Shown: in pieces, positions 1-64,000 of the stretch
How the letters are laid out: each line of letters begins with the position of its first letter
Position numbering within the stretch: position 1 is the stretch's first letter
Source of the DNA: Microbacterium protaetiae
Lineage (GTDB): Bacteria > Actinomycetota > Actinomycetes > Actinomycetales > Microbacteriaceae
Length of the DNA stretch: 64,000 nt
Direction: 5' to 3'
Assembly (NCBI RefSeq): GCF_004135285.1
Contig: NZ_CP035494.1
Coordinates: 620,001 to 684,000 of the forward strand
Notes under the pieces: model-generated
The model's database searches: none
What the model saw: only the letters and a program-made list of their open reading frames with translations
What the model was told of the DNA's origin: nothing
Translations under genes and position numbers: made by a program

Positions 1-58
1 CCGAGATGAGAATGCCCTCGCTGGGGCGCGGGCCGACGTATCCGACGATTCCACACAT
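1..58 (-). CDS. glmS: GlmS, glutamine-fructose-6-phosphate aminotransferase (5' end only)
   Basis: The 19 visible codons begin MCGIVGYVG. This is the signature N-terminus of GlmS, in which Cys2 (the N-terminal residue after Met removal) is the glutaminase nucleophile. The enzyme makes glucosamine-6-phosphate from fructose-6-phosphate and glutamine, the first step towards UDP-GlcNAc and peptidoglycan. The rest lies outside the window. glmM, encoding the next enzyme of the pathway, is 3.3 kb away on the same strand. Other class-II glutamine amidotransferases (PurF, AsnB) start differently, so the call is fairly safe despite the short stretch. Confidence 0.85.
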   Translation of the reverse strand, partial: MCGIVGYVGPRPSEGILIS

Positions 59-65
59 GGGGTCA

Positions 66-71
66 ATCGTA
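66..71 (-). promoter_or_regulatory. -10 element of glmS, probably leaderless
   Basis: On the minus strand TACGAT ends 7 nt before the glmS ATG and there is no Shine-Dalgarno sequence. The transcript would therefore start at or within a base or two of the ATG. No good -35 is visible. Confidence 0.5.
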
Positions 72-104
72 CGGAGAGGTGATTGCTAGGGATCTGAACA
101 AAGC

Positions 105-135
105 GGTGGGATGCCGCAGCCCGCGGCATCCCACC
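105..135 (-). terminator. Hairpin terminator after coaA, built from an inverted GGATGCCGC pair
   Basis: A 13-bp stem (GGTGGGATGCCGC and its complement) with a short loop lies just past the coaA stop. It is followed on the minus strand by TTTGTTC. Each arm contains the dispersed 9-mer GGATGCCGC described in the findings. Confidence 0.75.
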
Positions 136-139
136 CACG

Positions 140-1084
140 TCACAGCTTGCGCAGCTGCACGTATTCCACGGCGTGCTCGGGTCCCTTGCGCAGCACCAGC
201 GAGGCACGGTGCCGCGTGGGCAGCACGTTCTCCTCGAGGTTGGGCAGGTTGATGTCGTTCCAGAATCCGAGCGCCCGCGCCTCGGCTTCGGCGTCGCTGA
301 TGCCGGCGAACACGTTGAAGAACGAGTTCGGGTTGCTGAAGGCCCCGTGCCGCAGGGCGAGGAACCGGTCGACGTACCAGCGCTCGATGTGCGCGGCATC
401 CGCGTCGACATAGATCGAGAAGTCGAAAAGGTCGCTGACCGCGACGTCGTTCGGGGTGGGCGGTGGCTGCAGCACGTTGAGTCCCTCGACGATGAGCACG
501 TCGGGGCGGCGGATCGTCACGTGCGCATCGGGCACGATGTCGTAGCGCACGTGCGAGTAGAACGGAGCCCGCACCTCGGGCGCCCCGCTCTTGACCTGGA
601 TGAGGAACTCGACGAGCGCCCGCCGGTCATACGACTCGGGAAAGCCCTTGCGGTGCATGAGACCGCGCCGCTCGAGCTCGTCGTTCGAGTAGAGAAATCC
701 GTCGGTGGTGACAAGCTCGACCCGGGGCGTGTCCGACCACCGGCTCATGAGCTCGCGCAGCAGACGGGCGATCGTCGACTTGCCCACGGCGACCGATCCG
801 GCCACTCCGACCACGAACGGGGTGGTGGAATCCCCCTGTTCTTGCAGGAACGTGTCGGTGGCACTGCCCAGTCGCTTCGTCGCGGTCGCATAGAGGCTGA
901 GCAGGCGGCTCAGCGGAAGGTACACATCGCGCACCTCGGCCAGGTCGAGCCGGTCGCCGAGCCCGCGGATCTGCACGACCTCGGTCTCGGTCAGCGGTTG
1001 CGCCATCCCGGCAGCAAGGCGCGCCCAGTCGGCCCGGGCGATCTGGCGGTACAGCTCCGGCGCGGATGCGTCTTCAGTAGCCAC
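140..1084 (-). CDS. coaA: Type I pantothenate kinase
   Basis: A 314-residue CoaA, which phosphorylates pantothenate with ATP in the first committed step of coenzyme A synthesis. The P-loop GVAGSVAVGKST is at residues 93-104, and 'TTDGFLYSN' and 'DFSIYVDA' are characteristic of the bacterial PanK-I fold. The frame stays open to 1492, but the GTG at 1084 gives the usual length of about 312 residues. It also begins with the usual non-conserved N-terminus and sits 6 nt after a TACGAT -10 box. The upstream extension is antisense to a separate small gene and has no family similarity. glmS follows after a terminator. Confidence 0.95.
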   Translation of the reverse strand: MATEDASAPELYRQIARADWARLAAGMAQPLTETEVVQIRGLGDRLDLAEVRDVYLPLSRLLSLYATATKRLGSATDTFLQEQGDSTTPFVVGVAGSVAVGKSTIARLLRELMSRWSDTPRVELVTTDGFLYSNDELERRGLMHRKGFPESYDRRALVEFLIQVKSGAPEVRAPFYSHVRYDIVPDAHVTIRRPDVLIVEGLNVLQPPPTPNDVAVSDLFDFSIYVDADAAHIERWYVDRFLALRHGAFSNPNSFFNVFAGISDAEAEARALGFWNDINLPNLEENVLPTRHRASLVLRKGPEHAVEYVQLRKL

Positions 1085-1090
1085 CCGGCC

Positions 1091-1096
1091 ATCGTA
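1091..1096 (-). promoter_or_regulatory. -10 element of coaA, probably leaderless
   Basis: Minus-strand TACGAT is followed by six bases and then the GTG start of coaA. No ribosome-binding site fits between, which indicates a leaderless transcript. Confidence 0.5.
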
Positions 1097-1249
1097 TCGG
1101 GGTGGATGCCGCGGCCCGCCGCCGCTCCCGGGTTCCTGCACAGGCCCAGGTTCGGCGCCCTTGTCCACAGATTGCTCTTCTGGCACCGGATGTCCCGGCC
1201 CGCCATGGCATCGTGGATGCCATGGCGCGATAATCGAAGGGTGGACATC

Positions 1250-1570
1250 ATGACCGAACCGCAGACGTGGGCCCTGCTGGGCATCTTCACCACGATCATG
1301 CTCGGCGGCATGACCCTCATGACCACTCTTCTCACGCGCACGTTCAACGCCGCCATCGGAGGCTTGCGCGGTGAGATGAATGCCCGCTTCGAAGCCGTCA
1401 ACGCCAAGTTCGACGCGGTCAACGCCAAGTTCGATGCCAAGTTCGATGCCGTCGACGCCAAGTTCGACGCCGTCAACGCGCGCATCGACCACATGCAGCA
1501 GAAGATGGACACGCGATTCGAGACCCTCGACCGCGACATCGCCGCGCTCACCAAGCGCGTCATGGACTGA
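1250..1570 (+). CDS. Small membrane-anchored coiled-coil protein with FDAVNAK repeats
   Basis: A 106-residue protein of unknown function. Residues about 6-30 form one hydrophobic segment (WALLGIFTTIMLGGMTLMTT). A charged region follows in which the heptad-like unit AKFDAVN (variants FEAVN, FDAKFDAVD) recurs about five times, and the protein ends in a regular amphipathic helix (RFETLDRDIAALTKRV). This looks like an anchor plus a parallel coiled coil. The start is the ATG at 1250, 9 nt after GAAGG; a GTG at 1241 is possible but would leave no spacing. Its 5' end faces coaA. The repeat DNA is itself near-identical, so its length probably varies between strains. Confidence 0.7.
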   Translation: MTEPQTWALLGIFTTIMLGGMTLMTTLLTRTFNAAIGGLRGEMNARFEAVNAKFDAVNAKFDAKFDAVDAKFDAVNARIDHMQQKMDTRFETLDRDIAALTKRVMD

Positions 1571-1767
1571 GCGCTGTACGGCTAGGTTGGCGAGGAAATC
1601 GCGCGCGTGAATGCGGTCTCACCCGCAGGCGGTGTCGACGGTCGCGATGCCGAGCGCCTGCCACGCGCGCACGTGGGCTACCGACGCTGGGCTGCCGCCC
1701 CGCCGCCGCGTACCGGCTGGCCAGGGACCCACCCCGCACCACCGCTGCATCGCGCACACACCCGCCC

Positions 1768-1797
1768 CTGACGCGCCACCCCGCACGTCGCTACGCT
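1768..1797 (+). promoter_or_regulatory. Candidate promoter of ppx, leaderless
   Basis: CTGACG, 18 bases, then TACGCT, ending 6 nt before the GTG of ppx. No ribosome-binding site is present. Confidence 0.45.
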
Positions 1798-1803
1798 GTC
1801 ACC

Positions 1804-2748
1804 GTGCGCCTCGGAGTCCTCGACATCGGTTCGAACACCGTCCATCTGCTGCTGGCAGACGTGCGCCCGGGTGGGCGCCCACTCGCCGAGACTCATGACC
1901 GCTCCATCGTGCGCCTCATGCGCTTTCTGACCTCCGAAGGCGCGATCAGCGACGAGGGCGTCGCCCAGCTCACCGACGCCGCGGCCCGCGCCCGAGCACT
2001 CATCGCCGAAGACCACGTCGACGAAGTCCTGGCCACAGCGACCTCAGCGCTGCGCGATGCGTCCAACGGCCCCGAGGTCATCGCCGAGATCGAGCGCACG
2101 CTCGGACACGACCTGCAGGTGCTCGACGGCGAGACCGAGGCCCGCTTCACGTTCTTGGCAGTGCGGCGCTGGTTCGGGTGGGCGTCGGGGCGCATCCAAC
2201 TGTTCGACATCGGCGGCGGATCCCTCGAGCTCGCGGCCGGGGCCGACGAGCTCCCTGACATCGCAGCGTCCGTGCCGCTCGGCGCCGGCCGCATGACCGT
2301 CGCCTACCTGCCCGATGATCCCCCCGGCGACGTTGCCGTCGATGCACTGCGCGCGCATGCGCGCTCGGTCCTGGCGCCTGTCGCCGAGCAGTTCGCGTCT
2401 TTCCCCCGCCCCGATCACATCGTCGGGTCGTCGAAGGCGATCCGCTCGCTCGCCAAGCTCGCCGGATATCCCGCAGCGGGGTGGACGGGAAGCGAGCGGA
2501 TGCTGCTGCCCCGCGCCGCTCTCGCATCGTGGATTCCGCGGCTCGCCCACATTCCGGCATCCGCCCGGCAAGAGCTGCCGGGCATCACGCCCGATCGTAC
2601 GTTCCAGATCGTGGCCGCCGCGGTCGTGCTGCACACCGCGATGGAGATGATGGACGCCACCCAGCTCGAAGTCAGCCCCTGGGCCCTGCGCGAGGGTGTG
2701 CTGCTGCGCTACATCGAGTCGATGGCCTGGGACCACCTCGGCCGCTGA
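1804..2748 (+). CDS. ppx: Ppx/GppA-family exopolyphosphatase / guanosine pentaphosphatase
   Basis: A 314-residue short-type Ppx/GppA phosphatase of the actin/Hsp70 ATPase fold. Visible motifs are DIGSNTVHLLL (phosphate loop 1, residues 7-17), TATSALRDA, DGETEAR and FDIGGGSLEL (phosphate loop 2). Short actinobacterial forms of about 310-345 residues lack the C-terminal HD domain, as here. Members hydrolyse inorganic polyphosphate and/or pppGpp; the sequence does not decide which. The GTG start sits 6 nt after a TACGCT box with no Shine-Dalgarno. The gene converges on glmM across a repeat array. Confidence 0.9.
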   Translation: MRLGVLDIGSNTVHLLLADVRPGGRPLAETHDRSIVRLMRFLTSEGAISDEGVAQLTDAAARARALIAEDHVDEVLATATSALRDASNGPEVIAEIERTLGHDLQVLDGETEARFTFLAVRRWFGWASGRIQLFDIGGGSLELAAGADELPDIAASVPLGAGRMTVAYLPDDPPGDVAVDALRAHARSVLAPVAEQFASFPRPDHIVGSSKAIRSLAKLAGYPAAGWTGSERMLLPRAALASWIPRLAHIPASARQELPGITPDRTFQIVAAAVVLHTAMEMMDATQLEVSPWALREGVLLRYIESMAWDHLGR

Positions 2749-2780
2749 GCCGCGCCGCGCCTCTTCGGTCGCACCTCCCC

Positions 2781-3305
2781 CGGGCATGTCACGCAACCGG
2801 CGACCTCAGCCGCGGCGACCCGCACCTTCCGTGACACGCCTCAGGCCGCGGGTGCGCACCGGGCGTCTACGGTCACACACCGCCAGGGCATGTCACACAA
2901 CCGGCGACCTCACCGCCGACAACCCGCACCTTCTGTGACACGCCCCCGGCCGCAGGTGTGCCCGGGCGCCTTCGGTCACACACCACCACGGCATGTCACA
3001 CAACCGGTGACCTCACCGCCGACAACCCGCACATTCTGTGACACACCCCCGCGCCGCGTCACACAACCGGCGACCTCAACCACCGGCAACCCGCACATTC
3101 TGTGACACGCGCGACCGACACACCCCTGAGCCCGCAGGTGCGCGCCGCGCGTCTACGGTCACACACCGCCAGGCATGTCACACTACCGGCGACCTCAGCC
3201 GCGGCAACCCGCACCTTCTGTGACACGCCCCCGCGGCGCGTCACACAACCGGCGACCTCAGCCGCGGCAACCCACACTTTCTGTGACACGCGCGACCGAC
3301 ACAGC
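2781..3305. repeat. Six-copy imperfect array of hairpin-forming units between ppx and glmM
   Basis: About six units start near 2787, 2893, 2995, 3057, 3177 and 3239. Each runs from GTCACACAACCGGCGACCTC to TTCTGTGACAC, so each has inverted TGTCAC/GTGACA ends about 50 bp apart. Several are joined by a second shared stretch ending in GGTCACACACC. Unit spacing alternates between about 65 and 105 bp. Short open frames here are repeat artefacts. The array fills the whole junction of two convergent genes, so bidirectional termination is a plausible role. Confidence 0.85.
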
Positions 3306-3335
3306 CCCGCCGACACGCGCCAGCGCCCGAACCCC

Positions 3336-4697
3336 CTACGCCGACAGCGCCAGGTGCTCGCGCACGACGTCGGCGAGACGTCCGGCGATCTGCGACGCGA
3401 TGTCGGCATCGGCCGCCTCGACCATCACCCGCACGAGCTGCTCGGTGCCTGATGCGCGCAGAAGCACGCGTCCGGTCGCGCCGAGCTTGGTCTCGGCCTC
3501 CACGACAGCCGCGGCGACAAGCGGATGCCCGACCTGCGTCCGGTCGACACCGGTCACGTTGACCAGCACCTGCGGATACACCGTCATCACAGAAGCCAAC
3601 GACGACAACGGCTGGCCCGTTTCGGCCATGCGCGCGAGCAGATGCAGTCCGGTCAGCAGCCCGTCGCCGGTGGTGGCGTACTTGCTCATGATGACGTGCC
3701 CCGACTGCTCCCCGCCCAGCGAGAAACCGCCCTCGTTCATACGCTCGAGCACATAGCGGTCGCCCACGGCCGTCTGCTCGACATGGATGCCCTGCTCAGC
3801 CATCGCGCGATGCAGACCGAGATTGCTCATCACGGTGGCCACCAGCGTGCCCGCTGCCAGCTGGCCGCGCTCCTTCATGGCCACGGCCAGGATGGCCATG
3901 ATCTGGTCGCCGTCGACGATGTTGCCCGCGGCATCCACAGCCAGACACCGGTCGGCGTCGCCGTCGTGCGCGATGCCCACGTCGGCACCCAGCCGCACGA
4001 CCTCGAGGGCGAGCTTGTCGATGTGCGTGGAACCGACACCGTCGTTGATGTTTATCCCGTCGGGGTCGGCCCCGATCACGGTGACCTGTGCGCCGGCATC
4101 GCGGAACACCTCGGGCGAGACGCCCGCGGCCGCGCCGTGCGCGCAGTCGAGCACCACGTGGATGCCGTCGAGACGGTGCGGCAGTGACTGCAGCAGGTGC
4201 ACGACGTACCGGTCTTCGGCGTCGGCGAAGCGGCGAATGCGTCCGACGTCGGCGCCGGTCGGCTGCAGCTTGGGCCGGCTCATGGCCGCCTCGATGCGCT
4301 GCTCGACGATGTCGGGCAGCTTGCGTCCGCCGCGCGCGAAGATCTTGATGCCGTTGTCGGGCGCGGGGTTGTGCGAGGCCGAGACCATCACGCCGAAGTC
4401 GGCGTCGATCGAGCCGATCAGGTAGGCCGCGGCGGGCGTGGGGATGACCCCCGCGTCGAGCACGTCGACTCCGGATGCCGCGAGCCCGGCCGAGACCGCG
4501 GCCGAGAGAAACTCGCCCGACACGCGCGGGTCGCGCGCGACGACGGCGGTGAGTCGCTTGCCGGCGGCGCGTCGCGCCTCGGCAGTACGACCCTGGCCCA
4601 GAACGACCGCGGTCGCCTGGGCCAGGGTGAGCGCCAATTCGGCGGTGAGGGGGCCGTTTGCCAGCCCCCGCACGCCATCGGTGCCGAAGAGAGCCAT
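3336..4697 (-). CDS. glmM: Phosphoglucosamine mutase
   Basis: A 453-residue GlmM that converts glucosamine-6-phosphate to glucosamine-1-phosphate for UDP-GlcNAc synthesis. The N-terminus [11 protein letters not shown] is typical. The phosphoserine loop is SASHNP with the active-site Ser at 108. The Mg2+ loop DGDADR and the C-terminal phosphate-binding RASGTE are present, so all four domains of the alpha-D-phosphohexomutase family are accounted for. The start lies 8 bp after the rpsI stop, making it the third gene of rplM-rpsI-glmM, a common actinobacterial arrangement. Confidence 0.97.
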
Positions 4698-4705
4698 GGG
4701 CCCGA

Positions 4706-5185
4706 TCAGCGCTTCGAGTACTGAGGAGCCTTACGCGCCTTCTTGAGACCGGCCTTCTTGCGCTCCTTGACGCGGGCGTCGCGGGAGAGGAAGCCGGCCT
4801 TCTTCAGGGTCGGGCGGTTGTTCTCGGCGTCGATCTCGTTGAGCGCACGGGCGATGCCCAGGCGCAGGGCACCGGCCTGGCCCGAGGGGCCGCCACCGTG
4901 GATGCGCGCGATGACGTCGTACGAGCCGCTGAGGTCGAGCACTGAGAACGGGTCGGTGATCAGCTGCTGGTGCAGCTTGTTCGGGAAATAGTCCTCGAAC
5001 GCGCGGCCGTTGATGGTGATCTTGCCTTCGCCGGGGATCAGGCGCACGCGCGCGATCGCCTGCTTGCGACGGCCGACGGCCGCGCCCGGCACGGTGAGCA
5101 CGGGGCGGGGGGTCGTCTCGACGGCCGTCTCGGCCGTGCTCTCGGTCGAGTAGTTGGTCAGTTCGGTGGAGTCGTTGTTCGCCAC
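4706..5185 (-). CDS. rpsI: 30S ribosomal protein uS9
   Basis: A 159-residue uS9. The conserved body begins near residue 35 ([12 protein letters not shown]) and ends with the C-terminal KAPQYSKR that reaches the P-site tRNA. The first 35 residues are a Ser/Thr/Glu-rich extension often seen in actinobacteria. It lies 26 bp downstream of rplM in the same transcript. Confidence 0.97.
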
Positions 5186-5211
5186 GAGTGTGTCCTTAGT
5201 GTCTGCGGCGC

Positions 5212-5658
5212 TTACTGGGCGACCTGGTCGAAGATGTACGGCTTGGGCTGCTGCGCGGCGTGCGGGTGCTCGGCGCCGGCATAGACCTTCAGCTTCGACA
5301 GCTGCTGGCGGCCCAGGCTGTTCTTGGGGAGCATGCCGCGAACGGCCTTCTCCACCGCGCGAACCGGGTTCTTCTCAAGAAGCTCGGCATAGTTGACCGA
5401 CTTGAGCCCGCCCGGGTAGCCCGAGTGGCGGTAGGCCAGCTTCTTCTGCAGCTTCTGGCCGGTCAGGGCCACCTTGCCGGCGTTGATGATGACGACGAAG
5501 TCGCCCGTGTCGAGGTGGTTTGCGAAGATGGCCTTGTGCTTGCCCCGCAGAAGCGCGGCAGCGTGCGAGGCCAGGCGGCCGAGCACGACGTCAGTGGCGT
5601 CGATGACCAGCCATTCGCGCTGGACTTCGCCAGCCTTGGGAGTGAAAGTGCGCGTCAC
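5212..5658 (-). CDS. rplM: 50S ribosomal protein uL13
   Basis: A 148-residue uL13 with the motifs [26 protein letters not shown] and [11 protein letters not shown]. It starts with GTG behind an A-rich AAGAAAG. First gene of the rplM-rpsI-glmM operon. The candidate promoter at 5839-5867 leaves a leader of roughly 170 nt. Confidence 0.96.
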
Positions 5659-5728
5659 AGTAGTGCTGCTTTCTTGTTCGAACGGAGAGGTTCGTGAATC
5701 CCACTCCGGGGTGGTTCCCCATCGCGGT

Positions 5729-5988
5729 CGTTGAGCGAGGCGGCGAAGCCGCCGAATCGAAACGGACCCGCGAAGGTGAACACGCCAGTGGAGGGCTCAC
5801 GTTCGTGTGCGTCAGCAGAGCGAACGCACCAAAGGGAGAGTCTACGGCATGCGGATGCCGCGGCCAAATGCCGCGCTCACGCCGGCCGTTGAGCGCCGCG
5901 GCGACGCGGGGCCTTGAGCGAGGCGGCGAAGCCGCCGAGTCGAAACGCCTCTCAGCTCGTCGAGCGACCGCAGCGAGTCGAAGCACGC
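5729..5988. repeat. TTGAGCGA...TCGAAAC palindromic elements in the rplM leader region
   Basis: Two good copies (5729-5764 and 5914-5947) of a roughly 34-bp element, TTGAGCGAGGCGGCGAAGCC then GCCGAGTCGAAAC, whose centre GGCGGCGAAGCCGCC folds on itself. A degenerate copy lies near 5957-5988. The same family recurs at 13861-13968. The first copy lies inside the predicted rplM mRNA leader. Confidence 0.75.
5839..5867 (-). promoter_or_regulatory. Promoter of rplM-rpsI-glmM
   Basis: Minus strand TTGGCC, exactly 17 bases, then TAGACT. Transcription would start near 5832. The spacer contains one copy of the dispersed GCGGCATCC motif. Confidence 0.55.
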
Positions 5989-6028
5989 CAACGTGTGGCA
6001 TTTATGTTACGGTCAATGGGGAGGAGCC

Positions 6029-6370
6029 ATGAGCGGCCAGTTTTGGAAAGATCTGAATGACGATCTCAAAGACCCTGACTTCGCGCGGGCATACGCGGCC
6101 GAGTCAGTGCGCATCGCGACGATCGACGCGTTGGTCCGAGAGCTCGATGAACTGCGCGAGAGCGCAGGGCTGTCGAAGGCCCAACTTGCGCGCGCCATCG
6201 GTTCCGATCCATCGGTCGTTCGGCGTATGTTCTCTTCGGCGTCGGTCAACCCGACAGTCGGAACACTCACAGAGATCGCGGCTGCATTGGGCATGCGAGT
6301 GGCACTCGTTCCTATGAGCGCCGAGGATCAGGAGCAGATCACCGAGCCTATGCGCTCAGCGGTTGCCTGA
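6029..6370 (+). CDS. XRE-family HTH protein (HigA-like antitoxin, orphan)
   Basis: A 113-residue protein with an XRE helix-turn-helix at about residues 45-95 (LSKAQLARAIGSDPSVVRRMFS...NPTVGTLTEIAAALG). The N-terminal part (WKDLNDDLKDPDFARAYAAESVRIATIDALVRELDELRE) matches the usual layout of HigA-type antitoxins. The ATG at 6029 follows GGGGAGGAG and a TATGTT -10-like box. Such genes normally follow a RelE/HigB toxin gene, but the 370 bp upstream hold only repeats and the divergent rplM promoter. It is therefore an orphan antitoxin or a plain regulator. It looks less GC-rich than its neighbours, which suggests acquisition. Confidence 0.75.
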   Translation: MSGQFWKDLNDDLKDPDFARAYAAESVRIATIDALVRELDELRESAGLSKAQLARAIGSDPSVVRRMFSSASVNPTVGTLTEIAAALGMRVALVPMSAEDQEQITEPMRSAVA

Positions 6371-6487
6371 CTCTGGGTGTCCACGTCGTGCACGTCATCG
6401 GAGGACGGACCGGTTCTGGCAACAGGTTGAGACCGCTTATGAGACCCGCCTTTGGGTGCCACAAGAACGAATCAAGAGGTCAGAAGT

Positions 6488-6664
6488 TCAGGGAAGTTCG
6501 CTCGTCTTGTGGTCGTGGCGCGACTTGTGCATCGGAATGCCGATCGCGGTCGAAACAAGCAGCAGACCCAGAACGAAGATGATCGACTGCCAGCCGTCCA
6601 CGAACGGGGCGTAGCCGAACGCGGCGAATCCCGCAACGAACAAGACGAAGCAGAGGATGAACAT
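6488..6664 (-). CDS. Small two-helix membrane protein, 58 residues
   Basis: A 58-residue ORF starts with ATG 6 nt after GGAAGGA, a good ribosome-binding site. It has two hydrophobic segments, residues 1-17 (MFILCFVLFVAGFAAFG) and about 26-45 (QSIIFVLGLLLVSTAIGIP), joined by a short YAPFVDGW turn. A polar, His/Lys-rich tail (HKSRHDHKTSELP) follows. The hydrophobicity pattern and strong ribosome-binding site support a real gene. No function can be assigned. It is last in a truA-EEP-small protein series on the minus strand and converges on the XRE gene. Confidence 0.7.
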   Translation of the reverse strand: MFILCFVLFVAGFAAFGYAPFVDGWQSIIFVLGLLLVSTAIGIPMHKSRHDHKTSELP

Positions 6665-6712
6665 GCGTTTCCTTCCAGGCGAACCGGTGCGCCCCTTCAG
6701 GCTACCGCCCTC

Positions 6713-7429
6713 TCAGGCTACCGCGTCCGCAGACCTGGTGCGAGCCGACGGGGTGCTCATTCGCGCCGTGACGAGAATCGGCAGGTGGTCGCTGAGCCCT
6801 TGCGGCAGGGTGCGGATGTGATCAACGTCGAACCCGGTCGAGGTGGCGAAGTCGTAGTGTCCGCGAAAGTACCGATACCGCGTGTAGGTGCGTGTGTCAC
6901 TGAGGTTCAGCTCGTACCCCTGCTCGCGAATGGCCTGGCCGAGGTTCTCCTTGAACACCGGGTAGTTGTAGTCGCCGACCATGAGCGCCGGCAGCGTGCC
7001 GTGCCCGATCTCGCGCAGCTCGTCGAGGGCGGCGTGGATCTGGTGCCGCCGCAGTGAGTTCAACGCTGTAAGAGGGGCGGCATGGAAGGATGCTACGACC
7101 AGGTCACGGCCCTGGTCGATGTCGTGCAGTCTGACCCCCAGCATCCGCTCTTCTGCCGGTTTCAGCACCCGGTCGTGCAGCGATTTCTTCAACCCGATCG
7201 AGCGCACCTCCAACGGGCGGTACATGCTGATGCGGTAGTACACGGCCAACCCCAGCCGGTTGCGGTGCGTGACATCGGCCAGCCGCAGCCCGGCGATTTG
7301 AGCCGGGATGTCGGCGGTGTCGCACTCCTGCAGGCACAGCAGATCGGCCCCGTGGGCGTCGACGAGTGTGGCCAGTTCGGTCGCCGCGCGATGCTTGCGC
7401 AGGTTGTACGAGATGAGTTTCATGTTCAT
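6713..7429 (-). CDS. Endonuclease/exonuclease/phosphatase-family protein
   Basis: A 238-residue protein of the EEP (DNase I/AP endonuclease/inositol phosphatase) fold. Motifs seen are ISYNLRKH, the metal-binding Glu in LLCLQECD (E35), VVASFHA, the catalytic GDYNYP loop and the terminal SDHLP histidine motif (DHIRTLPQGLSDHLPI). The full metal and catalytic set is present, so it should be active; the substrate (nucleic acid or phosphoester) cannot be told. No signal peptide is seen. Translation may start at Met1 or Met3. It lies downstream of truA. Confidence 0.85.
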   Translation of the reverse strand: MNMKLISYNLRKHRAATELATLVDAHGADLLCLQECDTADIPAQIAGLRLADVTHRNRLGLAVYYRISMYRPLEVRSIGLKKSLHDRVLKPAEERMLGVRLHDIDQGRDLVVASFHAAPLTALNSLRRHQIHAALDELREIGHGTLPALMVGDYNYPVFKENLGQAIREQGYELNLSDTRTYTRYRYFRGHYDFATSTGFDVDHIRTLPQGLSDHLPILVTARMSTPSARTRSADAVA

Positions 7430-7504
7430 CTCAGGGTAGGCCGCAAAGCCTGGGTCGGGCCAGAGCGCCGGCTCTCAACCACCCATGAGCAGCAGTGCGA
7501 AGCG

Positions 7505-8350
7505 CTACTCCTTCTCGCGCCGCGCGCGCGTCTGTTGGGCGCGGGTGGCCAGCAGCTCGTCGGCCGGGTACCCGACCTCGGCAAGCGTCAGGCCCCGCGC
7601 GGCCAGCACCTTGAAGGCACTCGTGCGCTCCCCCGCATCGCGCAGGGTCGCGGCATCCGCGACCGAAAGCCTGCCCTCGCCGACGGCCACGCACGCACCC
7701 ACGAGCGCACGTACCATGGAGTGGCAGAACGCATCGGCGCGGATGTTGGCCACCAGCACGCCGTCATCGGCGCGATGCCAATCGAACTCGAGCAGCGTGC
7801 GGATCGTGGTCGCCTCCTCGCGCGGCTTGCAGTAGGCGGCGAAATCGTGCAATCCGATCAGCGACCGAGCCGCGGCATCCATCGCCTCGACATCGAGAGA
7901 CGCCCGCACCGTCGTCGTGCGCGCGCGCTCGAGGGGATCGTAGCCGCTCACAAGATCGGCGACCCGGTACTCGTACCGCCGCCACACCGCCGAGAAGCGC
8001 GCGTCGAAGCCGTCGGGCGCCACCGAGGTGCGGTGTAGGGTCACGTCGGGATAAGCGCCCAGCGCGCCGCGCACGCGATGCGCGAGGCGTTCGACGGGGT
8101 CGGATGCCGCATCCCGCCGCGTCTGCGTGAAAAGGCGCTCGCGCTGCGCGTCGTCGAGGTCGAGATGGGCGACCTGCCCGCGCGCGTGCACGCCGGCATC
8201 GGTGCGCCCCGCCACGACCAGCCGCGGCTCATCGCCGAGGATGCGGCCGAGCGCATGCTCGAGGGTGCCCTGCACGGTGCGCAGGCCGGGCTGGCGCGCC
8301 CAGCCGCGAAAGTGCGTGCCGTCATAGGCGATGTCGAGGCGGATCCGCAC
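7505..8350 (-). CDS. truA: tRNA pseudouridine synthase A
   Basis: A 281-residue TruA, which makes pseudouridine at tRNA positions 38-40. The catalytic aspartate is D51 in AGRTDAGVHARGQVAH. YDGTHFRGW at the N-terminus and FCHSMVRALVG near the C-terminus are family hallmarks. The reading frame stays open upstream to 8506, but the GTG at 8350 starts the conserved N-terminus VRIRLDIAYDG. It lies 7 nt after TAGGCT, so it is probably leaderless. truA usually follows rplQ in actinobacteria; here an acyltransferase and repeats lie between them. Confidence 0.95.
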   Translation of the reverse strand: MRIRLDIAYDGTHFRGWARQPGLRTVQGTLEHALGRILGDEPRLVVAGRTDAGVHARGQVAHLDLDDAQRERLFTQTRRDAASDPVERLAHRVRGALGAYPDVTLHRTSVAPDGFDARFSAVWRRYEYRVADLVSGYDPLERARTTTVRASLDVEAMDAAARSLIGLHDFAAYCKPREEATTIRTLLEFDWHRADDGVLVANIRADAFCHSMVRALVGACVAVGEGRLSVADAATLRDAGERTSAFKVLAARGLTLAEVGYPADELLATRAQQTRARREKE

Positions 8351-8357
8351 AGCAATC

Positions 8358-8363
8358 AGCCTA
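8358..8363 (-). promoter_or_regulatory. -10 element of truA, probably leaderless
   Basis: Minus-strand TAGGCT, seven bases, then the GTG start. No Shine-Dalgarno is present. Confidence 0.5.
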
Positions 8364-8417
8364 GTCGGGCAGGCCCGCCGCATAGACTGGAGGCAGCCGA
8401 TCGAGCCCCCTCCACCG

Positions 8418-10319
8418 ATGACACAGCCCTCTTCTTCTTCGCCCGCGCGCGCCCGATTCACGGGTTTGGACGGGCTGCGAGCCATCGCGGTGACCTTGGT
8501 GGTCATCTACCATCTCTTCCCGCAGGGGATGCTGCGCAGCGGCTTCGTGGGCGTCGATGTGTTCTTCGTGATCAGCGGTTTTCTCATCACGTCGCTGCTG
8601 CTGCGCGAGCGCGCGGCGACTGGCCGCATCGCCCTGGTCGATTTCTGGCGCCGCCGCGCCCGCCGGCTGCTGCCGGCCCTCGGCCTCGTCGTCACGGTCA
8701 CGGCCACCTGGGCGTGGCTCATCGGCGGCGACGTGCTCGTACACCTCGGGCGCCAAGTGCTGGGTGCTGTCACCTTCGGATACAACTGGGTCTCGGTCGC
8801 CGCCGGCACCGACTACTTCTCGGCCGACAGCCCCGAGCTGTTCCGCAACCTCTGGTCGCTGGCCGTCGAGGAGCAGTTCTACTGGGTCTGGCCGCTGCTG
8901 CTCCCCCTGCTGCTCCTCCTTCGGCGGCGGTGGGCGCTCGTACTCGTCGCCGTCGGCGTAGCCGCGGCATCCGCCGGCTGGATGGCTGCCCTGGTCGGTA
9001 CCGGCGGCGACGCCACTCGCGCCTACTTCGGCACCGACACGCACGCGTTCGGGCTGCTGCTGGGCGTCGCCCTCGCGGTCGGGCTCGAGCACGTCTTCGC
9101 CGCTCCCGGCACGTGGATGCGGCAGCGGCCAGCGCGCACCACCGGGTTGGTCGTCGGCCTGCTGAGCGTGCTCGGGCTGATCGCCGTGGCGACGCTGCCC
9201 GAGACGCAGGATGCCGCGACCTTCCCCGGCACGCTGGCTGCGGCATCCCTCCTCACGGCCGTCGCCATCGTTGCCGCCACGGCTCCCGGCTCATGGATCG
9301 GCGCCGCGCTGGACTGCGCCCCGCTGCGCTGGATCGGCGACCGGTCGTACGGCATCTACCTGTGGCACTGGCCGCTGCTCGTGCTGCTGGCCGCCGCAGG
9401 CGGGGTCACCGCCGATGCCCCGCCGGCCCGGGTCGGCGCCGCGACGCTCGCACTCACCGTCGTCTGCGCGTACCTCTCACACCGCTGGGTGGAACAGCCC
9501 GTGCGCCGACACGGCTTTCGCGGCACGCTCGGGATGCTGCGGGCCCGCCTCTCTGGAGCCCCCGCGCCGCGCTTCCGTGCAGTGACCGCGCTCGTGTTGG
9601 GGGTCGTGGTGATCGGCGGCACCACGGCGGCGATCGCCACGGCGCCCGGGCAGACGTCGGGGCAGGCTGTGGTCGAAGCGGGGCGCAAGGCTCTCGAAGA
9701 GGCCGGGCCGCGGCCTCCGCTGGTCGAGGACGACGCGTCACCTGCGCCGATGCGCGGGGATACGGCATCCATCGACGGACGCCAGATCGACGCCATCGGC
9801 GACTCGGTCATGCTCGCCTCGGCGCCGGCGTTGATGGATAAGTATCCGGGAATCCGCATCGATGCGAAGGTGTCACGCTCCATGTGGGCGGCGCCCGGGC
9901 TCGTCGACCGGCTCGCGCGCGACGGCGCGCTGCGCCCCTATCTCGTGGTCGGGCTCGGGACGAACGGCGCGATCGACCCCGACTCGCTCGACCGCGTCAC
10001 GCGCGCGCTGGGCCCCGAGCGGCGCCTCGTGCTGGTGACCGCCTACGCGCCCCGCCCGTGGATCACCGGGGTGAACAAGGCGCTGCGCGCCTATGCCGCC
10101 GCGCATCCCGACGTCATCGTCGCGGACTGGGCCGGGGCGATCGGGCCGCATAAAGATCTGCTCGCCGGCGACAACATCCACCCGGGCCCGGCCGGTGGTC
10201 GCTACTACGCCGACGCCGTCGCCGACGCGATCAGCGCCGACCAGCGGGCGCGGGTGCGCGAGCGGGCCCGGCTGATCCTGCGCGTGGGCGACCTCGTCGC
10301 CACGCCGCCGGGCGTCTGA
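8418..10319 (+). CDS. OatA-like membrane acyltransferase with SGNH domain
   Basis: A 633-residue two-domain protein. Residues about 12-410 are an acyltransferase-3 membrane domain with DGLRAIAV, the conserved His32 (VIYHLF), FVGVDVFFVISGFLI, WSLAVEEQFYWVWP and the terminal TM helix near 395-410. After a linker (411-455) comes an SGNH esterase-like domain with Ser464 in IDAIGDSVMLAS and the terminal D/H pair in GDNIHPG. This is the layout of peptidoglycan or polysaccharide O-acetyltransferases such as OatA, where the periplasmic SGNH domain hands acetyl to the glycan. The acceptor is unknown. The ATG at 8418 was chosen; an upstream in-frame start at 8331 would add residues that overlap truA. 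Confidence 0.9.
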   Translation: MTQPSSSSPARARFTGLDGLRAIAVTLVVIYHLFPQGMLRSGFVGVDVFFVISGFLITSLLLRERAATGRIALVDFWRRRARRLLPALGLVVTVTATWAWLIGGDVLVHLGRQVLGAVTFGYNWVSVAAGTDYFSADSPELFRNLWSLAVEEQFYWVWPLLLPLLLLLRRRWALVLVAVGVAAASAGWMAALVGTGGDATRAYFGTDTHAFGLLLGVALAVGLEHVFAAPGTWMRQRPARTTGLVVGLLSVLGLIAVATLPETQDAATFPGTLAAASLLTAVAIVAATAPGSWIGAALDCAPLRWIGDRSYGIYLWHWPLLVLLAAAGGVTADAPPARVGAATLALTVVCAYLSHRWVEQPVRRHGFRGTLGMLRARLSGAPAPRFRAVTALVLGVVVIGGTTAAIATAPGQTSGQAVVEAGRKALEEAGPRPPLVEDDASPAPMRGDTASIDGRQIDAIGDSVMLASAPALMDKYPGIRIDAKVSRSMWAAPGLVDRLARDGALRPYLVVGLGTNGAIDPDSLDRVTRALGPERRLVLVTAYAPRPWITGVNKALRAYAAAHPDVIVADWAGAIGPHKDLLAGDNIHPGPAGGRYYADAVADAISADQRARVRERARLILRVGDLVATPPGV

Positions 10320-10444
10320 CCCGACGCGTGCCAGCCGGCCCCGCCCGGCCCAGGCACCGGGCGCCGGGCGCGCGGCTCGAGCGCGCGCTGGAGCACCCCG
10401 CACCGAGCCATCCGGCGTTTCTGCACCCGGCGTGAGCGCGCGGC

Positions 10445-10530
10445 GTTCAAAACTTATCCCATCCCGCAGATGTGCCCGGTCACACACGCCCTCGCGCCCG
10501 CACGACGCGGAGATGGGCTGAGTTCTGAAC
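10445..10530. repeat. 86-bp palindromic element, copy 1
   Basis: It begins GTTCAAAACTTATCCCATC and ends GATGGGCTGAGTTCTGAAC. The two ends are near-complementary over about 19 bp. It is identical in length to the copies at 10667 and 43661. Confidence 0.85.
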
Positions 10531-10666
10531 GGCGACGCCCCGGTCCCGCCGGGCGCGCAGCCACACTCCCGGCGCTCTGCGCCCCACCACCGCCCTCCAC
10601 GGCCGCGCAGCCCGAGCCACCTGGCACCGAGCACCCGGCCCAAGCGCCCGGCACCGAGCACCCGGC

Positions 10667-10752
10667 GTTCAAAACTCATCCCATCCCGCAGAAGTGCACG
10701 GTCACACGCGCGGTCGCGCCCGCGCGACGCGGAGATGGGCTGAGTTCTGAAC
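10667..10752. repeat. 86-bp palindromic element, copy 2
   Basis: Direct repeat of copy 1, also 86 bp. It begins GTTCAAAACTCATCCCATC and ends GATGGGCTGAGTTCTGAAC. The cores of copies 1 and 2 differ at only a few bases. Between the copies lies GC-rich DNA with short repeats of GGCACCGAGCACCCGG. Confidence 0.85.
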
Positions 10753-10773
10753 GGCGACGACCCCCGGGGCCCA

Positions 10774-11028
10774 GCATCTCGTCGCTTCGAGCGCCACCAC
10801 CGAGCGCATGAAGCGACCATGTGGGACGGCACGGCGCGTGGCGCCCGCCCGAGCGCGGGTGAGCGGGGCTGCGCTGCGCGGCGCCCCACTGCAGCATCCG
10901 TTCTCCCGTTCCATCTGGTCGCTTCGAGCGCATGAAGCGACCAGATGAGACGGCAGAGCGCCGGGCGCCCCGCCGTGCCCGGCCCATATGGTCGCTTCGC
11001 CGGGGCGAAGCGACGCTTTCGGACGGCA
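10774..11028. repeat. Three GTCGCTTC/GAAGCGAC palindromes upstream of the rplQ terminator
   Basis: Units near 10774-10832, 10912-10955 and 10984-11028. Each begins CATnTnGTCGCTTCG and returns through GAAGCGAC. The middle one is a near-perfect hairpin with arms CATCTGGTCGCTTC and GAAGCGACCAGATG. Each ends in a GGACGGCA- or AGACGGCA-like tail. They fill the rest of the junction between the convergent acyltransferase and rplQ genes. Confidence 0.8.
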
Positions 11029-11088
11029 ATGCCGTGACCTTCCCGGCATAACGCAACACAGAGCCACCGCACGCACCGCAACAAACGA

Positions 11089-11122
11089 CGAGACCCGCGA
11101 ACCATATGGTTCGCGGGTCTCG
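11089..11122 (-). terminator. Rho-independent terminator of the alpha operon
   Basis: A perfect 34-bp palindrome (arms CGAGACCCGCGAACCAT and complement) 18 bp past the rplQ stop. It is followed on the minus strand by TCGTTTGTTG. Confidence 0.85.
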
Positions 11123-11140
11123 TTCGAATCGGGACGAAGA

Positions 11141-11773
11141 CTACTCGGCCTTCTCCTCGACGGCGTCATCGGCCGCAGCAGCAGCGGCTGCGCCCTCTTC
11201 CTGCGACTCGGCACCGGCGTCCGCGGCCGGGTCAACGGTCGCAGCATCCTCAGCCGCAGCATCCGCCGCGGCCGGGTCAACGGCAGCAGCATCCTCAGCA
11301 GCGGCAGCAGCGTCCTCGACGGGCGCCTCAGCAGGAGCCTCGTCAACCGGGGCCTCCTCGGCCTTCGGCGCGGCCTTCTTGGTGCTGGTCTTGGCCGCGC
11401 TCGCCTTCTTGGTGACGGGCTCGAGCACGAGCTCGATCACGGCCATGGGCGCGTTGTCGCCCTTGCGGTTGCCGACCTTGGTGATGCGGGTGTAGCCGCC
11501 CTCACGGTCGGCGACCAGCGGCGCGATCTCGGTGAACAGGACGTGCACGACTTCCTTGTCACCGATGACCGACAGCACGCGACGACGCGCGTGCAGGTCG
11601 CCACGCTTGGCGAACGTGATCAGGCGCTCGGCGAACGGACGCAGGCGCTTGGCCTTGGTCTCGGTCGTCTTGATCGAGCGGTGCGTGAACAGCGCGGCGG
11701 CCAGGTTGGCAAGCAGCAGGCGCTCGTGTGCGGGGCCGCCTCCGAGGCGGGGACCCTTCGTGGGCTTAGGCAT
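11141..11773 (-). CDS. rplQ: 50S ribosomal protein uL17 with long acidic tail
   Basis: A 210-residue uL17. Residues 1-120 are the conserved domain ([40 protein letters not shown]). After it comes a 90-residue Ala/Glu/Asp/Pro-rich tail with repeated AEDAA and VDPAA units, an extension often found in actinobacteria and absent from E. coli L17 (127 residues). The tail should be disordered. Last gene of the alpha operon, 27 bp after rpoA. Confidence 0.97.
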
Positions 11774-11800
11774 TCTCAGTTACTCCAGTGTGAAAGAAGA

Positions 11801-12796
11801 TCAGTCGTTCTCGGGCTCGTCGTCGTACCCGCCGTAGAAGTGCGCGCCGTCGAAACCGGGCACGGAGTCCTTCAGCGACAGACCGAGCGAGATGAGCTTG
11901 TCGCGCACCTCGTCGACCGACTTCTGACCGAAGTTGCGGATGTTCATCAGCTGCGTCTCAGAGAGAGCGACCAGCTCCGAGACGGTGTTGATGCCCTCGC
12001 GCTTGAGGCAGTTGTACGAGCGGACCGACAGGTCGAGGTCTTCGATCGGCATCGACAGCTCGGTCGAGGCGACGGTCTCGACGGGAGCCGCGCCGATCTC
12101 GATGCCCTCGGCGTCGACGTTCAGCTCGCGCGCCAGACCGAACAGCTCGGTCAGCGTGCGTCCGGCCGAGGCGACGGCGTCACGGGGCGAGATCGCGGCC
12201 TTGGTCTCGACATCCAGCACCAGCTTGTCGAAGTCGGTGCGCTCACCGGCGCGGGTGGCGTCGACGCGGTAGCTGACCTTGAGCACCGGCGAGTAGATCG
12301 AGTCGATCGGCACCTGGCCGGCCTCGGCGTACTCGTTGCGGTTCTGGGTGGCCGAGACGTAGCCGCGCCCGCGCTCGATGGTCAGCTCGAGCTCGAAGCG
12401 TGCGGTGTCGTTGAGGGTCGCGATGACCAGGTCGGGGTTGTGCACCTCGACACCGGCCGGGGCCGAGATGTCAGCCGCGGTGACCTCGCCGGCGCCGGTC
12501 TTGCGCAGGTAGGCGGTGATGGGCTCATCGCGCTCGCTCGAAACGACGAGCTGCTTGATGTTCAGGATGATCTCGGTGACATCCTCCTTGACACCGGGAA
12601 TGGTGCTGAACTCGTGGAGGACGCCATCGATGCGGATGCTGGTGACCGCTGCTCCCGGGATCGACGAGAGCAGGCTGCGACGCAGCGCGTTGCCGATCGT
12701 GTAGCCGAAGCCGGGCTCCAGCGGCTCGATGACGAAGCGGCTGCGGAACTCCCCGATCTTCTCCTCGGTCAGAGTGGGACGCTGTGCAATGAGCAC
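11801..12796 (-). CDS. rpoA: RNA polymerase subunit alpha
   Basis: A 331-residue alpha subunit. The N-terminal dimerisation domain ([23 protein letters not shown]) and the C-terminal DNA/activator-binding domain ([33 protein letters not shown]) are both intact. The start is a GTG ([14 protein letters not shown]) 7-8 nt after GAAAGGA. The frame is open upstream to 13057, but that stretch runs through the rpsK gene region and is not alpha sequence. A hairpin at 12907-12935 lies between rpsK and this gene. Confidence 0.97.
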
Positions 12797-12906
12797 TATG
12801 TGTTCCTTTCGTGCGACGTGCCCGCTATATGACACGTGCAGTTGGTGAGGTGTTGAGTTTTCTCCGAGGGATGCCGCAGACAGCCGACATCCGAAAGCAC
12901 GATGGT

Positions 12907-12935
12907 GCCGGATGCCCCACGCAAGGGCATCCGGC
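12907..12935 (-). promoter_or_regulatory. Hairpin between rpsK and rpoA (attenuator candidate)
   Basis: A perfect 11-bp stem, GCCGGATGCCC and complement, with a 7-nt loop, 9 bp past the rpsK stop. There is no T-run, so it is more likely a partial terminator or mRNA-stability element that sets ribosomal protein versus RNA polymerase dosage. Confidence 0.5.
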
Positions 12936-12944
12936 AACGAGATC

Positions 12945-13343
12945 TCAGACCCGGCGACGCTTGGGCGGGCGGCAGCCGTTGTGCGCCTGCGGGGTGACGT
13001 CCTGGATCGAGCCCACCTCCAGGCCTGCGGCCTGCAGCGAGCGGATCGCGGTCTCACGACCCGAGCCGGGGCCCTTCACGAAGACGTCGACCTTCTTGAC
13101 GCCGTGGTCGGCGGCCTGACGGGCAGCCGACTCGGCGGCCATGCCGGCCGCGTACGGGGTCGACTTGCGCGAGCCCTTGAAGCCCACGCCACCCGACGAC
13201 GCCCAGCTGATGACGGCGCCCGAGGGGTCGGTGATCGAGACGATGGTGTTGTTGAACGTCGACTTGATGTGGGCCTGACCCAACGCGATGTTCTTCTTCT
13301 CCTTGCGGCGCGGCTTGCGCGCAGCGGACTTGGCCTGTGCCAT
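12945..13343 (-). CDS. rpsK: 30S ribosomal protein uS11
   Basis: A 132-residue uS11 with [35 protein letters not shown] and the C-terminal [16 protein letters not shown]. rpsD, which follows rpsK in many bacteria, is absent; the next gene is rpoA. Confidence 0.97.
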
Positions 13344-13378
13344 GTGTGTGTTCTCCTGAATCCGTGACGCGGGCGCGC

Positions 13379-13753
13379 TTAGCGCGCCTTCTTCTTGCCG
13401 GCGACGGTGCGCTTGGGGCCCTTGCGGGTGCGCGCGTTGGTCTTGGTGCGCTGACCGCGCACCGGAAGGCCACGGCGGTGACGCAGGCCCTGGTACGAAC
13501 CGATCTCGACCTTGCGGCGGATGTCGGCGGCCACCTCGCGGCGCAGGTCACCCTCCACCTTGTAGGTGCCTTCGATGTGGTCACGCAGAGCGATGAGCTG
13601 GTCGTCGCTGAGGTCCTTGACGCGGATGTTCTCGTCGATCCCGGTCGCCGCCAGGATCTCGTTGGAACGGGTACGGCCGATGCCGTAGATGTACGTGAGT
13701 GCGATCACCACGCGCTTGTCGCGCGGAATGTCGACGCCGGCAAGACGTGCCAT
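13379..13753 (-). CDS. rpsM: 30S ribosomal protein uS13
   Basis: A 124-residue uS13 with [26 protein letters not shown] and the basic tail beginning [19 protein letters not shown]. It lies 35 bp before rpsK. It is separated from rpmJ by a 264-bp repeat-bearing gap, long for this operon. Confidence 0.97.
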
Positions 13754-13860
13754 GCGCTTCTCCTAGGAGTTGGTGGAGGTGTGGAGCAGAATCGGTGCCC
13801 GGGCCTCCGCCCCGGGGTGTCCCCTCGTGAAAGGTTCTGATGCTGCCTGTTCGGGATGCC

Positions 13861-13968
13861 GGTCGTTGAGCGAGCGAAGCGAGTCGAAACGCGCGCCACT
13901 CGACCGGCGATATTGAGTTGTGTTGTCGTGCAGGTTTCGACTCGGCGGCTTCGCCGCCTCGCTCAACC
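13861..13968. repeat. Inverted pair of TTGAGCGA...TCGAAAC elements between rpmJ and rpsM
   Basis: A short-form copy (13861-13891, GTTGAGCGAGCGAAGCGAGT then CGAAAC) is followed by a full copy in reverse orientation (13933-13968, GGTTTCGACTCGGCGGCTTC...). The two can pair into a long stem inside the alpha-operon mRNA. Confidence 0.8.
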
Positions 13969-14017
13969 TTGACCTGATGCGCATCAACACGGCTTCGCCG
14001 CATTGATCCGCATCACG

Positions 14018-14134
14018 TCAACCCTGACGCTGCTTGTGGCGCGGGTTGGCCTTGCAGATGACCATGACACGCCCGTGGCGGCGAATCACCTTGCAGTGAT
14101 CGCAGATGGGCTTGACGCTCGGCTGAACCTTCAT
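14018..14134 (-). CDS. rpmJ: 50S ribosomal protein bL36
   Basis: A 38-residue bL36 ([20 protein letters not shown]...[12 protein letters not shown]) with the zinc ligands C11, C14, C27 and H33. The C+ type implies zinc binding. It lies 68 bp downstream of infA, the standard position. Confidence 0.97.
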
Positions 14135-14202
14135 GATTTTTCCTGTTCGCTGTCTTCGCCGGGCGGGCACGACAGTGCCCGGGGCGTTACTTCTCGACCG
14201 GT

Positions 14203-14424
14203 CTAGCGGTAGCGGTAGACGATGCGACCACGGGTCAGGTCGTACGGGCTGAGCTCGACGACCACGCGGTCTTCGGGGATGATGCGGATGTAGTTCTGCC
14301 GCATCTTGCCCGAGATGGTGGCGAGCACTTTGTGTCCGTTGGTCAACTCAACGCGGAACATCGCGTTGGGCAGAGCCTCGGATATCGTGCCCTCGATCTC
14401 GATGACACCGTCTTTCTTCGCCAT
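14203..14424 (-). CDS. infA: Translation initiation factor IF-1
   Basis: A 73-residue IF-1 ([20 protein letters not shown]...[35 protein letters not shown]), a single OB-fold that binds the ribosomal A site during initiation. First gene of the alpha operon. GCGAGG sits only 2 nt before the ATG, an unusually tight ribosome-binding site. The frame is open upstream to 14577 without family similarity. Confidence 0.97.
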
Positions 14425-14529
14425 AGCCTCGCTATCGATTCTGCGGACCGGTCGGTCTGCGTGGGTGGGATGATGGTGCCGGACTCGCAAGGAGACACGC
14501 CGAGAACAGGCGCAAGGCACCAAAGAATT

Positions 14530-14558
14530 AGTATATGCGCCTCGGCGCCACCCGGCAA
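14530..14558 (-). promoter_or_regulatory. Promoter of infA-rpmJ-rpsM-rpsK-rpoA-rplQ
   Basis: Minus strand TTGCCG, exactly 17 bases, TATACT. The predicted start lies near 14523, leaving a leader of about 100 nt before infA. This is the best promoter match in the window. Confidence 0.75.
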
Positions 14559-14596
14559 CTCGGCCGCTGAGCGGCATCCCGAGCCGGGCGGTGCGG

Positions 14597-15286
14597 CTAC
14601 TTCAACAGCGGCGTGATGTCGGTGGCGAAGTCGAAGCCGGCGCCCTGCGCCCACTTCACCGAGGTGCCGTTGACGATGACGGTCGGCGTGCCCTGCGCGT
14701 CGGCCGGCAGCCCCTTGGACTGCGCGAACGACTGGTAGCTGTTGTTCGTGATCGCCGTCTTCAGGTCGCTGGTCACGTTCACGCCGGCGTTCTGGGCGAC
14801 CTGCACGATCTGGTCAGCGGTCAGGCCCGCCGACTGCTCTTCGGGCTGGTTCTCGTACATCGCCTGCATGAACGCGTAGGCATTGTCGGGGTCGGCGGCG
14901 GCCACCGCGAAGAACGCACTGGCCGCACGGCTGGAGTATCCGGCCGGCGAGGTGTACTCGTCGAGGATGGTGACCGGGTGCACCTTGAGCACGGCAGTGC
15001 CGTCGTCGACGAGCTGCTTGATCTGCTCGCCCTCGCTCTGCTCGAACTGGTTGCAGAACGGGCAGAGGAAGTCGACGTACGTCTCGATCACGTTGGCGGC
15101 CCCGGTGTCACCGAAGACCACCGCGCCTGCGTCGGTGTCGATGATGCTGCCCGAAGGGGCGGCACCGGGCGCCGATGCCTTGTTGTTGATGGCGATCACG
15201 ATGCCGGTCACGGCGACCAGCACCACGACGGCCGCGATGCTCACCCAGATGGCGAACCAGTTCGTCTTGCGCACAGCGGTGGCCAT
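14597..15286 (-). CDS. Membrane-anchored DsbA-like thioredoxin-fold protein
   Basis: 229 residues. Residues 11-33 form an N-terminal anchor, followed by a short linker and a DsbA/thioredoxin-4 domain with the redox motif CPFC at 75-78 ([16 protein letters not shown]). The cis-proline loop GTPTVIVNG is near residue 200. Such proteins form or isomerise disulfides in exported proteins, on the outer face of the membrane. It lies 44 bp downstream of map, so it may be cotranscribed with secY-adk-map, which would link it functionally to secretion. Confidence 0.9.
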
Positions 15287-15330
15287 TGATTCCTCGCTCT
15301 TGTCGATCGGAGCTTTTCGTGAAGGGGACT

Positions 15331-16164
15331 CTATGTGAGGGGAACGGGGGTGATGCCGAACGGCGCCAGCCCCGCGGCTCCTCCGTCGGGCGCGGTGAGC
15401 ACCCAGATACCGCCATCATGCACGGCGACGCTATGTTCCCAATGTGAACCATCGGTGCCGTCGACGGTCGAAACGGTCCAGTCGTCATCGCCGACGACGG
15501 TCTCGTCGCTGCCGCCGACGACCATCGGCTCGATCGCCACGGCCAGTCCCGGCTTGACCTCGGGCCCAGGGGCGGGCACGCGATAGTTGAACACCGAAGG
15601 TGACTCGTGCATGCGGCGTCCGATCCCGTGGCCGACATAGTCACGAAGGATGCCGTAGCCGTGGCCGGATGCCTCGATGAAATCCTGTACCGCCCCGCCG
15701 ACCTCGCCCAGGTGCTTCGCCGTGGCCAGCGCGGCGATACCGGCCCACAGCGAGCCTTCGGTGACGCGGGAGAGCTCTTCGCGGGCGGCGACCAGCTCGG
15801 GCCGGGTGGGGTCGGGAACCACGACCGTGATCGCGGAGTCGCCGTTCCAGCCGCGGTATTCGGCCCCTGCATCCACCGACACTATGTCGCCGGGTGCCAG
15901 CACGCGCGCGCCCGGGATCCCGTGCACGACCTCGTCGTTCACCGAGACGCAGATGGTGTGCCGATACCCGCGCACCATCTGGAAATTGGAGAGCGCACCC
16001 CGGCTCTTCACGACCGCGGCGGCTGCGGCATCCAGCTGCAGAGTCGTGGTTCCGGGAACGATCAGCGCGCGCACCGCCTCGAGCATCGCCGCGGTGATCT
16101 GGCCGGGCTCGACCATCGCCCGCAGCTGCGCGGGCGACTTGTAGATGCCGCGTCGAAGACCCAC
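15331..16164 (-). CDS. map: Methionine aminopeptidase, type I
   Basis: A 277-residue MetAP that removes the initiator Met. The five metal ligands are in place: D98, D109, H179, E212 and E243, with the substrate-binding H81 and H186. There is no N-terminal zinc-finger or SH3-binding extension, so it is type Ia-like. It starts 1 bp after the adk stop. Confidence 0.95.
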   Translation of the reverse strand: MGLRRGIYKSPAQLRAMVEPGQITAAMLEAVRALIVPGTTTLQLDAAAAAVVKSRGALSNFQMVRGYRHTICVSVNDEVVHGIPGARVLAPGDIVSVDAGAEYRGWNGDSAITVVVPDPTRPELVAAREELSRVTEGSLWAGIAALATAKHLGEVGGAVQDFIEASGHGYGILRDYVGHGIGRRMHESPSVFNYRVPAPGPEVKPGLAVAIEPMVVGGSDETVVGDDDWTVSTVDGTDGSHWEHSVAVHDGGIWVLTAPDGGAAGLAPFGITPVPLT

Positions 16165-16165
16165 G

Positions 16166-16768
16166 TCAGACCGTGGCCGGGCGGGTGATGTCGCGCGCGG
16201 TCAGGGCCGCGGTGATCCGCTCGGTGATCTCGTCGAGAGTTCCCACGCCGTCGACCTGATCGACGATGCCGCGCTCGCGATACACGTCCAGGATCGGCGC
16301 TGTCTCGCTCTCGTAGATGGCCAGACGCTTGGCGATGGCCTCGTCGGTGTCGTCGGTGCGGCCCTGCTCCTGCGCACGCAGCGCCAGCCGGGCGATGCTC
16401 TCTTCGCGCGGCACGCTCAGCTCGATGACGGCGTCGAGGCTCTCGCCGCGGTCGGTCAGGAACGCGTCGAGATCGTTCACCTGCTGGATGTTGCGCGGGT
16501 AGCCGTCGAGCAGAAAGCCGGTCGCGGCATCCGCCTCGCTCAGCCGGTCGCGCACGATCTGCCCGGTCAGCTCGTCGGAGACGAGGTTGCCCGCCGCGGT
16601 GATCGCCTTGACCTGCTCGCCCAGAGCCGTACCCGCCTGGATGTTCGCACGGAACACATCTCCGGTGGAGACGGCGGGAACGCCGAGCGCCTGCGCGATG
16701 CGCGCGCCCTGCGTGCCCTTGCCCGATCCCTGGGGTCCGACGATCAACAGGCGAGCGGATGAGGTCAT
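16166..16768 (-). CDS. adk: Adenylate kinase
   Basis: A 200-residue short-type adenylate kinase (ATP + AMP to 2 ADP) with P-loop GPQGSGKGTQ at 11-20, the AMP-binding STGDVFRANI and the LID-region DGYPRN. The usual AP in the P-loop (GAPGAGKGTQ) is PQ here, a conservative change. The small LID of about 11 residues and lack of Cys mean no zinc site. Its ATG overlaps the secY stop by 4 bp (ATGA), indicating translational coupling. Confidence 0.96.
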   Translation of the reverse strand: MTSSARLLIVGPQGSGKGTQGARIAQALGVPAVSTGDVFRANIQAGTALGEQVKAITAAGNLVSDELTGQIVRDRLSEADAATGFLLDGYPRNIQQVNDLDAFLTDRGESLDAVIELSVPREESIARLALRAQEQGRTDDTDEAIAKRLAIYESETAPILDVYRERGIVDQVDGVGTLDEITERITAALTARDITRPATV

Positions 16769-18087
16769 CGCAAGAGTCCTTCGTAGTGGCGTTGCTGCAG
16801 CTGGGCGTCGATCTGCTTGACCGTCTCAAGTCCGACACCCACCATGATGAGGATCGACGTGCCGCCGAACGGGAAGTTCTGGTTCGCGCTGACGGTGGCC
16901 AGGGCTATCAGCGGGATCAGCGCCACCAGACCCAGGTACAGCGAACCCGGCAGCGTGATGCGGGTCAGCACGTAGTCGAGGTACTCGGCGGTGGGCCGGC
17001 CGGCACGGATGCCGGGGATGAACCCGCCGTACTTCTTCATGTTGTCGGCGACCTCGGTCGGGTTGAACGTGATGGCGACGTAGAAGTAGGTGAAGCCGAT
17101 GGTCAGCAGGAAGTAGAAGAGCCAGTACAGCGGGTGATCGCCCTTGACCAGATAGTTGTTGATCCAGGTGACCCATCCGGCCGGCGACTCGCCGGCGGCG
17201 GGCTGGTTGAACTGCGCGATCAACGCGGGGATGTACAGCAGCGATGAGGCGAAGATCACCGGGATCACACCGGCCATGTTCACCTTGATCGGAATGTATG
17301 TGTTCGTTCCGCCATAGGTGCGCCGGCCCACCATGCGCTTCGCGTACTGCACCGGAATGCGCCGCTGCGACTGCTCGACGAACACGATCAAGACCATGAT
17401 CACGATGCCCACCAAGAGCACCATCAAGAAGACCTCGAGGCCGCGGGCCTGCTTGATGGCCCACATGGCCGACGGGAAGGTGGCCGCGATCGAGGTGAAG
17501 ATAAGGATCGACATGCCGTTGCCGATGCCCTTCTCGGTCATCAGCTCGGCGAACCACATGATCAGGCCGGTACCGGCGGTCATCGTGAGGATCATCAGCA
17601 GCTGGGCCCACCACACGTCGTTGGTGAGCAGCTGCTGGCAGGATGCCGCAGCCGACGAACCGAACAGCTGACCGCTGCGGGCGACCGTGACAAGAGTGGT
17701 GGACTGCAGCAGTGCCAGCGCGATGGTGAGGTAGCGCGTGTACTGCGTGAGCTTGGCCTGCCCGGCCTGCCCCTCTTGGTACAGGGTCTCGAAGTGCGGG
17801 ATGACCACACGCAGCAGCTGCACGATGATCGTCGCGGTGATGTAGGGCATGACGCCCAGGGCGAAGATCGACAGCTGCAACAGCGCGCCGCCCGAGAACA
17901 GGTTCACCATCGACAGCAGACCCTGCGTGCCGCTGCTGTCACTCAGACACTGCTGCACGTTCGAGTAGTCGACGAACGGCGTCGGGATATGAGCGCCCAG
18001 GCGATACAGAACGATGATCGCAAGGGTGAAGCCGATCTTCCGACGCAGGTCGGGGGTGCGGAAGACCCGCACGATGGCGCTGAACAA
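16765..18087 (-). CDS. secY: Preprotein translocase subunit SecY
   Basis: A 440-residue SecY, the ten-helix channel of the Sec translocon. Hallmarks are RTPDLRRKIGFTL at the N-terminus, LGVMPYITATIIVQLL, RRIPVQYAKR and GGFIPGIRAGRPTAEYL. The start is a TTG 7 nt after GGAGG, and it replaces the more usual ATG of MFSAI. The open frame extends 11 codons further to 18120 but skips this ribosome-binding site. Followed by adk and map in one operon. Confidence 0.95.
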   Translation of the reverse strand: MFSAIVRVFRTPDLRRKIGFTLAIIVLYRLGAHIPTPFVDYSNVQQCLSDSSGTQGLLSMVNLFSGGALLQLSIFALGVMPYITATIIVQLLRVVIPHFETLYQEGQAGQAKLTQYTRYLTIALALLQSTTLVTVARSGQLFGSSAAASCQQLLTNDVWWAQLLMILTMTAGTGLIMWFAELMTEKGIGNGMSILIFTSIAATFPSAMWAIKQARGLEVFLMVLLVGIVIMVLIVFVEQSQRRIPVQYAKRMVGRRTYGGTNTYIPIKVNMAGVIPVIFASSLLYIPALIAQFNQPAAGESPAGWVTWINNYLVKGDHPLYWLFYFLLTIGFTYFYVAITFNPTEVADNMKKYGGFIPGIRAGRPTAEYLDYVLTRITLPGSLYLGLVALIPLIALATVSANQNFPFGGTSILIMVGVGLETVKQIDAQLQQRHYEGLLR

Positions 18088-18139
18088 GTGGATTCCTCCA
18101 GAAGGGTTCCCGGCGCACACGCGGTGCGCACAGACAACC

Positions 18140-18145
18140 AGCGTA
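18140..18145 (-). promoter_or_regulatory. Candidate -10 element of secY-adk-map
   Basis: Minus-strand TACGCT lies about 50 nt upstream of the secY TTG and just after the rplO-secY hairpin. No clear -35 is visible. Together with the hairpin it suggests that secY is transcribed separately. Confidence 0.35.
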
Positions 18146-18185
18146 TCTCAGCGCGCCCACGGGGCGGGACGGCCGGGATGCGAGC

Positions 18186-18213
18186 CGGGGCCGGAGGTTC
18201 TCCCCCGGCCCCG
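18186..18213 (-). terminator. Hairpin between rplO and secY (terminator or attenuator)
   Basis: A 9-bp G/C stem, CGGGGCCGG and complement, with a 10-nt loop, 9 bp past the rplO stop. No T-run follows, so termination may be partial. Confidence 0.5.
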
Positions 18214-18222
18214 TCTGCCTGA

Positions 18223-18828
18223 TTACTCCGCGGTGGCGACCGCGACGGTGCCGCCGGCCGCGACGATCTTCTGCTCGGCAGAGCTGGAGATCTTGTCGAC
18301 CGACACGTTCAGCTTCACGGCGATGTCGCCGGTGCCCAGCACCTTGACACGCTCGTTCTTGCGAACCGCACCCTTGGCGACGAGGTCGCTGACCGTGACG
18401 TCTCCACCCTGCGGGTAGAGCTCGGCGAGCTTGCCCAGGTTCACGACCTGGTACTCGACGCGGAACGGGTTCTTGAACCCGCGCAGCTTCGGCGCGCGCA
18501 TGTGCAGCGGCAGCTGACCGCCCTGGAAGCCGGGGCGCACCTGGTAACGGGCCTTGGTGCCCTTGGTGCCACGACCGGCGGTCTTGCCCTTCGAACCCTC
18601 ACCGCGACCCACACGGGTCTTCGCGGTGTTGGCGCCGGGAACCGGGCGCAGGTGGTGCACCTTGACGACGTCGGGACGCGCGGGTGCGGCATCCTTGGTC
18701 GCAGCGGCCTTCTTCGCGGGGGCCTTGTCGGCCTTCGCGGCGGGCTTGGCGGCGGCCTTCTTGGCGGGGGCCTTCTTCTCGACCTTCTCCGCCTCGACGG
18801 CCTCTGTCTTCTCGGCGTTCTCAGCCAT
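18223..18828 (-). CDS. rplO: 50S ribosomal protein uL15 with Lys/Ala-rich N-terminal extension
   Basis: A 201-residue uL15. The first 55 residues are a low-complexity [24 protein letters not shown] stretch. The conserved protein starts at [13 protein letters not shown] and includes [19 protein letters not shown] and [18 protein letters not shown]. The extension is common in Microbacteriaceae and absent from E. coli. It overlaps rpmD by 1 bp. Confidence 0.96.
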
Positions 18829-19013
18829 CAGTCGATCTCCTCAACCTGGACGAGGTGGGCGACGGCCTTCACGTAACCGCGCGTCTGCGCGTCGTCGGGA
18901 CGGACGACGGAGTCGCCGATCCGCTTCAGGCCGAGGCTGCGCAGCGTGTCACGCTGGTTCTGCTTCTCGCTCACCTTGGACTTGATCTGCGTGACCTTCA
19001 GTCGGGACGCCAT
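18828..19013 (-). CDS. rpmD: 50S ribosomal protein uL30
   Basis: A 61-residue uL30 ([36 protein letters not shown]). It overlaps rpsE and rplO by 1 bp each, in the standard rpsE-rpmD-rplO order. Confidence 0.96.
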
Positions 19014-19720
19014 CAGGAACCTACCTTCTGCTCACGCGCGGCGGCCGCCGCAGCGGCCTCCTCACGCACAAGACGGGCCGGCGCGACCTGATCGAAGTCC
19101 AGGCCACGACGGGCGGCAACGGAGCGGGGCTCCTCGAGGCTCTTCAGCGCCGCCACGGTCGCGTGCACGATGTTGATCGTGTTCGACGAACCCAGCGACT
19201 TCGAGAGCACATCGTGGATGCCGGCGCACTCCAGGACGGCGCGCACCGGACCACCGGCGATCACACCGGTACCGGCGGCAGCCGGACGCAGCAGCACGAC
19301 GCCGGCGGCAGCCTCACCCTGCACCGGGTGCGGGATGGTCTTGCCCACACGCGGCACGCGGAAGAAGTTGCGCTTGGCCTCTTCGACGCCCTTCGAGATC
19401 GCCAGCGGCACCTCGCGGGCCTTGCCGTAGCCGACACCGACCACGCCGTTGCCATCGCCCACGACCACGAGGGCCGTGAAGCTGAAGCGACGGCCGCCCT
19501 TGACGACCTTCGACACGCGGTTGATGGTGACGACGCGCTCGAGGAACTGGTTGTCGCCGCGGTCACGCGAGTTGCGGTCACGACCGCCACTGCGCGAGTT
19601 GCGGTCACCACGACCGCCACGGCGCTGCTCGCGCTCGTTGGTGTTCGCCTCGGTGGCCTCGGTGGCCTGCTCCGGCGCTGCCTGGTCGGCGGTCACTTCG
19701 GTCTCCTTGTTGTCACTCAC
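19013..19720 (-). CDS. rpsE: 30S ribosomal protein uS5
   Basis: A 235-residue uS5, longer than the 167 of E. coli because of a Glu/Arg/Gly-rich N-terminal extension of about 60 residues ([19 protein letters not shown]). The S5 fold then follows: [38 protein letters not shown] and the C-terminal [14 protein letters not shown]. Confidence 0.97.
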
Positions 19721-20076
19721 AGGTTGAGCCCTCCTTCGCGGGCGCCCTCGGCGATGGCCGCGACACGACCGGCGTAGCGGTTGCCGCCACGGTCGAACAC
19801 GACCTCGGCGACGCCGGCGCTCTTGGCACGCTCGGCGACCAGCTCGCCCACCTTGCGGGCCTTGGCGGTCTTGTCACCATCGAACGCACGCAGGTCGGCT
19901 TCGAGAGTGGAGGCACTTGCCACCGTGTGGCCCTTGCTGTCGTCCACGACCTGAACGAAGACGTGACGCGCAGAGCGGGTCACGACCAGGCGCGGACGCT
20001 CGGCGGTGCCGACGACCTTCTTGCGAAGACGGGCGTGGCGACGCGCACGGGCGTCGGACTTCGACTTCACAGCCAT
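19717..20076 (-). CDS. rplR: 50S ribosomal protein uL18
   Basis: A 119-residue uL18, a 5S rRNA-binding protein ([61 protein letters not shown]). Its end overlaps the start of rpsE by 4 bp. Confidence 0.97.
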
Positions 20077-20078
20077 GC

Positions 20079-20615
20079 TTACTTACCAGCCTTTCCGGCC
20101 TTGCGCCGAACGATCTCGCCGGCGTAGCGCACGCCCTTGCCCTTGTACGGCTCGGGCTTGCGGATCTTGCGGATGTTCGCTGCCGCCTCGCCGACGGCCT
20201 GCTTGTCGATGCCGCTCACGGTGAGCTTGTTGTTGCCCTCGACCGTGAAGGTGATCCCGGCCGGCGGGTCTACCAGCACCGGGTGCGAGAACCCGAGGGC
20301 GAACTCGACCGAGCCGCCCTTCTGCGCCACGCGGTAGCCGGTGCCGACGACCTCAAGGCCCTTGGTGTAGCCCTGGGTGACACCGATGATGTTGTTGTTG
20401 ATGAGGGTGCGGGTCAGGCCGTGCAGCGAACGCGACTCGCGCTCGTCGTCGGGACGGGAGACCAGAACCTGGCCCTCCTCGACCTTGACCTCGATGGGGC
20501 GCGCCACGGTGAGCGAGAGCTCACCCTTGGGGCCGGAGACCTGCACCTCCTGCCCGGCGACCGTGACGGTCACACCGGCAGGGATGTCAATGGGAAGACG
20601 TCCGATTCGTGACAT
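20079..20615 (-). CDS. rplF: 50S ribosomal protein uL6
   Basis: A 178-residue uL6 with two repeated domains and the C-terminal signature [23 protein letters not shown]. Two base pairs separate it from rplR. Confidence 0.97.
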
Positions 20616-20621
20616 GGCGGG

Positions 20622-21020
20622 TCACCACACGTAGGCGAGAACTTCCCCGCCCACGCCCTTCTGCTCAGCCTGGCGGTCCGTGAGGAGCCCAGAGGAGGTG
20701 GACAGGATGGCAACGCCCAGGCCGCCGAGGACCTTCGGCAGCTCGGTCGAGCGTGCGTACACGCGCAGACCGGGCTTGGAAACCCGCTTGATGCCGGCGA
20801 TGGAGCGCTCGCGGTTCGCACCGTACTTCAGCGTGAGGGTCAGCGTCTGACCGACGCGGGCGTCTTCAACGGCCCAGTCGGCGATGTAGCCCTCACGCTT
20901 GAGGATCTCGGCGATGTTCTTCTTGAGCTTCGAACTCGGCAACGACACGGAGTCGTGGTGCGCCGAGTTCGCGTTGCGCAGACGGGTCAGCATATCTGCG
21001 ACCGGGTCTGTCATTGTCAT
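20622..21020 (-). CDS. rpsH: 30S ribosomal protein uS8
   Basis: A 132-residue uS8 ([23 protein letters not shown]...[26 protein letters not shown]). In most actinobacteria rpsN/rpsZ sits just upstream; here only 101 bp separate it from rplE. Confidence 0.97.
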
Positions 21021-21109
21021 GTGGTTCTTCCTTTGTTCATAAGGTTTCGAACGCCGTTACACGACGGCCGACCTTCTATGACGACGATCTTCAGTTGTAG
21101 GACCGTGCG

Positions 21110-21137
21110 GGATGCCGCAGATCAGGCTGCGGCATCC
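21110..21137 (-). promoter_or_regulatory. Hairpin over the rplE stop codon, an inverted GGATGCCGC pair
   Basis: An 11-bp stem, GGATGCCGCAG and complement, with a 6-nt loop that contains the rplE stop. It lies at the only wide gap (101 bp) inside the spc cluster, where rpsN would normally be. It may attenuate transcription or protect the 3' end of the upstream message. Confidence 0.55.
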
Positions 21138-21712
21138 TTGGCACGGAACGGGAAGCCGAGGTAACGCAGGAACGCACGCCCCTCGTCATCGGTGTTCGCG
21201 GTGGTGACGACCGTGATGTCGAAGCCGCGCACGCGGTCGATGCGGTCCTGGTCGATCTCGTGGAACACGGACTGCTCCTCGAGACCGAAGGTGTAGTTGC
21301 CGTGGCCGTCGAACTGCTTGTCGCTCAGGCCACGGAAGTCGCGGATGCGCGGCAGCGCGAGGCTGATCAGGCGGTCCAGGAACTCCCAGGCACGGTCGCC
21401 GCGCAGCGTGACGTGCGCGCCGATGGCCTGGCCCTCACGCAGCTTGAACTGCGCGATGGACTTGCGGGCCTTGGTCACGACCGGCTTCTGGCCGGTGATC
21501 TTGGTGAGGTCGTCGACCGCGCCATCGATCACCTTGCTGTCGCGAGCTGCCTCGCCGACACCGGTGTTGACCACGACCTTGACCAGGCCGGGGATCTGCA
21601 TGACGTTCTGGTACCCGAACTCCTCCTGCAGCTTCTGCTGGATCTCGCTCTTGTACTTCTGCTTCAGGCGGGGCTGGATCTTGCCAGCCTCCGCAGCAGT
21701 GGTGGTGCTCAT
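21122..21712 (-). CDS. rplE: 50S ribosomal protein uL5
   Basis: A 196-residue uL5, a 5S rRNA and P-tRNA contact protein. It contains [43 protein letters not shown] and [22 protein letters not shown] short N-terminal extension of about 15 residues is present. Confidence 0.97.
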
Positions 21713-22053
21713 CAGAGGTCCTTACCGCTCTTCTTGGCGTAGCGCACGCGAACCGTGCGCTTCTCACCGTTCTTGATCTGCTCCTCGATGCGGTGGCCGA
21801 CACGGCTCGCGCTCTTGCTCGAGGGGTCGACGACGGCGACGTTGGAGATGTGGATCGGAGCTTCCATCGTCTCGATGCCACCGGTCTTGGTACCGCGCTG
21901 GGTCTGACCCACGCGGGTGTGCTTGGTGACGTAGTTCACGCCCTCGACGATGACGCGGTTGGTCTCGGGGATGACCTGAAGGACCTTCCCCTGCTTGCCG
22001 CGGTCATTGCCGGACAGGACCTGAACCAGGTCGTCCTTCTTGATGTTCGCCAT
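21712..22053 (-). CDS. rplX: 50S ribosomal protein uL24
   Basis: A 113-residue uL24 with the KOW motif [37 protein letters not shown]. It overlaps rplE by 1 bp. Confidence 0.97.
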
Positions 22054-22055
22054 GA

Positions 22056-22424
22056 TCAGATGACCTCCGGGGCCAGCGAGACGATCTTCATGAACTTCTT
22101 GTCACGAAGCTCACGACCGACCGGGCCGAAGATGCGGGTGCCGCGGGGCTCCCCGTCGTTCTTCAGCAGCACGGCGGCGTTCTCGTCGAACTTGATGTAC
22201 GAGCCGTCGGCACGACGGGTCTGCTTCACGGTGCGCACGATCACGGCCTTGACGACATCGCCCTTCTTGACGTTGCCGCCGGGAATGGCGTCCTTGACCG
22301 TGGCGACGATGGTGTCACCCAGGCCCGCGTAACGGCGGTTGGATCCGCCGAGCACACGGATGGTGAGCAGCTCCTTGGCGCCGGTGTTGTCGGCGACCTT
22401 CAGTCGGGATTCTGTCTGAATCAT
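22056..22424 (-). CDS. rplN: 50S ribosomal protein uL14
   Basis: A 122-residue uL14 ([56 protein letters not shown]), of standard length and place. Confidence 0.97.
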
Positions 22425-22759
22425 TACTTGGCCTTCTCGAGGATCTCGACCAGACGCCAGCGCTTGGTGGCGCTCAGCGGTCGGGTCTCGTGGATGACGA
22501 CGAGGTCGCCTACACCCGCCGTGTTGTTCTCGTCGTGCGCCTTGAGCTTCTCGGTGCGACGGATGACCTTGCCGTAGAGGGGGTGCTTCACGCGGTCCTC
22601 GACCTCGACGACGATCGTCTTGTCCATCTTGTCGGACACGACGTAGCCGCGCGCCGACTTGCGGTAGCCGCGCGTGCCCGCATCACGGACATCGTGCTCG
22701 GCGTGCTCGTGACCGGAGGTCTGAGCGACCTCGGCCTCGGCCTTCTTCGCGGTGGCCAT
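22424..22759 (-). CDS. rpsQ: 30S ribosomal protein uS17
   Basis: A 111-residue uS17. The OB-fold starts near residue 32 ([45 protein letters not shown]). The 30-residue N-terminal His/Glu-rich extension is absent from E. coli uS17. Confidence 0.96.
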
Positions 22760-23073
22760 TACTGCGCCTCTTCCTTCGGTTCGGCGGAGTCAGCGGCATC
22801 CGCCTTCTTCGCCTTGCTCTTCTTCGCCTTGCCCGTCTCGACCGGAGCGGGCGTGGCACGAATGCCGAGCTCGCGCTCGCGGATCACGGTGTACAGCCGC
22901 GCGATGTCGCGCTTGACCGCACGAATGCGGCCGTGGCTCTCGAGCTGACCGGTAGCCGACTGGAAGCGCAGGTTGAACAACTCTTCCTTCGCCTTGCGCA
23001 GCTCCTCGGTCAGGCGCTGGTCTTCGAACGTGTCGAGCTCGCTTGAGGCGAGCTCCTTGGTGCCGATCGCCAT
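22759..23073 (-). CDS. rpmC: 50S ribosomal protein uL29
   Basis: A 104-residue uL29. The helical hairpin core ([48 protein letters not shown]) is followed by a 30-residue Lys/Ala-rich tail ([14 protein letters not shown]) that makes it longer than the usual 65. Confidence 0.96.
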
Positions 23074-23492
23074 TACGCGTCGCCCTCCTCGCGCTTGATG
23101 ATGCGTGCCTTCAGCGGCAGCTTGTGGATCGCACGGGTCAGCGCCTCACGAGCAAGCTGCTCGTCGACGCCCGCGACCTCGAACAGGACGCGGCCCGGCT
23201 TGACGTTGGCAACCCACCACTCGGGCGAGCCCTTACCGGAACCCATGCGGGTTTCGGCCGGCTTCTTGGTCAGCGGACGGTCGGGGTAGATGTTGATCCA
23301 CACCTTTCCGCCACGCTTGATGTGACGGGTCATGGCGATACGAGCGGACTCGATCTGCCGGTTCGTCACGTACGCCGGGGTGAGCGCCTGGATGCCGAAC
23401 TCGCCGAAGGAGACCTTCGTGCCACCGGTGGCCTGGCCGCTGCGCCCGGGGTGGTGCTGCTTGCGGAACTTGACTTTACGGGGGATAAGCAT
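23073..23492 (-). CDS. rplP: 50S ribosomal protein uL16
   Basis: A 139-residue uL16 ([62 protein letters not shown]), which organises the A-site region of 23S rRNA. It overlaps rpsC and rpmC by 1 bp each. Confidence 0.97.
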
Positions 23493-24235
23493 TACGCCGA
23501 TGCTCCTTCTGCGACGGGCGCCTCGCTGCGCGGGGCACGACGCTGACGGTCGCCGCGCGACGACTTCTGATTGGCCTGCTCGCGGGCAAGCTCCTTGTTC
23601 GTCAGGTCACCCTTGTAGATCCAGACCTTCACGCCGATGCGGCCGAAGGTGGTGCGGGCCTCGTAGAAGCCGTAGTCGATGTTCGCGCGAAGCGTGTGCA
23701 GCGGCACCCGGCCCTCGCGGTAGAACTCCGACCGGCTCATCTCGGCGCCGCCGAGGCGGCCCGACACCTGCACGCGCACGCCCTTGGCGCCGGCGCGCTG
23801 GGCACCCTGCAGGCCCTTGCGCATGGCGCGGCGGAAGGCCACGCGCGCCGAGAGCTGCTCGGCGATGCCCTGGGCGACCAGCTGAGCATCGGCCTCGGGG
23901 TTCTTCACCTCGAGGATGTTCAGCTGGATCTGCTTGGCGGTGAGCTTCTCGAGCTCGCCACGGATGCGCTCGGCCTCGGCGCCACGACGACCGATCACGA
24001 TGCCCGGACGGGCGGTGTGGATGTCGACGCGAACGCGGTCACGGGTGCGCTCGATCTCGATGTTGCTGACACCGGCACGGTCGAGCTGCTTGGTCAGCAG
24101 CTGCCGGATCTTGATGTCCTCGGCTAGGTAGTCGGCGTAGCGCTGACCCGGCTTCGTCGAGTCGGAGAACCACCGCGACACGTGGTCGGTGGTGATGCCG
24201 AGGCGGAAGCCGTACGGGTTTACTTTCTGTCCCAT
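23492..24235 (-). CDS. rpsC: 30S ribosomal protein uS3
   Basis: A 247-residue uS3 ([23 protein letters not shown]), with KH domain [22 protein letters not shown] and the C-terminal signature [34 protein letters not shown] basic tail follows. Confidence 0.97.
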
Positions 24236-24627
24236 TACTTGCTCGCCTTCTTCGTTGCTGCGCCGGCCTCGGCGACCTCAGGGGTCGCCAGCACGACGGT
24301 GATGTGGCTGGTGCGCTTCTTGATCTGGAACGCACGACCCTGCGCACGAGGCTGGAAACGCTTCAGCGTCGTCCCCTCGTCCACGAAGGCGTTCTTCACG
24401 TACAGATCCTGCTCGTCCAGAAACTCGTTGTTCTGGTCGGCCTTCACGCGAGCGTTGGCCACAGCGGATGCCACGAGCTTGTAGATCGGCTCACTGGCGC
24501 TCTGCTGGGCGAACTTCAGGATGGCAAGGGCCTCTTCGGCCTGCTTGCCCTTGATGAGTGCGACGACGCGACGAGCCTTCTGAGGGGTCACGCGGATGTG
24601 TCGCACACGTGCGATGGACTCCACCAT
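24235..24627 (-). CDS. rplV: 50S ribosomal protein uL22
   Basis: A 130-residue uL22 ([61 protein letters not shown]). Its beta-hairpin lines the exit tunnel and includes the conserved macrolide-contact stretch. Confidence 0.97.
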
Positions 24628-24648
24628 TTCTTCTCCTCTGCCGGCGCC

Positions 24649-24930
24649 TTAGCGACGGCGGCCCTTCTTGTCGTCCTTCTCGTGGCCGCGGAAGGTGCGG
24701 GTGGGCGCGAACTCGCCCAGCTTGTGGCCCACCATGCTCTCGCTGACGAACACGGGGATGTGCTTGCGGCCGTCGTGCACGGCGATCGTGTGACCCAGCA
24801 TGGCCGGGACGATCATCGAGCGACGCGACCAGGTCTTGATGACGTTCTTCGTACCCGCCTCGTTCTGCGTAGCGACCTTGCGAAGCAGGTGCTCGTCGAC
24901 GAAGGGGCCCTTCTTAAGACTGCGTGGCAT
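24649..24930 (-). CDS. rpsS: 30S ribosomal protein uS19
   Basis: A 93-residue uS19 ([61 protein letters not shown]). It lies between rplB and rplV as usual. Confidence 0.97.
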
Positions 24931-24943
24931 CTTCTGTTCCTAC

Positions 24944-25783
<840 letters not shown>

Positions 25784-25808
25784 GTTCTCTCGTCCTTCGT
25801 TCCGGCCG

Positions 25809-26108
25809 TCAGCCGACTGCCGTGAAGATGTCGATGGTGCCCGACTTCAGAGTCACGACGGCGCGCTTGGTGTCCTTGCGCTTGCCGGTGCCGAAGCGGG
25901 TGCGACGGGCCTTGCCGACGCGGTTGAGCGTGTTGACCGAAGCGACCTTGACGCCGAAGATCTTCTCGATGGCGAGCTTGATCTCGGTCTTGTTCGCGCG
26001 GGGGTCCACGGTGAACGTGTACTTGCCCTCGTCGATCAGACCGTAGCTCTTCTCGGAGACGACCGGCTTCAGGATGATGTCGCGCGGGTCCTTGTTGACG
26101 GCACTCAT
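25809..26108 (-). CDS. rplW: 50S ribosomal protein uL23
   Basis: A 99-residue uL23 ([54 protein letters not shown]), the docking site for trigger factor and SRP at the tunnel exit. It overlaps rplD by 4 bp. Confidence 0.97.
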
Positions 26109-26761
26109 GCCGAGACCTCCTCGGTGGCACCGCTCTTGGACGCGACGAAGGCGTCGAAGGCGGCCTTGGTGAAGACGATGTCGTCAGAGACGACCACGTC
26201 GTAGGCGTTGAGCTGGTCGAAGGTCAGCACGTGCACCTCGGTGAGGTTGCGAACGCTCTTGACCGTCACCTCGTCGTCGCGGTCGACGACCACGAGCACG
26301 TTCTTGACGGCGCCCAGGTCGTTGAGCACCGAGACGGCGTTCTTCGTGGACGGGGCATCCTTCAGTCCGAAGGACTCGACCACGTGCAGACGCTCGCCGC
26401 GCGCACGGTCGCTGAGCACGCCCAGCAGGGCGGCGGCGATCATCTTCTTGGGCGTGCGCTGCGAGTAGTCGCGCGGCTTCGGGCCGTGGACGATGCCACC
26501 ACCGGTGTGCTCGGGGGCCCGGATCGAACCCTGACGGGCGTTACCGGTTCCCTTCTGCTTGAACGGCTTGCGGCCCGAGCCCGAAACCTCACCACGACGC
26601 TTGGTCGAGTGAGTGCCCTGGCGGGCGGCGGCGAGCTGCGCGACGACCACCTGGTGGATCAGCGGGATGTTGGTGTTGACGTCGAAGATGGCGGCGGGCA
26701 GCTCGACGGCGCCTGCCTTCTTGCCATCCGCCTTGCGGACGTCGAGGGTCTTCTCAGCCAT
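26105..26761 (-). CDS. rplD: 50S ribosomal protein uL4
   Basis: A 218-residue uL4 with the internal loop [53 protein letters not shown] signature at about 58-105. The ATG at 26761 (MAEKTLDV) is chosen. A GTG four codons upstream overlaps the rplC stop and has no spacing for a ribosome-binding site. Confidence 0.96.
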
Positions 26762-26765
26762 GGAC

Positions 26766-27425
26766 TCAGGCACCCTTCACTGCGTTGCGGACGTAGACGA
26801 TGCGGCCGCGCGCGCCGGGGACGGCGCCCTTGACGAGCAGCAGACCCTTCTCGGCGTCGACGGCGTGCACCGTGAGGTTGAGGACGGTCACGCGCTCGCC
26901 ACCCATACGGCCGGCCATGCGCATGCCCTTGAAGACGCGGCTCGGGGTCGACGAGGCGCCGATCGAACCGGGCTTGCGGTGGTTGCGGTGCGCACCGTGC
27001 GAGGCCGAGACGCCCTTGAAGTTGTGGCGCTTCATGACACCGGCGGTGCCCTTGCCCTTGCTCGTGCCCACGACGTCGACCAGCTGGCCGGCTTCGAAGG
27101 TGCCGTCGACGGTGAGCTCCTGACCGAGTGAGTAGTCAGCAGCATCCGCAGTGCGGATCTCGGTGACGTGACGACGCGGCGTCACGCCGGCGGCCTCGAA
27201 GTGGCCCTCCAGCGGCTTGGTCACCTTGCGCGGGTCGATCTGGCCGGCGGCGATCTGAACGGCGTTGTAGCCGTCCTTCTCGGGCGTGCGGACCTGGGTG
27301 ACCACGTTGGGCGCGATCTCGATCACGGTGACGGGAACGAGCTTTCCCTGGTCATTCCACACCTGGGTCATGCCGAGCTTGGTGCCCAGCAACCCCTTGG
27401 AAGTCTTGTTGTTGATGTCAGCCAT
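26766..27425 (-). CDS. rplC: 50S ribosomal protein uL3
   Basis: A 219-residue uL3 ([73 protein letters not shown]), second gene of the S10 operon, 8 bp after rpsJ. Confidence 0.97.
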
Positions 27426-27433
27426 GTCGAACC

Positions 27434-27742
27434 TCAGAGCTTGATCTCGATGTTGACATCGGCCGGCAGGTCAAGGCGCATCAGCGAGTCGACGGCCTTG
27501 GGCGTCGGGTCGATGATGTCGATCAGACGCTTGTGGGTGCGCATCTCGAAGTGCTCGCGGCTGTCCTTGTACTTGTGCGGCGACCGGATGACGCACACGA
27601 CGTTCTTCTCGGTCGGAAGCGGCACAGGGCCCACGACGGAGGCGCCGGCTCGGGTCACGGTGTCGACGATCTTGCGCGCCGAGCTGTCCAGCCCCGCGTG
27701 ATCGTACGACTTCAGGCGAATGCGGATCTTCTGTCCCGCCAT
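27434..27742 (-). CDS. rpsJ: 30S ribosomal protein uS10
   Basis: A 102-residue uS10 ([47 protein letters not shown]). First gene of the S10 operon. The frame is open to 27823, but the ATG at 27742 gives the canonical N-terminus. The ribosome-binding site is weak (GAAAGAGAG at a distance), and a leader of about 280 nt is predicted. Confidence 0.97.
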
Positions 27743-27863
27743 TGTCTGCTCACTCTCTTTCTCGCGTCTTACGCTTTCGCGCATTGGACGCACGACGACG
27801 CTTGCGCGCCTTGGCACGTGCACCGGCTGTTCCGGTGATGCTGCACCACTGTTCTTCTGTCAG

Positions 27864-27884
27864 GCCGGATGCCGGGCATCCGGC
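27864..27884 (-). promoter_or_regulatory. Near-perfect palindrome in the S10 operon leader
   Basis: GCCGGATGCC, one base, then its complement, about 120 nt upstream of rpsJ and inside the predicted leader. It could form a stem in the mRNA or bind a protein. It resembles the core of the rpsK-rpoA hairpin. Confidence 0.45.
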
Positions 27885-28027
27885 TCCCACGCGCACGTCT
27901 CCCCCGGAGGAAGATGGTGTGTGGGATGTTCGTTCTGCTACCCGCGGCCTAGGATCTCGCCTATGCACTGCCCTGGTAGTGATCCGGGGCGCACCTGAGC
28001 GCGCTCGCCGGAATGTGGAACCTCAAC

Positions 28028-28056
28028 AGTCTACGTGCATCCCGGGCGTGTCGCAA
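28028..28056 (-). promoter_or_regulatory. Promoter of the S10-spc ribosomal protein cluster
   Basis: Minus strand TTGCGA, exactly 17 bases, TAGACT. The start would be near 28021, giving a leader of about 280 nt. Repeat array A begins only 35 bp upstream of the -35. Confidence 0.65.
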
Positions 28057-28090
28057 ATCCACCCGCCCCACCGCACCCCGCCTCGCCCCG

Positions 28091-28271
28091 CGAGTTGTCC
28101 CCGCGTTGCGCGACCTGTCCCCACCCCAACGCCGACTTGTCCCCGCGTCGCACGACCTGTCCCCGCCCCAACGCCGACTTGTCCCCGCGTTGCACGACCT
28201 GTCCCCACGCCAACGCCGAGTTGTCCCTGGGTTGCCCGAGTTGTCCTCGGGTTGCGTGAGTTGTCCCCGCC
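28091..28271 (-). repeat. 20-bp tandem repeat array A
   Basis: About nine units read on the minus strand. Two unit forms alternate: GGGACAACTCGCGCAACGCG-like and GGGACAAGTCGGCGTTGGGG-like. There are no unique spacers. It reads leftwards, away from the AbiEi-like gene and towards the S10 promoter. Long open frames here are repeat read-through, not genes. Confidence 0.85.
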
Positions 28272-28283
28272 AAGGGTGACGAC

Positions 28284-29276
28284 TCAACCGATAAACGGGT
28301 ACATGCCGATGCCGCGCAGAAAGTCGGCGAAGTCGGCGATGGTCCGCGCTTCCGCAAAACCACACCGATCGCAGTCCCAGCCCGTGGCGGCACGGACGCG
28401 CAACTCACGAGACTTCTGGTCCGCGAACACCTCCTCGACGCTGCGGCCAGCCATGAGTTCGGCGTCGGTGTATTTGAAGAGCCCATCGAACTCGAGCCAC
28501 CGCCGAAGCGCCGGCCAGCACAGGTCGAGCAGAGCGTATCCCCCGTCCGCAAAATTCACGCGGTACTGCAGTTCGGGAGCCGGAAGCCCCAGCTGATAGC
28601 ACCAGAGACGAATGATGCTCTCGCCAGCCAGTTGCGCGCGCCCATCAGCGAACTCAGTCACGAAGCGCGCCTGTCGGATGCCGCGCGCCCCCGAATGCGC
28701 ACGGACTCGCTCGCGAATCGCTGTACGGAAGCGCTCTGCAGCTGCTTCGTCGTACGTCCGGGTCTCGTCGTCCCATGCCACCGACCGCAACGCCGCGTCG
28801 AAGACGACGACCGCTGCTTCCAACGACACCGTTCGGACCACGTCGTATACCGTGCGCTCGAGAGAGGTCACGCGCATACCGTCGATCACCACGACATCGC
28901 TCTCGGGCAGCGGGCAATAGTGTCGACGGATGTCGGCGCTGCTCCGTCGCGGATGACGGCCCGACACGATCACGTCGACGCGAGAGTCACGGATCATATA
29001 CAGCGGTAGGCCATGCCATGCCGCAGCAGTGCAGTGGGAGTCGGTCGATCGCTCTGGCGTTGTGCTCCGGGCATGCACCGCAGACGCCAGAGTGCGCAGC
29101 CGAGCCTCGCTGAACAGATCGTTCCACTCGTCGCTGCGCACGTATGCTCCGCGACCGAGCATCGTAAACCGCGACTCGTCGTGATCGACTCGCCGGGAGA
29201 ACGCGCTGCTTCGGTCGGAGCGAATGATCTGCGCGTGGGCCGTCTCATGCTGCATGTCCCCACTGTGATGCATCAT
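28284..29276 (-). CDS. AbiEi-like antitoxin-type protein fused to a DUF559-like PD-(D/E)XK domain
   Basis: A 330-residue protein. Residues about 20-160 have the features of the AbiEi/type IV antitoxin family common in actinobacteria: RGAYVRSDEW, HCTAAAWHGLPL, IDGMRVTSLERTVYDVVRT. Residues about 215-320 resemble the DUF559/Vsr-like nuclease fold: E219, D251 (YALLDLCWP), LEFDGLFKY with E262, D264 and K268, then EVFADQKSRELRVRAATGWD. That is a plausible complete PD-(D/E)XK site. Usually the AbiEi protein pairs with an AbiEii toxin; none is adjacent. GAAAG precedes the ATG. The gene looks less GC-biased than its neighbours and is flanked by inverted 20-bp arrays, so horizontal gain is likely. The nuclease role is inferred from motifs only. 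Confidence 0.75.
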   Translation of the reverse strand: MMHHSGDMQHETAHAQIIRSDRSSAFSRRVDHDESRFTMLGRGAYVRSDEWNDLFSEARLRTLASAVHARSTTPERSTDSHCTAAAWHGLPLYMIRDSRVDVIVSGRHPRRSSADIRRHYCPLPESDVVVIDGMRVTSLERTVYDVVRTVSLEAAVVVFDAALRSVAWDDETRTYDEAAAERFRTAIRERVRAHSGARGIRQARFVTEFADGRAQLAGESIIRLWCYQLGLPAPELQYRVNFADGGYALLDLCWPALRRWLEFDGLFKYTDAELMAGRSVEEVFADQKSRELRVRAATGWDCDRCGFAEARTIADFADFLRGIGMYPFIG

Positions 29277-29351
29277 CGGTAGCTTTCAGCCGGCGTCATC
29301 CAGTTCTGTGGACAACTCGACCGCCTCCCCCCGTTGGGGAGGAAACGACGA

Positions 29352-29553
29352 CGGGACAACTCACGCACCCCGGGGACAACTCGGCGCTGGGGCGGGGACA
29401 ACTCGCGCAACCCGAGGACAACTCGCGCAACCCGAGGACAACTCGCGCAACCCGAGGACAACTCGCGCAACCCGGGGGCAGGTCGCGCAACCCGAGGACA
29501 ACTCGCGCAACGCGGGGACAACTCGCGCAACGGCGGGACAAGTCGGGCAACGC
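29352..29553 (+). repeat. 20-bp tandem repeat array B
   Basis: About ten units on the plus strand. Four consecutive units around 29395-29475 are nearly identical to AGGACAACTCGCGCAACCCG; the outer ones drift. It reads rightwards, away from the AbiEi-like gene, ending at the rrn terminator. It is the mirror image of array A. Confidence 0.9.
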
Positions 29554-29586
29554 AAAGAGGCCGACCCCGAAGGGTCGGTCTCTTTG
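29553..29586 (-). terminator. Terminator of the rrn operon
   Basis: A strong hairpin (AAAGAGRCCGACCC arms with one G-T pair, loop of about 4 nt) lies 6 bp past the 5S 3' end. The minus-strand copy ends in CTCTTTG. Confidence 0.85.
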
Positions 29587-29592
29587 TGAAAA

Positions 29593-29711
29593 GTGTTCGG
29601 CGGTGTCCTACTCTCCCACAGGGTCCCCCCTGCAGTACCATCGGCGCTGAGAGGCTTAGCTTCCGGGTTCGGAATGTCACCGGGCGTTTCCCTCTCGCTA
29701 TGGCCGCCGAA
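29593..29711 (-). rRNA. rrf: 5S ribosomal RNA
   Basis: About 119 nt. On the minus strand it begins TTTCGGCGGCCATAGCGAGA, has the conserved loop CCGAACCCGGAAGCTAAG, and ends ACACCGCCGAACAC, complementary to the 5' end. Ends are approximate by a few bases. Confidence 0.95.
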
Positions 29712-29787
29712 ACAATATGGATATGTCAATCAGATTCCCGACCGCACATCGAGAACCACAAAGTGGACGCGTACATCAAAAACGTTG

Positions 29788-34858
<5,071 letters not shown>

Positions 34859-35095
34859 AAAACAGAAGCCACAACCACACCGGAAAAAAGTGAAAGCTGC
34901 AGCGAGTTCAACCATGACCAAAAAGGATGCCATCACTGACAATCCATAAATTGATCCAAAGGAATCTCACCCAACCAAAAAGGTCAGGACGAGGTTATTT
35001 GGCATTTGACAAGTGCACGCTGTTGAGTTCTCAAGGATCGGACGCACCCACACACCAACCAACCAACCAAGGCCAGCACACAGGGCAACTTCACA
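34859..35095 (-). other. rrn leader
   Basis: The transcribed leader of 16S. It contains TTGAGAACTCAACAGCGTG (minus strand, near 35015-35035), the partner of the spacer element, and then a stretch GCACTTGTCAAATGCCAAAT. It probably forms RNase III processing and antitermination structures. No gene is seen. Confidence 0.65.
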
Positions 35096-35123
35096 ATCAT
35101 ACCCGATCCGATCTTTCGTGCAA
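35096..35123 (-). promoter_or_regulatory. Proximal rrn promoter
   Basis: Minus strand TTGCAC, 16 bases, TATGAT, with A/T-rich DNA just downstream (TGTGAAG). The predicted start is about 230 nt before 16S. Confidence 0.6.
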
Positions 35124-35292
35124 ACCGGAGCGGACCGTCCCGAAGGCCGTGACATCCACTCGGCGACTGCCGATCGGAAAGGTTCTCCCCCGCGGCCCTC
35201 TGAAGAGGTCCTGAGGTGGGAGGCGGTTCGCTGCTTGAGGGGGGCGATGGCCTTTCGGCTCTTCGCTCAACCCTTTGGGGCGAACAAGTAAT

Positions 35293-35321
35293 ACTGTACG
35301 CGAGATCGCGGCGGCCGCCAA
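35293..35321 (-). promoter_or_regulatory. Distal rrn promoter
   Basis: Minus strand TTGGCG, exactly 17 bases, TACAGT. It lies about 200 bp upstream of the proximal promoter, a tandem layout typical of rrn operons. Apart from these promoters, 35124-35451 shows no gene; 35335-35450 is GC-rich and anonymous. Confidence 0.5.
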
Positions 35322-35451
35322 ATTCGGAGGCCGATTTTGTGCATCCCGGGCGCGTCGCACCCTCAGCCCGGCACGGCGGCGACGGCGCAGGCCCGCAAAG
35401 ACGCGCTTGAGCACGCCCGCGAGAGCCCGCGCCGCCGCATCAACGCCCCGG

Positions 35452-37701
35452 TCACCGCGCGGCGTTGGCCATCGCTATGAGTCCCTCGATCTGCTCCATC
35501 GACACCGGCAGAGATCCGAAGCCGGCCAGCCGCCCCACCGGGAATGACGCCATCATCTTCTGCAGCCCGTCTGCGTCGGCCATCATGCCGGCCCCCGCGG
35601 CATCACCGCCGGCATCGCTCATCATGGCGGCGATCGCCTGCTGCACGACGGGCCCGGCCACCGGGTCTGCCATCAGGTCGCCGATCGATGACTGCATCGT
35701 CAACGGCAGGTTCACGGCATCCCCGGTCACCGTCACGGTGGTGGTGGAGCGGATGTCGCGGCTCGAGGCGGCGACATCGACGGTGTAGGTGCCCCCTTCC
35801 ACGATCCACGCGTCGACGCGCACGTCCCAGTACGCAAGGTCTGCTCGACGCACGACCAGCTCGACATCGCGGGTCTGGCCCGGTTGCACCTCGACCGAGG
35901 CGAACGCCTTCAGCTCGCGCGGGGCGCGCTCGACGGCCGAGTCGGCCAGTGCCGTGTACACCTGCACGATCTCACGCCCGGGCACCTCTCCGGTATTTGT
36001 CACCGGCACGGTGACCACCACGTCGCCGGAGGCATCGACGGCGGCTGCGGCATCCCCATAGGCGAAGCTCGTGTACGACAGGCCATGACCGAACGGGTAG
36101 GCTACCTCGATCTTGCGCGCGTCATACCAGCGGTATCCGACGAAGATCCCCTCGCCGTAGCGCACATGCCCGAACGATCCGGGAAAGTTGCCGAACGACG
36201 GGTTGTCCTCCAGCCGCAGCGGAATCGTCTCGGTGAGCTTGCCCGACGGGTTCACGTCGCCGAACAGCACATCGGCGGTGGCCGATCCGCCGGCCTGGCC
36301 CAGCAGCCACCCCTCGACGATCGCCGGCACCCGATCGCGGAACGGCAGGGCGACAACCGAGCCGTTCGAGAGCACGACGACGGTGTTCGGGTTGGCGGTG
36401 AGTACCGCCTCGAGCAGTTCGAGCTGCACGGCCGGCAGATCGATGTGCTCGCGGTCGTATCCCTCCGACTCTGCTGCGGCGGGCAGGCCGAGGAACGCCA
36501 CGACGACGTCGGCGGCGGATGCCGCGGCCACGGCCTCGTCGCGCAGAGCCGCGGTGTCGCCCGCCTCGTCGAGGGCGAACCCTGCTGCGTACGCGACCTC
36601 GCCGGCAGCGGCATCCCGAATCGCATCGAGCGCGGTATCGAGCTTCGTCGGGTTTATCAGCGACGAGCCGGCCCCCTGGTACCGCGGCTGCGCGGCGAAG
36701 GCACCGACCACTGCCAGCTTCGCGTCGCGACGCAGCGGCAGCAGCTCGCCTTCGTTGCGCAGCAGCACGATGGAACGACCGGCGACCTCACGTGCCAGCG
36801 CGTGGTGCGCATCGACGTCGAGCGGCCCGGCGATCACCGGACGGGCCTGCGCCTTGCGCACCAGGTCGAGCATGCGCCCGGCCGCGACATCCAGCGCCTT
36901 CTCATCCATCGTGCCGCTGCGCACCGCCGCCACCAGCTGCGCGTCGGTGCGGCCGCCGCCACCGGGCATCTCCAGGTCAAGTCCCGCGACCAGCCCGGTG
37001 ACCCGGTCATTGACCGCGCCCCAGTCGCTGACGACCAGCCCTTCGAAGCCCCACTCCCCGCGCAGCACAGTGGTGAGCAGCCACGGGTCCTCCGACGCGT
37101 ACACGCCGTTGATGCGGTTGTACGAGCACATGACCGTCCACGGCTGTGCGTCTTGGACCACGCGCTGGAACCCGCGCAGATAGATCTCGCGCAGCGGCCG
37201 CGGGTCGATGTCGCTCGAGGCGCGCATGCGGTCGAACTCCTGGTTGTTGGCCGCGAAGTGCTTCAGCGACGAGCCCACGCCCTGAGACTGGATGCCGCGG
37301 ACCAGCCCCGCACCCATGACTCCGGCGACGATCGGGTCTTCAGAGAAGTACTCGAAGTTGCGCCCGCACAGCGGCGACCGCTTGATGTTGATGCCCGGGC
37401 CGAGGATCACAGCGACATCTTCGATCGCCGACTCGACGCCGAGCGCCTTACCGACCCGCTCGGCCAGTTCGGGGTCGAACGAGGCGCCGAGTCCCACCGC
37501 CGGGGGAAAGCACGTCGCCGGCACACTGTCGGCGAGGCCGAGGTGATCGCTGGCGCCCGCCTGCTTGCGCAGTCCGTGCGGCCCGTCGGTGAGCATGAGT
37601 GCGGGAATGCCGACGTCGGGCACCGCCTTGGTGGTCCAGAAGTCGGCGCCGCTGGTCAGCGCCGCCTTCTGCTCGAGAGTCAGGTCGGTCGTGTCAGTCA
37701 T
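35452..37701 (-). CDS. GH3-family beta-glucosidase, cytoplasmic
   Basis: A 749-residue glycoside hydrolase family 3 enzyme. The N-terminal TIM-like domain carries KHF at 147-149 and the nucleophile D226 in VVSDWGAV. The second domain follows, then a C-terminal Fn3-like domain (about 560-660). The last 85 residues are an Ala/Met-rich extension (MADADGLQKMMASFPVGRL). No signal peptide is present, which fits intracellular cleavage of a glycoside brought in by the MFS protein encoded 82 bp upstream. ATG 37701 follows AAAGGTGA; the open frame to 37887 has no ribosome-binding site. The exact substrate (beta-glucoside or beta-xyloside) is not decided by sequence. Confidence 0.92.
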   Translation of the reverse strand: MTDTTDLTLEQKAALTSGADFWTTKAVPDVGIPALMLTDGPHGLRKQAGASDHLGLADSVPATCFPPAVGLGASFDPELAERVGKALGVESAIEDVAVILGPGINIKRSPLCGRNFEYFSEDPIVAGVMGAGLVRGIQSQGVGSSLKHFAANNQEFDRMRASSDIDPRPLREIYLRGFQRVVQDAQPWTVMCSYNRINGVYASEDPWLLTTVLRGEWGFEGLVVSDWGAVNDRVTGLVAGLDLEMPGGGGRTDAQLVAAVRSGTMDEKALDVAAGRMLDLVRKAQARPVIAGPLDVDAHHALAREVAGRSIVLLRNEGELLPLRRDAKLAVVGAFAAQPRYQGAGSSLINPTKLDTALDAIRDAAAGEVAYAAGFALDEAGDTAALRDEAVAAASAADVVVAFLGLPAAAESEGYDREHIDLPAVQLELLEAVLTANPNTVVVLSNGSVVALPFRDRVPAIVEGWLLGQAGGSATADVLFGDVNPSGKLTETIPLRLEDNPSFGNFPGSFGHVRYGEGIFVGYRWYDARKIEVAYPFGHGLSYTSFAYGDAAAAVDASGDVVVTVPVTNTGEVPGREIVQVYTALADSAVERAPRELKAFASVEVQPGQTRDVELVVRRADLAYWDVRVDAWIVEGGTYTVDVAASSRDIRSTTTVTVTGDAVNLPLTMQSSIGDLMADPVAGPVVQQAIAAMMSDAGGDAAGAGMMADADGLQKMMASFPVGRLAGFGSLPVSMEQIEGLIAMANAAR

Positions 37702-37736
37702 GGGGATCACCTTTCTGGAGGAGTTCTGAAGCGAGG

Positions 37737-37758
37737 GGATGCCGCGGCCGCGGCATCC
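37737..37758 (-). promoter_or_regulatory. 22-bp perfect palindrome of two GGATGCCGC copies between MFS and GH3
   Basis: GGATGCCGCGG followed directly by its complement, 26 bp past the MFS stop. It is the third inverted pair of the dispersed motif at a gene end in this window. With no loop it would open as a cruciform or serve as a dimer binding site. Confidence 0.6.
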
Positions 37759-37783
37759 TTCCTCGTCGACGTCTCGACGCCGT

Positions 37784-39094
37784 TCATCGGGTTGCCGTGA
37801 TGGGCCATACCGCGCACGCGCCGAGGATACCGAGGACGATGCCCACCGGGAACAGGCCCGCATACCCGAAGCTGAGCACGATGACACCGGCGACGCCGGG
37901 GGCGAGAGTCTGCGGAAGCGTCGCTGCGATGTTGACGACGCCGAGGTCTTTCGCGAACGAGCGCGCCGAGGGCAGCACTTCGCTGATGAGCGCCTGGTCG
38001 ACGGCCTGGAAGATGCCGAACCCGAACCCGACGATGACGACCGTGAGATACCAGGCGGTCAGGTCGTGCCAGAACCACGGCAGCAGAAGGGCCAGCGACA
38101 TCACGACGGCCGACGCGAAGACGAACGGCTTGCGGCGTCCGACTCTGTCGGAGAGGGGTCCGGCGATGAGCGTCGTGATGACAAGGCCGACCATGCTCAG
38201 AAGGCTCAGCACCGGGATGATCGTCTCGGGCTGGGCGACGTGGAAGTAATCGCGCAGCAGATAGAGCTGGTAACCGACGACGATGAAGTAGCCGGTGTAC
38301 AGCAGCAGACGGCCGGTGAACGCCCAGAAGAAATCGGGGTAGGCGACCGGGTTGATCCAGAAGGTGCCCAGAAACTCGCGAAGGCGGAAGGGTTCGAGCG
38401 GGATGCCGCTGCTGGGCCGATCGGGGTTGAACAGCACGAACAGGCAGAGGATCACGATCGCGACGACCGCGAACACGAGGTAGCCGGCGGCGATGCTGTG
38501 GAAGAACAGCGAGCCGAGCATCGCCCCGCCCAGCGACCCGACCATGAGTCCGATGCCCGACAGCGCGGCGAAGGTGCCGCGCCGCGCGATCGGAACGCGA
38601 TCCGGCATGATCGCCGACAGCGGCCCCTGGGCGATGTTGAGAGTGATCTGCACCAGGGTCCAGGCGATGACAATGCCCACGACCGAGTTCGCGAAGGCCA
38701 GGCCGGTCAGCGACAGACCCCCGGCGAGCGCGCCGATGACGATCCATGGCGTGCGTCGGCCGAACCTCGAGCGGGTGCGATCGGAGATCTGCCCCGCGAT
38801 GGGCTGGGCCACCATCGCGGCGAACGCACCGATCGTGGAGACGATCGCCAAGACCGCGACATCCCTCTTGTCGGCACTGCCGACCAGCTGGGTGATCTGC
38901 TGCGGCAGCAGGATGCCGGGCACGGCGCCCCACACGAGGAAGATTCCGAGGTTTGCCGGGATGATCCAGGTCATCAACCGGCGCAGTCCGGTCAGCGGGG
39001 CGGGCGGGTCGATGTTGCCGGCGGCGGTCGCGACGAACGTGTTCGCGGTGATCGGCGCTGCGGGTGGAGTCGGAGATTCTGACGACATTGTCAT
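37784..39094 (-). CDS. MFS sugar transporter
   Basis: 436 residues, 12 predicted membrane helices. The cytoplasmic loop 2-3 signature GQISDRTRSRFGRRTPWIVIG and the loop 8-9 copy GPLSDRVGRRKPFV mark the major facilitator superfamily. The best fit is the group of glycoside/oligosaccharide importers that pair with cytoplasmic glycosidases. The start is ATG 39094 (MTMSSES) behind AGGA; the longer frame is His/Pro-rich low-complexity DNA. It is divergent from a TetR gene across a promoter-operator region. Confidence 0.88.
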   Translation of the reverse strand: MTMSSESPTPPAAPITANTFVATAAGNIDPPAPLTGLRRLMTWIIPANLGIFLVWGAVPGILLPQQITQLVGSADKRDVAVLAIVSTIGAFAAMVAQPIAGQISDRTRSRFGRRTPWIVIGALAGGLSLTGLAFANSVVGIVIAWTLVQITLNIAQGPLSAIMPDRVPIARRGTFAALSGIGLMVGSLGGAMLGSLFFHSIAAGYLVFAVVAIVILCLFVLFNPDRPSSGIPLEPFRLREFLGTFWINPVAYPDFFWAFTGRLLLYTGYFIVVGYQLYLLRDYFHVAQPETIIPVLSLLSMVGLVITTLIAGPLSDRVGRRKPFVFASAVVMSLALLLPWFWHDLTAWYLTVVIVGFGFGIFQAVDQALISEVLPSARSFAKDLGVVNIAATLPQTLAPGVAGVIVLSFGYAGLFPVGIVLGILGACAVWPITATR

Positions 39095-39226
39095 GGGCGG
39101 ATCCTGTCGGGTGAAGGGATGCTCGGCGTTGAGTCCCGGTGCACGCGGTGTGTGTGGGTGGTGCGTGGTGGGTGATAGTGCGTGTGGTGGTTCGTGACGG
39201 TGCGTGACGGTGCGTGGCGGTGCAGA

Positions 39227-39257
39227 AACCATACGACAGTTGGTTTTGAGAAATCAA
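39227..39257 (-). promoter_or_regulatory. Promoter of MFS-GH3 with overlapping TetR operator candidate
   Basis: Minus strand TTGATT, 18 bases, TATGGT. The inverted repeat AACCA-N9-TGGTT (39227-39245) covers the -10 and part of the spacer, a good position for repression by the divergent TetR protein. The TetR gene's own -35 (TTGAGA) overlaps the right side. Confidence 0.5.
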
Positions 39258-39282
39258 GCGTTACTCGGTTTATCGTGATCTC

Positions 39283-39909
39283 ATGCCGAAGAACCAAGAG
39301 GGACGCCGTGGTTCCTACGCCAAGGGCATCGCCAAGCGCGAGGAGATCCTCACCCGCGCGCTCGAGGTCATCGCCCGGGAGGGATATCGCGGCGCGTCGG
39401 TGAAAGAGCTCGCCGCCGCGGTCGGGCTGAGCCAGGCCGGACTGCTGCACTACTTCGACTCGAAAGAGGAGCTCTTCACCGAGATCCTGCGCAAGCGCGA
39501 CGAGATCGACATGGCAGCGTTCGGCGGCGTCGAGGCGGTGTCCACCGACGTCGAGGCGGTGCGCGACGGATATCTGCAGGTCATCCGGCACAACAGCCAG
39601 GTGCCCGGCGTCGTCGAGCTGTTCTCGCGCCTGAGCGTGGAAGCGGCCGACCCGCGGCATCCCGCCCACCGCTTCTTCCTCGATCGCAACCGCGCCTTGC
39701 GCGGCGTGTTCGCCGACGTCGTCCGGCAATCACAAAGCGCGGGGCGGCTCACCGACGCCATCGACCCCGACACGCTCGCGCGCATTCTTCAGGCGGTGGC
39801 CGACGGGCTGCAGGTGCAGTGGATGCTGGAGCCCGACGTGGACATGGCGGCTATCGTCGAGGCGCTGTTCCGGGGGCTGAGCACGACAGAAGGAGACAGC
39901 GATGAGTGA
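39283..39909 (+). CDS. TetR-family regulator
   Basis: 208 residues. The N-terminal HTH is at about 18-65 (REEILTRALEVIAREGYRGASVKELAAAVGLSQAGLLHYFDSKEELF), followed by an all-helical ligand-binding domain. Divergent from MFS-GH3 and overlapping the esterase gene by 8 bp, so it probably represses both units. The ligand is unknown, perhaps a glycoside or its aglycone. Confidence 0.92.
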   Translation: MPKNQEGRRGSYAKGIAKREEILTRALEVIAREGYRGASVKELAAAVGLSQAGLLHYFDSKEELFTEILRKRDEIDMAAFGGVEAVSTDVEAVRDGYLQVIRHNSQVPGVVELFSRLSVEAADPRHPAHRFFLDRNRALRGVFADVVRQSQSAGRLTDAIDPDTLARILQAVADGLQVQWMLEPDVDMAAIVEALFRGLSTTEGDSDE

Positions 39910-41365
39910 GGCGCCCGTGGTACACACGGCATCGGGCCCCGTGCGCGGAGTGTGGCGCGACTCGTCGGCGGCGTTCCTGGGCATTCCCTTCGCGCAGGCG
40001 CCGGTCGGCGCGCTGCGCTTTTGCGCACCCGTGCCGCCCGAGCCGTGGACCGAGGTGCGCGATGCCGTCGAGTACGGCGCGACCGCGCAGCGCGGAGACC
40101 CCGGGCAGACACTGATCCCTGAGCCGTCGGTGCCCGGCGAGGCGACCCTCAATGTCAACGTGTTCACGCCGGCGCCGGGGCAGGATGCCGCGTTGCCGGT
40201 GCTCGTGTGGATCCACGGCGGCGGGTACATCGCCGGGTCGCCGGCCAGCCCCTGGTATGACGGGCAGAAGTTCAACCGCGACGGCGTCGTGACCGTCACG
40301 CTGTCGTACCGACTCGGCTTCGACGGGTTCGGGCTGATCGACGGCGCCATGTCGAACCGCGGCGTGCGCGACTGGCTCGCAGGTCTGGAATGGGTGCAGC
40401 AGAACATCGCGGCGTTCGGCGGCGACCCGTCGCGGGTCACGATCGCGGGACAGTCGGCCGGTGGCGGAGCCGTGCTGACACTGCTCGGGATGCCGCAGGC
40501 CCAGCATCTGTTCCATGCGGTGTGGGCGCTTTCGCCCGCGCTGGTGAACGTCTCCGTCGAGCGGGCCGGCACACTGTCGGCGAAGCTCGCACGGCTCGCC
40601 GGAGTGCCGGCGACGCGCGACGGTTTGGCTTCGGTGGACGAGATGCGGCTGCTCGAGCTGCGCGAGCAGGCCGAGAAACCGGCATCCGGCAAGCCACTCG
40701 ATGGCATCGTCGAGCTGCTCACCGACGGGCTGTCGTGGGGCCCGATGCTCGACGGCGAGGTGCTGGAGCGCCCGACGCTGGAGGCGCTGACGGCCGGCAT
40801 CGGCGCGGACAAGCCGCTGGTGATCGGCACGACCGACGACGAATTCACGATGGCCACCGACTCGATGCGCGCGAAGCTGCGGTTCGTGCCGGCCGCGCTG
40901 GCGCTGGGCGGGCTGGGTCTGCGCGGAGCCCGGCGGTCGGCGTACCTGGCCGCGAACCGCGTGCGCGGGACCGCCGCGGTGGTCGGACGTTTCGTCACCG
41001 ACACGATCTTCCGCGCGCCGACGGTGCGGGTCGTGCAGGCGCGGGGGGATGCCGCGACCTGGGTCTACCGGTTCGTCTGGGCCTCGCCCACGGTGGGATG
41101 GGCGTGCCATTGTCTCGACGTGCCGTTCTGGTGGGACTGGCTTGATTCTCTGGTGGGAGTGGCCTCCCTCGCCGGAGCGAACCCGCCGCGCGCCCTGGCC
41201 GACGCGCTGCACGGCGCCGCCGTGTCGTTCGTGCGGTCGGGCGAGGTCGGATGGACGCCGTGGTCGGCGCATCCGGGCACGACGCGACTCTTCGGCGCGG
41301 GGCCGTCGGCGCGCGACGTGGTGCCCGACGGGTACGCGGCGGTCGAGCCGCTCGTCGCCCCCTGA
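39902..41365 (+). CDS. Type-B carboxylesterase
   Basis: 487 residues of the carboxylesterase/lipase family. The oxyanion hole is HGGG (105-108) and the nucleophile S185 lies in GQSAGG, where most members have GESAGG. The N-terminal TASGPVRGVWRDSSAAFLGIPFAQAPVG signature is present. No signal peptide, so cytoplasmic. The ATG overlaps the TetR gene. With GH3 and the MFS importer it suggests use of acylated or aromatic glycosides. Confidence 0.9.
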   Translation: MSEAPVVHTASGPVRGVWRDSSAAFLGIPFAQAPVGALRFCAPVPPEPWTEVRDAVEYGATAQRGDPGQTLIPEPSVPGEATLNVNVFTPAPGQDAALPVLVWIHGGGYIAGSPASPWYDGQKFNRDGVVTVTLSYRLGFDGFGLIDGAMSNRGVRDWLAGLEWVQQNIAAFGGDPSRVTIAGQSAGGGAVLTLLGMPQAQHLFHAVWALSPALVNVSVERAGTLSAKLARLAGVPATRDGLASVDEMRLLELREQAEKPASGKPLDGIVELLTDGLSWGPMLDGEVLERPTLEALTAGIGADKPLVIGTTDDEFTMATDSMRAKLRFVPAALALGGLGLRGARRSAYLAANRVRGTAAVVGRFVTDTIFRAPTVRVVQARGDAATWVYRFVWASPTVGWACHCLDVPFWWDWLDSLVGVASLAGANPPRALADALHGAAVSFVRSGEVGWTPWSAHPGTTRLFGAGPSARDVVPDGYAAVEPLVAP

Positions 41366-41398
41366 CGCGCGCTGCCCTCGGGAGGGGTGCCGCCGGGT

Positions 41399-41860
41399 GG
41401 GGTGCCGCCGGGTGCCACGCTCTCGTCGCCGAGTTGTCCCCCAGTTGCGCGACTTTACCCCGAGTTGCGCGACTTTACCCGGGGTGCGCCGCCGGGTGCG
41501 GTGCCACCGGGTGCCACGCTCTCCTCGCCGAGTTGTCCCCCGGTTGCGCGACTTTACCTCGCGTTGCGCGACTTTACCCGGGGCGCGCGAGGACAACTCA
41601 GGCAACGACAGGACAACTCGGGGAACAAAGGGACAACTCGGGCAACCCAAGGACAACCCGCGCAACGGCAGGACACCTCGGGCAACTCGGGGACAACTCG
41701 GGCAACCCAAGGACAACTCGGGGACAACTCGGGCAACCCGAGGACAACTCGCGCAACCCGGGGACAACTCGGGCAACCCGAGGACAACTCGGGCAACCCG
41801 AGGACAACTCGGGCAACGCGGGGACAACTCGGCGTAGGGCGGGGACAACTCGCGGGGCGA
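41399..41860. repeat. 20-bp repeat array C, two back-to-back arms
   Basis: The left arm (about 41430-41587) reads on the minus strand with GGGTAAAGTCGCGCAACTCG- and GGGACAACTCGG-type units. It contains a roughly 88-bp direct duplication (41399-41487 and 41501-41588). The right arm (41590-41860) has about 13 units on the plus strand, GGACAACTCGGGCAACCCGA being typical, ending with the variant GGACAACTCGGCGTAGGGCG. Same family and same outward polarity as arrays A and B, but with no gene between the arms. It fills the convergent esterase/LLM junction. Confidence 0.9.
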
Positions 41861-41869
41861 GGGGTCAGG

Positions 41870-42856
41870 TCAGGACAGGGCGGGGATGACCTCGCGCTCG
41901 AAGAGCTCCCAGCCGGTGATGTCGTAGGCCAGCTCCGGGAAGTAGTGGATGCTGTAGCCCATGCCGTGCGCGGCATATTCACCGAGCCGTTCGACGATCT
42001 GCTCGGGCGTGCCGAAGGCGGGCGAGGTCAGATACTCCCGCTCGGCCCGGTCCGCGCGTTCTTGACCGAGGTGCGGCAGCAGCCGCGCCTTCACCGCGGC
42101 CAGGCGCTCGTGCGCCTCGGCCTCGGTCGGCGCGACGATCGTGTTGAAGTTCGACGACCGCACGATCTCGGACTGATCACGCCCGAGCGTGGAGCAGTGC
42201 GCGCGCAGCGCGGCATCCTTCCGGTCCCACTCCTCAAGCGACCCGGCGAAGTTCGTGTACGACGCGTACTGCGCGGCGATCTTCAGCGTGACCTTCTCGC
42301 CACCGCCCGCGACCCAGATGGGCACGCCCCCGGACTGCACCGGCAGCGGCTGCACGATCGCGCCGTCGACCTGGTACTCCCGCCCATCGAGGGTCGCGGT
42401 GCCGGTCGTCCATGCCTGGTGCATGATCTCCACGCCCTCGCGCAGCATCCGCAGGCGCTGCGGCACCTCCGGAAAGCCGTAACCATAGGCGCGCCACTCG
42501 TGCTCGTACCATCCGCCGCCGATGCCCATCTCGAGCCGGCCGTTCGAGACGTGGTCGACCGTGGCGGCGACCTTCGCGAGATACGCGGGATTGCGGTAGC
42601 CCATGCACGTGCACATCTGCCCGAGTCGGATGCGATCGGTCGACGCGGCGAAGGCCGACATCAACGTCCATGCCTCGTGCGTGGCCTCTTGGCTGGGCAC
42701 CGGCGTCGTGTGGAAGTGGTCGTAGACCCAGAGCGATTCCCAGGGTCCGGCATCCGCCCGCCGCGCGAGGGAGCGCATGGTGTTCCACTGTTCAGAAGGG
42801 TCGATGCCAACGAGGTCAAAGCGCCAGCCCTGAGGAAGGAATGTTCCGAATCGCAT
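41870..42856 (-). CDS. LLM-class F420-dependent oxidoreductase
   Basis: A 328-residue luciferase-like TIM-barrel protein. It has LWVYDHFHT, IRLGQMCTCMGYRNPAYLAKVAATVDHVSNGRLEMGIGGGW and VPIWVAGGGEKVTLKIAAQYA, typical of the actinobacterial subgroup that uses coenzyme F420 as hydride carrier. The substrate is unknown. ATG 42856 lies 6 nt after TAGGCT, whose last bases overlap the methyltransferase stop. It can therefore be read as a leaderless message as well as from the lplA operon. Confidence 0.9.
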   Translation of the reverse strand: MRFGTFLPQGWRFDLVGIDPSEQWNTMRSLARRADAGPWESLWVYDHFHTTPVPSQEATHEAWTLMSAFAASTDRIRLGQMCTCMGYRNPAYLAKVAATVDHVSNGRLEMGIGGGWYEHEWRAYGYGFPEVPQRLRMLREGVEIMHQAWTTGTATLDGREYQVDGAIVQPLPVQSGGVPIWVAGGGEKVTLKIAAQYASYTNFAGSLEEWDRKDAALRAHCSTLGRDQSEIVRSSNFNTIVAPTEAEAHERLAAVKARLLPHLGQERADRAEREYLTSPAFGTPEQIVERLGEYAAHGMGYSIHYFPELAYDITGWELFEREVIPALS

Positions 42857-42860
42857 GCGC

Positions 42861-43922
42861 TCAGCCTAGGGGCGAGTGCACGACGGCGTATGGCATCCGC
42901 GCCCGCATCACCGCTATCGCGTCGGGGTTGTCGTCGACGAGAACCGCATGGCGGCCGAGAGCGGCGGCCACCGCGCCGGTGGTGCCGCTTCCGGCGAAAA
43001 GATCGAGCACCCGATCGCCCTGGCGGCTCGAGGCCTGCACGATGCGCCGCAGAATGCCCTCGGGCTTCTGCGTCGGGTATCCGGTCTTCTCGCTGCCCGT
43101 GGTGGGCACTATCGTGTGCCACCACACATCGGTGGGCAGCTTGCCGCGGGCGGCCTTCTCGGGCGTGACGAGCCCCGGCGCCATATACGGCTCGCGATCG
43201 ACGGCCGACGAGTCGAACCAGTAACGCTGCGGATCCTTCACATACACCAGGATCGTCTCGTGCTTGGTGGGCCATCGGCGCCGCGTCTTGGCACCGTAGT
43301 CGTAGGCCCAGACGATCTCGTTGAGAAAGCGCTCACGGCCGAAAAGGGCATCCATCAGCACCTTCGCGTAGTGCACCTCACGGAAATCCAGATGCAGATA
43401 CAGCGTGCCGTCATCGGCCAGCAGCCGCCACGCCTCGCGCAGGCGCGGTTCGAGAAAACCCCAGTAGTCGTCGAACCGGTCGTCGTACGCACGCAGGTCG
43501 CCGCGCAACCGCGCGTATTCGCGGCCGTGGAAGCCGCGCCGCACCGGCGGCGCGGGCTCCGGCTCGGGCGGAGCCGGCTCGGTAGCTGGCTCGGTCGGAG
43601 CCGGCTCGGGCGCCGGCGGTGTGGGCGCCGGCTCGGGCCACGCCGGCTCGGGCCGAAGCTGTTCAGAACTCAGCCCTTCTGGGCTCCCCACCGCCTGAAT
43701 CGGCCCGGTTTCGACGTCGAGCGACGATTTTGGCTGAGTTTTGAACGCGGATGCCGCGGTGCGGGCGGTCTCGACGGCGCGTTGCCGCTTGCGTCCGGTG
43801 TTGAACGGCGGGTCGAGATAGACGAGCGTGAACGATGCGTCGGGCAGTGCTGCGGCCACGGCGAGGTTGTCGCCGTGGTGGATCTCGACGCGGCCTCGGG
43901 GTGCGGCATCCGTTCCGGTCAC
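42861..43922 (-). CDS. Beta-class DNA (N4/N6) methyltransferase with a repeat-derived insert
   Basis: 353 residues. Motif order is IV (DPPFNTG, 37-43), then target recognition region, then X (PTQKPEGILRRIV) and I (LDLFAGSGTTGAVA, near 316), i.e. the beta class. Methylation of A-N6 or C-N4 is expected; D-P-P-F is seen in both. Directly after motif IV, residues about 59-88 are encoded by a copy of the 86-bp palindromic element. A Pro/Glu/Ala-rich linker follows (about 91-126, EPAPTEPATEPAPPE). No restriction endonuclease gene is adjacent, so it is a solitary methyltransferase. GTG 43922 overlaps the lplA stop (GTGA); a GTG at 43940 is possible. Confidence 0.9.
   Translation of the reverse strand: MTGTDAAPRGRVEIHHGDNLAVAAALPDASFTLVYLDPPFNTGRKRQRAVETARTAASAFKTQPKSSLDVETGPIQAVGSPEGLSSEQLRPEPAWPEPAPTPPAPEPAPTEPATEPAPPEPEPAPPVRRGFHGREYARLRGDLRAYDDRFDDYWGFLEPRLREAWRLLADDGTLYLHLDFREVHYAKVLMDALFGRERFLNEIVWAYDYGAKTRRRWPTKHETILVYVKDPQRYWFDSSAVDREPYMAPGLVTPEKAARGKLPTDVWWHTIVPTTGSEKTGYPTQKPEGILRRIVQASSRQGDRVLDLFAGSGTTGAVAAALGRHAVLVDDNPDAIAVMRARMPYAVVHSPLG
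43661..43746. repeat. 86-bp palindromic element, copy 3, inside the methyltransferase gene
   Basis: Read on the minus strand it begins GTTCAAAACTCA and ends GGGCTGAGTTCTGAAC, the same ends and exact length as the copies at 10445 and 10667. The core has diverged. It stays in frame and adds about 29 codons to the gene. Confidence 0.85.
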
Positions 43923-44968
43923 GGCACCCGATACAGCCACGCGTCGGTCGCGAACTTCGACGCGACAAGCGCCTCGGCCTCGGCGTATTCCTCATCGGTG
44001 ATATGCCCGGTCACAGCCCCGTACAGGTGTGTGAAGGTGTCGATGAAGCGGTCGATGATGGCGTCGCGGGGCAGCCCGGTCTGGCTGCGCAGCGGGTCGA
44101 CGCGCTTGGCCGCCGAGACCGTGCCCTTGTCGCTGAGCTTCTCGCGCCCGATGCGCAGCACCTCGCTCATGACCTGGCCGTCCATGTCGTAGCTGAGGGT
44201 TGCGTGGTGCAGCACTCCCCCGTTGGCCAGGCGCTTCTGCGCGGCCCCACCGATCTTGCCGCTGGGTCCGGTGATGTCGTTGAGCGGCTGGTAGACGGCG
44301 TCGATGCCGAGCGAGCGCAGCGCCTGCAGCACCCAGTCGTCAAGGAAGGCGTACGAGTCGGCGAACGTCATGCCCGCCACGAGCGAAGCGGGCACGTACA
44401 GCGAATAGGTGACGATCGAGTTCGCGCCCATCAGCATCGCACCGCCACCGGAGATGCGACGCACGATGTCGAAGCCGTGTGCGCGCGCGCCTTCGGGATC
44501 GACCTCGTTGCGCACCGACTGGAACGACCCGATGACGACGGCCGACTCGTTCCACTCCCACATGCGCAGCGTCGGATTGCGTCGCCCGTCGCCCACGCGC
44601 GTGGTGAGCACTTCGTCGAGGGCGAGGTTCATGCGCGGCGAGACCGGCTTGTCGTGCACGACCTCCCACGAGAAATCGCGCCAGCCCGGTGCCGTGATCA
44701 ACGCCCGGCGCACGGCGACGCCCACCGCCTCGGGGGTGAACCCCAGCAGCGTCGCCCCCTCGGGCAGTGCCGCGCGCACCGCCGCGGCGATCGCTGTCGT
44801 GTCGGCGGTGTCGGGCAGGCCGTTCACGGCCGCATCGATGTCGGCGAGAGCATCGTCGGGTTCGAGAAAGAAGTCGCCTGCGAGATGGAAGTCGGCGATG
44901 CGGCCGTCGCGCACCTCGAGGTCGACGACGACGAGCTTTCCGCCGGGGACTTTGTACTCACCGTGCAT
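43919..44968 (-). CDS. lplA: Lipoate-protein ligase A with N-terminal accessory domain
   Basis: 349 residues. Residues about 95-330 are the LplA/BPL catalytic fold: MNLALDEVLTTR, RRISGGGAMLMG (nucleotide and lipoate loop) and the active-site lysine in PSGKIGGAAQKR. It attaches lipoate to E2 subunits and GcvH. The first 85 residues (HGEYKVPGGKLVVVDLEVRDGRIADFHLAGDFFLEPDDAL) match the lipoate-ligase accessory domain, here fused in front rather than behind. ATG 44968 lies 6 nt after TAGGCT with no ribosome-binding site, so leaderless. First gene of lplA-methyltransferase-LLM. Confidence 0.9.
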   Translation of the reverse strand: MHGEYKVPGGKLVVVDLEVRDGRIADFHLAGDFFLEPDDALADIDAAVNGLPDTADTTAIAAAVRAALPEGATLLGFTPEAVGVAVRRALITAPGWRDFSWEVVHDKPVSPRMNLALDEVLTTRVGDGRRNPTLRMWEWNESAVVIGSFQSVRNEVDPEGARAHGFDIVRRISGGGAMLMGANSIVTYSLYVPASLVAGMTFADSYAFLDDWVLQALRSLGIDAVYQPLNDITGPSGKIGGAAQKRLANGGVLHHATLSYDMDGQVMSEVLRIGREKLSDKGTVSAAKRVDPLRSQTGLPRDAIIDRFIDTFTHLYGAVTGHITDEEYAEAEALVASKFATDAWLYRVP

Positions 44969-45159
44969 GCTCCCAGCCTATGACCGGTAGTGTGGATGCT
45001 GCGGCTCAGGCCGCTGCGTCGTCGATGCGCTCTTGCGGCCCGGGCCCCAGCCCGCCGCGATTCTTCCTCGAACGGCGATCCCGTGCAGTTCCGCACATGC
45101 GCCATCCGGCGCCGCCGCCCCGCGCACCGCTTCGTGTGCGCCCTGCTGAAAGCATCCCT

Positions 45160-46854
45160 TTGACTTCCTTCCTCTCGCTCGGCGTGCCCGAGCCCCTCGC
45201 CGCTGTTCTCGCCTCTGATGGCAAGACCGAGGCGTTCCCCATCCAGCGCGACACGCTGCCCGACTCACTGGCCGGGCGCGACGTGCTCGGCCGCGGCCGC
45301 ACCGGCAGCGGCAAGACGATCGCGTTCGCGCTGCCGCTGGTGGCCCGGCTCGCGGCATCCCGTACCTCCACCCGCGCCGGTCGCCCGCGCGGCCTCGTGC
45401 TCGCCCCGACCCGCGAGCTGGCGTCGCAGATCGCCGCGACCGTGCAGCCGCTGGCGGATGCCGCCGGCCTGACCGTCACCACGATCTTCGGCGGTGTCAG
45501 CCAGAAACCGCAGGAGCAGGCGCTGCGGCGCGGCGTCGACATCGTCGTCGCCTGCCCGGGCCGACTCGAAGATCTGAAGAACCAGGGCGTGATCGACCTG
45601 GGCGGTGTCGAGGTCGCCGTGCTCGATGAGGCCGATCACATGGCCGATCTGGGATTCCTGCCCGGCGTCACCCGGATTCTCGCGGCCACGCCGCAGACCG
45701 GGCAGCGCCTGCTGTTCAGCGCGACGCTCGACCGCGGTGTCGACAAGCTCGTGCAGCGCTTCTTGCACGATGCCGTCTCGCACTCGGTCGATGAGGCCTC
45801 GGTGCCGCAGGGCATGATGACGCACCGGGTGTTCTTGGTGCCCGATGGCGGCGCGAAGACCGAGCTCGTGCGTCACCTGGCCTCGGGGCACGGACGGCGC
45901 ATCCTGTTCACCCGCACCAAGCACCAGGCCAAGCGTCTGGCCAAGCAGCTGACGGCTTCGGGCGTGCCCGCTGTCGACCTGCAGGGCAACCTGTCGCAGA
46001 ACGCCCGCGAGCGCAATCTCGCCGCGTTCGGCGCCGACCCCGCTGCCGGCGGGGTGCGCGTGCTGGTGGCGACGGATGTCGCAGCCCGCGGCGTGCACGT
46101 CGATGACGTCGAGCTGGTCGTGCACGTCGACCCGCCCGTGGAGCACAAGGCATACCTGCACCGCTCGGGCCGCACCGCCCGTGCCGGCGCCGAGGGAGTT
46201 GTCGTCACGGTCGCGCTCGATGAGCAGCGCCGTGACGTGGTCGATCTGCTGCGCAGCGCGAAGCTGAAGGTTCCGTTCGAGTCGGTCGCCGCCGGTGACG
46301 CGACGGTGTCGGAGCTGGTGGGCGAGCCCGCCCCGCATGTGAAGCCGGCGCCGGCCGCGCCGGCCAGCTCGGGAAGCGGCCGTGGCGCGAGCGGGGGTTC
46401 GAGCCGAGGCGGTTCCCGAGCCGGTCGCGGGGCCGGCGGCGGGTCGGCCGGCGGTCGCGGGGGCGGCGGGTCGCAGGGCGGTCGCGGGGCCGGCGGGTCG
46501 GCGGGCGGTCGCGGGTCGCAGGGCGGTCGCGGGTCGGCCGGCGGCGCGGAATCGTCGAACCGAACCCAGCGCAGCCAGAACCAGCGCTCCGGCGCCTCAC
46601 CATCTGATTCGCCCAGCGGTTCAGATGGTGAGGCCCGGCGCGAGCGAGCGAATGCGTCGCGCCGCAGCGGCGGGCAGCAGCGCGCCGCCGGCCAGCGCGA
46701 TGGTCAGAAGCGTTCCGGCGGGCAGCACGGCGGGCAAGGCACTGCCACGCCGCAGAGCGGACGCACGGCATCGGGCAAGCCGACGATCGGTGCCACGGTC
46801 GGCAGTGCCCGTGGTCAGGGCTCGCGTCGCGCGTCATACCCTGGCGGTCGTTGA
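45160..46854 (+). CDS. DEAD-box RNA helicase with Gly/Ser/Arg-rich tail
   Basis: 564 residues from the TTG at 45160, which gives the family-typical N-terminus LTSFLSLGVPEPL; an ATG at 45097 would add 21 unrelated residues. Q-motif FPIQ (26-29), Walker A GRTGSGKT (46-53), DEAD (156-159), SAT (187-189) and HRSGRTAR are intact. An ATP-dependent helicase for ribosome assembly or mRNA turnover. The last 170 residues are a disordered GGRGSQGGRGSAGG-type tail, RNA-binding in related RhlE/DeaD proteins. A 14-bp inverted repeat lies in the tail DNA. The open frame extends back to 44767 opposite lplA and is not coding. Confidence 0.92.
   Translation: MTSFLSLGVPEPLAAVLASDGKTEAFPIQRDTLPDSLAGRDVLGRGRTGSGKTIAFALPLVARLAASRTSTRAGRPRGLVLAPTRELASQIAATVQPLADAAGLTVTTIFGGVSQKPQEQALRRGVDIVVACPGRLEDLKNQGVIDLGGVEVAVLDEADHMADLGFLPGVTRILAATPQTGQRLLFSATLDRGVDKLVQRFLHDAVSHSVDEASVPQGMMTHRVFLVPDGGAKTELVRHLASGHGRRILFTRTKHQAKRLAKQLTASGVPAVDLQGNLSQNARERNLAAFGADPAAGGVRVLVATDVAARGVHVDDVELVVHVDPPVEHKAYLHRSGRTARAGAEGVVVTVALDEQRRDVVDLLRSAKLKVPFESVAAGDATVSELVGEPAPHVKPAPAAPASSGSGRGASGGSSRGGSRAGRGAGGGSAGGRGGGGSQGGRGAGGSAGGRGSQGGRGSAGGAESSNRTQRSQNQRSGASPSDSPSGSDGEARRERANASRRSGGQQRAAGQRDGQKRSGGQHGGQGTATPQSGRTASGKPTIGATVGSARGQGSRRASYPGGR
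46594..46634. repeat. Perfect 14-bp inverted repeat inside the helicase tail
   Basis: Arms GCCTCACCATCTGA and complement with a 13-nt loop. It is in frame and encodes PSDSPSGSDG within the low-complexity tail. It looks like an inserted palindrome that the disordered region tolerates. Confidence 0.8.
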
Positions 46855-46915
46855 GCCGACGCCGCTCACCCCGACCGCATCGGCCGCGCCGCTGCCCGGC
46901 ACCGCTCAGTGAGCT

Positions 46916-47390
46916 CTTCGCCGAGCTCTTCGCCGAGCGTTTCGCCGAGCTCTACGCCGGGCTCTTCGCCGCCGAAACAAGGGAATCTCGTCGAGACAAG
47001 GGGCCACGCCACTTGTTTCGCCGCGAATCCCTTGTCTCGACGAGAGATGGGCTCGGTGCGCGCCGGGGCGGGGCGAGCGGAGCGCGGGATGCGCCGGAGC
47101 GCCGAGCGAGGGCGCGCGGTGGCGCAGGACCGGCCGGCGCCGGGGCGGGGCGAGCGGGACGCGGCGGAGCGCGGGCGAGCGCGGTGCGGGGCGCGCGGAG
47201 CGCAGGGCCCGGCGGAGCGCGAAGCGAGGGCGAGCGGGGGCGCAGGACCGGCCGGCACCGGGGCGAGCGGGACGCGGCGGAGCGCGGGCGAGCGCGGTGC
47301 GGGGCGAGCGGAGCGCAGGGCCCGGCGGAGCGCGAAGCGCGGGCGAGCGGGGGCGCAGGACCGGCCGGCGCCGGGCCGCGGCATCCCGTC
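46916..47390. repeat. Repeat-rich junction between helicase and hydrolase
   Basis: Three structures lie in series. 46916-46965: a 15-bp unit GAGCTCTTCGCCGAG repeated about four times. 46976-47043: inverted sequences around AACAAGGGAATCTCGTCGAG and its complement, forming a long imperfect stem. 47060-47390: a very GC-rich tandem repeat of about 115 bp, with copies starting near 47121, 47239 and 47352 at GGCGCAGGACCGGCCGG, and a partial copy before them. Open frames on both strands here are compositional artefacts. Confidence 0.8.
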
Positions 47391-47392
47391 GC

Positions 47393-48241
47393 TCAGTCGC
47401 GCAGGGGGAACCGCGCGTCGAGCCACGCGCGCACGTCGGCGCGCACGTCGGCCTGGCACAGCTCGTTGAACAGCTCGTGCCGGGCGTCGGGGTAGACGAG
47501 AGTCGTGACGTCGGTGAACTTCGAGCGGCGGCGGTAGGCGTCGGCGAGCTTGTGCACGCTGCGCGGTCCGCCCACCGGGTCATCGCGGCCGACGATGAGC
47601 AGAGTCGGGATGTCGCGGCCAGGGTCCTTGCGCGGCCGACCGAACAGTCGCGCCGCATCGAGTGGTCCGAACAGCCGCAGCAGCGGTACATCGACCGTGA
47701 GCGGATCGGCGTGGAACTCGTCAGCGACGCGCGGATCTGTCGAGAGCCATTCCAGGCCCGAGGCATCCTTCGTCTTCCACCGGGCGTTGAGGTCGCCGGC
47801 GTTGAGCGTTCCGGGCAGGCGCAGGGCCGAGCCCGACAGGATCATCGCGTCATAGGCCTCGGGATGCCGGTTGATGAGGATCTGGGTGAGGAACGACCCC
47901 CACGAGTGGCCCAGGATCACCAGTGGCAGGTCGGGGTTCTCTGCGCGGATGAGTTCGGTGAACTTCCAGCAGGCGTCGACCGCGGCGGGGTGCCCGCCCG
48001 GTCCGAGATGGCCCAGGCGTGCGGCGTCGCCATGCTGCCTCATGCCGGTGCGGCCATGGCCGCGGTGGTCGTCGGCGTAGACGGTGTAGCCGTCGGCGGT
48101 GAGCGCGGCGATCAGGGCGCCGTAGCGGCCGGCGTGCTCGCCGACGCCGTGCAGCAGCTGCACGACCGCGCGGGCGGTGCCTTGTGCGGGATGCACGTCG
48201 TAGACGATGGCGACGCCGTGTGCGTCGATGAACTCGGGCAT
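47393..48241 (-). CDS. Alpha/beta hydrolase, monoacylglycerol-lipase-like
   Basis: 282 residues. Lid-containing 'serine aminopeptidase S33/hydrolase_4' type: LLHGVGEHAGRYG oxyanion region (29-41), YADDHRGHGRTG, nucleophile S113 in GHSWGS, the Asp in VGRDDPVGG and the terminal His in DARHELFNE. These match monoacylglycerol lipases and lysophospholipases. No signal peptide. ATG 48241 lies 6 nt after TATGCT with no ribosome-binding site, so probably leaderless. Confidence 0.9.
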   Translation of the reverse strand: MPEFIDAHGVAIVYDVHPAQGTARAVVQLLHGVGEHAGRYGALIAALTADGYTVYADDHRGHGRTGMRQHGDAARLGHLGPGGHPAAVDACWKFTELIRAENPDLPLVILGHSWGSFLTQILINRHPEAYDAMILSGSALRLPGTLNAGDLNARWKTKDASGLEWLSTDPRVADEFHADPLTVDVPLLRLFGPLDAARLFGRPRKDPGRDIPTLLIVGRDDPVGGPRSVHKLADAYRRRSKFTDVTTLVYPDARHELFNELCQADVRADVRAWLDARFPLRD

Positions 48242-48344
48242 GCCCGGAGCATAGCCGCTCGGCGCGCCGGTTCGCCTGGGTGCGCGGCGTCCACACCGCT
48301 CCGCCGCGCCGCCGCCCGCCCGCCCGCCCGCCCGCGACCAGCGA

Positions 48345-48422
48345 CAATTCCATATGGAACTTCCCAGCCCACATCATTTTTGCGGCAATTTCATGTGGAC
48401 GGGGAAAATCCATATGGAATTG
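48345..48422. repeat. 78-bp nested inverted repeat with CATATG arms
   Basis: Outer arms CAATTCCATATGGA (48345) and complement (48409) are each themselves built on the palindrome TCCATATGGA. Inner arms CCACAT/ATGTGG lie at 48368 and 48393. It is AT-richer than its surroundings and is followed by ACCCGC hexamer repeats. It sits in the divergent gap before marR, and could be a mobile palindrome or a regulatory site. Confidence 0.75.
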
Positions 48423-48486
48423 CCGCACCCGCACCCGCACCCGCACCCGCGCCAGCCCGCACCGCGCCCGCACCGCGCACGCGATA

Positions 48487-48515
48487 TTTACTTAGCGAGG
48501 CTAATAAGCTAAACT
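48487..48515 (+). promoter_or_regulatory. marR-MFS promoter with embedded operator
   Basis: TTTACT, exactly 17 bases, TAAACT, about 10 nt before the start of marR. The spacer holds the inverted repeat TTAGC-N11-GCTAA (48492-48512), a typical site for autorepression by a MarR dimer. Confidence 0.65.
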
Positions 48516-48525
48516 AACGATCTGT

Positions 48526-48975
48526 ATGGCTGACGACAGAGACACCACCCCCACGGAAGAGGATGCTGAAACCGCTCGCGATCTGCGGATGGCGACGTTC
48601 CGGCTCGGCAGAAGGCTGCGCTCAGAGCGCGCCCTGGATTCGATGAGCGACGGCCAGTTCACCGTGCTGCACACGCTCAAGGCATCGGGTCCGCACACGC
48701 TCGGCGAGCTCGCCGACCGCGAGCGGGTGACGGCGCCCTCGATGAACCGCACGGTGAACTGCCTCGAAGAAGAAGGCTGGGTCACCCGCACGCCCGACGA
48801 GGTCGACCGCCGCAAGGTCAACATCGAGATCACCGACGAGGGACAGGCCCTCGTCACCGCCGCGCTGCGCCGTCGCGACCGGTGGCTGGCCGCCGCCATG
48901 GCCGAGCTGACCCCCCGGCAGCGCAAGACGCTCACCGAAGCCGCCGCGATCATGAACGAGGTGGCCACCCGATGA
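48526..48975 (+). CDS. MarR-family regulator
   Basis: 149 residues with a winged helix: LHTLKASGPHTLGELADRERVTAPSMNRTVNCLEEEGWVTRTPDEVDRRKVNIEITDEG. It overlaps the MFS gene by 4 bp (ATGA), so the two are translationally coupled. It likely represses this pair by binding TTAGC...GCTAA and is released by a drug or phenolic ligand. Confidence 0.93.
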   Translation: MADDRDTTPTEEDAETARDLRMATFRLGRRLRSERALDSMSDGQFTVLHTLKASGPHTLGELADRERVTAPSMNRTVNCLEEEGWVTRTPDEVDRRKVNIEITDEGQALVTAALRRRDRWLAAAMAELTPRQRKTLTEAAAIMNEVATR

Positions 48976-50360
48976 AATCGATGTTCCGCTCCCTGGGCCT
49001 TTTCAACTACCGCGTCTGGTTCATCGGCGCCCTCATCTCCAACATCGGCGGCTGGATGCAGTCCACGGCCCAGGACTGGGTCGTGCTCACCGAGCTGACG
49101 AACAACGACGCGACCGCGATGGGCGTCACGATGGCGCTGCAGTTCGGTCCGCCCCTGGTGCTGGTCAGCTTCACCGGCTGGGTCGCCGACCACTTCGATC
49201 GGCGCAAGCTGCTGATGTGCACGCAGACGGCGCTGGGCCTGCTGGCGATCACCGTCGGCGTGCTGCTGCTCACGCACGTCATGACGCTGCCCCTGATGTG
49301 GATGTTCGCCGGACTCTTCGGCATCGCCAACGCGTTCGACAGCCCGGCTCGCCAGGCGTTCGTCTCCGACGTCGTCTCGCGCGAGAACGCCGCCAACGCG
49401 GTCGCCCTGAACTCGGCATCCTTCAACACCGCACGCCTGATCGGTCCCGCCGTCGGCGGCATCATGATCGTGCTGGTGGGCACCGGCTGGATGTTCATGA
49501 TCAACGCGGTCACCTTCATCGCGATGCTCGTCGCCCTCTCGATGATGCGCCGTGACGAGCTCGAGCCCCGGGTGAAGGCGACGGATGCCACACGTTTGGC
49601 CGACGGCTTCCGCTATGTCGCCCGCCGCAAAGATCTGCTGGTGCTGTTCGTCATGGTCTTCCTCATCGGCGCGTTCGGGATGAACTTTCCGATCTTCGCC
49701 TCGACGATGGCGTTGGAGTTCGGGATGAAGGCCGACGGCTACGGGGCCTTGAGCTCGCTGCTGGCGATCGGCTCACTGGCGGGCGCGCTCATGGCTGCGC
49801 GGCGCGAGCGCGCCCGCATCCGCGTTGTGATCTATGCCGCCGGCGGATTCGGCATCGCCTCACTTGTCTCGGCCCTGATGCCGCAGTACTGGATGTACGG
49901 CGTGGTCGTGGTGTTCGTCGGCTTCACGACAGTGTCGATGCTGACCACGGCGAACGGCTATGTGCAGACCACCACCGACCCGCAACTGCGCGGGCGCGTA
50001 CTGGCCCTCTACATGGCGGTGATCATGGGGTCGACCCCCATCGGCGCGCCGATCGTCGGGTGGGTGGCCACCGCCTTCGGCCCGCGTACGGCCATCGACG
50101 TGGGCGCGGCCGCCGGGATCATCGCGTGCGCGATCGGCGCCGCGTGGTTCATCAGTTCGGGCCGGGTGCATCGCAGTGAGTCGAGCCGGTTCACGCTCAC
50201 CCTCGACGAGACGCGCCCCATCCAGGTGGTGCAGCCGAAGATCCCCGAGGAGTTCAGCGACGAGATCGCGCAGACGACGCCGATAGCTCTTCCGTCCGAT
50301 GACGAGGAACGGGATGCCGCGGCGCGGCCGCGTCGCCGGGTGGAGGACCAGCTCTCATGA
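48972..50360 (+). CDS. MFS exporter, DHA3/EntS-like
   Basis: 462 residues, 12 membrane helices and a 60-residue charged cytoplasmic tail. The N-terminal FRSLGLFNYRVWFIGALISNIGGWMQSTAQDWVVLTELT and FDSPARQAFVSDVV are typical of the EntS/DHA3 group of multidrug or siderophore exporters. ATG 48972 overlaps the marR stop. MarR control supports a drug efflux role. Confidence 0.9.
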   Translation: MKSMFRSLGLFNYRVWFIGALISNIGGWMQSTAQDWVVLTELTNNDATAMGVTMALQFGPPLVLVSFTGWVADHFDRRKLLMCTQTALGLLAITVGVLLLTHVMTLPLMWMFAGLFGIANAFDSPARQAFVSDVVSRENAANAVALNSASFNTARLIGPAVGGIMIVLVGTGWMFMINAVTFIAMLVALSMMRRDELEPRVKATDATRLADGFRYVARRKDLLVLFVMVFLIGAFGMNFPIFASTMALEFGMKADGYGALSSLLAIGSLAGALMAARRERARIRVVIYAAGGFGIASLVSALMPQYWMYGVVVVFVGFTTVSMLTTANGYVQTTTDPQLRGRVLALYMAVIMGSTPIGAPIVGWVATAFGPRTAIDVGAAAGIIACAIGAAWFISSGRVHRSESSRFTLTLDETRPIQVVQPKIPEEFSDEIAQTTPIALPSDDEERDAAARPRRRVEDQLS

Positions 50361-50373
50361 CGCCGGAGGGCGG

Positions 50374-51315
50374 ATGCTGACCCCCGCCGACATCGGTGTG
50401 CGGGCGACCGCCTGGTACATCGCGCGGCGCGGCGAGCCGGCCGACTCACGACCCGACGTCGATACGGCATCGCTGCAGCGCCGCTTCGCGCATCTCGCAC
50501 CGGTGGCGGTGACCGACGTGCCGGTGAGCGGTCCGCACGGCGCGGTGCCGGCCCGGCTGTACCGCGACCCGGCCCAGCCGGCCCGCAACGCGTTCGTCTG
50601 GGTGCACGGCGGAGCCTTCTTCGGCGGCACGCTCGACATGCCCGAGTCGAACTGGGTCGGTCTCGAGTTGGCCGCGCACGGCATCCCCACCCTCGCCGTC
50701 GACTACCGCAAGGCGCTGCGCGGGGTGAGGCATCCCGTTCCCATCGACGACGTGCAGGCGGCGTGGGAGCACGCGACCGGCAATGCCGAGGCGCTCTTCG
50801 GCGCGGCATCCGACCGCGTGCACCTCGGCGGAGCCAGCGCCGGTGGCGCGATCGTGGCCGGGGTGAGCCTGCGCCTGCGCGACGACGGCGGCCGGATGCC
50901 GGCATCCCTCGTGCTCGCCTACCCGCTGATGCACCCCGACCTGCCACCGAACACCGCCGCAACGAAAGAGCTCATGGCCAAGATGCCCGCCCGGCTGCGC
51001 TTTCACCCCTCGGTCGTGCACGCGCTCGCGAAGCACTACGCGGGCCGGGCCGGACTGCGCGACCCATACGCCTTCGCGGGTGTCGCGAAGGATCTGCGCG
51101 GGCTGCCGCCCACCTACATTCTCGTGGCCGCCATCGACGATCTGCGCTCGTCGGGCGACATGTTCGCCCGCCAGCTGCGCGACGCCAGCGTGCGGGTCGA
51201 GCTGTTCGCCGAGCGCAGTGCCACGCACGGGTACCTCAACCACCCCGAGGCGAACTCGGCCCAGCGCAGCCTGACGCGCATCCGCGCGTGGATCGACGCC
51301 TTCGGCGATCACTAG
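50374..51315 (+). CDS. Alpha/beta hydrolase, hormone-sensitive-lipase family
   Basis: 313 residues of the HSL/family-IV esterase group. HGGAFF oxyanion motif at 78-83, nucleophile S155 in GGASAGG, catalytic Asp near AAIDDLRS and His in THGYLNH. No signal peptide. ATG 50374 follows GGAGG, 13 bp after the MFS stop, so it is probably the third gene of the marR operon. Confidence 0.9.
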   Translation: MLTPADIGVRATAWYIARRGEPADSRPDVDTASLQRRFAHLAPVAVTDVPVSGPHGAVPARLYRDPAQPARNAFVWVHGGAFFGGTLDMPESNWVGLELAAHGIPTLAVDYRKALRGVRHPVPIDDVQAAWEHATGNAEALFGAASDRVHLGGASAGGAIVAGVSLRLRDDGGRMPASLVLAYPLMHPDLPPNTAATKELMAKMPARLRFHPSVVHALAKHYAGRAGLRDPYAFAGVAKDLRGLPPTYILVAAIDDLRSSGDMFARQLRDASVRVELFAERSATHGYLNHPEANSAQRSLTRIRAWIDAFGDH

Positions 51316-51342
51316 CATGGGAGACATCGATAAGGAGTGTCG

Positions 51343-52350
51343 ATGAGCACGGGGTCTCGGGCGACCACCATCGCCGAAGTCGCACGCCAGGCAGGCGTGT
51401 CTCCCGCGACCGTCTCTCGAGTGATGAACGGTCGGTTCCTGGGCGAGCCGCATGTCGAGCAGCGGGTGCGCTCGGTCGCCCAAGAGCTGAACTACTGGCC
51501 GAACTTTCGCGCGCGCAGCTTCGCGCTGGGAAAGACCAACACCGTCGCTTTTCTCGTGCCCGACCTGAGCAACCCCGCGTTCCATGCCGCCCTGACCGGG
51601 CTCAGCTCGGCGGCCGCCGAAGACGCGTATCGGGCGCTGGTGGCCGATTCGGCCGAGTCGGCCGACGATGAGCGACTGCTGGCCACCGAGCTGCGCGGGC
51701 GCTGCGATGCGCTCGTGCTGTGCGCCCCGCGCATGGACGAAGACGACCTCGTGCGGGTGACCGAAGAGCTCGCCCCGGTCGTGCTCTTGAACCGCTCGAG
51801 CCCCCGCGTCAGCGCCCCCACCATCGCCGTCGACTCCCATGCGGGCATCGAGCGCCTGGCACGCCACCTGTACGACCTCGGCCACCGCCGCATCGCCTAC
51901 CTGGAGGGACCGGCCGGCGTCGCCAACGCGAACCGGCTGAAGGGCATCGCCGATGTCACCGAGGCCACCTCGGGCATCGAGATCGTCCGGATCGCCGGGG
52001 GCGCCGGCAGCCGCGATGGGCTGGATGCCGCCGCCGCGGTGGCCGAGGCTGAGGTGACCGCCGTGCTGGCCTTCAATGACCTGGTGGCGATCGGGCTCGT
52101 GCACGGGCTGCTGGGCCGCGGCATCCGCGTGCCCGACGACATCTCGGTCACCGGATTCGATGACATCGCCTTCGCGCAGTTCATGTCGCCGTCGCTGACG
52201 ACGGTCTCGGTGCCGCACGAAGAACTCGGCGTGCTGGCCTGGGAGCGCATGCGCGCGCTCATCGAGGGGACCACACCCAAACACGACGTGCTGTTCCAGC
52301 CGCGCCTCGAGGTGCGCGAGTCGACCGCACCGCCGCCGCGCGCAGACTGA
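51343..52350 (+). CDS. LacI-family regulator (first)
   Basis: 335 residues. HTH and hinge helix TIAEVARQAGVSPATVSRVMNGR at about 8-30, then a periplasmic-binding-protein-like effector domain (VAFLVPDLSNPAFHAALTGL; VTGFDDIAFAQFMSPSLTTV). ATG 51343 is 5-6 nt after AAGGAG. It converges on glxK with only 28 bp between them, the one convergent junction here without room for repeats. Its target is unknown. Confidence 0.92.
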   Translation: MSTGSRATTIAEVARQAGVSPATVSRVMNGRFLGEPHVEQRVRSVAQELNYWPNFRARSFALGKTNTVAFLVPDLSNPAFHAALTGLSSAAAEDAYRALVADSAESADDERLLATELRGRCDALVLCAPRMDEDDLVRVTEELAPVVLLNRSSPRVSAPTIAVDSHAGIERLARHLYDLGHRRIAYLEGPAGVANANRLKGIADVTEATSGIEIVRIAGGAGSRDGLDAAAAVAEAEVTAVLAFNDLVAIGLVHGLLGRGIRVPDDISVTGFDDIAFAQFMSPSLTTVSVPHEELGVLAWERMRALIEGTTPKHDVLFQPRLEVRESTAPPPRAD

Positions 52351-52378
52351 GCGGCGCGCCCTCTGCGCTCGAGCCGGG

Positions 52379-53491
52379 TCACACGGCGTTGCGGGCGGCC
52401 AGCACCCGGCCCGCCGCGCGCAGCCAGCGCGCCGGATCGGCCAGCGCAGCCGCGGCACTCCCCGCGAGCTCGCTGAGCGACACCGTGGCCGAAAACCCCG
52501 CGAGATCGGCGTCGGGCGCTATGCGCCCGGCCACGAGGGCGACCGGCACGCCGGCGGCGGTGGCCAATGCCGCGACCTGCGCCGGCGCCTTTCCGCCGGC
52601 CGATTGCGCGTCGAACGACCCCTCCCCCGTGACGATGAGGGATGCCGCAGCCACCGCGTCGGCGAGTCCGATGAGTTCGGCGACCTCGGCCGAGCCCGAG
52701 ACCATGTGTGCGCCCCACGCCTGCAGGGCAAAACCCGTGCCGCCCGCGGCGCCCGCACCCACAGCGTTCGGGTCGGCGGCCGGGAGCGCGGTGGCCAGCA
52801 CGTCGGCCCAGTGCCGCAGCGCGGCATCCGCCCCCGGCACCTCGTCGGGGCTCAGGCCCTTCTGCGGGCCGAACACCGCGGCGGCGCCGGCGGGTCCGAG
52901 AAGCGGATTGGTGACGTCGCAGAGCACTATCACCCCGCCAGACGGGGGCGGGCGCAGGTCGGCGACATCGACGGTGGTGACGCTCGCGAGAGAGCGCAGG
53001 CCGTCGGCGGCGTCGAAGCGCGCCCCCAAAGCCCGCAGCATTCCGGCACCGCCGTCGGTCGAAGCGCTCGAGCCGATGCCGAGGGCCAGCCGTGAGACGC
53101 CCCGGTCGAGGGCGGCGGCGATCGCCTGACCGAAACCGATCGTGTGCGCGTCGAAGGGCAGACGGGCCCGGCCGAGCAGCTCGATGCCGCTCGTCGAGGC
53201 GAGTTCGACGACGCCGGTGCCGCCGGGGGCCTCGGGGGTGGGCGGAAGCAGCATCCAGGCGGCGTCGACCTCACGCCCGTCGGGGCCGGTGACGACCACC
53301 GGCATGCGCTGCGCCGCGGGCACGGCGGCCGCGAAGGCGTCGAGCGTGCCCTCGCCCCCGTCGGCCATCGGGCGGGCCACGAGCCGGGCGTTGCCGGCGA
53401 CCTCGCGCCACCCGGCGGCGAGCGCATCGCAGGCGGCAGCAGCCGTGATCGATCCCTTGAAGCTGTCGGGCGCGAGCAGTATCTGGGTCAT
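52379..53491 (-). CDS. Glycerate 2-kinase-type glycerate kinase
   Basis: 370 residues of the GarK/GlxK family: APDSFKGSITA at the N-terminus, MADGGEGTLDAF, GIGSSASTDGGAGMLRALGA and TGEGSFDAQSAGGKAPAQVA. It phosphorylates D-glycerate so it can enter lower glycolysis. ATG 53491 overlaps the LacI stop by 4 bp. Its place at the end of the carbohydrate locus suggests that the pathway releases glycerate, or hydroxypyruvate/tartronate semialdehyde reduced to it. Confidence 0.92.
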   Translation of the reverse strand: MTQILLAPDSFKGSITAAAACDALAAGWREVAGNARLVARPMADGGEGTLDAFAAAVPAAQRMPVVVTGPDGREVDAAWMLLPPTPEAPGGTGVVELASTSGIELLGRARLPFDAHTIGFGQAIAAALDRGVSRLALGIGSSASTDGGAGMLRALGARFDAADGLRSLASVTTVDVADLRPPPSGGVIVLCDVTNPLLGPAGAAAVFGPQKGLSPDEVPGADAALRHWADVLATALPAADPNAVGAGAAGGTGFALQAWGAHMVSGSAEVAELIGLADAVAAASLIVTGEGSFDAQSAGGKAPAQVAALATAAGVPVALVAGRIAPDADLAGFSATVSLSELAGSAAAALADPARWLRAAGRVLAARNAV

Positions 53492-54528
53492 GCCGCGCGC
53501 GTGGGCGTGGACTCGCGCACCACGACCTCGAGGTCGAACGCGGCCTGGCCGCTCCAGTCGTCGAGGGTGGCCGCACGGAACGTCTCAAATCCCAGGGCGT
53601 CGAGCGGAACCCGCACCGTGGTCAGCGACGGGGTGACGTCGCGGCCGGTCGGGATGTCATCGAAGCCGGCCACGGCGACATCGGCGCCGACCTCGCGCCC
53701 GGCGGCGCGGATGCCCGACATCGCCCCGATGGCCACGACATCGCTCACGCCGAACAGCACGGTGCCGGGGGCGACACCCGCCGCGAGAGCCTCGGCGGCC
53801 AGCCGTTCGCCGGCTTCGCGGCTGAAGTCGCCCCGGTGAATGCGGGCCACGGTGCCGCCTTCGGCCGTGAACCCCTCGGTGAACCCGACGATGCGGTCGT
53901 CGGAGGTGCGCACGCCCTCTGCCGCGGCGAGGATGACGGCCTCGCGGTATCCGCGCTCGGCCAGGGCCGCGCCCAGGGCGCGGGCGCCACCGCGGTTGTC
54001 GACGGTGACCGCCCGCAGGCCGTCGGCCGGAGGCCCGACCACCACAATGCGGCTGCCCGCATCGGCGATGGCCTCGAGCTCTGCCTGCAGTTCGTCGCGC
54101 GCCGATTCTGCGGTGCGGGATGCCGCGAGGATGATGCCCCGCGGGCGCTGTCCGCGCAGCGCGTGGATGACCCGCTGCTCGCGCTCGGCGTCGCGCTCGG
54201 TCGTGGCGATCGTCACCACCAGCCCGGCCTCGTCGGCGCCGCGGGCGACACCGGCGGCGATCTGGCCGAAGTACGGGTCGGCGATATCGGCCACCAGCAG
54301 CGCGATGATCGCACTCGTGCCCCGCGCGGTGGCCTGGGCGGAGAGATTGGCCGTGTAGCCGAGGCGGGATGCCGCATCTTGCACCCGCTCGCGGTATGAC
54401 TCGGCGACCTTGCGGGTCGATCCGTTCAGCACCCGCGACGCTGTGGCGAGAGACACGCCCGCCTCGTGCGCGACATCATGCAGCGTCGGCGCCGCGGTGC
54501 GCACCCGAGCAACCCTGGTATCGGACAT
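53488..54528 (-). CDS. LacI-family regulator of the carbohydrate locus (second)
   Basis: 346 residues. HTH TLHDVAHEAGVSLATASRVLNGS at about 15-37 and a type-I periplasmic-binding domain (AGFDDIPTGRDVTPSLTTV). It lies between the isomerase and glycerate kinase genes and overlaps the latter. It is the natural candidate to bind the AAGCGCTT operators at 57814 and 61942. The frame open to 54843 has no ribosome-binding site and is not LacI-like. Confidence 0.92.
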   Translation of the reverse strand: MSDTRVARVRTAAPTLHDVAHEAGVSLATASRVLNGSTRKVAESYRERVQDAASRLGYTANLSAQATARGTSAIIALLVADIADPYFGQIAAGVARGADEAGLVVTIATTERDAEREQRVIHALRGQRPRGIILAASRTAESARDELQAELEAIADAGSRIVVVGPPADGLRAVTVDNRGGARALGAALAERGYREAVILAAAEGVRTSDDRIVGFTEGFTAEGGTVARIHRGDFSREAGERLAAEALAAGVAPGTVLFGVSDVVAIGAMSGIRAAGREVGADVAVAGFDDIPTGRDVTPSLTTVRVPLDALGFETFRAATLDDWSGQAAFDLEVVVRESTPTRAA

Positions 54529-54548
54529 CTCTGGAAGTCTACGGTCGG

Positions 54549-55412
54549 TCACAGATGCGGCGAGACGGCCGCGCCGAAACCGGCCGCGGTGCGTCGCACC
54601 GCCTCGAGGGGATCGGTGGCCCAGACGTCTTCGTTGAAGATCTCCACCTCGATGTCGCGGTCGTATCCCGACGCGAGAACGGCCCGGGTCATCGGTCCGA
54701 AATCGATGACTCCGTCGCCCGGGTAATGCCGGCCCAGCAGTACATCGGCCGGCAGCGGCGTCTGCCAGTCGCAGACCTGGTAGGTGGCGATGCGCCCCTC
54801 GCGGCCGGCACGCTCGATCTGGGGCAGCACGTCGGGATCCCACCAGATGTGGAAGGTGTCGACGGTGACCCCGACCACAGCCGGATCGAAGTCGGCAGCG
54901 ACATCCAGGGCCTGCCCGAGGGTCGAGATCACACAGCGGTCGGACGCATACATGGGATGCAGCGGCTCGATCGACAGCGTCACGCCGGCGGCGGCGGCAT
55001 CGGGTGCGAGTTCGCCGATGGCATCGTGCACACGTTCGCGGGCACCGGCCAAGTCACGCGAGCCTTCGGGCAGACCACCCGCGACCAGCACCAGCACGGC
55101 GGTGGAGCCGGGTGCCCCGGCGGTGGCCAGTGTCGCGGTCTCTTCGATGGCGACGCGGTTGTCATCCAGCGATGCGCGGCGGGCCGGCCCCTCGGGCGCG
55201 GTGAAGAAGCCACCGCGGCAGTGCGTCGAGAAGCGCAGGCCCGAATCGGCGAGCATGCGGGCAGCGGCATCCAGCCCCACCTCTTGCACCGGCTCGCGCC
55301 ACAGTCCGATCGCCTGCACGCCTGCCTGCGCGGTCACCCGCAGCGCGGTGGCCAGATCGGCGTGCTTGATCGTGGCCTGGTTGATCGACAGGCGCGGGTC
55401 GGGAGCGGTCAT
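54549..55412 (-). CDS. Sugar phosphate isomerase/epimerase (xylose-isomerase-like TIM barrel)
   Basis: 287 residues with the AP-endonuclease-2/xylose-isomerase-like barrel: LSINQATIKHADLATALRVTAQAGVQAIGLW, metal ligands in TLSIEPLHP, VGVTVDTFHIWWDPD, YQVCDWQTP and IEVEIFNED. Members include isomerases, epimerases, 3-keto-sugar hydrolases and C-glycoside deglycosidases, so the reaction is open. Its ATG overlaps the DUF993 gene by 4 bp. Confidence 0.88.
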   Translation of the reverse strand: MTAPDPRLSINQATIKHADLATALRVTAQAGVQAIGLWREPVQEVGLDAAARMLADSGLRFSTHCRGGFFTAPEGPARRASLDDNRVAIEETATLATAGAPGSTAVLVLVAGGLPEGSRDLAGARERVHDAIGELAPDAAAAGVTLSIEPLHPMYASDRCVISTLGQALDVAADFDPAVVGVTVDTFHIWWDPDVLPQIERAGREGRIATYQVCDWQTPLPADVLLGRHYPGDGVIDFGPMTRAVLASGYDRDIEVEIFNEDVWATDPLEAVRRTAAGFGAAVSPHL

Positions 55413-56611
55413 GCGTCGACTCCGTTCAGGGTCAGGAGTGCGTGCCACCGGGCGGCGGCAAGCTCGGGGCGCTCGAACGCCTTGGCGGCGTTGGCGAGTT
55501 GGACGATGCGTGCCAGGTGCGGCAGGCTGCGTGCGGAGTGCAGTCCGCCCACCATCTGGAAGGCGCTCTGGTGTCCGTTCAGCCACGACAGAAAGGCGAC
55601 GCCGGTCTTGTAGTAGAACGTGGGCGCCGCGAACACCTGACGCGAGAGCTGCTCGGTCGGCCCGAGGATCTCGAGGTAGCGCGCCGGGTCGCCGGCATCG
55701 AGCGCCTGGATCGCCGCCGAGGCCACCGGGGTGATCGCTGCGAAGGCACCCAGCAGAGCGTCGGAGTGCTGGCGCGGGGATGCCGGATCCCGCGCCGGCT
55801 GCGGCGCGTCGGGCACGTCCGCCCCACCGATGAGGCCCACATAGTTGAAGTCGTCGCCGGTGAACATGCGCACGCCCTCGGGAAGGCGCTCGCGCACTGC
55901 CACCTCGGACTCGGCGTTGAGCAGACTCATCTTCACGCCGGCGATCTTGCCCGGGTTCTCGGCGATGATGCGCAACAGCGTCTCAGAGGCCTCGCGCCAG
56001 TCGGACGAGCCGAAATACCCCTCGAGCTGAGGGTCGAACGCTGTGCCCAGCCAGTGGATGACCACCGGCACACTCGCCGACTGCAGCACGGCCGCATACA
56101 CGCGCAGATAGTCGGTGCGGCTCGTCGCCGTACGCGCGAGGTGGCGCGAGGCCATCAGCACGGGGCCGGCCCCCTGCTCCTCGGTGAAATGCAGCTGCTC
56201 CTTATAGGCGTCGATGATCTGCTCGAGGCTCAGGTGCTCGTCGTCGATGTGGTCGGTGTTGACCCCGACCACCACCGAGCCGCCCTCTTCACGGGCCACC
56301 TGCGCCGACCGCGAAATGAGCTCACGGGTGGCTGCGGCATCCAGCCCCATGTTCCGCTGGGCGGTGTCCATGGCGTCGGCGACGCCCAGCCCCCAGGAGT
56401 ACACGTTGCGCCGAAAGGCGAGGGTGGCGTCCCAGTCGATCTGCGCCGGCTGGCCGGGCGTGTTCTGGCCCCACGCGACCGGTACGACGTGCGCGGCCGC
56501 GTAGGCGACCCGGCTGCGCAGCGGCGCGGTCGGCCGCGTGTAGCCTGAGCTGTCGACCAGCTCGGTGCGGGTGAGGGCGCCGTCGGCGCCCAGGAGTGTC
56601 AGCCATGCCAT
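55409..56611 (-). CDS. DUF993 family, dihydrodipicolinate-synthase-like aldolase fold
   Basis: 400 residues. Recognised as DUF993 from the whole pattern: LRSRVAYAAAHVVP, NTPGQPAQIDWDATLAFRR, VVVGVNTDHID, VPVVIHWLGTAFDPQLEGYFGS, IAGVKMSLLNAESEVAVRERLP and MFTGDDFNYVGLI. IAGVKMSL is at the place where DHDPS/KDG-aldolase-type enzymes carry the Schiff-base lysine. No biochemical function is established to my knowledge. Coupled to both neighbours (overlap with isomerase, 1 bp after Gfo/Idh), so the three act in one pathway. Confidence 0.85.
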   Translation of the reverse strand: MAWLTLLGADGALTRTELVDSSGYTRPTAPLRSRVAYAAAHVVPVAWGQNTPGQPAQIDWDATLAFRRNVYSWGLGVADAMDTAQRNMGLDAAATRELISRSAQVAREEGGSVVVGVNTDHIDDEHLSLEQIIDAYKEQLHFTEEQGAGPVLMASRHLARTATSRTDYLRVYAAVLQSASVPVVIHWLGTAFDPQLEGYFGSSDWREASETLLRIIAENPGKIAGVKMSLLNAESEVAVRERLPEGVRMFTGDDFNYVGLIGGADVPDAPQPARDPASPRQHSDALLGAFAAITPVASAAIQALDAGDPARYLEILGPTEQLSRQVFAAPTFYYKTGVAFLSWLNGHQSAFQMVGGLHSARSLPHLARIVQLANAAKAFERPELAAARWHALLTLNGVDA

Positions 56612-56612
56612 G

Positions 56613-57785
56613 TCAGTGAAGACTCAGCGTCGGCAGTTCGACCTTGCGTCCCTCGCGCGCCGACTGCAGGCCCGCCTGGGCCAGCTGCACCCCACGGGCG
56701 CCGGCGAGAAGGTCGTATGGGTAGTCGGTGCCGGTCGCGTAAGAGGTGAGGAACTCCTCCCACTGCTGACGGAAGCCGTTCTGGAACACGTCGTCGACCG
56801 GTACCTGCGACCAGAACGCGTCGTAGTCGTGTTCGTCGGGGATGTCGGGGTTCCAGACCGGCTTCGGCGTGCCGTTGCGATGCTGGATCTTCGCGCCGAA
56901 CAGTCCCACCACGGCCGACCCGTGGGTGCCGTCGACGTGGAACTCGACGAGCTCGTCGCGGTTGACCCGGGTCGTCCAGCTCGAGTTGATCTGGGCGATC
57001 ACTCCCCCGTCGAGCTCGAACACGCCGTAGGCGGCGTCTTCGGCGGTCGCGTCGTAGTGCTCGCCGTTCTCGTCCCAGCGGTCGGGGATGTGAATGGATG
57101 CCTGGGCGTAGACGCTGCGCACACCGCCGAACAGGTTCTCGAGAATGTAGTTCCAGTGCGGGAACATGTCGACGATGATGCCGCCGCCGTCTTCGGCGCG
57201 ATAGTTCCAGCTGGGGCGCTGGGCGGGGCGCCAATCACCCTCGAACACCCAGTAGCCGAACTCGCCGCGCACCGACAGGATGCGGCCGAAGAAGCCCGAG
57301 TCGATGAGCCGGCGCAGCTTGAGCAGGCCGGGCAGGTAGAGCTTGTCGTGCACGACCCCCGTCTTCACCCCGGCCTCGGCAGCGAGGCGGGCAAGTTCGA
57401 GCGCCTCGTCGACGGTCTCGGCGGTGGGCTTCTCGGTGTAGATCGTCTTGCCCGCAGCTATCGCCTTGCGCAGCGCCGCCGCGCGCGCCTTGGTGACCAG
57501 GAAGTCGCCGTAGATCTCCCAGCGAGGGTCGGCCAGAGCCGCGTCGAGGTCGGTGGTGTAGTCGGCGATGCCGTGCCGCTCGGCGATCTCGGCGAGCTTC
57601 GCTTCGCTGCGCCCCACCAGTAGCGGCTTGACGGTGAGGCGGCTGCCGTCGGGCAGCTCGATGCCGCCCTGCTCACGGATCGCGAGGATCGAACGCAGCA
57701 GGTGCTGGCGGTAGCCCATGCGGCCCGAGACGCCGTTCATGATGATGCCGACTTCGCGGACGGTCGGTGTTGTCGACTCTGACAT
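56613..57785 (-). CDS. Gfo/Idh/MocA-family dehydrogenase
   Basis: 390 residues. Rossmann start VGIIMNGVSGRMGYRQHLL, NAD(P)-site EKPTAETVDEALEL with the conserved EKP, then the C-terminal alpha/beta domain with PSWNYRAEDGGGIIVDMFPHWNYILE. Family members oxidise a sugar or polyol hydroxyl, or a keto-sugar in reverse. AAGGAAGAC precedes the ATG, and the LacI-type operator at 57814 lies 29 bp upstream. First gene of Gfo/Idh-DUF993-isomerase-LacI-glycerate kinase. Confidence 0.92.
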   Translation of the reverse strand: MSESTTPTVREVGIIMNGVSGRMGYRQHLLRSILAIREQGGIELPDGSRLTVKPLLVGRSEAKLAEIAERHGIADYTTDLDAALADPRWEIYGDFLVTKARAAALRKAIAAGKTIYTEKPTAETVDEALELARLAAEAGVKTGVVHDKLYLPGLLKLRRLIDSGFFGRILSVRGEFGYWVFEGDWRPAQRPSWNYRAEDGGGIIVDMFPHWNYILENLFGGVRSVYAQASIHIPDRWDENGEHYDATAEDAAYGVFELDGGVIAQINSSWTTRVNRDELVEFHVDGTHGSAVVGLFGAKIQHRNGTPKPVWNPDIPDEHDYDAFWSQVPVDDVFQNGFRQQWEEFLTSYATGTDYPYDLLAGARGVQLAQAGLQSAREGRKVELPTLSLH

Positions 57786-57813
57786 GTCTTCCTTCGGATC
57801 GATGAGTGCGGGC

Positions 57814-57828
57814 GGTAAGCGCTTTCCC
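57814..57828 (-). promoter_or_regulatory. LacI-family operator in front of the Gfo/Idh-DUF993 operon
   Basis: GGTAAGCGCTTTCCC, a near-perfect palindrome around AAGCGCTT, 29 bp before the gene start. It matches the site at 61942. Confidence 0.75.
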
Positions 57829-57888
57829 GTCTATCGTGCCATGCGATGCCCACCCGCGCAAGCAGTCACGGGCACGAGCCGGCCACAC

Positions 57889-58566
57889 TCACCGGCTCGC
57901 ATCGGCGCCGCGGCGCCGACCGCGCACCGGAACGGCCACGACCGCCAGGGCAGCGCAACCGATGATCGCGACGAGCAGCGGGGTCAGCATCCACGTGACG
58001 ACGGCGACGACGCCCACCGTCACCAGCAGATAGACGGCACCGAGCGGGTCGCGGGCGACCAGCCGCGGTGCGACGCGCACGGCGCCGCGCCAGCCGAGTT
58101 CGGGCGACCAGGCACCGGCGATCAGCAGCAGCGCACCGGCCAGCACGGCCAGGGCGACCCAGCCGAACGCGCCGACGAGCCAGGCTCCCGGCAGCTCGGC
58201 GATCGTCGCCACGCGGATGTCGGCGGCCAGCAGCACGGCGATCACCACCGCGCCGACGCCGACGCCCAGACCGGGCACGATGCCTGAGCGCACATCGGCC
58301 CAGAAGTGCGCGAGGCGGGAGTCATCGGCGGCGACGTAGCGCCGCAGATGGCGGATGCCGGCGGCCAGCGCCGTGGGAGCAGTGACGATCGGCAGAGCGA
58401 CCAGAGTGATGAGCATGCCCGTCATCAGCACTTCGCCGAGCAACGCGAAGGCCCCGGTAGCCCCCGGGAAGCGGGCGATCGGGCCGTCGCCGACGGTGGG
58501 CCCGCTGCCGTCGCGATCGCGGCGGCGGGCGGTGCGCTCGCGGCGGCGAGCCGTGGCCAGGCTCAT
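57889..58566 (-). CDS. YesL/DUF624-like membrane protein
   Basis: 225 residues with four or five membrane segments (EVLMTGMLITLVALPIVTAPTALAAG; GLGVGVGAVVIAVLLAA; VGAFGWVALAVLAGALLL; AVYLLVTVGVVAVVTWML). It has the general layout of YesL proteins found with sugar ABC importers. The ATG overlaps the permease stop by 4 bp. The role in transport is unknown; the family call is moderate. Confidence 0.7.
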   Translation of the reverse strand: MSLATARRRERTARRRDRDGSGPTVGDGPIARFPGATGAFALLGEVLMTGMLITLVALPIVTAPTALAAGIRHLRRYVAADDSRLAHFWADVRSGIVPGLGVGVGAVVIAVLLAADIRVATIAELPGAWLVGAFGWVALAVLAGALLLIAGAWSPELGWRGAVRVAPRLVARDPLGAVYLLVTVGVVAVVTWMLTPLLVAIIGCAALAVVAVPVRGRRRGADASR

Positions 58567-59486
58567 CCCTTCAGCCCCTGCGTGGCCACGCCCTCGACGA
58601 GGAAGCGCTGGAACACGATGAAGAACAACAGGATCGGGATCAGCGCGATGAACGACGCGGTCACCGTCGCACCGTAGTCGCTCGACGATGTCTGGTCGTT
58701 GTACAGCCGCAGTGCGATGGGCAGCGGATAGTTGTCGGGACTGGTCAGGTACAGCAGCGGGCCGAGGAAGTCGTTCCACGTCCAGATGAAGGCGAAGATC
58801 GCGCAGGTGATCAGGGCCGGCTTTATCAGCGGCAGGATGATCGACCAGAAGATGCGGAAATGCCCGGCGCCGTCGATACGTGCCGCCTCATCCATGTCAC
58901 GCGGCATCTGACGGATGAACTGCACGATGAGAAAGACGAAGAACGCCTCGGTGGCCAGGAACTTCGGCAGGATCAGCGGCACGAAGGTGTCGATCAGATC
59001 GAGCTTGTTGAAGATGATGTACTGCGGAATGATCAGCACGTGCACGGGCAGCAGCAGCGTGCCGATCATGGCCGCGAAAAGAATGCCCAGGCCCTTGAAC
59101 TGCACGCGCGCGAACGCATAGGCGGCCAGGGCCGACGAGAACACCGTGCCGACCACGGCCGAGACGGCCAGGATGAGCGAGTTCGCGAAGAACCGCCACA
59201 TCGGCACCCCGGCGATGCCCTCCATCACCTTGCCGTAGTTCTCGAACGTGGGGTTCTGCGGCAGCAGGCCCGGGTTCTGCCCGAACTCGGCGTTCGGCTT
59301 GAACGTCGACAGGAACAGCCACACCAGCGGATACAGCACTATCACGGTCAGCACCAGGAGGCCGACCAGCCAGATCACCGTCTGCCACGTCTTGCGCGTG
59401 ACGCGACGGGGGCGGCGGGGGCCGGCACCCTCGAGCTGCTGCGCGACGATGTCCAGGCCGGGTTCGTTCAGCGATGCAGTGGTCAT
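58563..59486 (-). CDS. Carbohydrate ABC transporter permease, MalG-type
   Basis: 307 residues, six membrane helices. The cytoplasmic EAA loop MDEAARIDGAGHFRIFWSIILPLIKP, which docks to the ATPase, is clear, as is FIWTWNDFLGPLL. A charged 35-residue N-terminus precedes TM1. The ATG overlaps the first permease by 4 bp. No ATPase gene is in the locus, so a shared MsiK-like ATPase is expected. Confidence 0.94.
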   Translation of the reverse strand: MTTASLNEPGLDIVAQQLEGAGPRRPRRVTRKTWQTVIWLVGLLVLTVIVLYPLVWLFLSTFKPNAEFGQNPGLLPQNPTFENYGKVMEGIAGVPMWRFFANSLILAVSAVVGTVFSSALAAYAFARVQFKGLGILFAAMIGTLLLPVHVLIIPQYIIFNKLDLIDTFVPLILPKFLATEAFFVFLIVQFIRQMPRDMDEAARIDGAGHFRIFWSIILPLIKPALITCAIFAFIWTWNDFLGPLLYLTSPDNYPLPIALRLYNDQTSSSDYGATVTASFIALIPILLFFIVFQRFLVEGVATQGLKG

Positions 59487-60472
59487 CGGTCGTCTCCTGC
59501 GTAGTGCACCCACGATCTCTGAGTGCGGAAGAGGATGAAGGCAATGAGCGCGACGACCACCAGGAGCACCCACGCGATGGCGGCGGCGTAGCCCATCTGA
59601 CCGTCGGAGAAGCCGCGCTTGTAGAGGTAGACGGTGAGGAAGTTCGTCATGCCGGCCGGGCCCCCGGTGCCGTTGGAGATGATGTAGGCCGAGGCGAAGA
59701 CCTGGAAGGCGCCGACCAGGCCCAGCAGCAGGTTGAAGAACATGACCGGCGAGAGCATCGGGATGGTCACGGCCGTGAAGCGGCGCCAGGCGCCCGCGCC
59801 GTCCATCTCGGCGGCTTCGTAGAGCTCTTTGGGAACCTGCTTGAGGCCGGCCAGGAAGATCACCATCGTCGAGCCGAACTGCCACACGTGCAGCAGGATC
59901 ATCATCGGCAGCACCATGGCGGGATTCCCGATCCAGCCGCCCAGATGGATGCCGATGGAGTTCAGCGCGGCGTCGACCGGGCCGTCGGTGGAGAACATCG
60001 CCCGCCACACGATGGCCACCGACACCGAGGCGCCGATCAGCGAGGGGGCGTAGAAGGCCGAGCGGAAGAACCCGGCGCCGCGGTCGCGGTAGTTCAGCAG
60101 CATGGCCACCGCCAGTGCGGCGGCCAGGCTGATCGGGGTGCCGATGAACACGTAGATGAGCGTGATCCACACGGACTGGACGAAGTTGGGGTCGTTCGTG
60201 AACAGCCGCACATAGTTGTCCAGGCCGATCCATTTCGGCGCCGCGAAAAGGTTGTACTTCGTGAAGGAGAGGTAGAGCGAGTACACCATCGGCACGAGCG
60301 TCAGGCCGAAGAAGCCCACCAGCCAGGGGATGAGAAAGCCGTACCCCGCCAGGGTCTCGCGTCGTGCGCGCGCCCGCTGCTGCGGACGGTTGTTGTACTC
60401 GGGTCGACGCCGGCGGTACAGCCGGCGCGCCGGCTTGTCGGTGACGATGACCCTGGTGGCCGTGGTGCTCAC
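59483..60472 (-). CDS. Carbohydrate ABC transporter permease, MalF-type
   Basis: 329 residues. TM1 (YGFLIPWLVGFFGLTLVPMVYSLYLSF), EAA loop LYEAAEMDGAGAWRRFTAVTIPMLSP and C-terminal TM are typical. The GTG at 60472 follows GGGAGAG; the frame upstream passes through the palindrome at 60498. Partner of the MalG-type permease. Confidence 0.93.
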   Translation of the reverse strand: MSTTATRVIVTDKPARRLYRRRRPEYNNRPQQRARARRETLAGYGFLIPWLVGFFGLTLVPMVYSLYLSFTKYNLFAAPKWIGLDNYVRLFTNDPNFVQSVWITLIYVFIGTPISLAAALAVAMLLNYRDRGAGFFRSAFYAPSLIGASVSVAIVWRAMFSTDGPVDAALNSIGIHLGGWIGNPAMVLPMMILLHVWQFGSTMVIFLAGLKQVPKELYEAAEMDGAGAWRRFTAVTIPMLSPVMFFNLLLGLVGAFQVFASAYIISNGTGGPAGMTNFLTVYLYKRGFSDGQMGYAAAIAWVLLVVVALIAFILFRTQRSWVHYAGDDR

Positions 60473-60497
60473 GGTCTCTCCCCTCGCTGGGCTCGCG

Positions 60498-60531
60498 GTC
60501 TCCGGGCCGAGGGTACCCTCGGCCCGGAGAC
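60498..60531 (-). terminator. 34-bp perfect palindrome between substrate-binding protein and permease genes
   Basis: Arms GTCTCCGGGCCGAGGGT and complement, 6 bp past the lipoprotein stop and 25 bp before the permease start. Without a T-run it is likely a 3' stabiliser or partial terminator that keeps binding-protein mRNA in excess, as the malE-malF REP does. Confidence 0.75.
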
Positions 60532-60537
60532 GGTGCA

Positions 60538-61839
60538 CTACTGGTTGAGCTGGACGTCCATCTCGGAGAAGAACTCCTTGACGGCGTCATCGACCGAGAT
60601 CGTGCCGAAGTTCAGCTCGGTGCCCAGCACCCGGAACTTCTCTTCGAGCGTGCCGTAGCCGACGATCGGCACGGGCGGCGCATCTCCCAGGCGGTCCTGG
60701 ATGGATGCCTCGTAGTCCTTGATCTGCTGGCTCAGCGGGTCGAGCTCGGCGGCTTCGAGGGCCGTGGTCGAGGCCGGCAGGCCCCGGTTGGTGCCGAAGA
60801 TCTTGCCGGACTCGGGCGAGTTGATAAGGAAGTCCACCAGCGTCGCCGCCGCGGCGGGGTGCTTCGTCTTCGCCGAGATGGCGTGCAGCATCGAGGGCTT
60901 CAGGTAGAGGTCCTTCGCGCCCTCCTTCGTGACCGGTGGGGCGATCAGGTTCAGCGAGGTGAAGTCCTCACCGAGGTTTGCCAGGTAGCCGGCGCCGAAG
61001 TTGTCCCAGGTCAGCTCGCTCGCCGTCTTGGCGGTGTCGAAGGGGCCGAGGGGGGAGAGCTCTTCCACGGTCTTCTGCGGAACGACGATGCCGTCGCGGG
61101 CTGTGGCGCCCTCTTCCCAGAACTGCTTCAGGCGGGCCTCGTCGAAACCGGCGGTGCCGTCGTCGTTGAAGAGGTTCTTGCCCTCAGAGCGCAGCTGCAG
61201 CTCGAAGTTCTGGATGCGCCCCGTGTAGTCGCTGCCACCGTAGAACTCGCCGTCGGCGGCCGTGGTGACCTTGCCCATCCAATCGGTGTAGTCGGCCCAG
61301 CTGCCACCGGCGAAGTCGTCGACACCGGCCTGCTCGAGAAGCTTCGGGTTCGTGAACAGACCCCACGCGTTCGTCGAGGTCGGAATCGCGTAGGTGGTGT
61401 CGTTCACGACGCCGATCGAGAGGATGTTGTCTCCCAGCGGCTCGGTCTGGATGATGTTGCCCAGGTAGGGGTCGAGATCGAGCAGCAGCCCGTTCTCGGA
61501 GTACTGACGCAGGTACGAGTAGTCGAACTGCATCACGTCGGGCAGGCCGCCGCCGGCGGCCTCGGTCTGGCGCTTCTCCCAGAAGGCGGGGAAGTCCAAG
61601 AAGGTGGAGTTCACCGTGATGTTCGGGTACTTCTTCTCGAACTCGGCGATCACCTGGTCGTAGAGCTTGGCGCGAACGTCGTTGCCCCAGAAGGCCAGGT
61701 CGAGCGTGACCTTCTCGTTCGGGTCGAGCGTGGCAGCGCCCTTGTCATCGCCACCGCCGCCGCCGGCGCATCCGGCGAGCAATACCGCAGCGCTGGCCGC
61801 CATGGCGACGGCGCCCGCGAGCTTTCTCTTGCTGAACAT
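60538..61839 (-). CDS. Extracellular sugar-binding lipoprotein of an ABC importer
   Basis: 433 residues. A lipoprotein signal (MFSKRKLAGAVAMAASAAVL) with lipobox LAGC, lipidated Cys24, followed by a Gly-rich linker. The mature part is a family-1 solute-binding protein (VTLDLAFWGNDVRAKLYDQVIAEFEKKYPNITV; KHPAAAATLVDFLINSPESGKIFGTNRGLPAS). It captures the substrate for the two permeases downstream. The operator at 61942 lies about 100 bp upstream. Confidence 0.95.
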   Translation of the reverse strand: MFSKRKLAGAVAMAASAAVLLAGCAGGGGGDDKGAATLDPNEKVTLDLAFWGNDVRAKLYDQVIAEFEKKYPNITVNSTFLDFPAFWEKRQTEAAGGGLPDVMQFDYSYLRQYSENGLLLDLDPYLGNIIQTEPLGDNILSIGVVNDTTYAIPTSTNAWGLFTNPKLLEQAGVDDFAGGSWADYTDWMGKVTTAADGEFYGGSDYTGRIQNFELQLRSEGKNLFNDDGTAGFDEARLKQFWEEGATARDGIVVPQKTVEELSPLGPFDTAKTASELTWDNFGAGYLANLGEDFTSLNLIAPPVTKEGAKDLYLKPSMLHAISAKTKHPAAAATLVDFLINSPESGKIFGTNRGLPASTTALEAAELDPLSQQIKDYEASIQDRLGDAPPVPIVGYGTLEEKFRVLGTELNFGTISVDDAVKEFFSEMDVQLNQ

Positions 61840-61941
61840 CCTTGTCCTCTCTTGTGCGTCGTCGCGTGATCCTGCGGGACGCCCTTGTCGGTCGTGCGAG
61901 GGATGCAGGCGCTCACGGTTCCGAGGTGGGACACCGGGTGT

Positions 61942-61957
61942 GGGAAAGCGCTTGCCC
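61942..61957 (-). promoter_or_regulatory. LacI-family operator in front of the ABC importer operon
   Basis: GGGAAAGCGCTTGCCC, a palindrome sharing GGxAAGCGCTTxCC with the site at 57814. It lies between the propeller glycosidase and the binding-protein gene, so the importer has its own regulated promoter. Confidence 0.75.
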
Positions 61958-61993
61958 GGTCAGACTAATCCACCGGCAAGCGAATAGCAACAC

Positions 61994-62944
61994 TCAGCGG
62001 TCATCAATTTGAGACGATTCAATAACGGTCGCGGTGAGCACACCGTCGACCACCGTCAGCCGACTGCGATAGACGGCGCTGCGCCGGTCGTCAAGCGAGG
62101 TCGCCTCGGCGCCGCGGTCGGGTGCGGCCAGCGGGTGCCCGAACCAGTAGAACCACATCCGGTCGCCCTCGCGCACGGCTGCGCCATGGTGGGCACGCGG
62201 TGCGCCGTCGTCGCCGGCCAGGATGACATCGTCGGGTCCACCCTGCCGCTCCCAGGTCACCGCGTCGGGCGAGCGGTGCACAGCAAGACCCCGCCACTCA
62301 TCGGTGATCATCCACCACCAGCCGCCCAGCGCGAACACGAAGGGGCCTTCATGCGCGCGGCCGCCGATCGCTGTGCCCGCGGCATCCCACCGACGCAGAT
62401 CGGTCGAGGTCGCCACCTTGGTGACCGAGCCGGCCGCTTCATCCTTGTACCACAGCCGCCAGAGGCCGTCGGGGCACCGCGTCACGGCGGCGTCGATCAC
62501 GCGGTCGCTGTCCAGCGCAAGCTCTGCGACGCGACGCCAGTCGCGCAGGTCGGCCGAGGAGTACTCCACGATGCGCCGGGCATGGCCGGGCCATCGGTCG
62601 GGAACGCCGTCGATCTCGGTGAGGTACATCCGCCAGCGGGCACCGTCGTGCACCACCTCGGGCGCCCAGTGTGTGGCATCCACCACCACCGGCGGACCGT
62701 CGGCATTCAGCCTCAGCCCCGCAGCATCCGGCTCCAGCGTGCCCGCGTACGACCACGCGACGCCGTCGGCCGAGCGCGCGACGCCGATGCGGCTGCCGTG
62801 CACCCAGCTCACCCCCGGTCCCGGATCGGGGTGGCCGGCACGCCGCTGCGTGTAGAACATCCACCACCCGTCGTCGGCGATCACGACGGTCGGATCGGTC
62901 GCTCCGTCATAGACCGGGTCGCGATACAGCTCGTGCACACTCAT
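61994..62944 (-). CDS. Five-bladed beta-propeller glycosidase-like protein (GH43/GH32 clan-like)
   Basis: 316 residues with propeller repeats of the type RIGVARSADGVAWSYAGTL and IVEYSSADLRDWRRV. Possible acidic triad: D17 in TDPTVV, an Asp in VIDAAVTR and a Glu in HEGPFVF, matching the GH43 pattern DP / D / EGP. No signal peptide, so it would act on imported oligosaccharide. The substrate is not determined. The ATG overlaps the Gfo/Idh stop by 4 bp. Confidence 0.8.
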   Translation of the reverse strand: MSVHELYRDPVYDGATDPTVVIADDGWWMFYTQRRAGHPDPGPGVSWVHGSRIGVARSADGVAWSYAGTLEPDAAGLRLNADGPPVVVDATHWAPEVVHDGARWRMYLTEIDGVPDRWPGHARRIVEYSSADLRDWRRVAELALDSDRVIDAAVTRCPDGLWRLWYKDEAAGSVTKVATSTDLRRWDAAGTAIGGRAHEGPFVFALGGWWWMITDEWRGLAVHRSPDAVTWERQGGPDDVILAGDDGAPRAHHGAAVREGDRMWFYWFGHPLAAPDRGAEATSLDDRRSAVYRSRLTVVDGVLTATVIESSQIDDR

Positions 62945-64000
62945 CCCTCGCGCATGTCGGTGACCGGGCTTGCGAAGCCCCGGCGGTGCGTGGGATGGAC
63001 GGCGATGTCGGCCGGGGTCAGCACGGCGCCGTCGGCGGCGGCCGACGCGTAGATCCCCGCGACCAGCTCGAAGGTACGGGCCGGCTCGTCGGCGGTCTCG
63101 GGCAGCGGGGCCCCGGTCAGCAGCGCATCGAACACGTCACGCAGCAGCGGCGCGTGGTCGCTGCGCTCCTCGATCTCGGGCAGCGCCCAGGCGGCGGCCT
63201 CGGCCTCGAACCCCGGCGCGGGAGTGATCTTCCAATTCTCGTGTCCGTGCCCGTAGAGGTGCTCGACGGTCACTGTCGCCTTCTGGGTGTCGATGCGGAT
63301 GGCGCTCACCTCGCGGGGCGAGACGGCACTGGTGACGACCTGGGCGACGACGCCGTTTGCAAATGTCACCGTGGCCGTCGAAGCATCCTCCACCTCGATG
63401 TCACGGTCCAGGCGCCACAGCCGCGCTTGCACGCTCGCCCAGTCGCCCAGCAGGTATCCGAGCAGATCCAGCTGATGGATGCCGTGACCCAGCGTGGTCC
63501 CGCCGCCCTCGGTCGCCCACTTGCCCCGCCAGGGCACCGCGTAATAGTCGTCGCCGCGGTACCAGAGCGTCTGGCACACGGCCAGCAGCGGACGGCCGAG
63601 AGCGCCGTCGGCCAGCAGCCGCTTCACGTGCGCGGCGGCCGTTCCGGTGCGCTGCTGGAAGACGACCGCCAGGCGCCGGTCGGCAGCGTCGGCGGCACGG
63701 CGCATCTCGTCGAGTTCGTCCAGCGACGACGCCGGCGGTTTCTCGACCACGACGTGGGCGCCGGCGGCCAGCGCGACCAGCGTCTGGTCGTGGTGGGCGA
63801 CCGGCGGGGTGCACACCAGCACGACGTCGGGGTGTTCGGTGGCCAGCAGCTCGTCGAGGGTGTCGTAGACGGCGGGCACGCTCCAGCGGGCGGCGAACTC
63901 GTCGGCGCGCTCGCGACTCAGGTCGGTGACGGCGACAAGCTCGGCGCGCGGATGCGCGGCCACCGCGCGGGCATGCAGCTGCGCGACCCCTCCGGTGCCG
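62941..64000 (-). CDS. Gfo/Idh/MocA-family dehydrogenase (5' end cut by the window)
   Basis: 353 visible codons, reading through the window edge. The first visible residues GTGGVAQLHARAVAAHPRAEL are the Rossmann dinucleotide loop, so only about 5-10 residues are missing. VVVEKPPASSLDEL holds the conserved EKP, and GTTLGHGIHQLDLLGYLLGD the C-terminal domain. The Met at 63963 lies inside the Rossmann loop and is not the start. Coupled to the propeller glycosidase; second dehydrogenase of the locus. Confidence 0.93.
   Translation of the reverse strand, partial: GTGGVAQLHARAVAAHPRAELVAVTDLSRERADEFAARWSVPAVYDTLDELLATEHPDVVLVCTPPVAHHDQTLVALAAGAHVVVEKPPASSLDELDEMRRAADAADRRLAVVFQQRTGTAAAHVKRLLADGALGRPLLAVCQTLWYRGDDYYAVPWRGKWATEGGGTTLGHGIHQLDLLGYLLGDWASVQARLWRLDRDIEVEDASTATVTFANGVVAQVVTSAVSPREVSAIRIDTQKATVTVEHLYGHGHENWKITPAPGFEAEAAAWALPEIEERSDHAPLLRDVFDALLTGAPLPETADEPARTFELVAGIYASAAADGAVLTPADIAVHPTHRRGFASPVTDMREG

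Follow-up and report, generated by a model that had tools for sequence, protein, structure and literature searches.

A candidate DNA uptake sequence with dialects in the Microbacteriaceae

The DNA uptake sequences (DUS) of the Neisseriaceae have densities of roughly one copy per kb. As described by Frye et al. (2013; PMC3630211), DUS are short words occupying both strands; they lie within genes and, in inverted pairs, close to terminators, and they exist as core-keeping dialects, with CTG being common to all neisserial dialects. The USS of the Pasteurellaceae is a 9-nt word that is generally present in at least 1000 copies and forms paired hairpins in terminators; a shortened USS that previous searches had overlooked has been reported for one species (PMC1852404). 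The USS receptor is predicted to be ComN, a minor pilin of the type IV class, and the accessible part of the 2025 paper describing it names uptake-sequence systems in the Neisseriaceae and Pasteurellaceae only (PMC12616744). Among the actinobacteria, Micrococcus luteus is transformed via Flp pili (PMC8467076, PMC6370729) and carries comEA/comEC together with two tad-like clusters, one of them with flp (PMC6370729), while neither "uptake sequence" nor "uptake signal" occurs as a term in the text of PMC8467076, the one M. luteus paper searched.

The current study concerns a 9-base word, GGATGCCGC (complement GCGGCATCC), encountered in Microbacterium protaetiae within a stretch of 64,000 nucleotides, hereafter the window. 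Its likeness to neisserial DUS extends to its presence on both strands, its location inside genes, its inverted pairs, and its dialects, whereas the word itself is different and the phylum is unrelated. The neisserial CTG core is absent from both GGATGCCGC and its complement, although GGATGCTGC, a further word considered below, happens to contain CTG. The longer neisserial AT-DUS shares ATGCCG with the Microbacterium word, which is most likely a product of chance. Like USS, the word is 9 nt in length, exceeds 1000 copies, and forms paired hairpins, but it is again a different word from another phylum and T-rich tails are rare among the Microbacterium pairs. The pili are distinct as well, since the Neisseriaceae possess a ComP-like type IV pilin, whereas only Tad/Flp pili are known from this Microbacterium, in which DNA uptake is putative. 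M. luteus and the Microbacterium are both actinobacteria with comEA/comEC and two tad-type loci. Chi sites, which are also short and over-represented, provide another point of comparison.

Distribution and pairing of the word

The word is the most frequent 9-mer of the window, which contains 51 exact copies, 24 as GGATGCCGC and 27 as GCGGCATCC, compared with a mean of 2.54 and a maximum of 7 in 100 dinucleotide shuffles. An earlier note on this DNA had estimated about 50 copies (roughly 24 and 27) against about 2 by chance; its copy count agrees with the exact one and its coordinates were correct within about 15 bases, whereas its GC content of about 70% was too high (measured, 67.3%). Besides the paired copies described below, exact matches on the plus strand are located at 1104-1112, 4473-4481, 5853-5861, 8102-8110, 12869-12877, 17641-17649, 28676-28684, 36517-36525, 37290-37298, 38401-38409, 40183-40191, 40488-40496, 41047-41055, 43749-43757, 45456-45464, 50312-50320, 52023-52031, 52640-52648, 54118-54126, and 54367-54375. 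Those on the minus strand are located at 393-401, 3928-3936, 7650-7658, 7872-7880, 8964-8972, 14571-14579, 16025-16033, 16524-16532, 18686-18694, 22793-22801, 36047-36055, 36608-36616, 39654-39662, 42210-42218, 43903-43911, 45352-45360, 47378-47386, 50803-50811, 52118-52126, 52821-52829, 55264-55272, 56334-56342, and 62379-62387.

The excess extends beyond the window, as the whole genome (3,790,483 bases) contains 2763 copies, compared with 59 copies of the reversed word (30 on the plus strand and 29 on the minus strand). Word statistics were derived from a 464-kb sample together with whole-genome counts of chosen words. The sample contains 330 copies, compared with 27 under an order-3 Markov model of the sample itself, the motif being included in that model. 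Copies occur in all 21 of the sample stretches at 0.25-1.1 per kb, and one-base variants at positions 1-5 are mostly near expectation. The lack of strand bias first suspected from the window is equally evident across the genome (1380 plus, 1383 minus) and relative to replication, with a leading to lagging ratio of 162:168 in the sample using dnaA as the reference (P 0.78).

Several regions are depleted. As the earlier note had observed, the rRNA genes are devoid of the word, with 0 copies in the operon at 29595-34858 versus about 4.2 expected (P 0.015). Its description of copies as few in the ribosomal protein cluster is correct in direction, but the deficit is only a mild one, with 5 copies versus about 8.5 at the mean window density over 18223-28892, a region taken as a span without naming each gene. 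A single BREX island, bounded by gene ends in the sample that were set after the absence of copies was noticed, has 0 copies versus 10.7 expected from the genome mean, or 5.5 after composition scaling. One stretch of 20 kb that includes housekeeping genes (L016) likewise has only 7 copies, and low density is therefore not peculiar to acquired DNA.

Another feature of the word is the orientation of its close pairs. Inverted pairs number 32 versus 6.0 expected, while everted pairs number 1 versus 6.0 expected; close pairs of any orientation (at most 60 bp) are in slight excess only, 21 versus 15.8. The three inverted pairs recognized by the earlier note are all present in the window. In the pair at 109-131, 8 bp separate the left arm (109-117, plus) from the 3' end of a gene, and the right arm is at 123-131 (minus); the pair at 21110-21137 (21110-21118, plus; 21129-21137, minus) overlaps the 3' end of a predicted minus-strand gene at 21122-21712; and the pair at 37737-37758 (37737-37745, plus; 37750-37758, minus) is a perfect palindrome whose distance to a gene 3' end is 25 bp. 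A looser inverted pair is formed by the copies at 9209-9217 (plus) and 9240-9248 (minus), separated by a gap of 22. The proposal that pairs mark gene ends holds insofar as 10 of the 20 intergenic inverted pairs lie between converging genes, which account for 15% of intergenic regions by number (P 0.0002) and 18% by length (P 0.001). It does not hold more generally, because a gene 3' end adjoins 17 of the 20 intergenic pairs, no more than chance (P 0.25), and 12 of the 32 inverted pairs are intragenic. The pairing itself is real, and a T-rich tail (at least 4 T among the 8 bases that follow the stem) is present in only 4 of the 32 inverted pairs. Such tails are common in known DUS/USS but not strictly defining, and the pairs may or may not act as intrinsic terminators.

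A comparison of copy numbers indicates that the motif core, GGATGCCG, is enriched across much of the Microbacteriaceae, and that its enrichment is far lower in 230 genomes from elsewhere in the order. A replacement word is carried by some of the lineages poor in GGATGCCG, namely GGAGGCGCG in genus g36, where it is present in all six reading frames, and GGATGCTGC in two Microbacterium poor in the core.

Coding context and alternative explanations

Within the 464-kb sample, 271 of the 330 copies (82%) overlap predicted genes, 2 of them lying partly outside, and 270 entered the reading-frame analysis; genes were called with a simple custom codon-usage caller rather than a published annotator, and their starts are approximate. 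As had been noticed in the window, the commonest readings are DAA (118) and AAS (85), such that 203 of the 270 coding copies (75%) fall in just two frames. This is the pattern that might be expected if codon, dipeptide, or neighbor-dependent mutation bias had created the excess, an explanation that we nevertheless regard as very improbable. In each of the six reading frames the word is more frequent than codon usage would predict, even though the copies per frame are very uneven (3 to 118). Codon usage predicts only 1.1 of the 193 AAS tripeptides to be spelled GCG-GCA-TCC, as compared to the 85 observed, and codon-usage products yield 14.3 for the DAA reading, as compared to 118. Furthermore, the choice of Asp codon depends upon a base of the adjacent codon, with GAT:GAC being 118:1 in nnG-Asp-GCC-GCn and 14:29 in nnC-Asp-GCC-GCn (Fisher P 2e-20). 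Density is also no lower between genes (0.90/kb) than in coding sequence (0.68/kb), and the near-expected frequencies of the one-base variants argue against such a bias as well. A dicodon or peptide bias is thus rejected as the cause, at the level tested. Codons of the motif are better conserved between relatives than the same codons elsewhere, as counted over ordered pairs of related loci, which are not independent, with sites of differing peptide listed separately.

Sequence-specific functions other than uptake can also be envisioned. The word could be a Chi-type recombination hotspot read by a nuclease-helicase resembling RecBCD, AddAB, or AdnAB and enriched as a chromosome protection or repair signal. 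Such a role would be compatible with the high copy number and with the absence of copies from the acquired BREX island, and dialects could track the enzyme. Known Chi words are polar, however, with one orientation favored relative to replication, whereas the symmetry of GGATGCCGC leads us to reject a polarity of this type; the contrast between 32 inverted pairs and a single everted one would likewise be left unexplained, and we consider a Chi-type role unlikely. A binding site for a chromosome-organizing or regulatory protein involved in the nucleoid, segregation, or division would entail selection on each copy, which is consistent with both the occurrence of the word in every sample stretch and the conservation of its synonymous positions. 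It is difficult to reconcile with thousands of largely intragenic copies and with dialect switches, both of which fit a drive better than selection upon individual sites, or with pairing that is exclusively inverted. Sites of segregation and division are also normally clustered or polar, and this role accordingly seems quite improbable. Lastly, some copies do reside in short repeats, such as a 33-bp unit at L013:15123-15222, as might be expected if the word were debris of a REP-like or miniature-transposon repeat. Since the flanks are unconserved beyond about four bases, with no longer conserved unit surrounding the copies, and since the copies are not mainly intergenic, this origin was rejected and retains hardly any likelihood.

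The uptake reading

We therefore favor the interpretation that GGATGCCGC functions as a DUS/USS-like uptake sequence that would have evolved independently in Gram-positive Actinomycetota, to which we assign a probability of roughly three in four. The earlier note had suggested the same reading, which is supported by most of its testable hallmarks: copy number, lack of polarity, pairs between converging genes, and dialects. That note also knew of no such sequence in the Microbacteriaceae, and the same is true of the open-access matches listed as well as the accessible part of the 2025 paper (PMC12616744). Among the open-access matches listed, uptake or transformation data for Microbacteriaceae were not found, and a text match to the 9-mer returned unrelated titles only among the matches listed.

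Of the genes associated with competence and pili, the genome carries comEA, comEC, and two Tad/Flp loci, but comEC is split over two frames by a frameshift in assembly GCF_004135285.1. ComEC is found in 293 of 299 Microbacteriaceae genomes, including those without the motif, and its presence consequently does not discriminate.

According to the model we propose from these genomic patterns, the M. protaetiae lineage would be naturally transformable, with GGATGCCGC serving as a self-recognition tag. A putative surface DNA receptor, most likely a Tad/Flp minor pilin, would prefer word-bearing DNA and hand it on to ComEA and ComEC. Preferred uptake followed by homologous recombination would then spread word-carrying alleles, and copies should therefore pile up wherever proteins and regulation tolerate them, presumably in either strand and also in the form of hairpin pairs favored between converging genes. 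Much of the Microbacteriaceae may have a system of this kind that uses different dialects. It is reasonably likely that uptake self-recognition is family-wide, that it evolved in these Gram-positive bacteria independently of the Gram-negative Neisseriaceae and Pasteurellaceae with a receptor in the Tad/Flp pilus, and that the dialects GGATGCCGC, GGATGCTGC, and GGAGGCGCG keep mating groups apart, not only between genera but also inside Microbacterium itself. If true, this would constitute a third independent origin and would test uptake words as a general outcome of sexual bacteria. It would also point to sequence reading by Tad/Flp pili and would predict the transformability of a large environmental family. 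Placing the word on donor DNA could then be a simple genetics aid for bacteria that are hard to engineer.

Several other words were considered as dialects. GGATCC, a candidate for G164 as well as for L066, L087, L090, and L101, is palindromic and only about 3x enriched, and it is not claimed as a dialect. The 11 copies of GGATGGCC in 21.6 kb of M. barkeri (L085) were too few, the top words of G045 look like parts of a longer repeat, and a top-word search in G051 gave no clear uptake-like word. In G031 and G055, GGAGGCGCG is not a top 9-mer in short samples, yet it is high in whole-genome counts.

Abundance of the word and its codon context

GGATGCCGC is the commonest 9-mer of the window, with 51 copies (24 on the plus and 27 on the minus strand) against a shuffle mean of 2.54, in agreement with the roughly 50 copies, about 24 and 27 per orientation, that the earlier note had estimated by eye. 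The enrichment is not restricted to the window, an outcome which that note had considered fatal to its proposal, as the whole genome (a single contig of 3,790,483 bases) carries 1380 plus and 1383 minus copies, 2763 in total, versus 30 and 29 copies, or 59, of the reversed word. A 464-kb sample was assembled from the window together with 20 stretches of 20 kb spaced at even intervals. It contains 330 copies, whereas an order-3 Markov model, which itself includes the motif, predicts 27, and density ranges from 0.25 to 1.10 copies per kb between stretches. Within the same sample, one-base variants at positions 1–5 occurred mostly near expectation (top excess 20 vs 10 or 8 vs 3), while those at positions 6 and 7 were about 3-fold in excess for the C-to-T words and near expectation for the remainder. 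All three changes at position 8 were 3- to 5-fold in excess and those at position 9 were 1.7- to 3.4-fold in excess, a profile that a word with a strict core and a tolerant end would give.

A coding effect was rejected as the source of this enrichment, including the dicodon bias that the earlier note had named as a possible refutation. A gene caller written for this analysis assigned 86% of the sampled DNA to coding sequence, with 271 copies (0.68 per kb), and left 59 copies (0.90 per kb) between genes. All six reading frames exceed the expectation from codon usage: [nnG]-D-A-A (118 observed, 14.3 expected), A-A-S (85, 1.1), G-I (37, 13.8), M-P (15, 3.9), R-H-P (12, 0.4) and G-C-R (3, 0.2). 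The cleanest control is the Asp codon ahead of GCC-GCn, which follows its neighboring base. When the prior codon ends in G and the word is thereby completed, Asp is GAT 118 times and GAC once, whereas after a codon ending in C the counts are 14 and 29 (Fisher P 2e-20 between contexts). Likewise, the middle Ala of GCG-Ala-TCC is GCA in 85/89 instances, although GCA accounts for 9% of Ala codons sample-wide.

Whether synonymous codons inside the copies are conserved beyond expectation, a point raised in the earlier note, was assessed across the comEC region in 81 loci, one from this genome and 80 from relatives, the pairs of which are not independent. At 80–90% protein identity, motif GCA stays GCA in 228/290 comparisons, versus 57/110 for AAS sites having GCA without the full motif and 2698/27657 for other GCA codons. 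Motif GAT is similarly retained in 342/552, versus 124/400 for motif-less DAA sites and 13247/48164 for other GAT. Below 70% identity, the GAT effect is gone relative to motif-less DAA sites (874/1540 vs 491/902), but persists against other GAT (24776/71818).

Orientation, pairing and word-poor stretches

The absence of strand bias was borne out by the near-equal genomic counts and also with respect to replication, as 162 sampled copies are leading and 168 lagging when the terminus is taken as opposite dnaA (C1:1428297). Inverted pairs of the form GGATGCCGC-N(1-12)-GCGGCATCC number 32 versus 6.0 expected, and the everted order occurs once versus 6.0 expected; close pairs of ≤60 bp in all orientations together are in slight excess (21 vs 15.8). 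Twelve of the 32 inverted pairs lie in predicted genes and 20 are intergenic. The earlier note had placed such pairs at gene ends, and this holds for gaps between convergent genes, which contain 10/20 intergenic pairs while comprising 15% of intergenic regions (P 0.0002) or 18% of intergenic bases in the sample (P 0.001). It does not hold for 3' ends in general, since the 17/20 intergenic pairs beside some 3' end are no excess over chance (P 0.25). Only 4/32 pairs have a T tail (≥4 T within eight bases past the stem), and we therefore do not claim intrinsic termination by them.

As the earlier note had stated, the rRNA genes of the window contain no copy. A BREX defence island at L009:5125-19846 (G000:C1:1525125-1539846; low GC, 0.623), encoding by Pfam BrxA, BrxC, PglZ, an Eco57I-type methylase, a phage-type integrase and a Schlafen/AlbA_2 protein, also has none, whereas 10.7 would follow from the mean density of the genome (P 2e-5) and 5.5 once dinucleotide make-up is scaled in (P 0.004), the bounds having been chosen after the gap was noticed. 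However, the housekeeping stretch L016 (CTP synthase, FtsJ-type methyltransferase, SMC_N/RecN-like) is also poor, with 7 copies, and thus low density alone is no mark of foreign DNA.

Several other repeats were seen alongside. A 33-bp tandem repeat at L013:15123-15230 includes GGATGCCGC in its unit. Tandem arrays of 20-bp units around GGACAACTC (e.g. GGGACAACTCGCGCAACCCG) occupy window positions 28091-28269, 29353-29551 and 41389-41851; this word, unrelated to GGATGCCGC, occurs 226 times in the genome, and many of the copies listed are clustered at 20-bp spacing. TTCTGTGACA clusters at spacings of tens to a few hundred bases in the window (2931-3288) and, in both orientations, at L006:16269-16828, L015:14590-15146 and L017:8533-9055 and 17457-19282.

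Distribution among relatives and alternative words

The comparison of copy number across Microbacteriaceae called for by the earlier note revealed at least 1000 copies of GGATGCCGC in 29/299 genomes (hand count), with extremes of 2858 and 5. Within the genus label of this genome, g1, counts extend from 138 (G164; 79 for the reversed-word control) to 2763. The 230 genomes of the order outside the family contain 11 to 408 copies (control 122 for the genome with 408), and one outside family, f4, reaches seven times control, yet with ≤158 copies. The preceding base is preferentially C in five other genera (48 to 73%) and is C at 35% in this genome; two loci, L060 and L064, favor GGATGCCGG.

Alternative words were sought in genomes poor in GGATGCCGC. 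In 200 kb of G035 (genus g36), GGAGGCGCG occurs 109 times versus 13.4 expected, and its derived 10-mer GGAGGCGCGG has 78 versus 4.2, present in all six frames and denser in intergenic than in coding sequence (1.72 vs 0.41 per kb). Across whole genomes, GGAGGCGCG numbers 1355 to 2043 in 6/6 sampled g36 genomes (controls 189 to 256), where GGATGCCGC is near control at 90 to 107, 631 to 941 in 5/6 g32 genomes with 362 in the sixth (controls 172 to 254), and 1064 in 1/5 g56 genomes (control 337). The remaining genomes have at most about 2.4 times control, judged by eye, and this genome has 50 versus 65. Microbacterium sp. AG1240 and Gd 4-13 each carry 1170 copies of GGATGCTGC (controls 115 and 99), versus 76 to 458 in eleven other Microbacterium genomes, and 1 and 2 copies of GGATGCCGC in their 21.6-kb comEC loci; given the near-equal counts, they may be close kin representing one event. 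Such exchange of words within a family is likewise described for Neisseriaceae dialects (PMC3630211). Separately, the palindrome GGATCC is about 3-fold enriched in GGATGCCGC-poor genomes, with C before and G after favored (L108-L111 and L177-L179 of G164; L066, L087, L090, L101), and GTATCGAGA / CGTATCGAG, which are strongly over-represented in G045 (L120-L123), probably belong to a longer repeat.

A putative uptake preference and the competence genes

To our knowledge, biased uptake coupled to recombination is the sole process that places an asymmetric word at roughly one copy per kb, equally on both strands and through codons, with inverted pairs and lineage dialects. This process probably wrote the GGATGCCGC pattern, by way of a putative uptake preference and a putative receptor. 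A 2025 paper names Neisseriaceae and Pasteurellaceae as the only families known for biased uptake (PMC12616744) and a 2026 terminator survey treats uptake words in the same two (PMC13020248). Consistent with the earlier note, the open-access matches listed for Microbacteriaceae, Microbacterium, Actinobacteria and Actinomycetota, a scope excluding preprints, contain no description of such a system.

Of the competence genes that the earlier note proposed to look for, comEA and comEC are present, the latter being split. Adjacent comEA (SLBB and HHH domains) and comEC lie within C1:3479632-3483396, followed by a gene, taken by eye as holA, of which a 190-aa piece had no Pfam match. comEC (L027:8212-10549; C1 about 3480.2-3482.5 kb) occupies two frames with a junction near L027:9899-9930, reflecting either an assembly error or a recent loss. 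ComEC assigns this genome to Microbacterium, as 78/80 of the best named loci (among 263 confirmed) carry that genus name, the nearest being M. luticocti and M. elymi (73%). A single frame of at least 700 aa is found in 77/80 relatives and intact genes therefore exist; the frame of the near relative M. elymi (L049) is also short, at 526 aa. ComEC was found in 293/299 family genomes; thus, Microbacteriaceae could be generally competent, and the presence of ComEC by itself explains nothing. Two Tad/Flp loci were also identified, at L025:7587-10428 (T2SSE, T2SSF, DUF4244, TadE) and L026:9085-13474 (T2SSE, T2SSF, TadE, Tad), and Micrococcus luteus, which has comEA/comEC together with a pair of tad-like clusters, is reported to transform via Flp pili (PMC6370729, PMC8467076).
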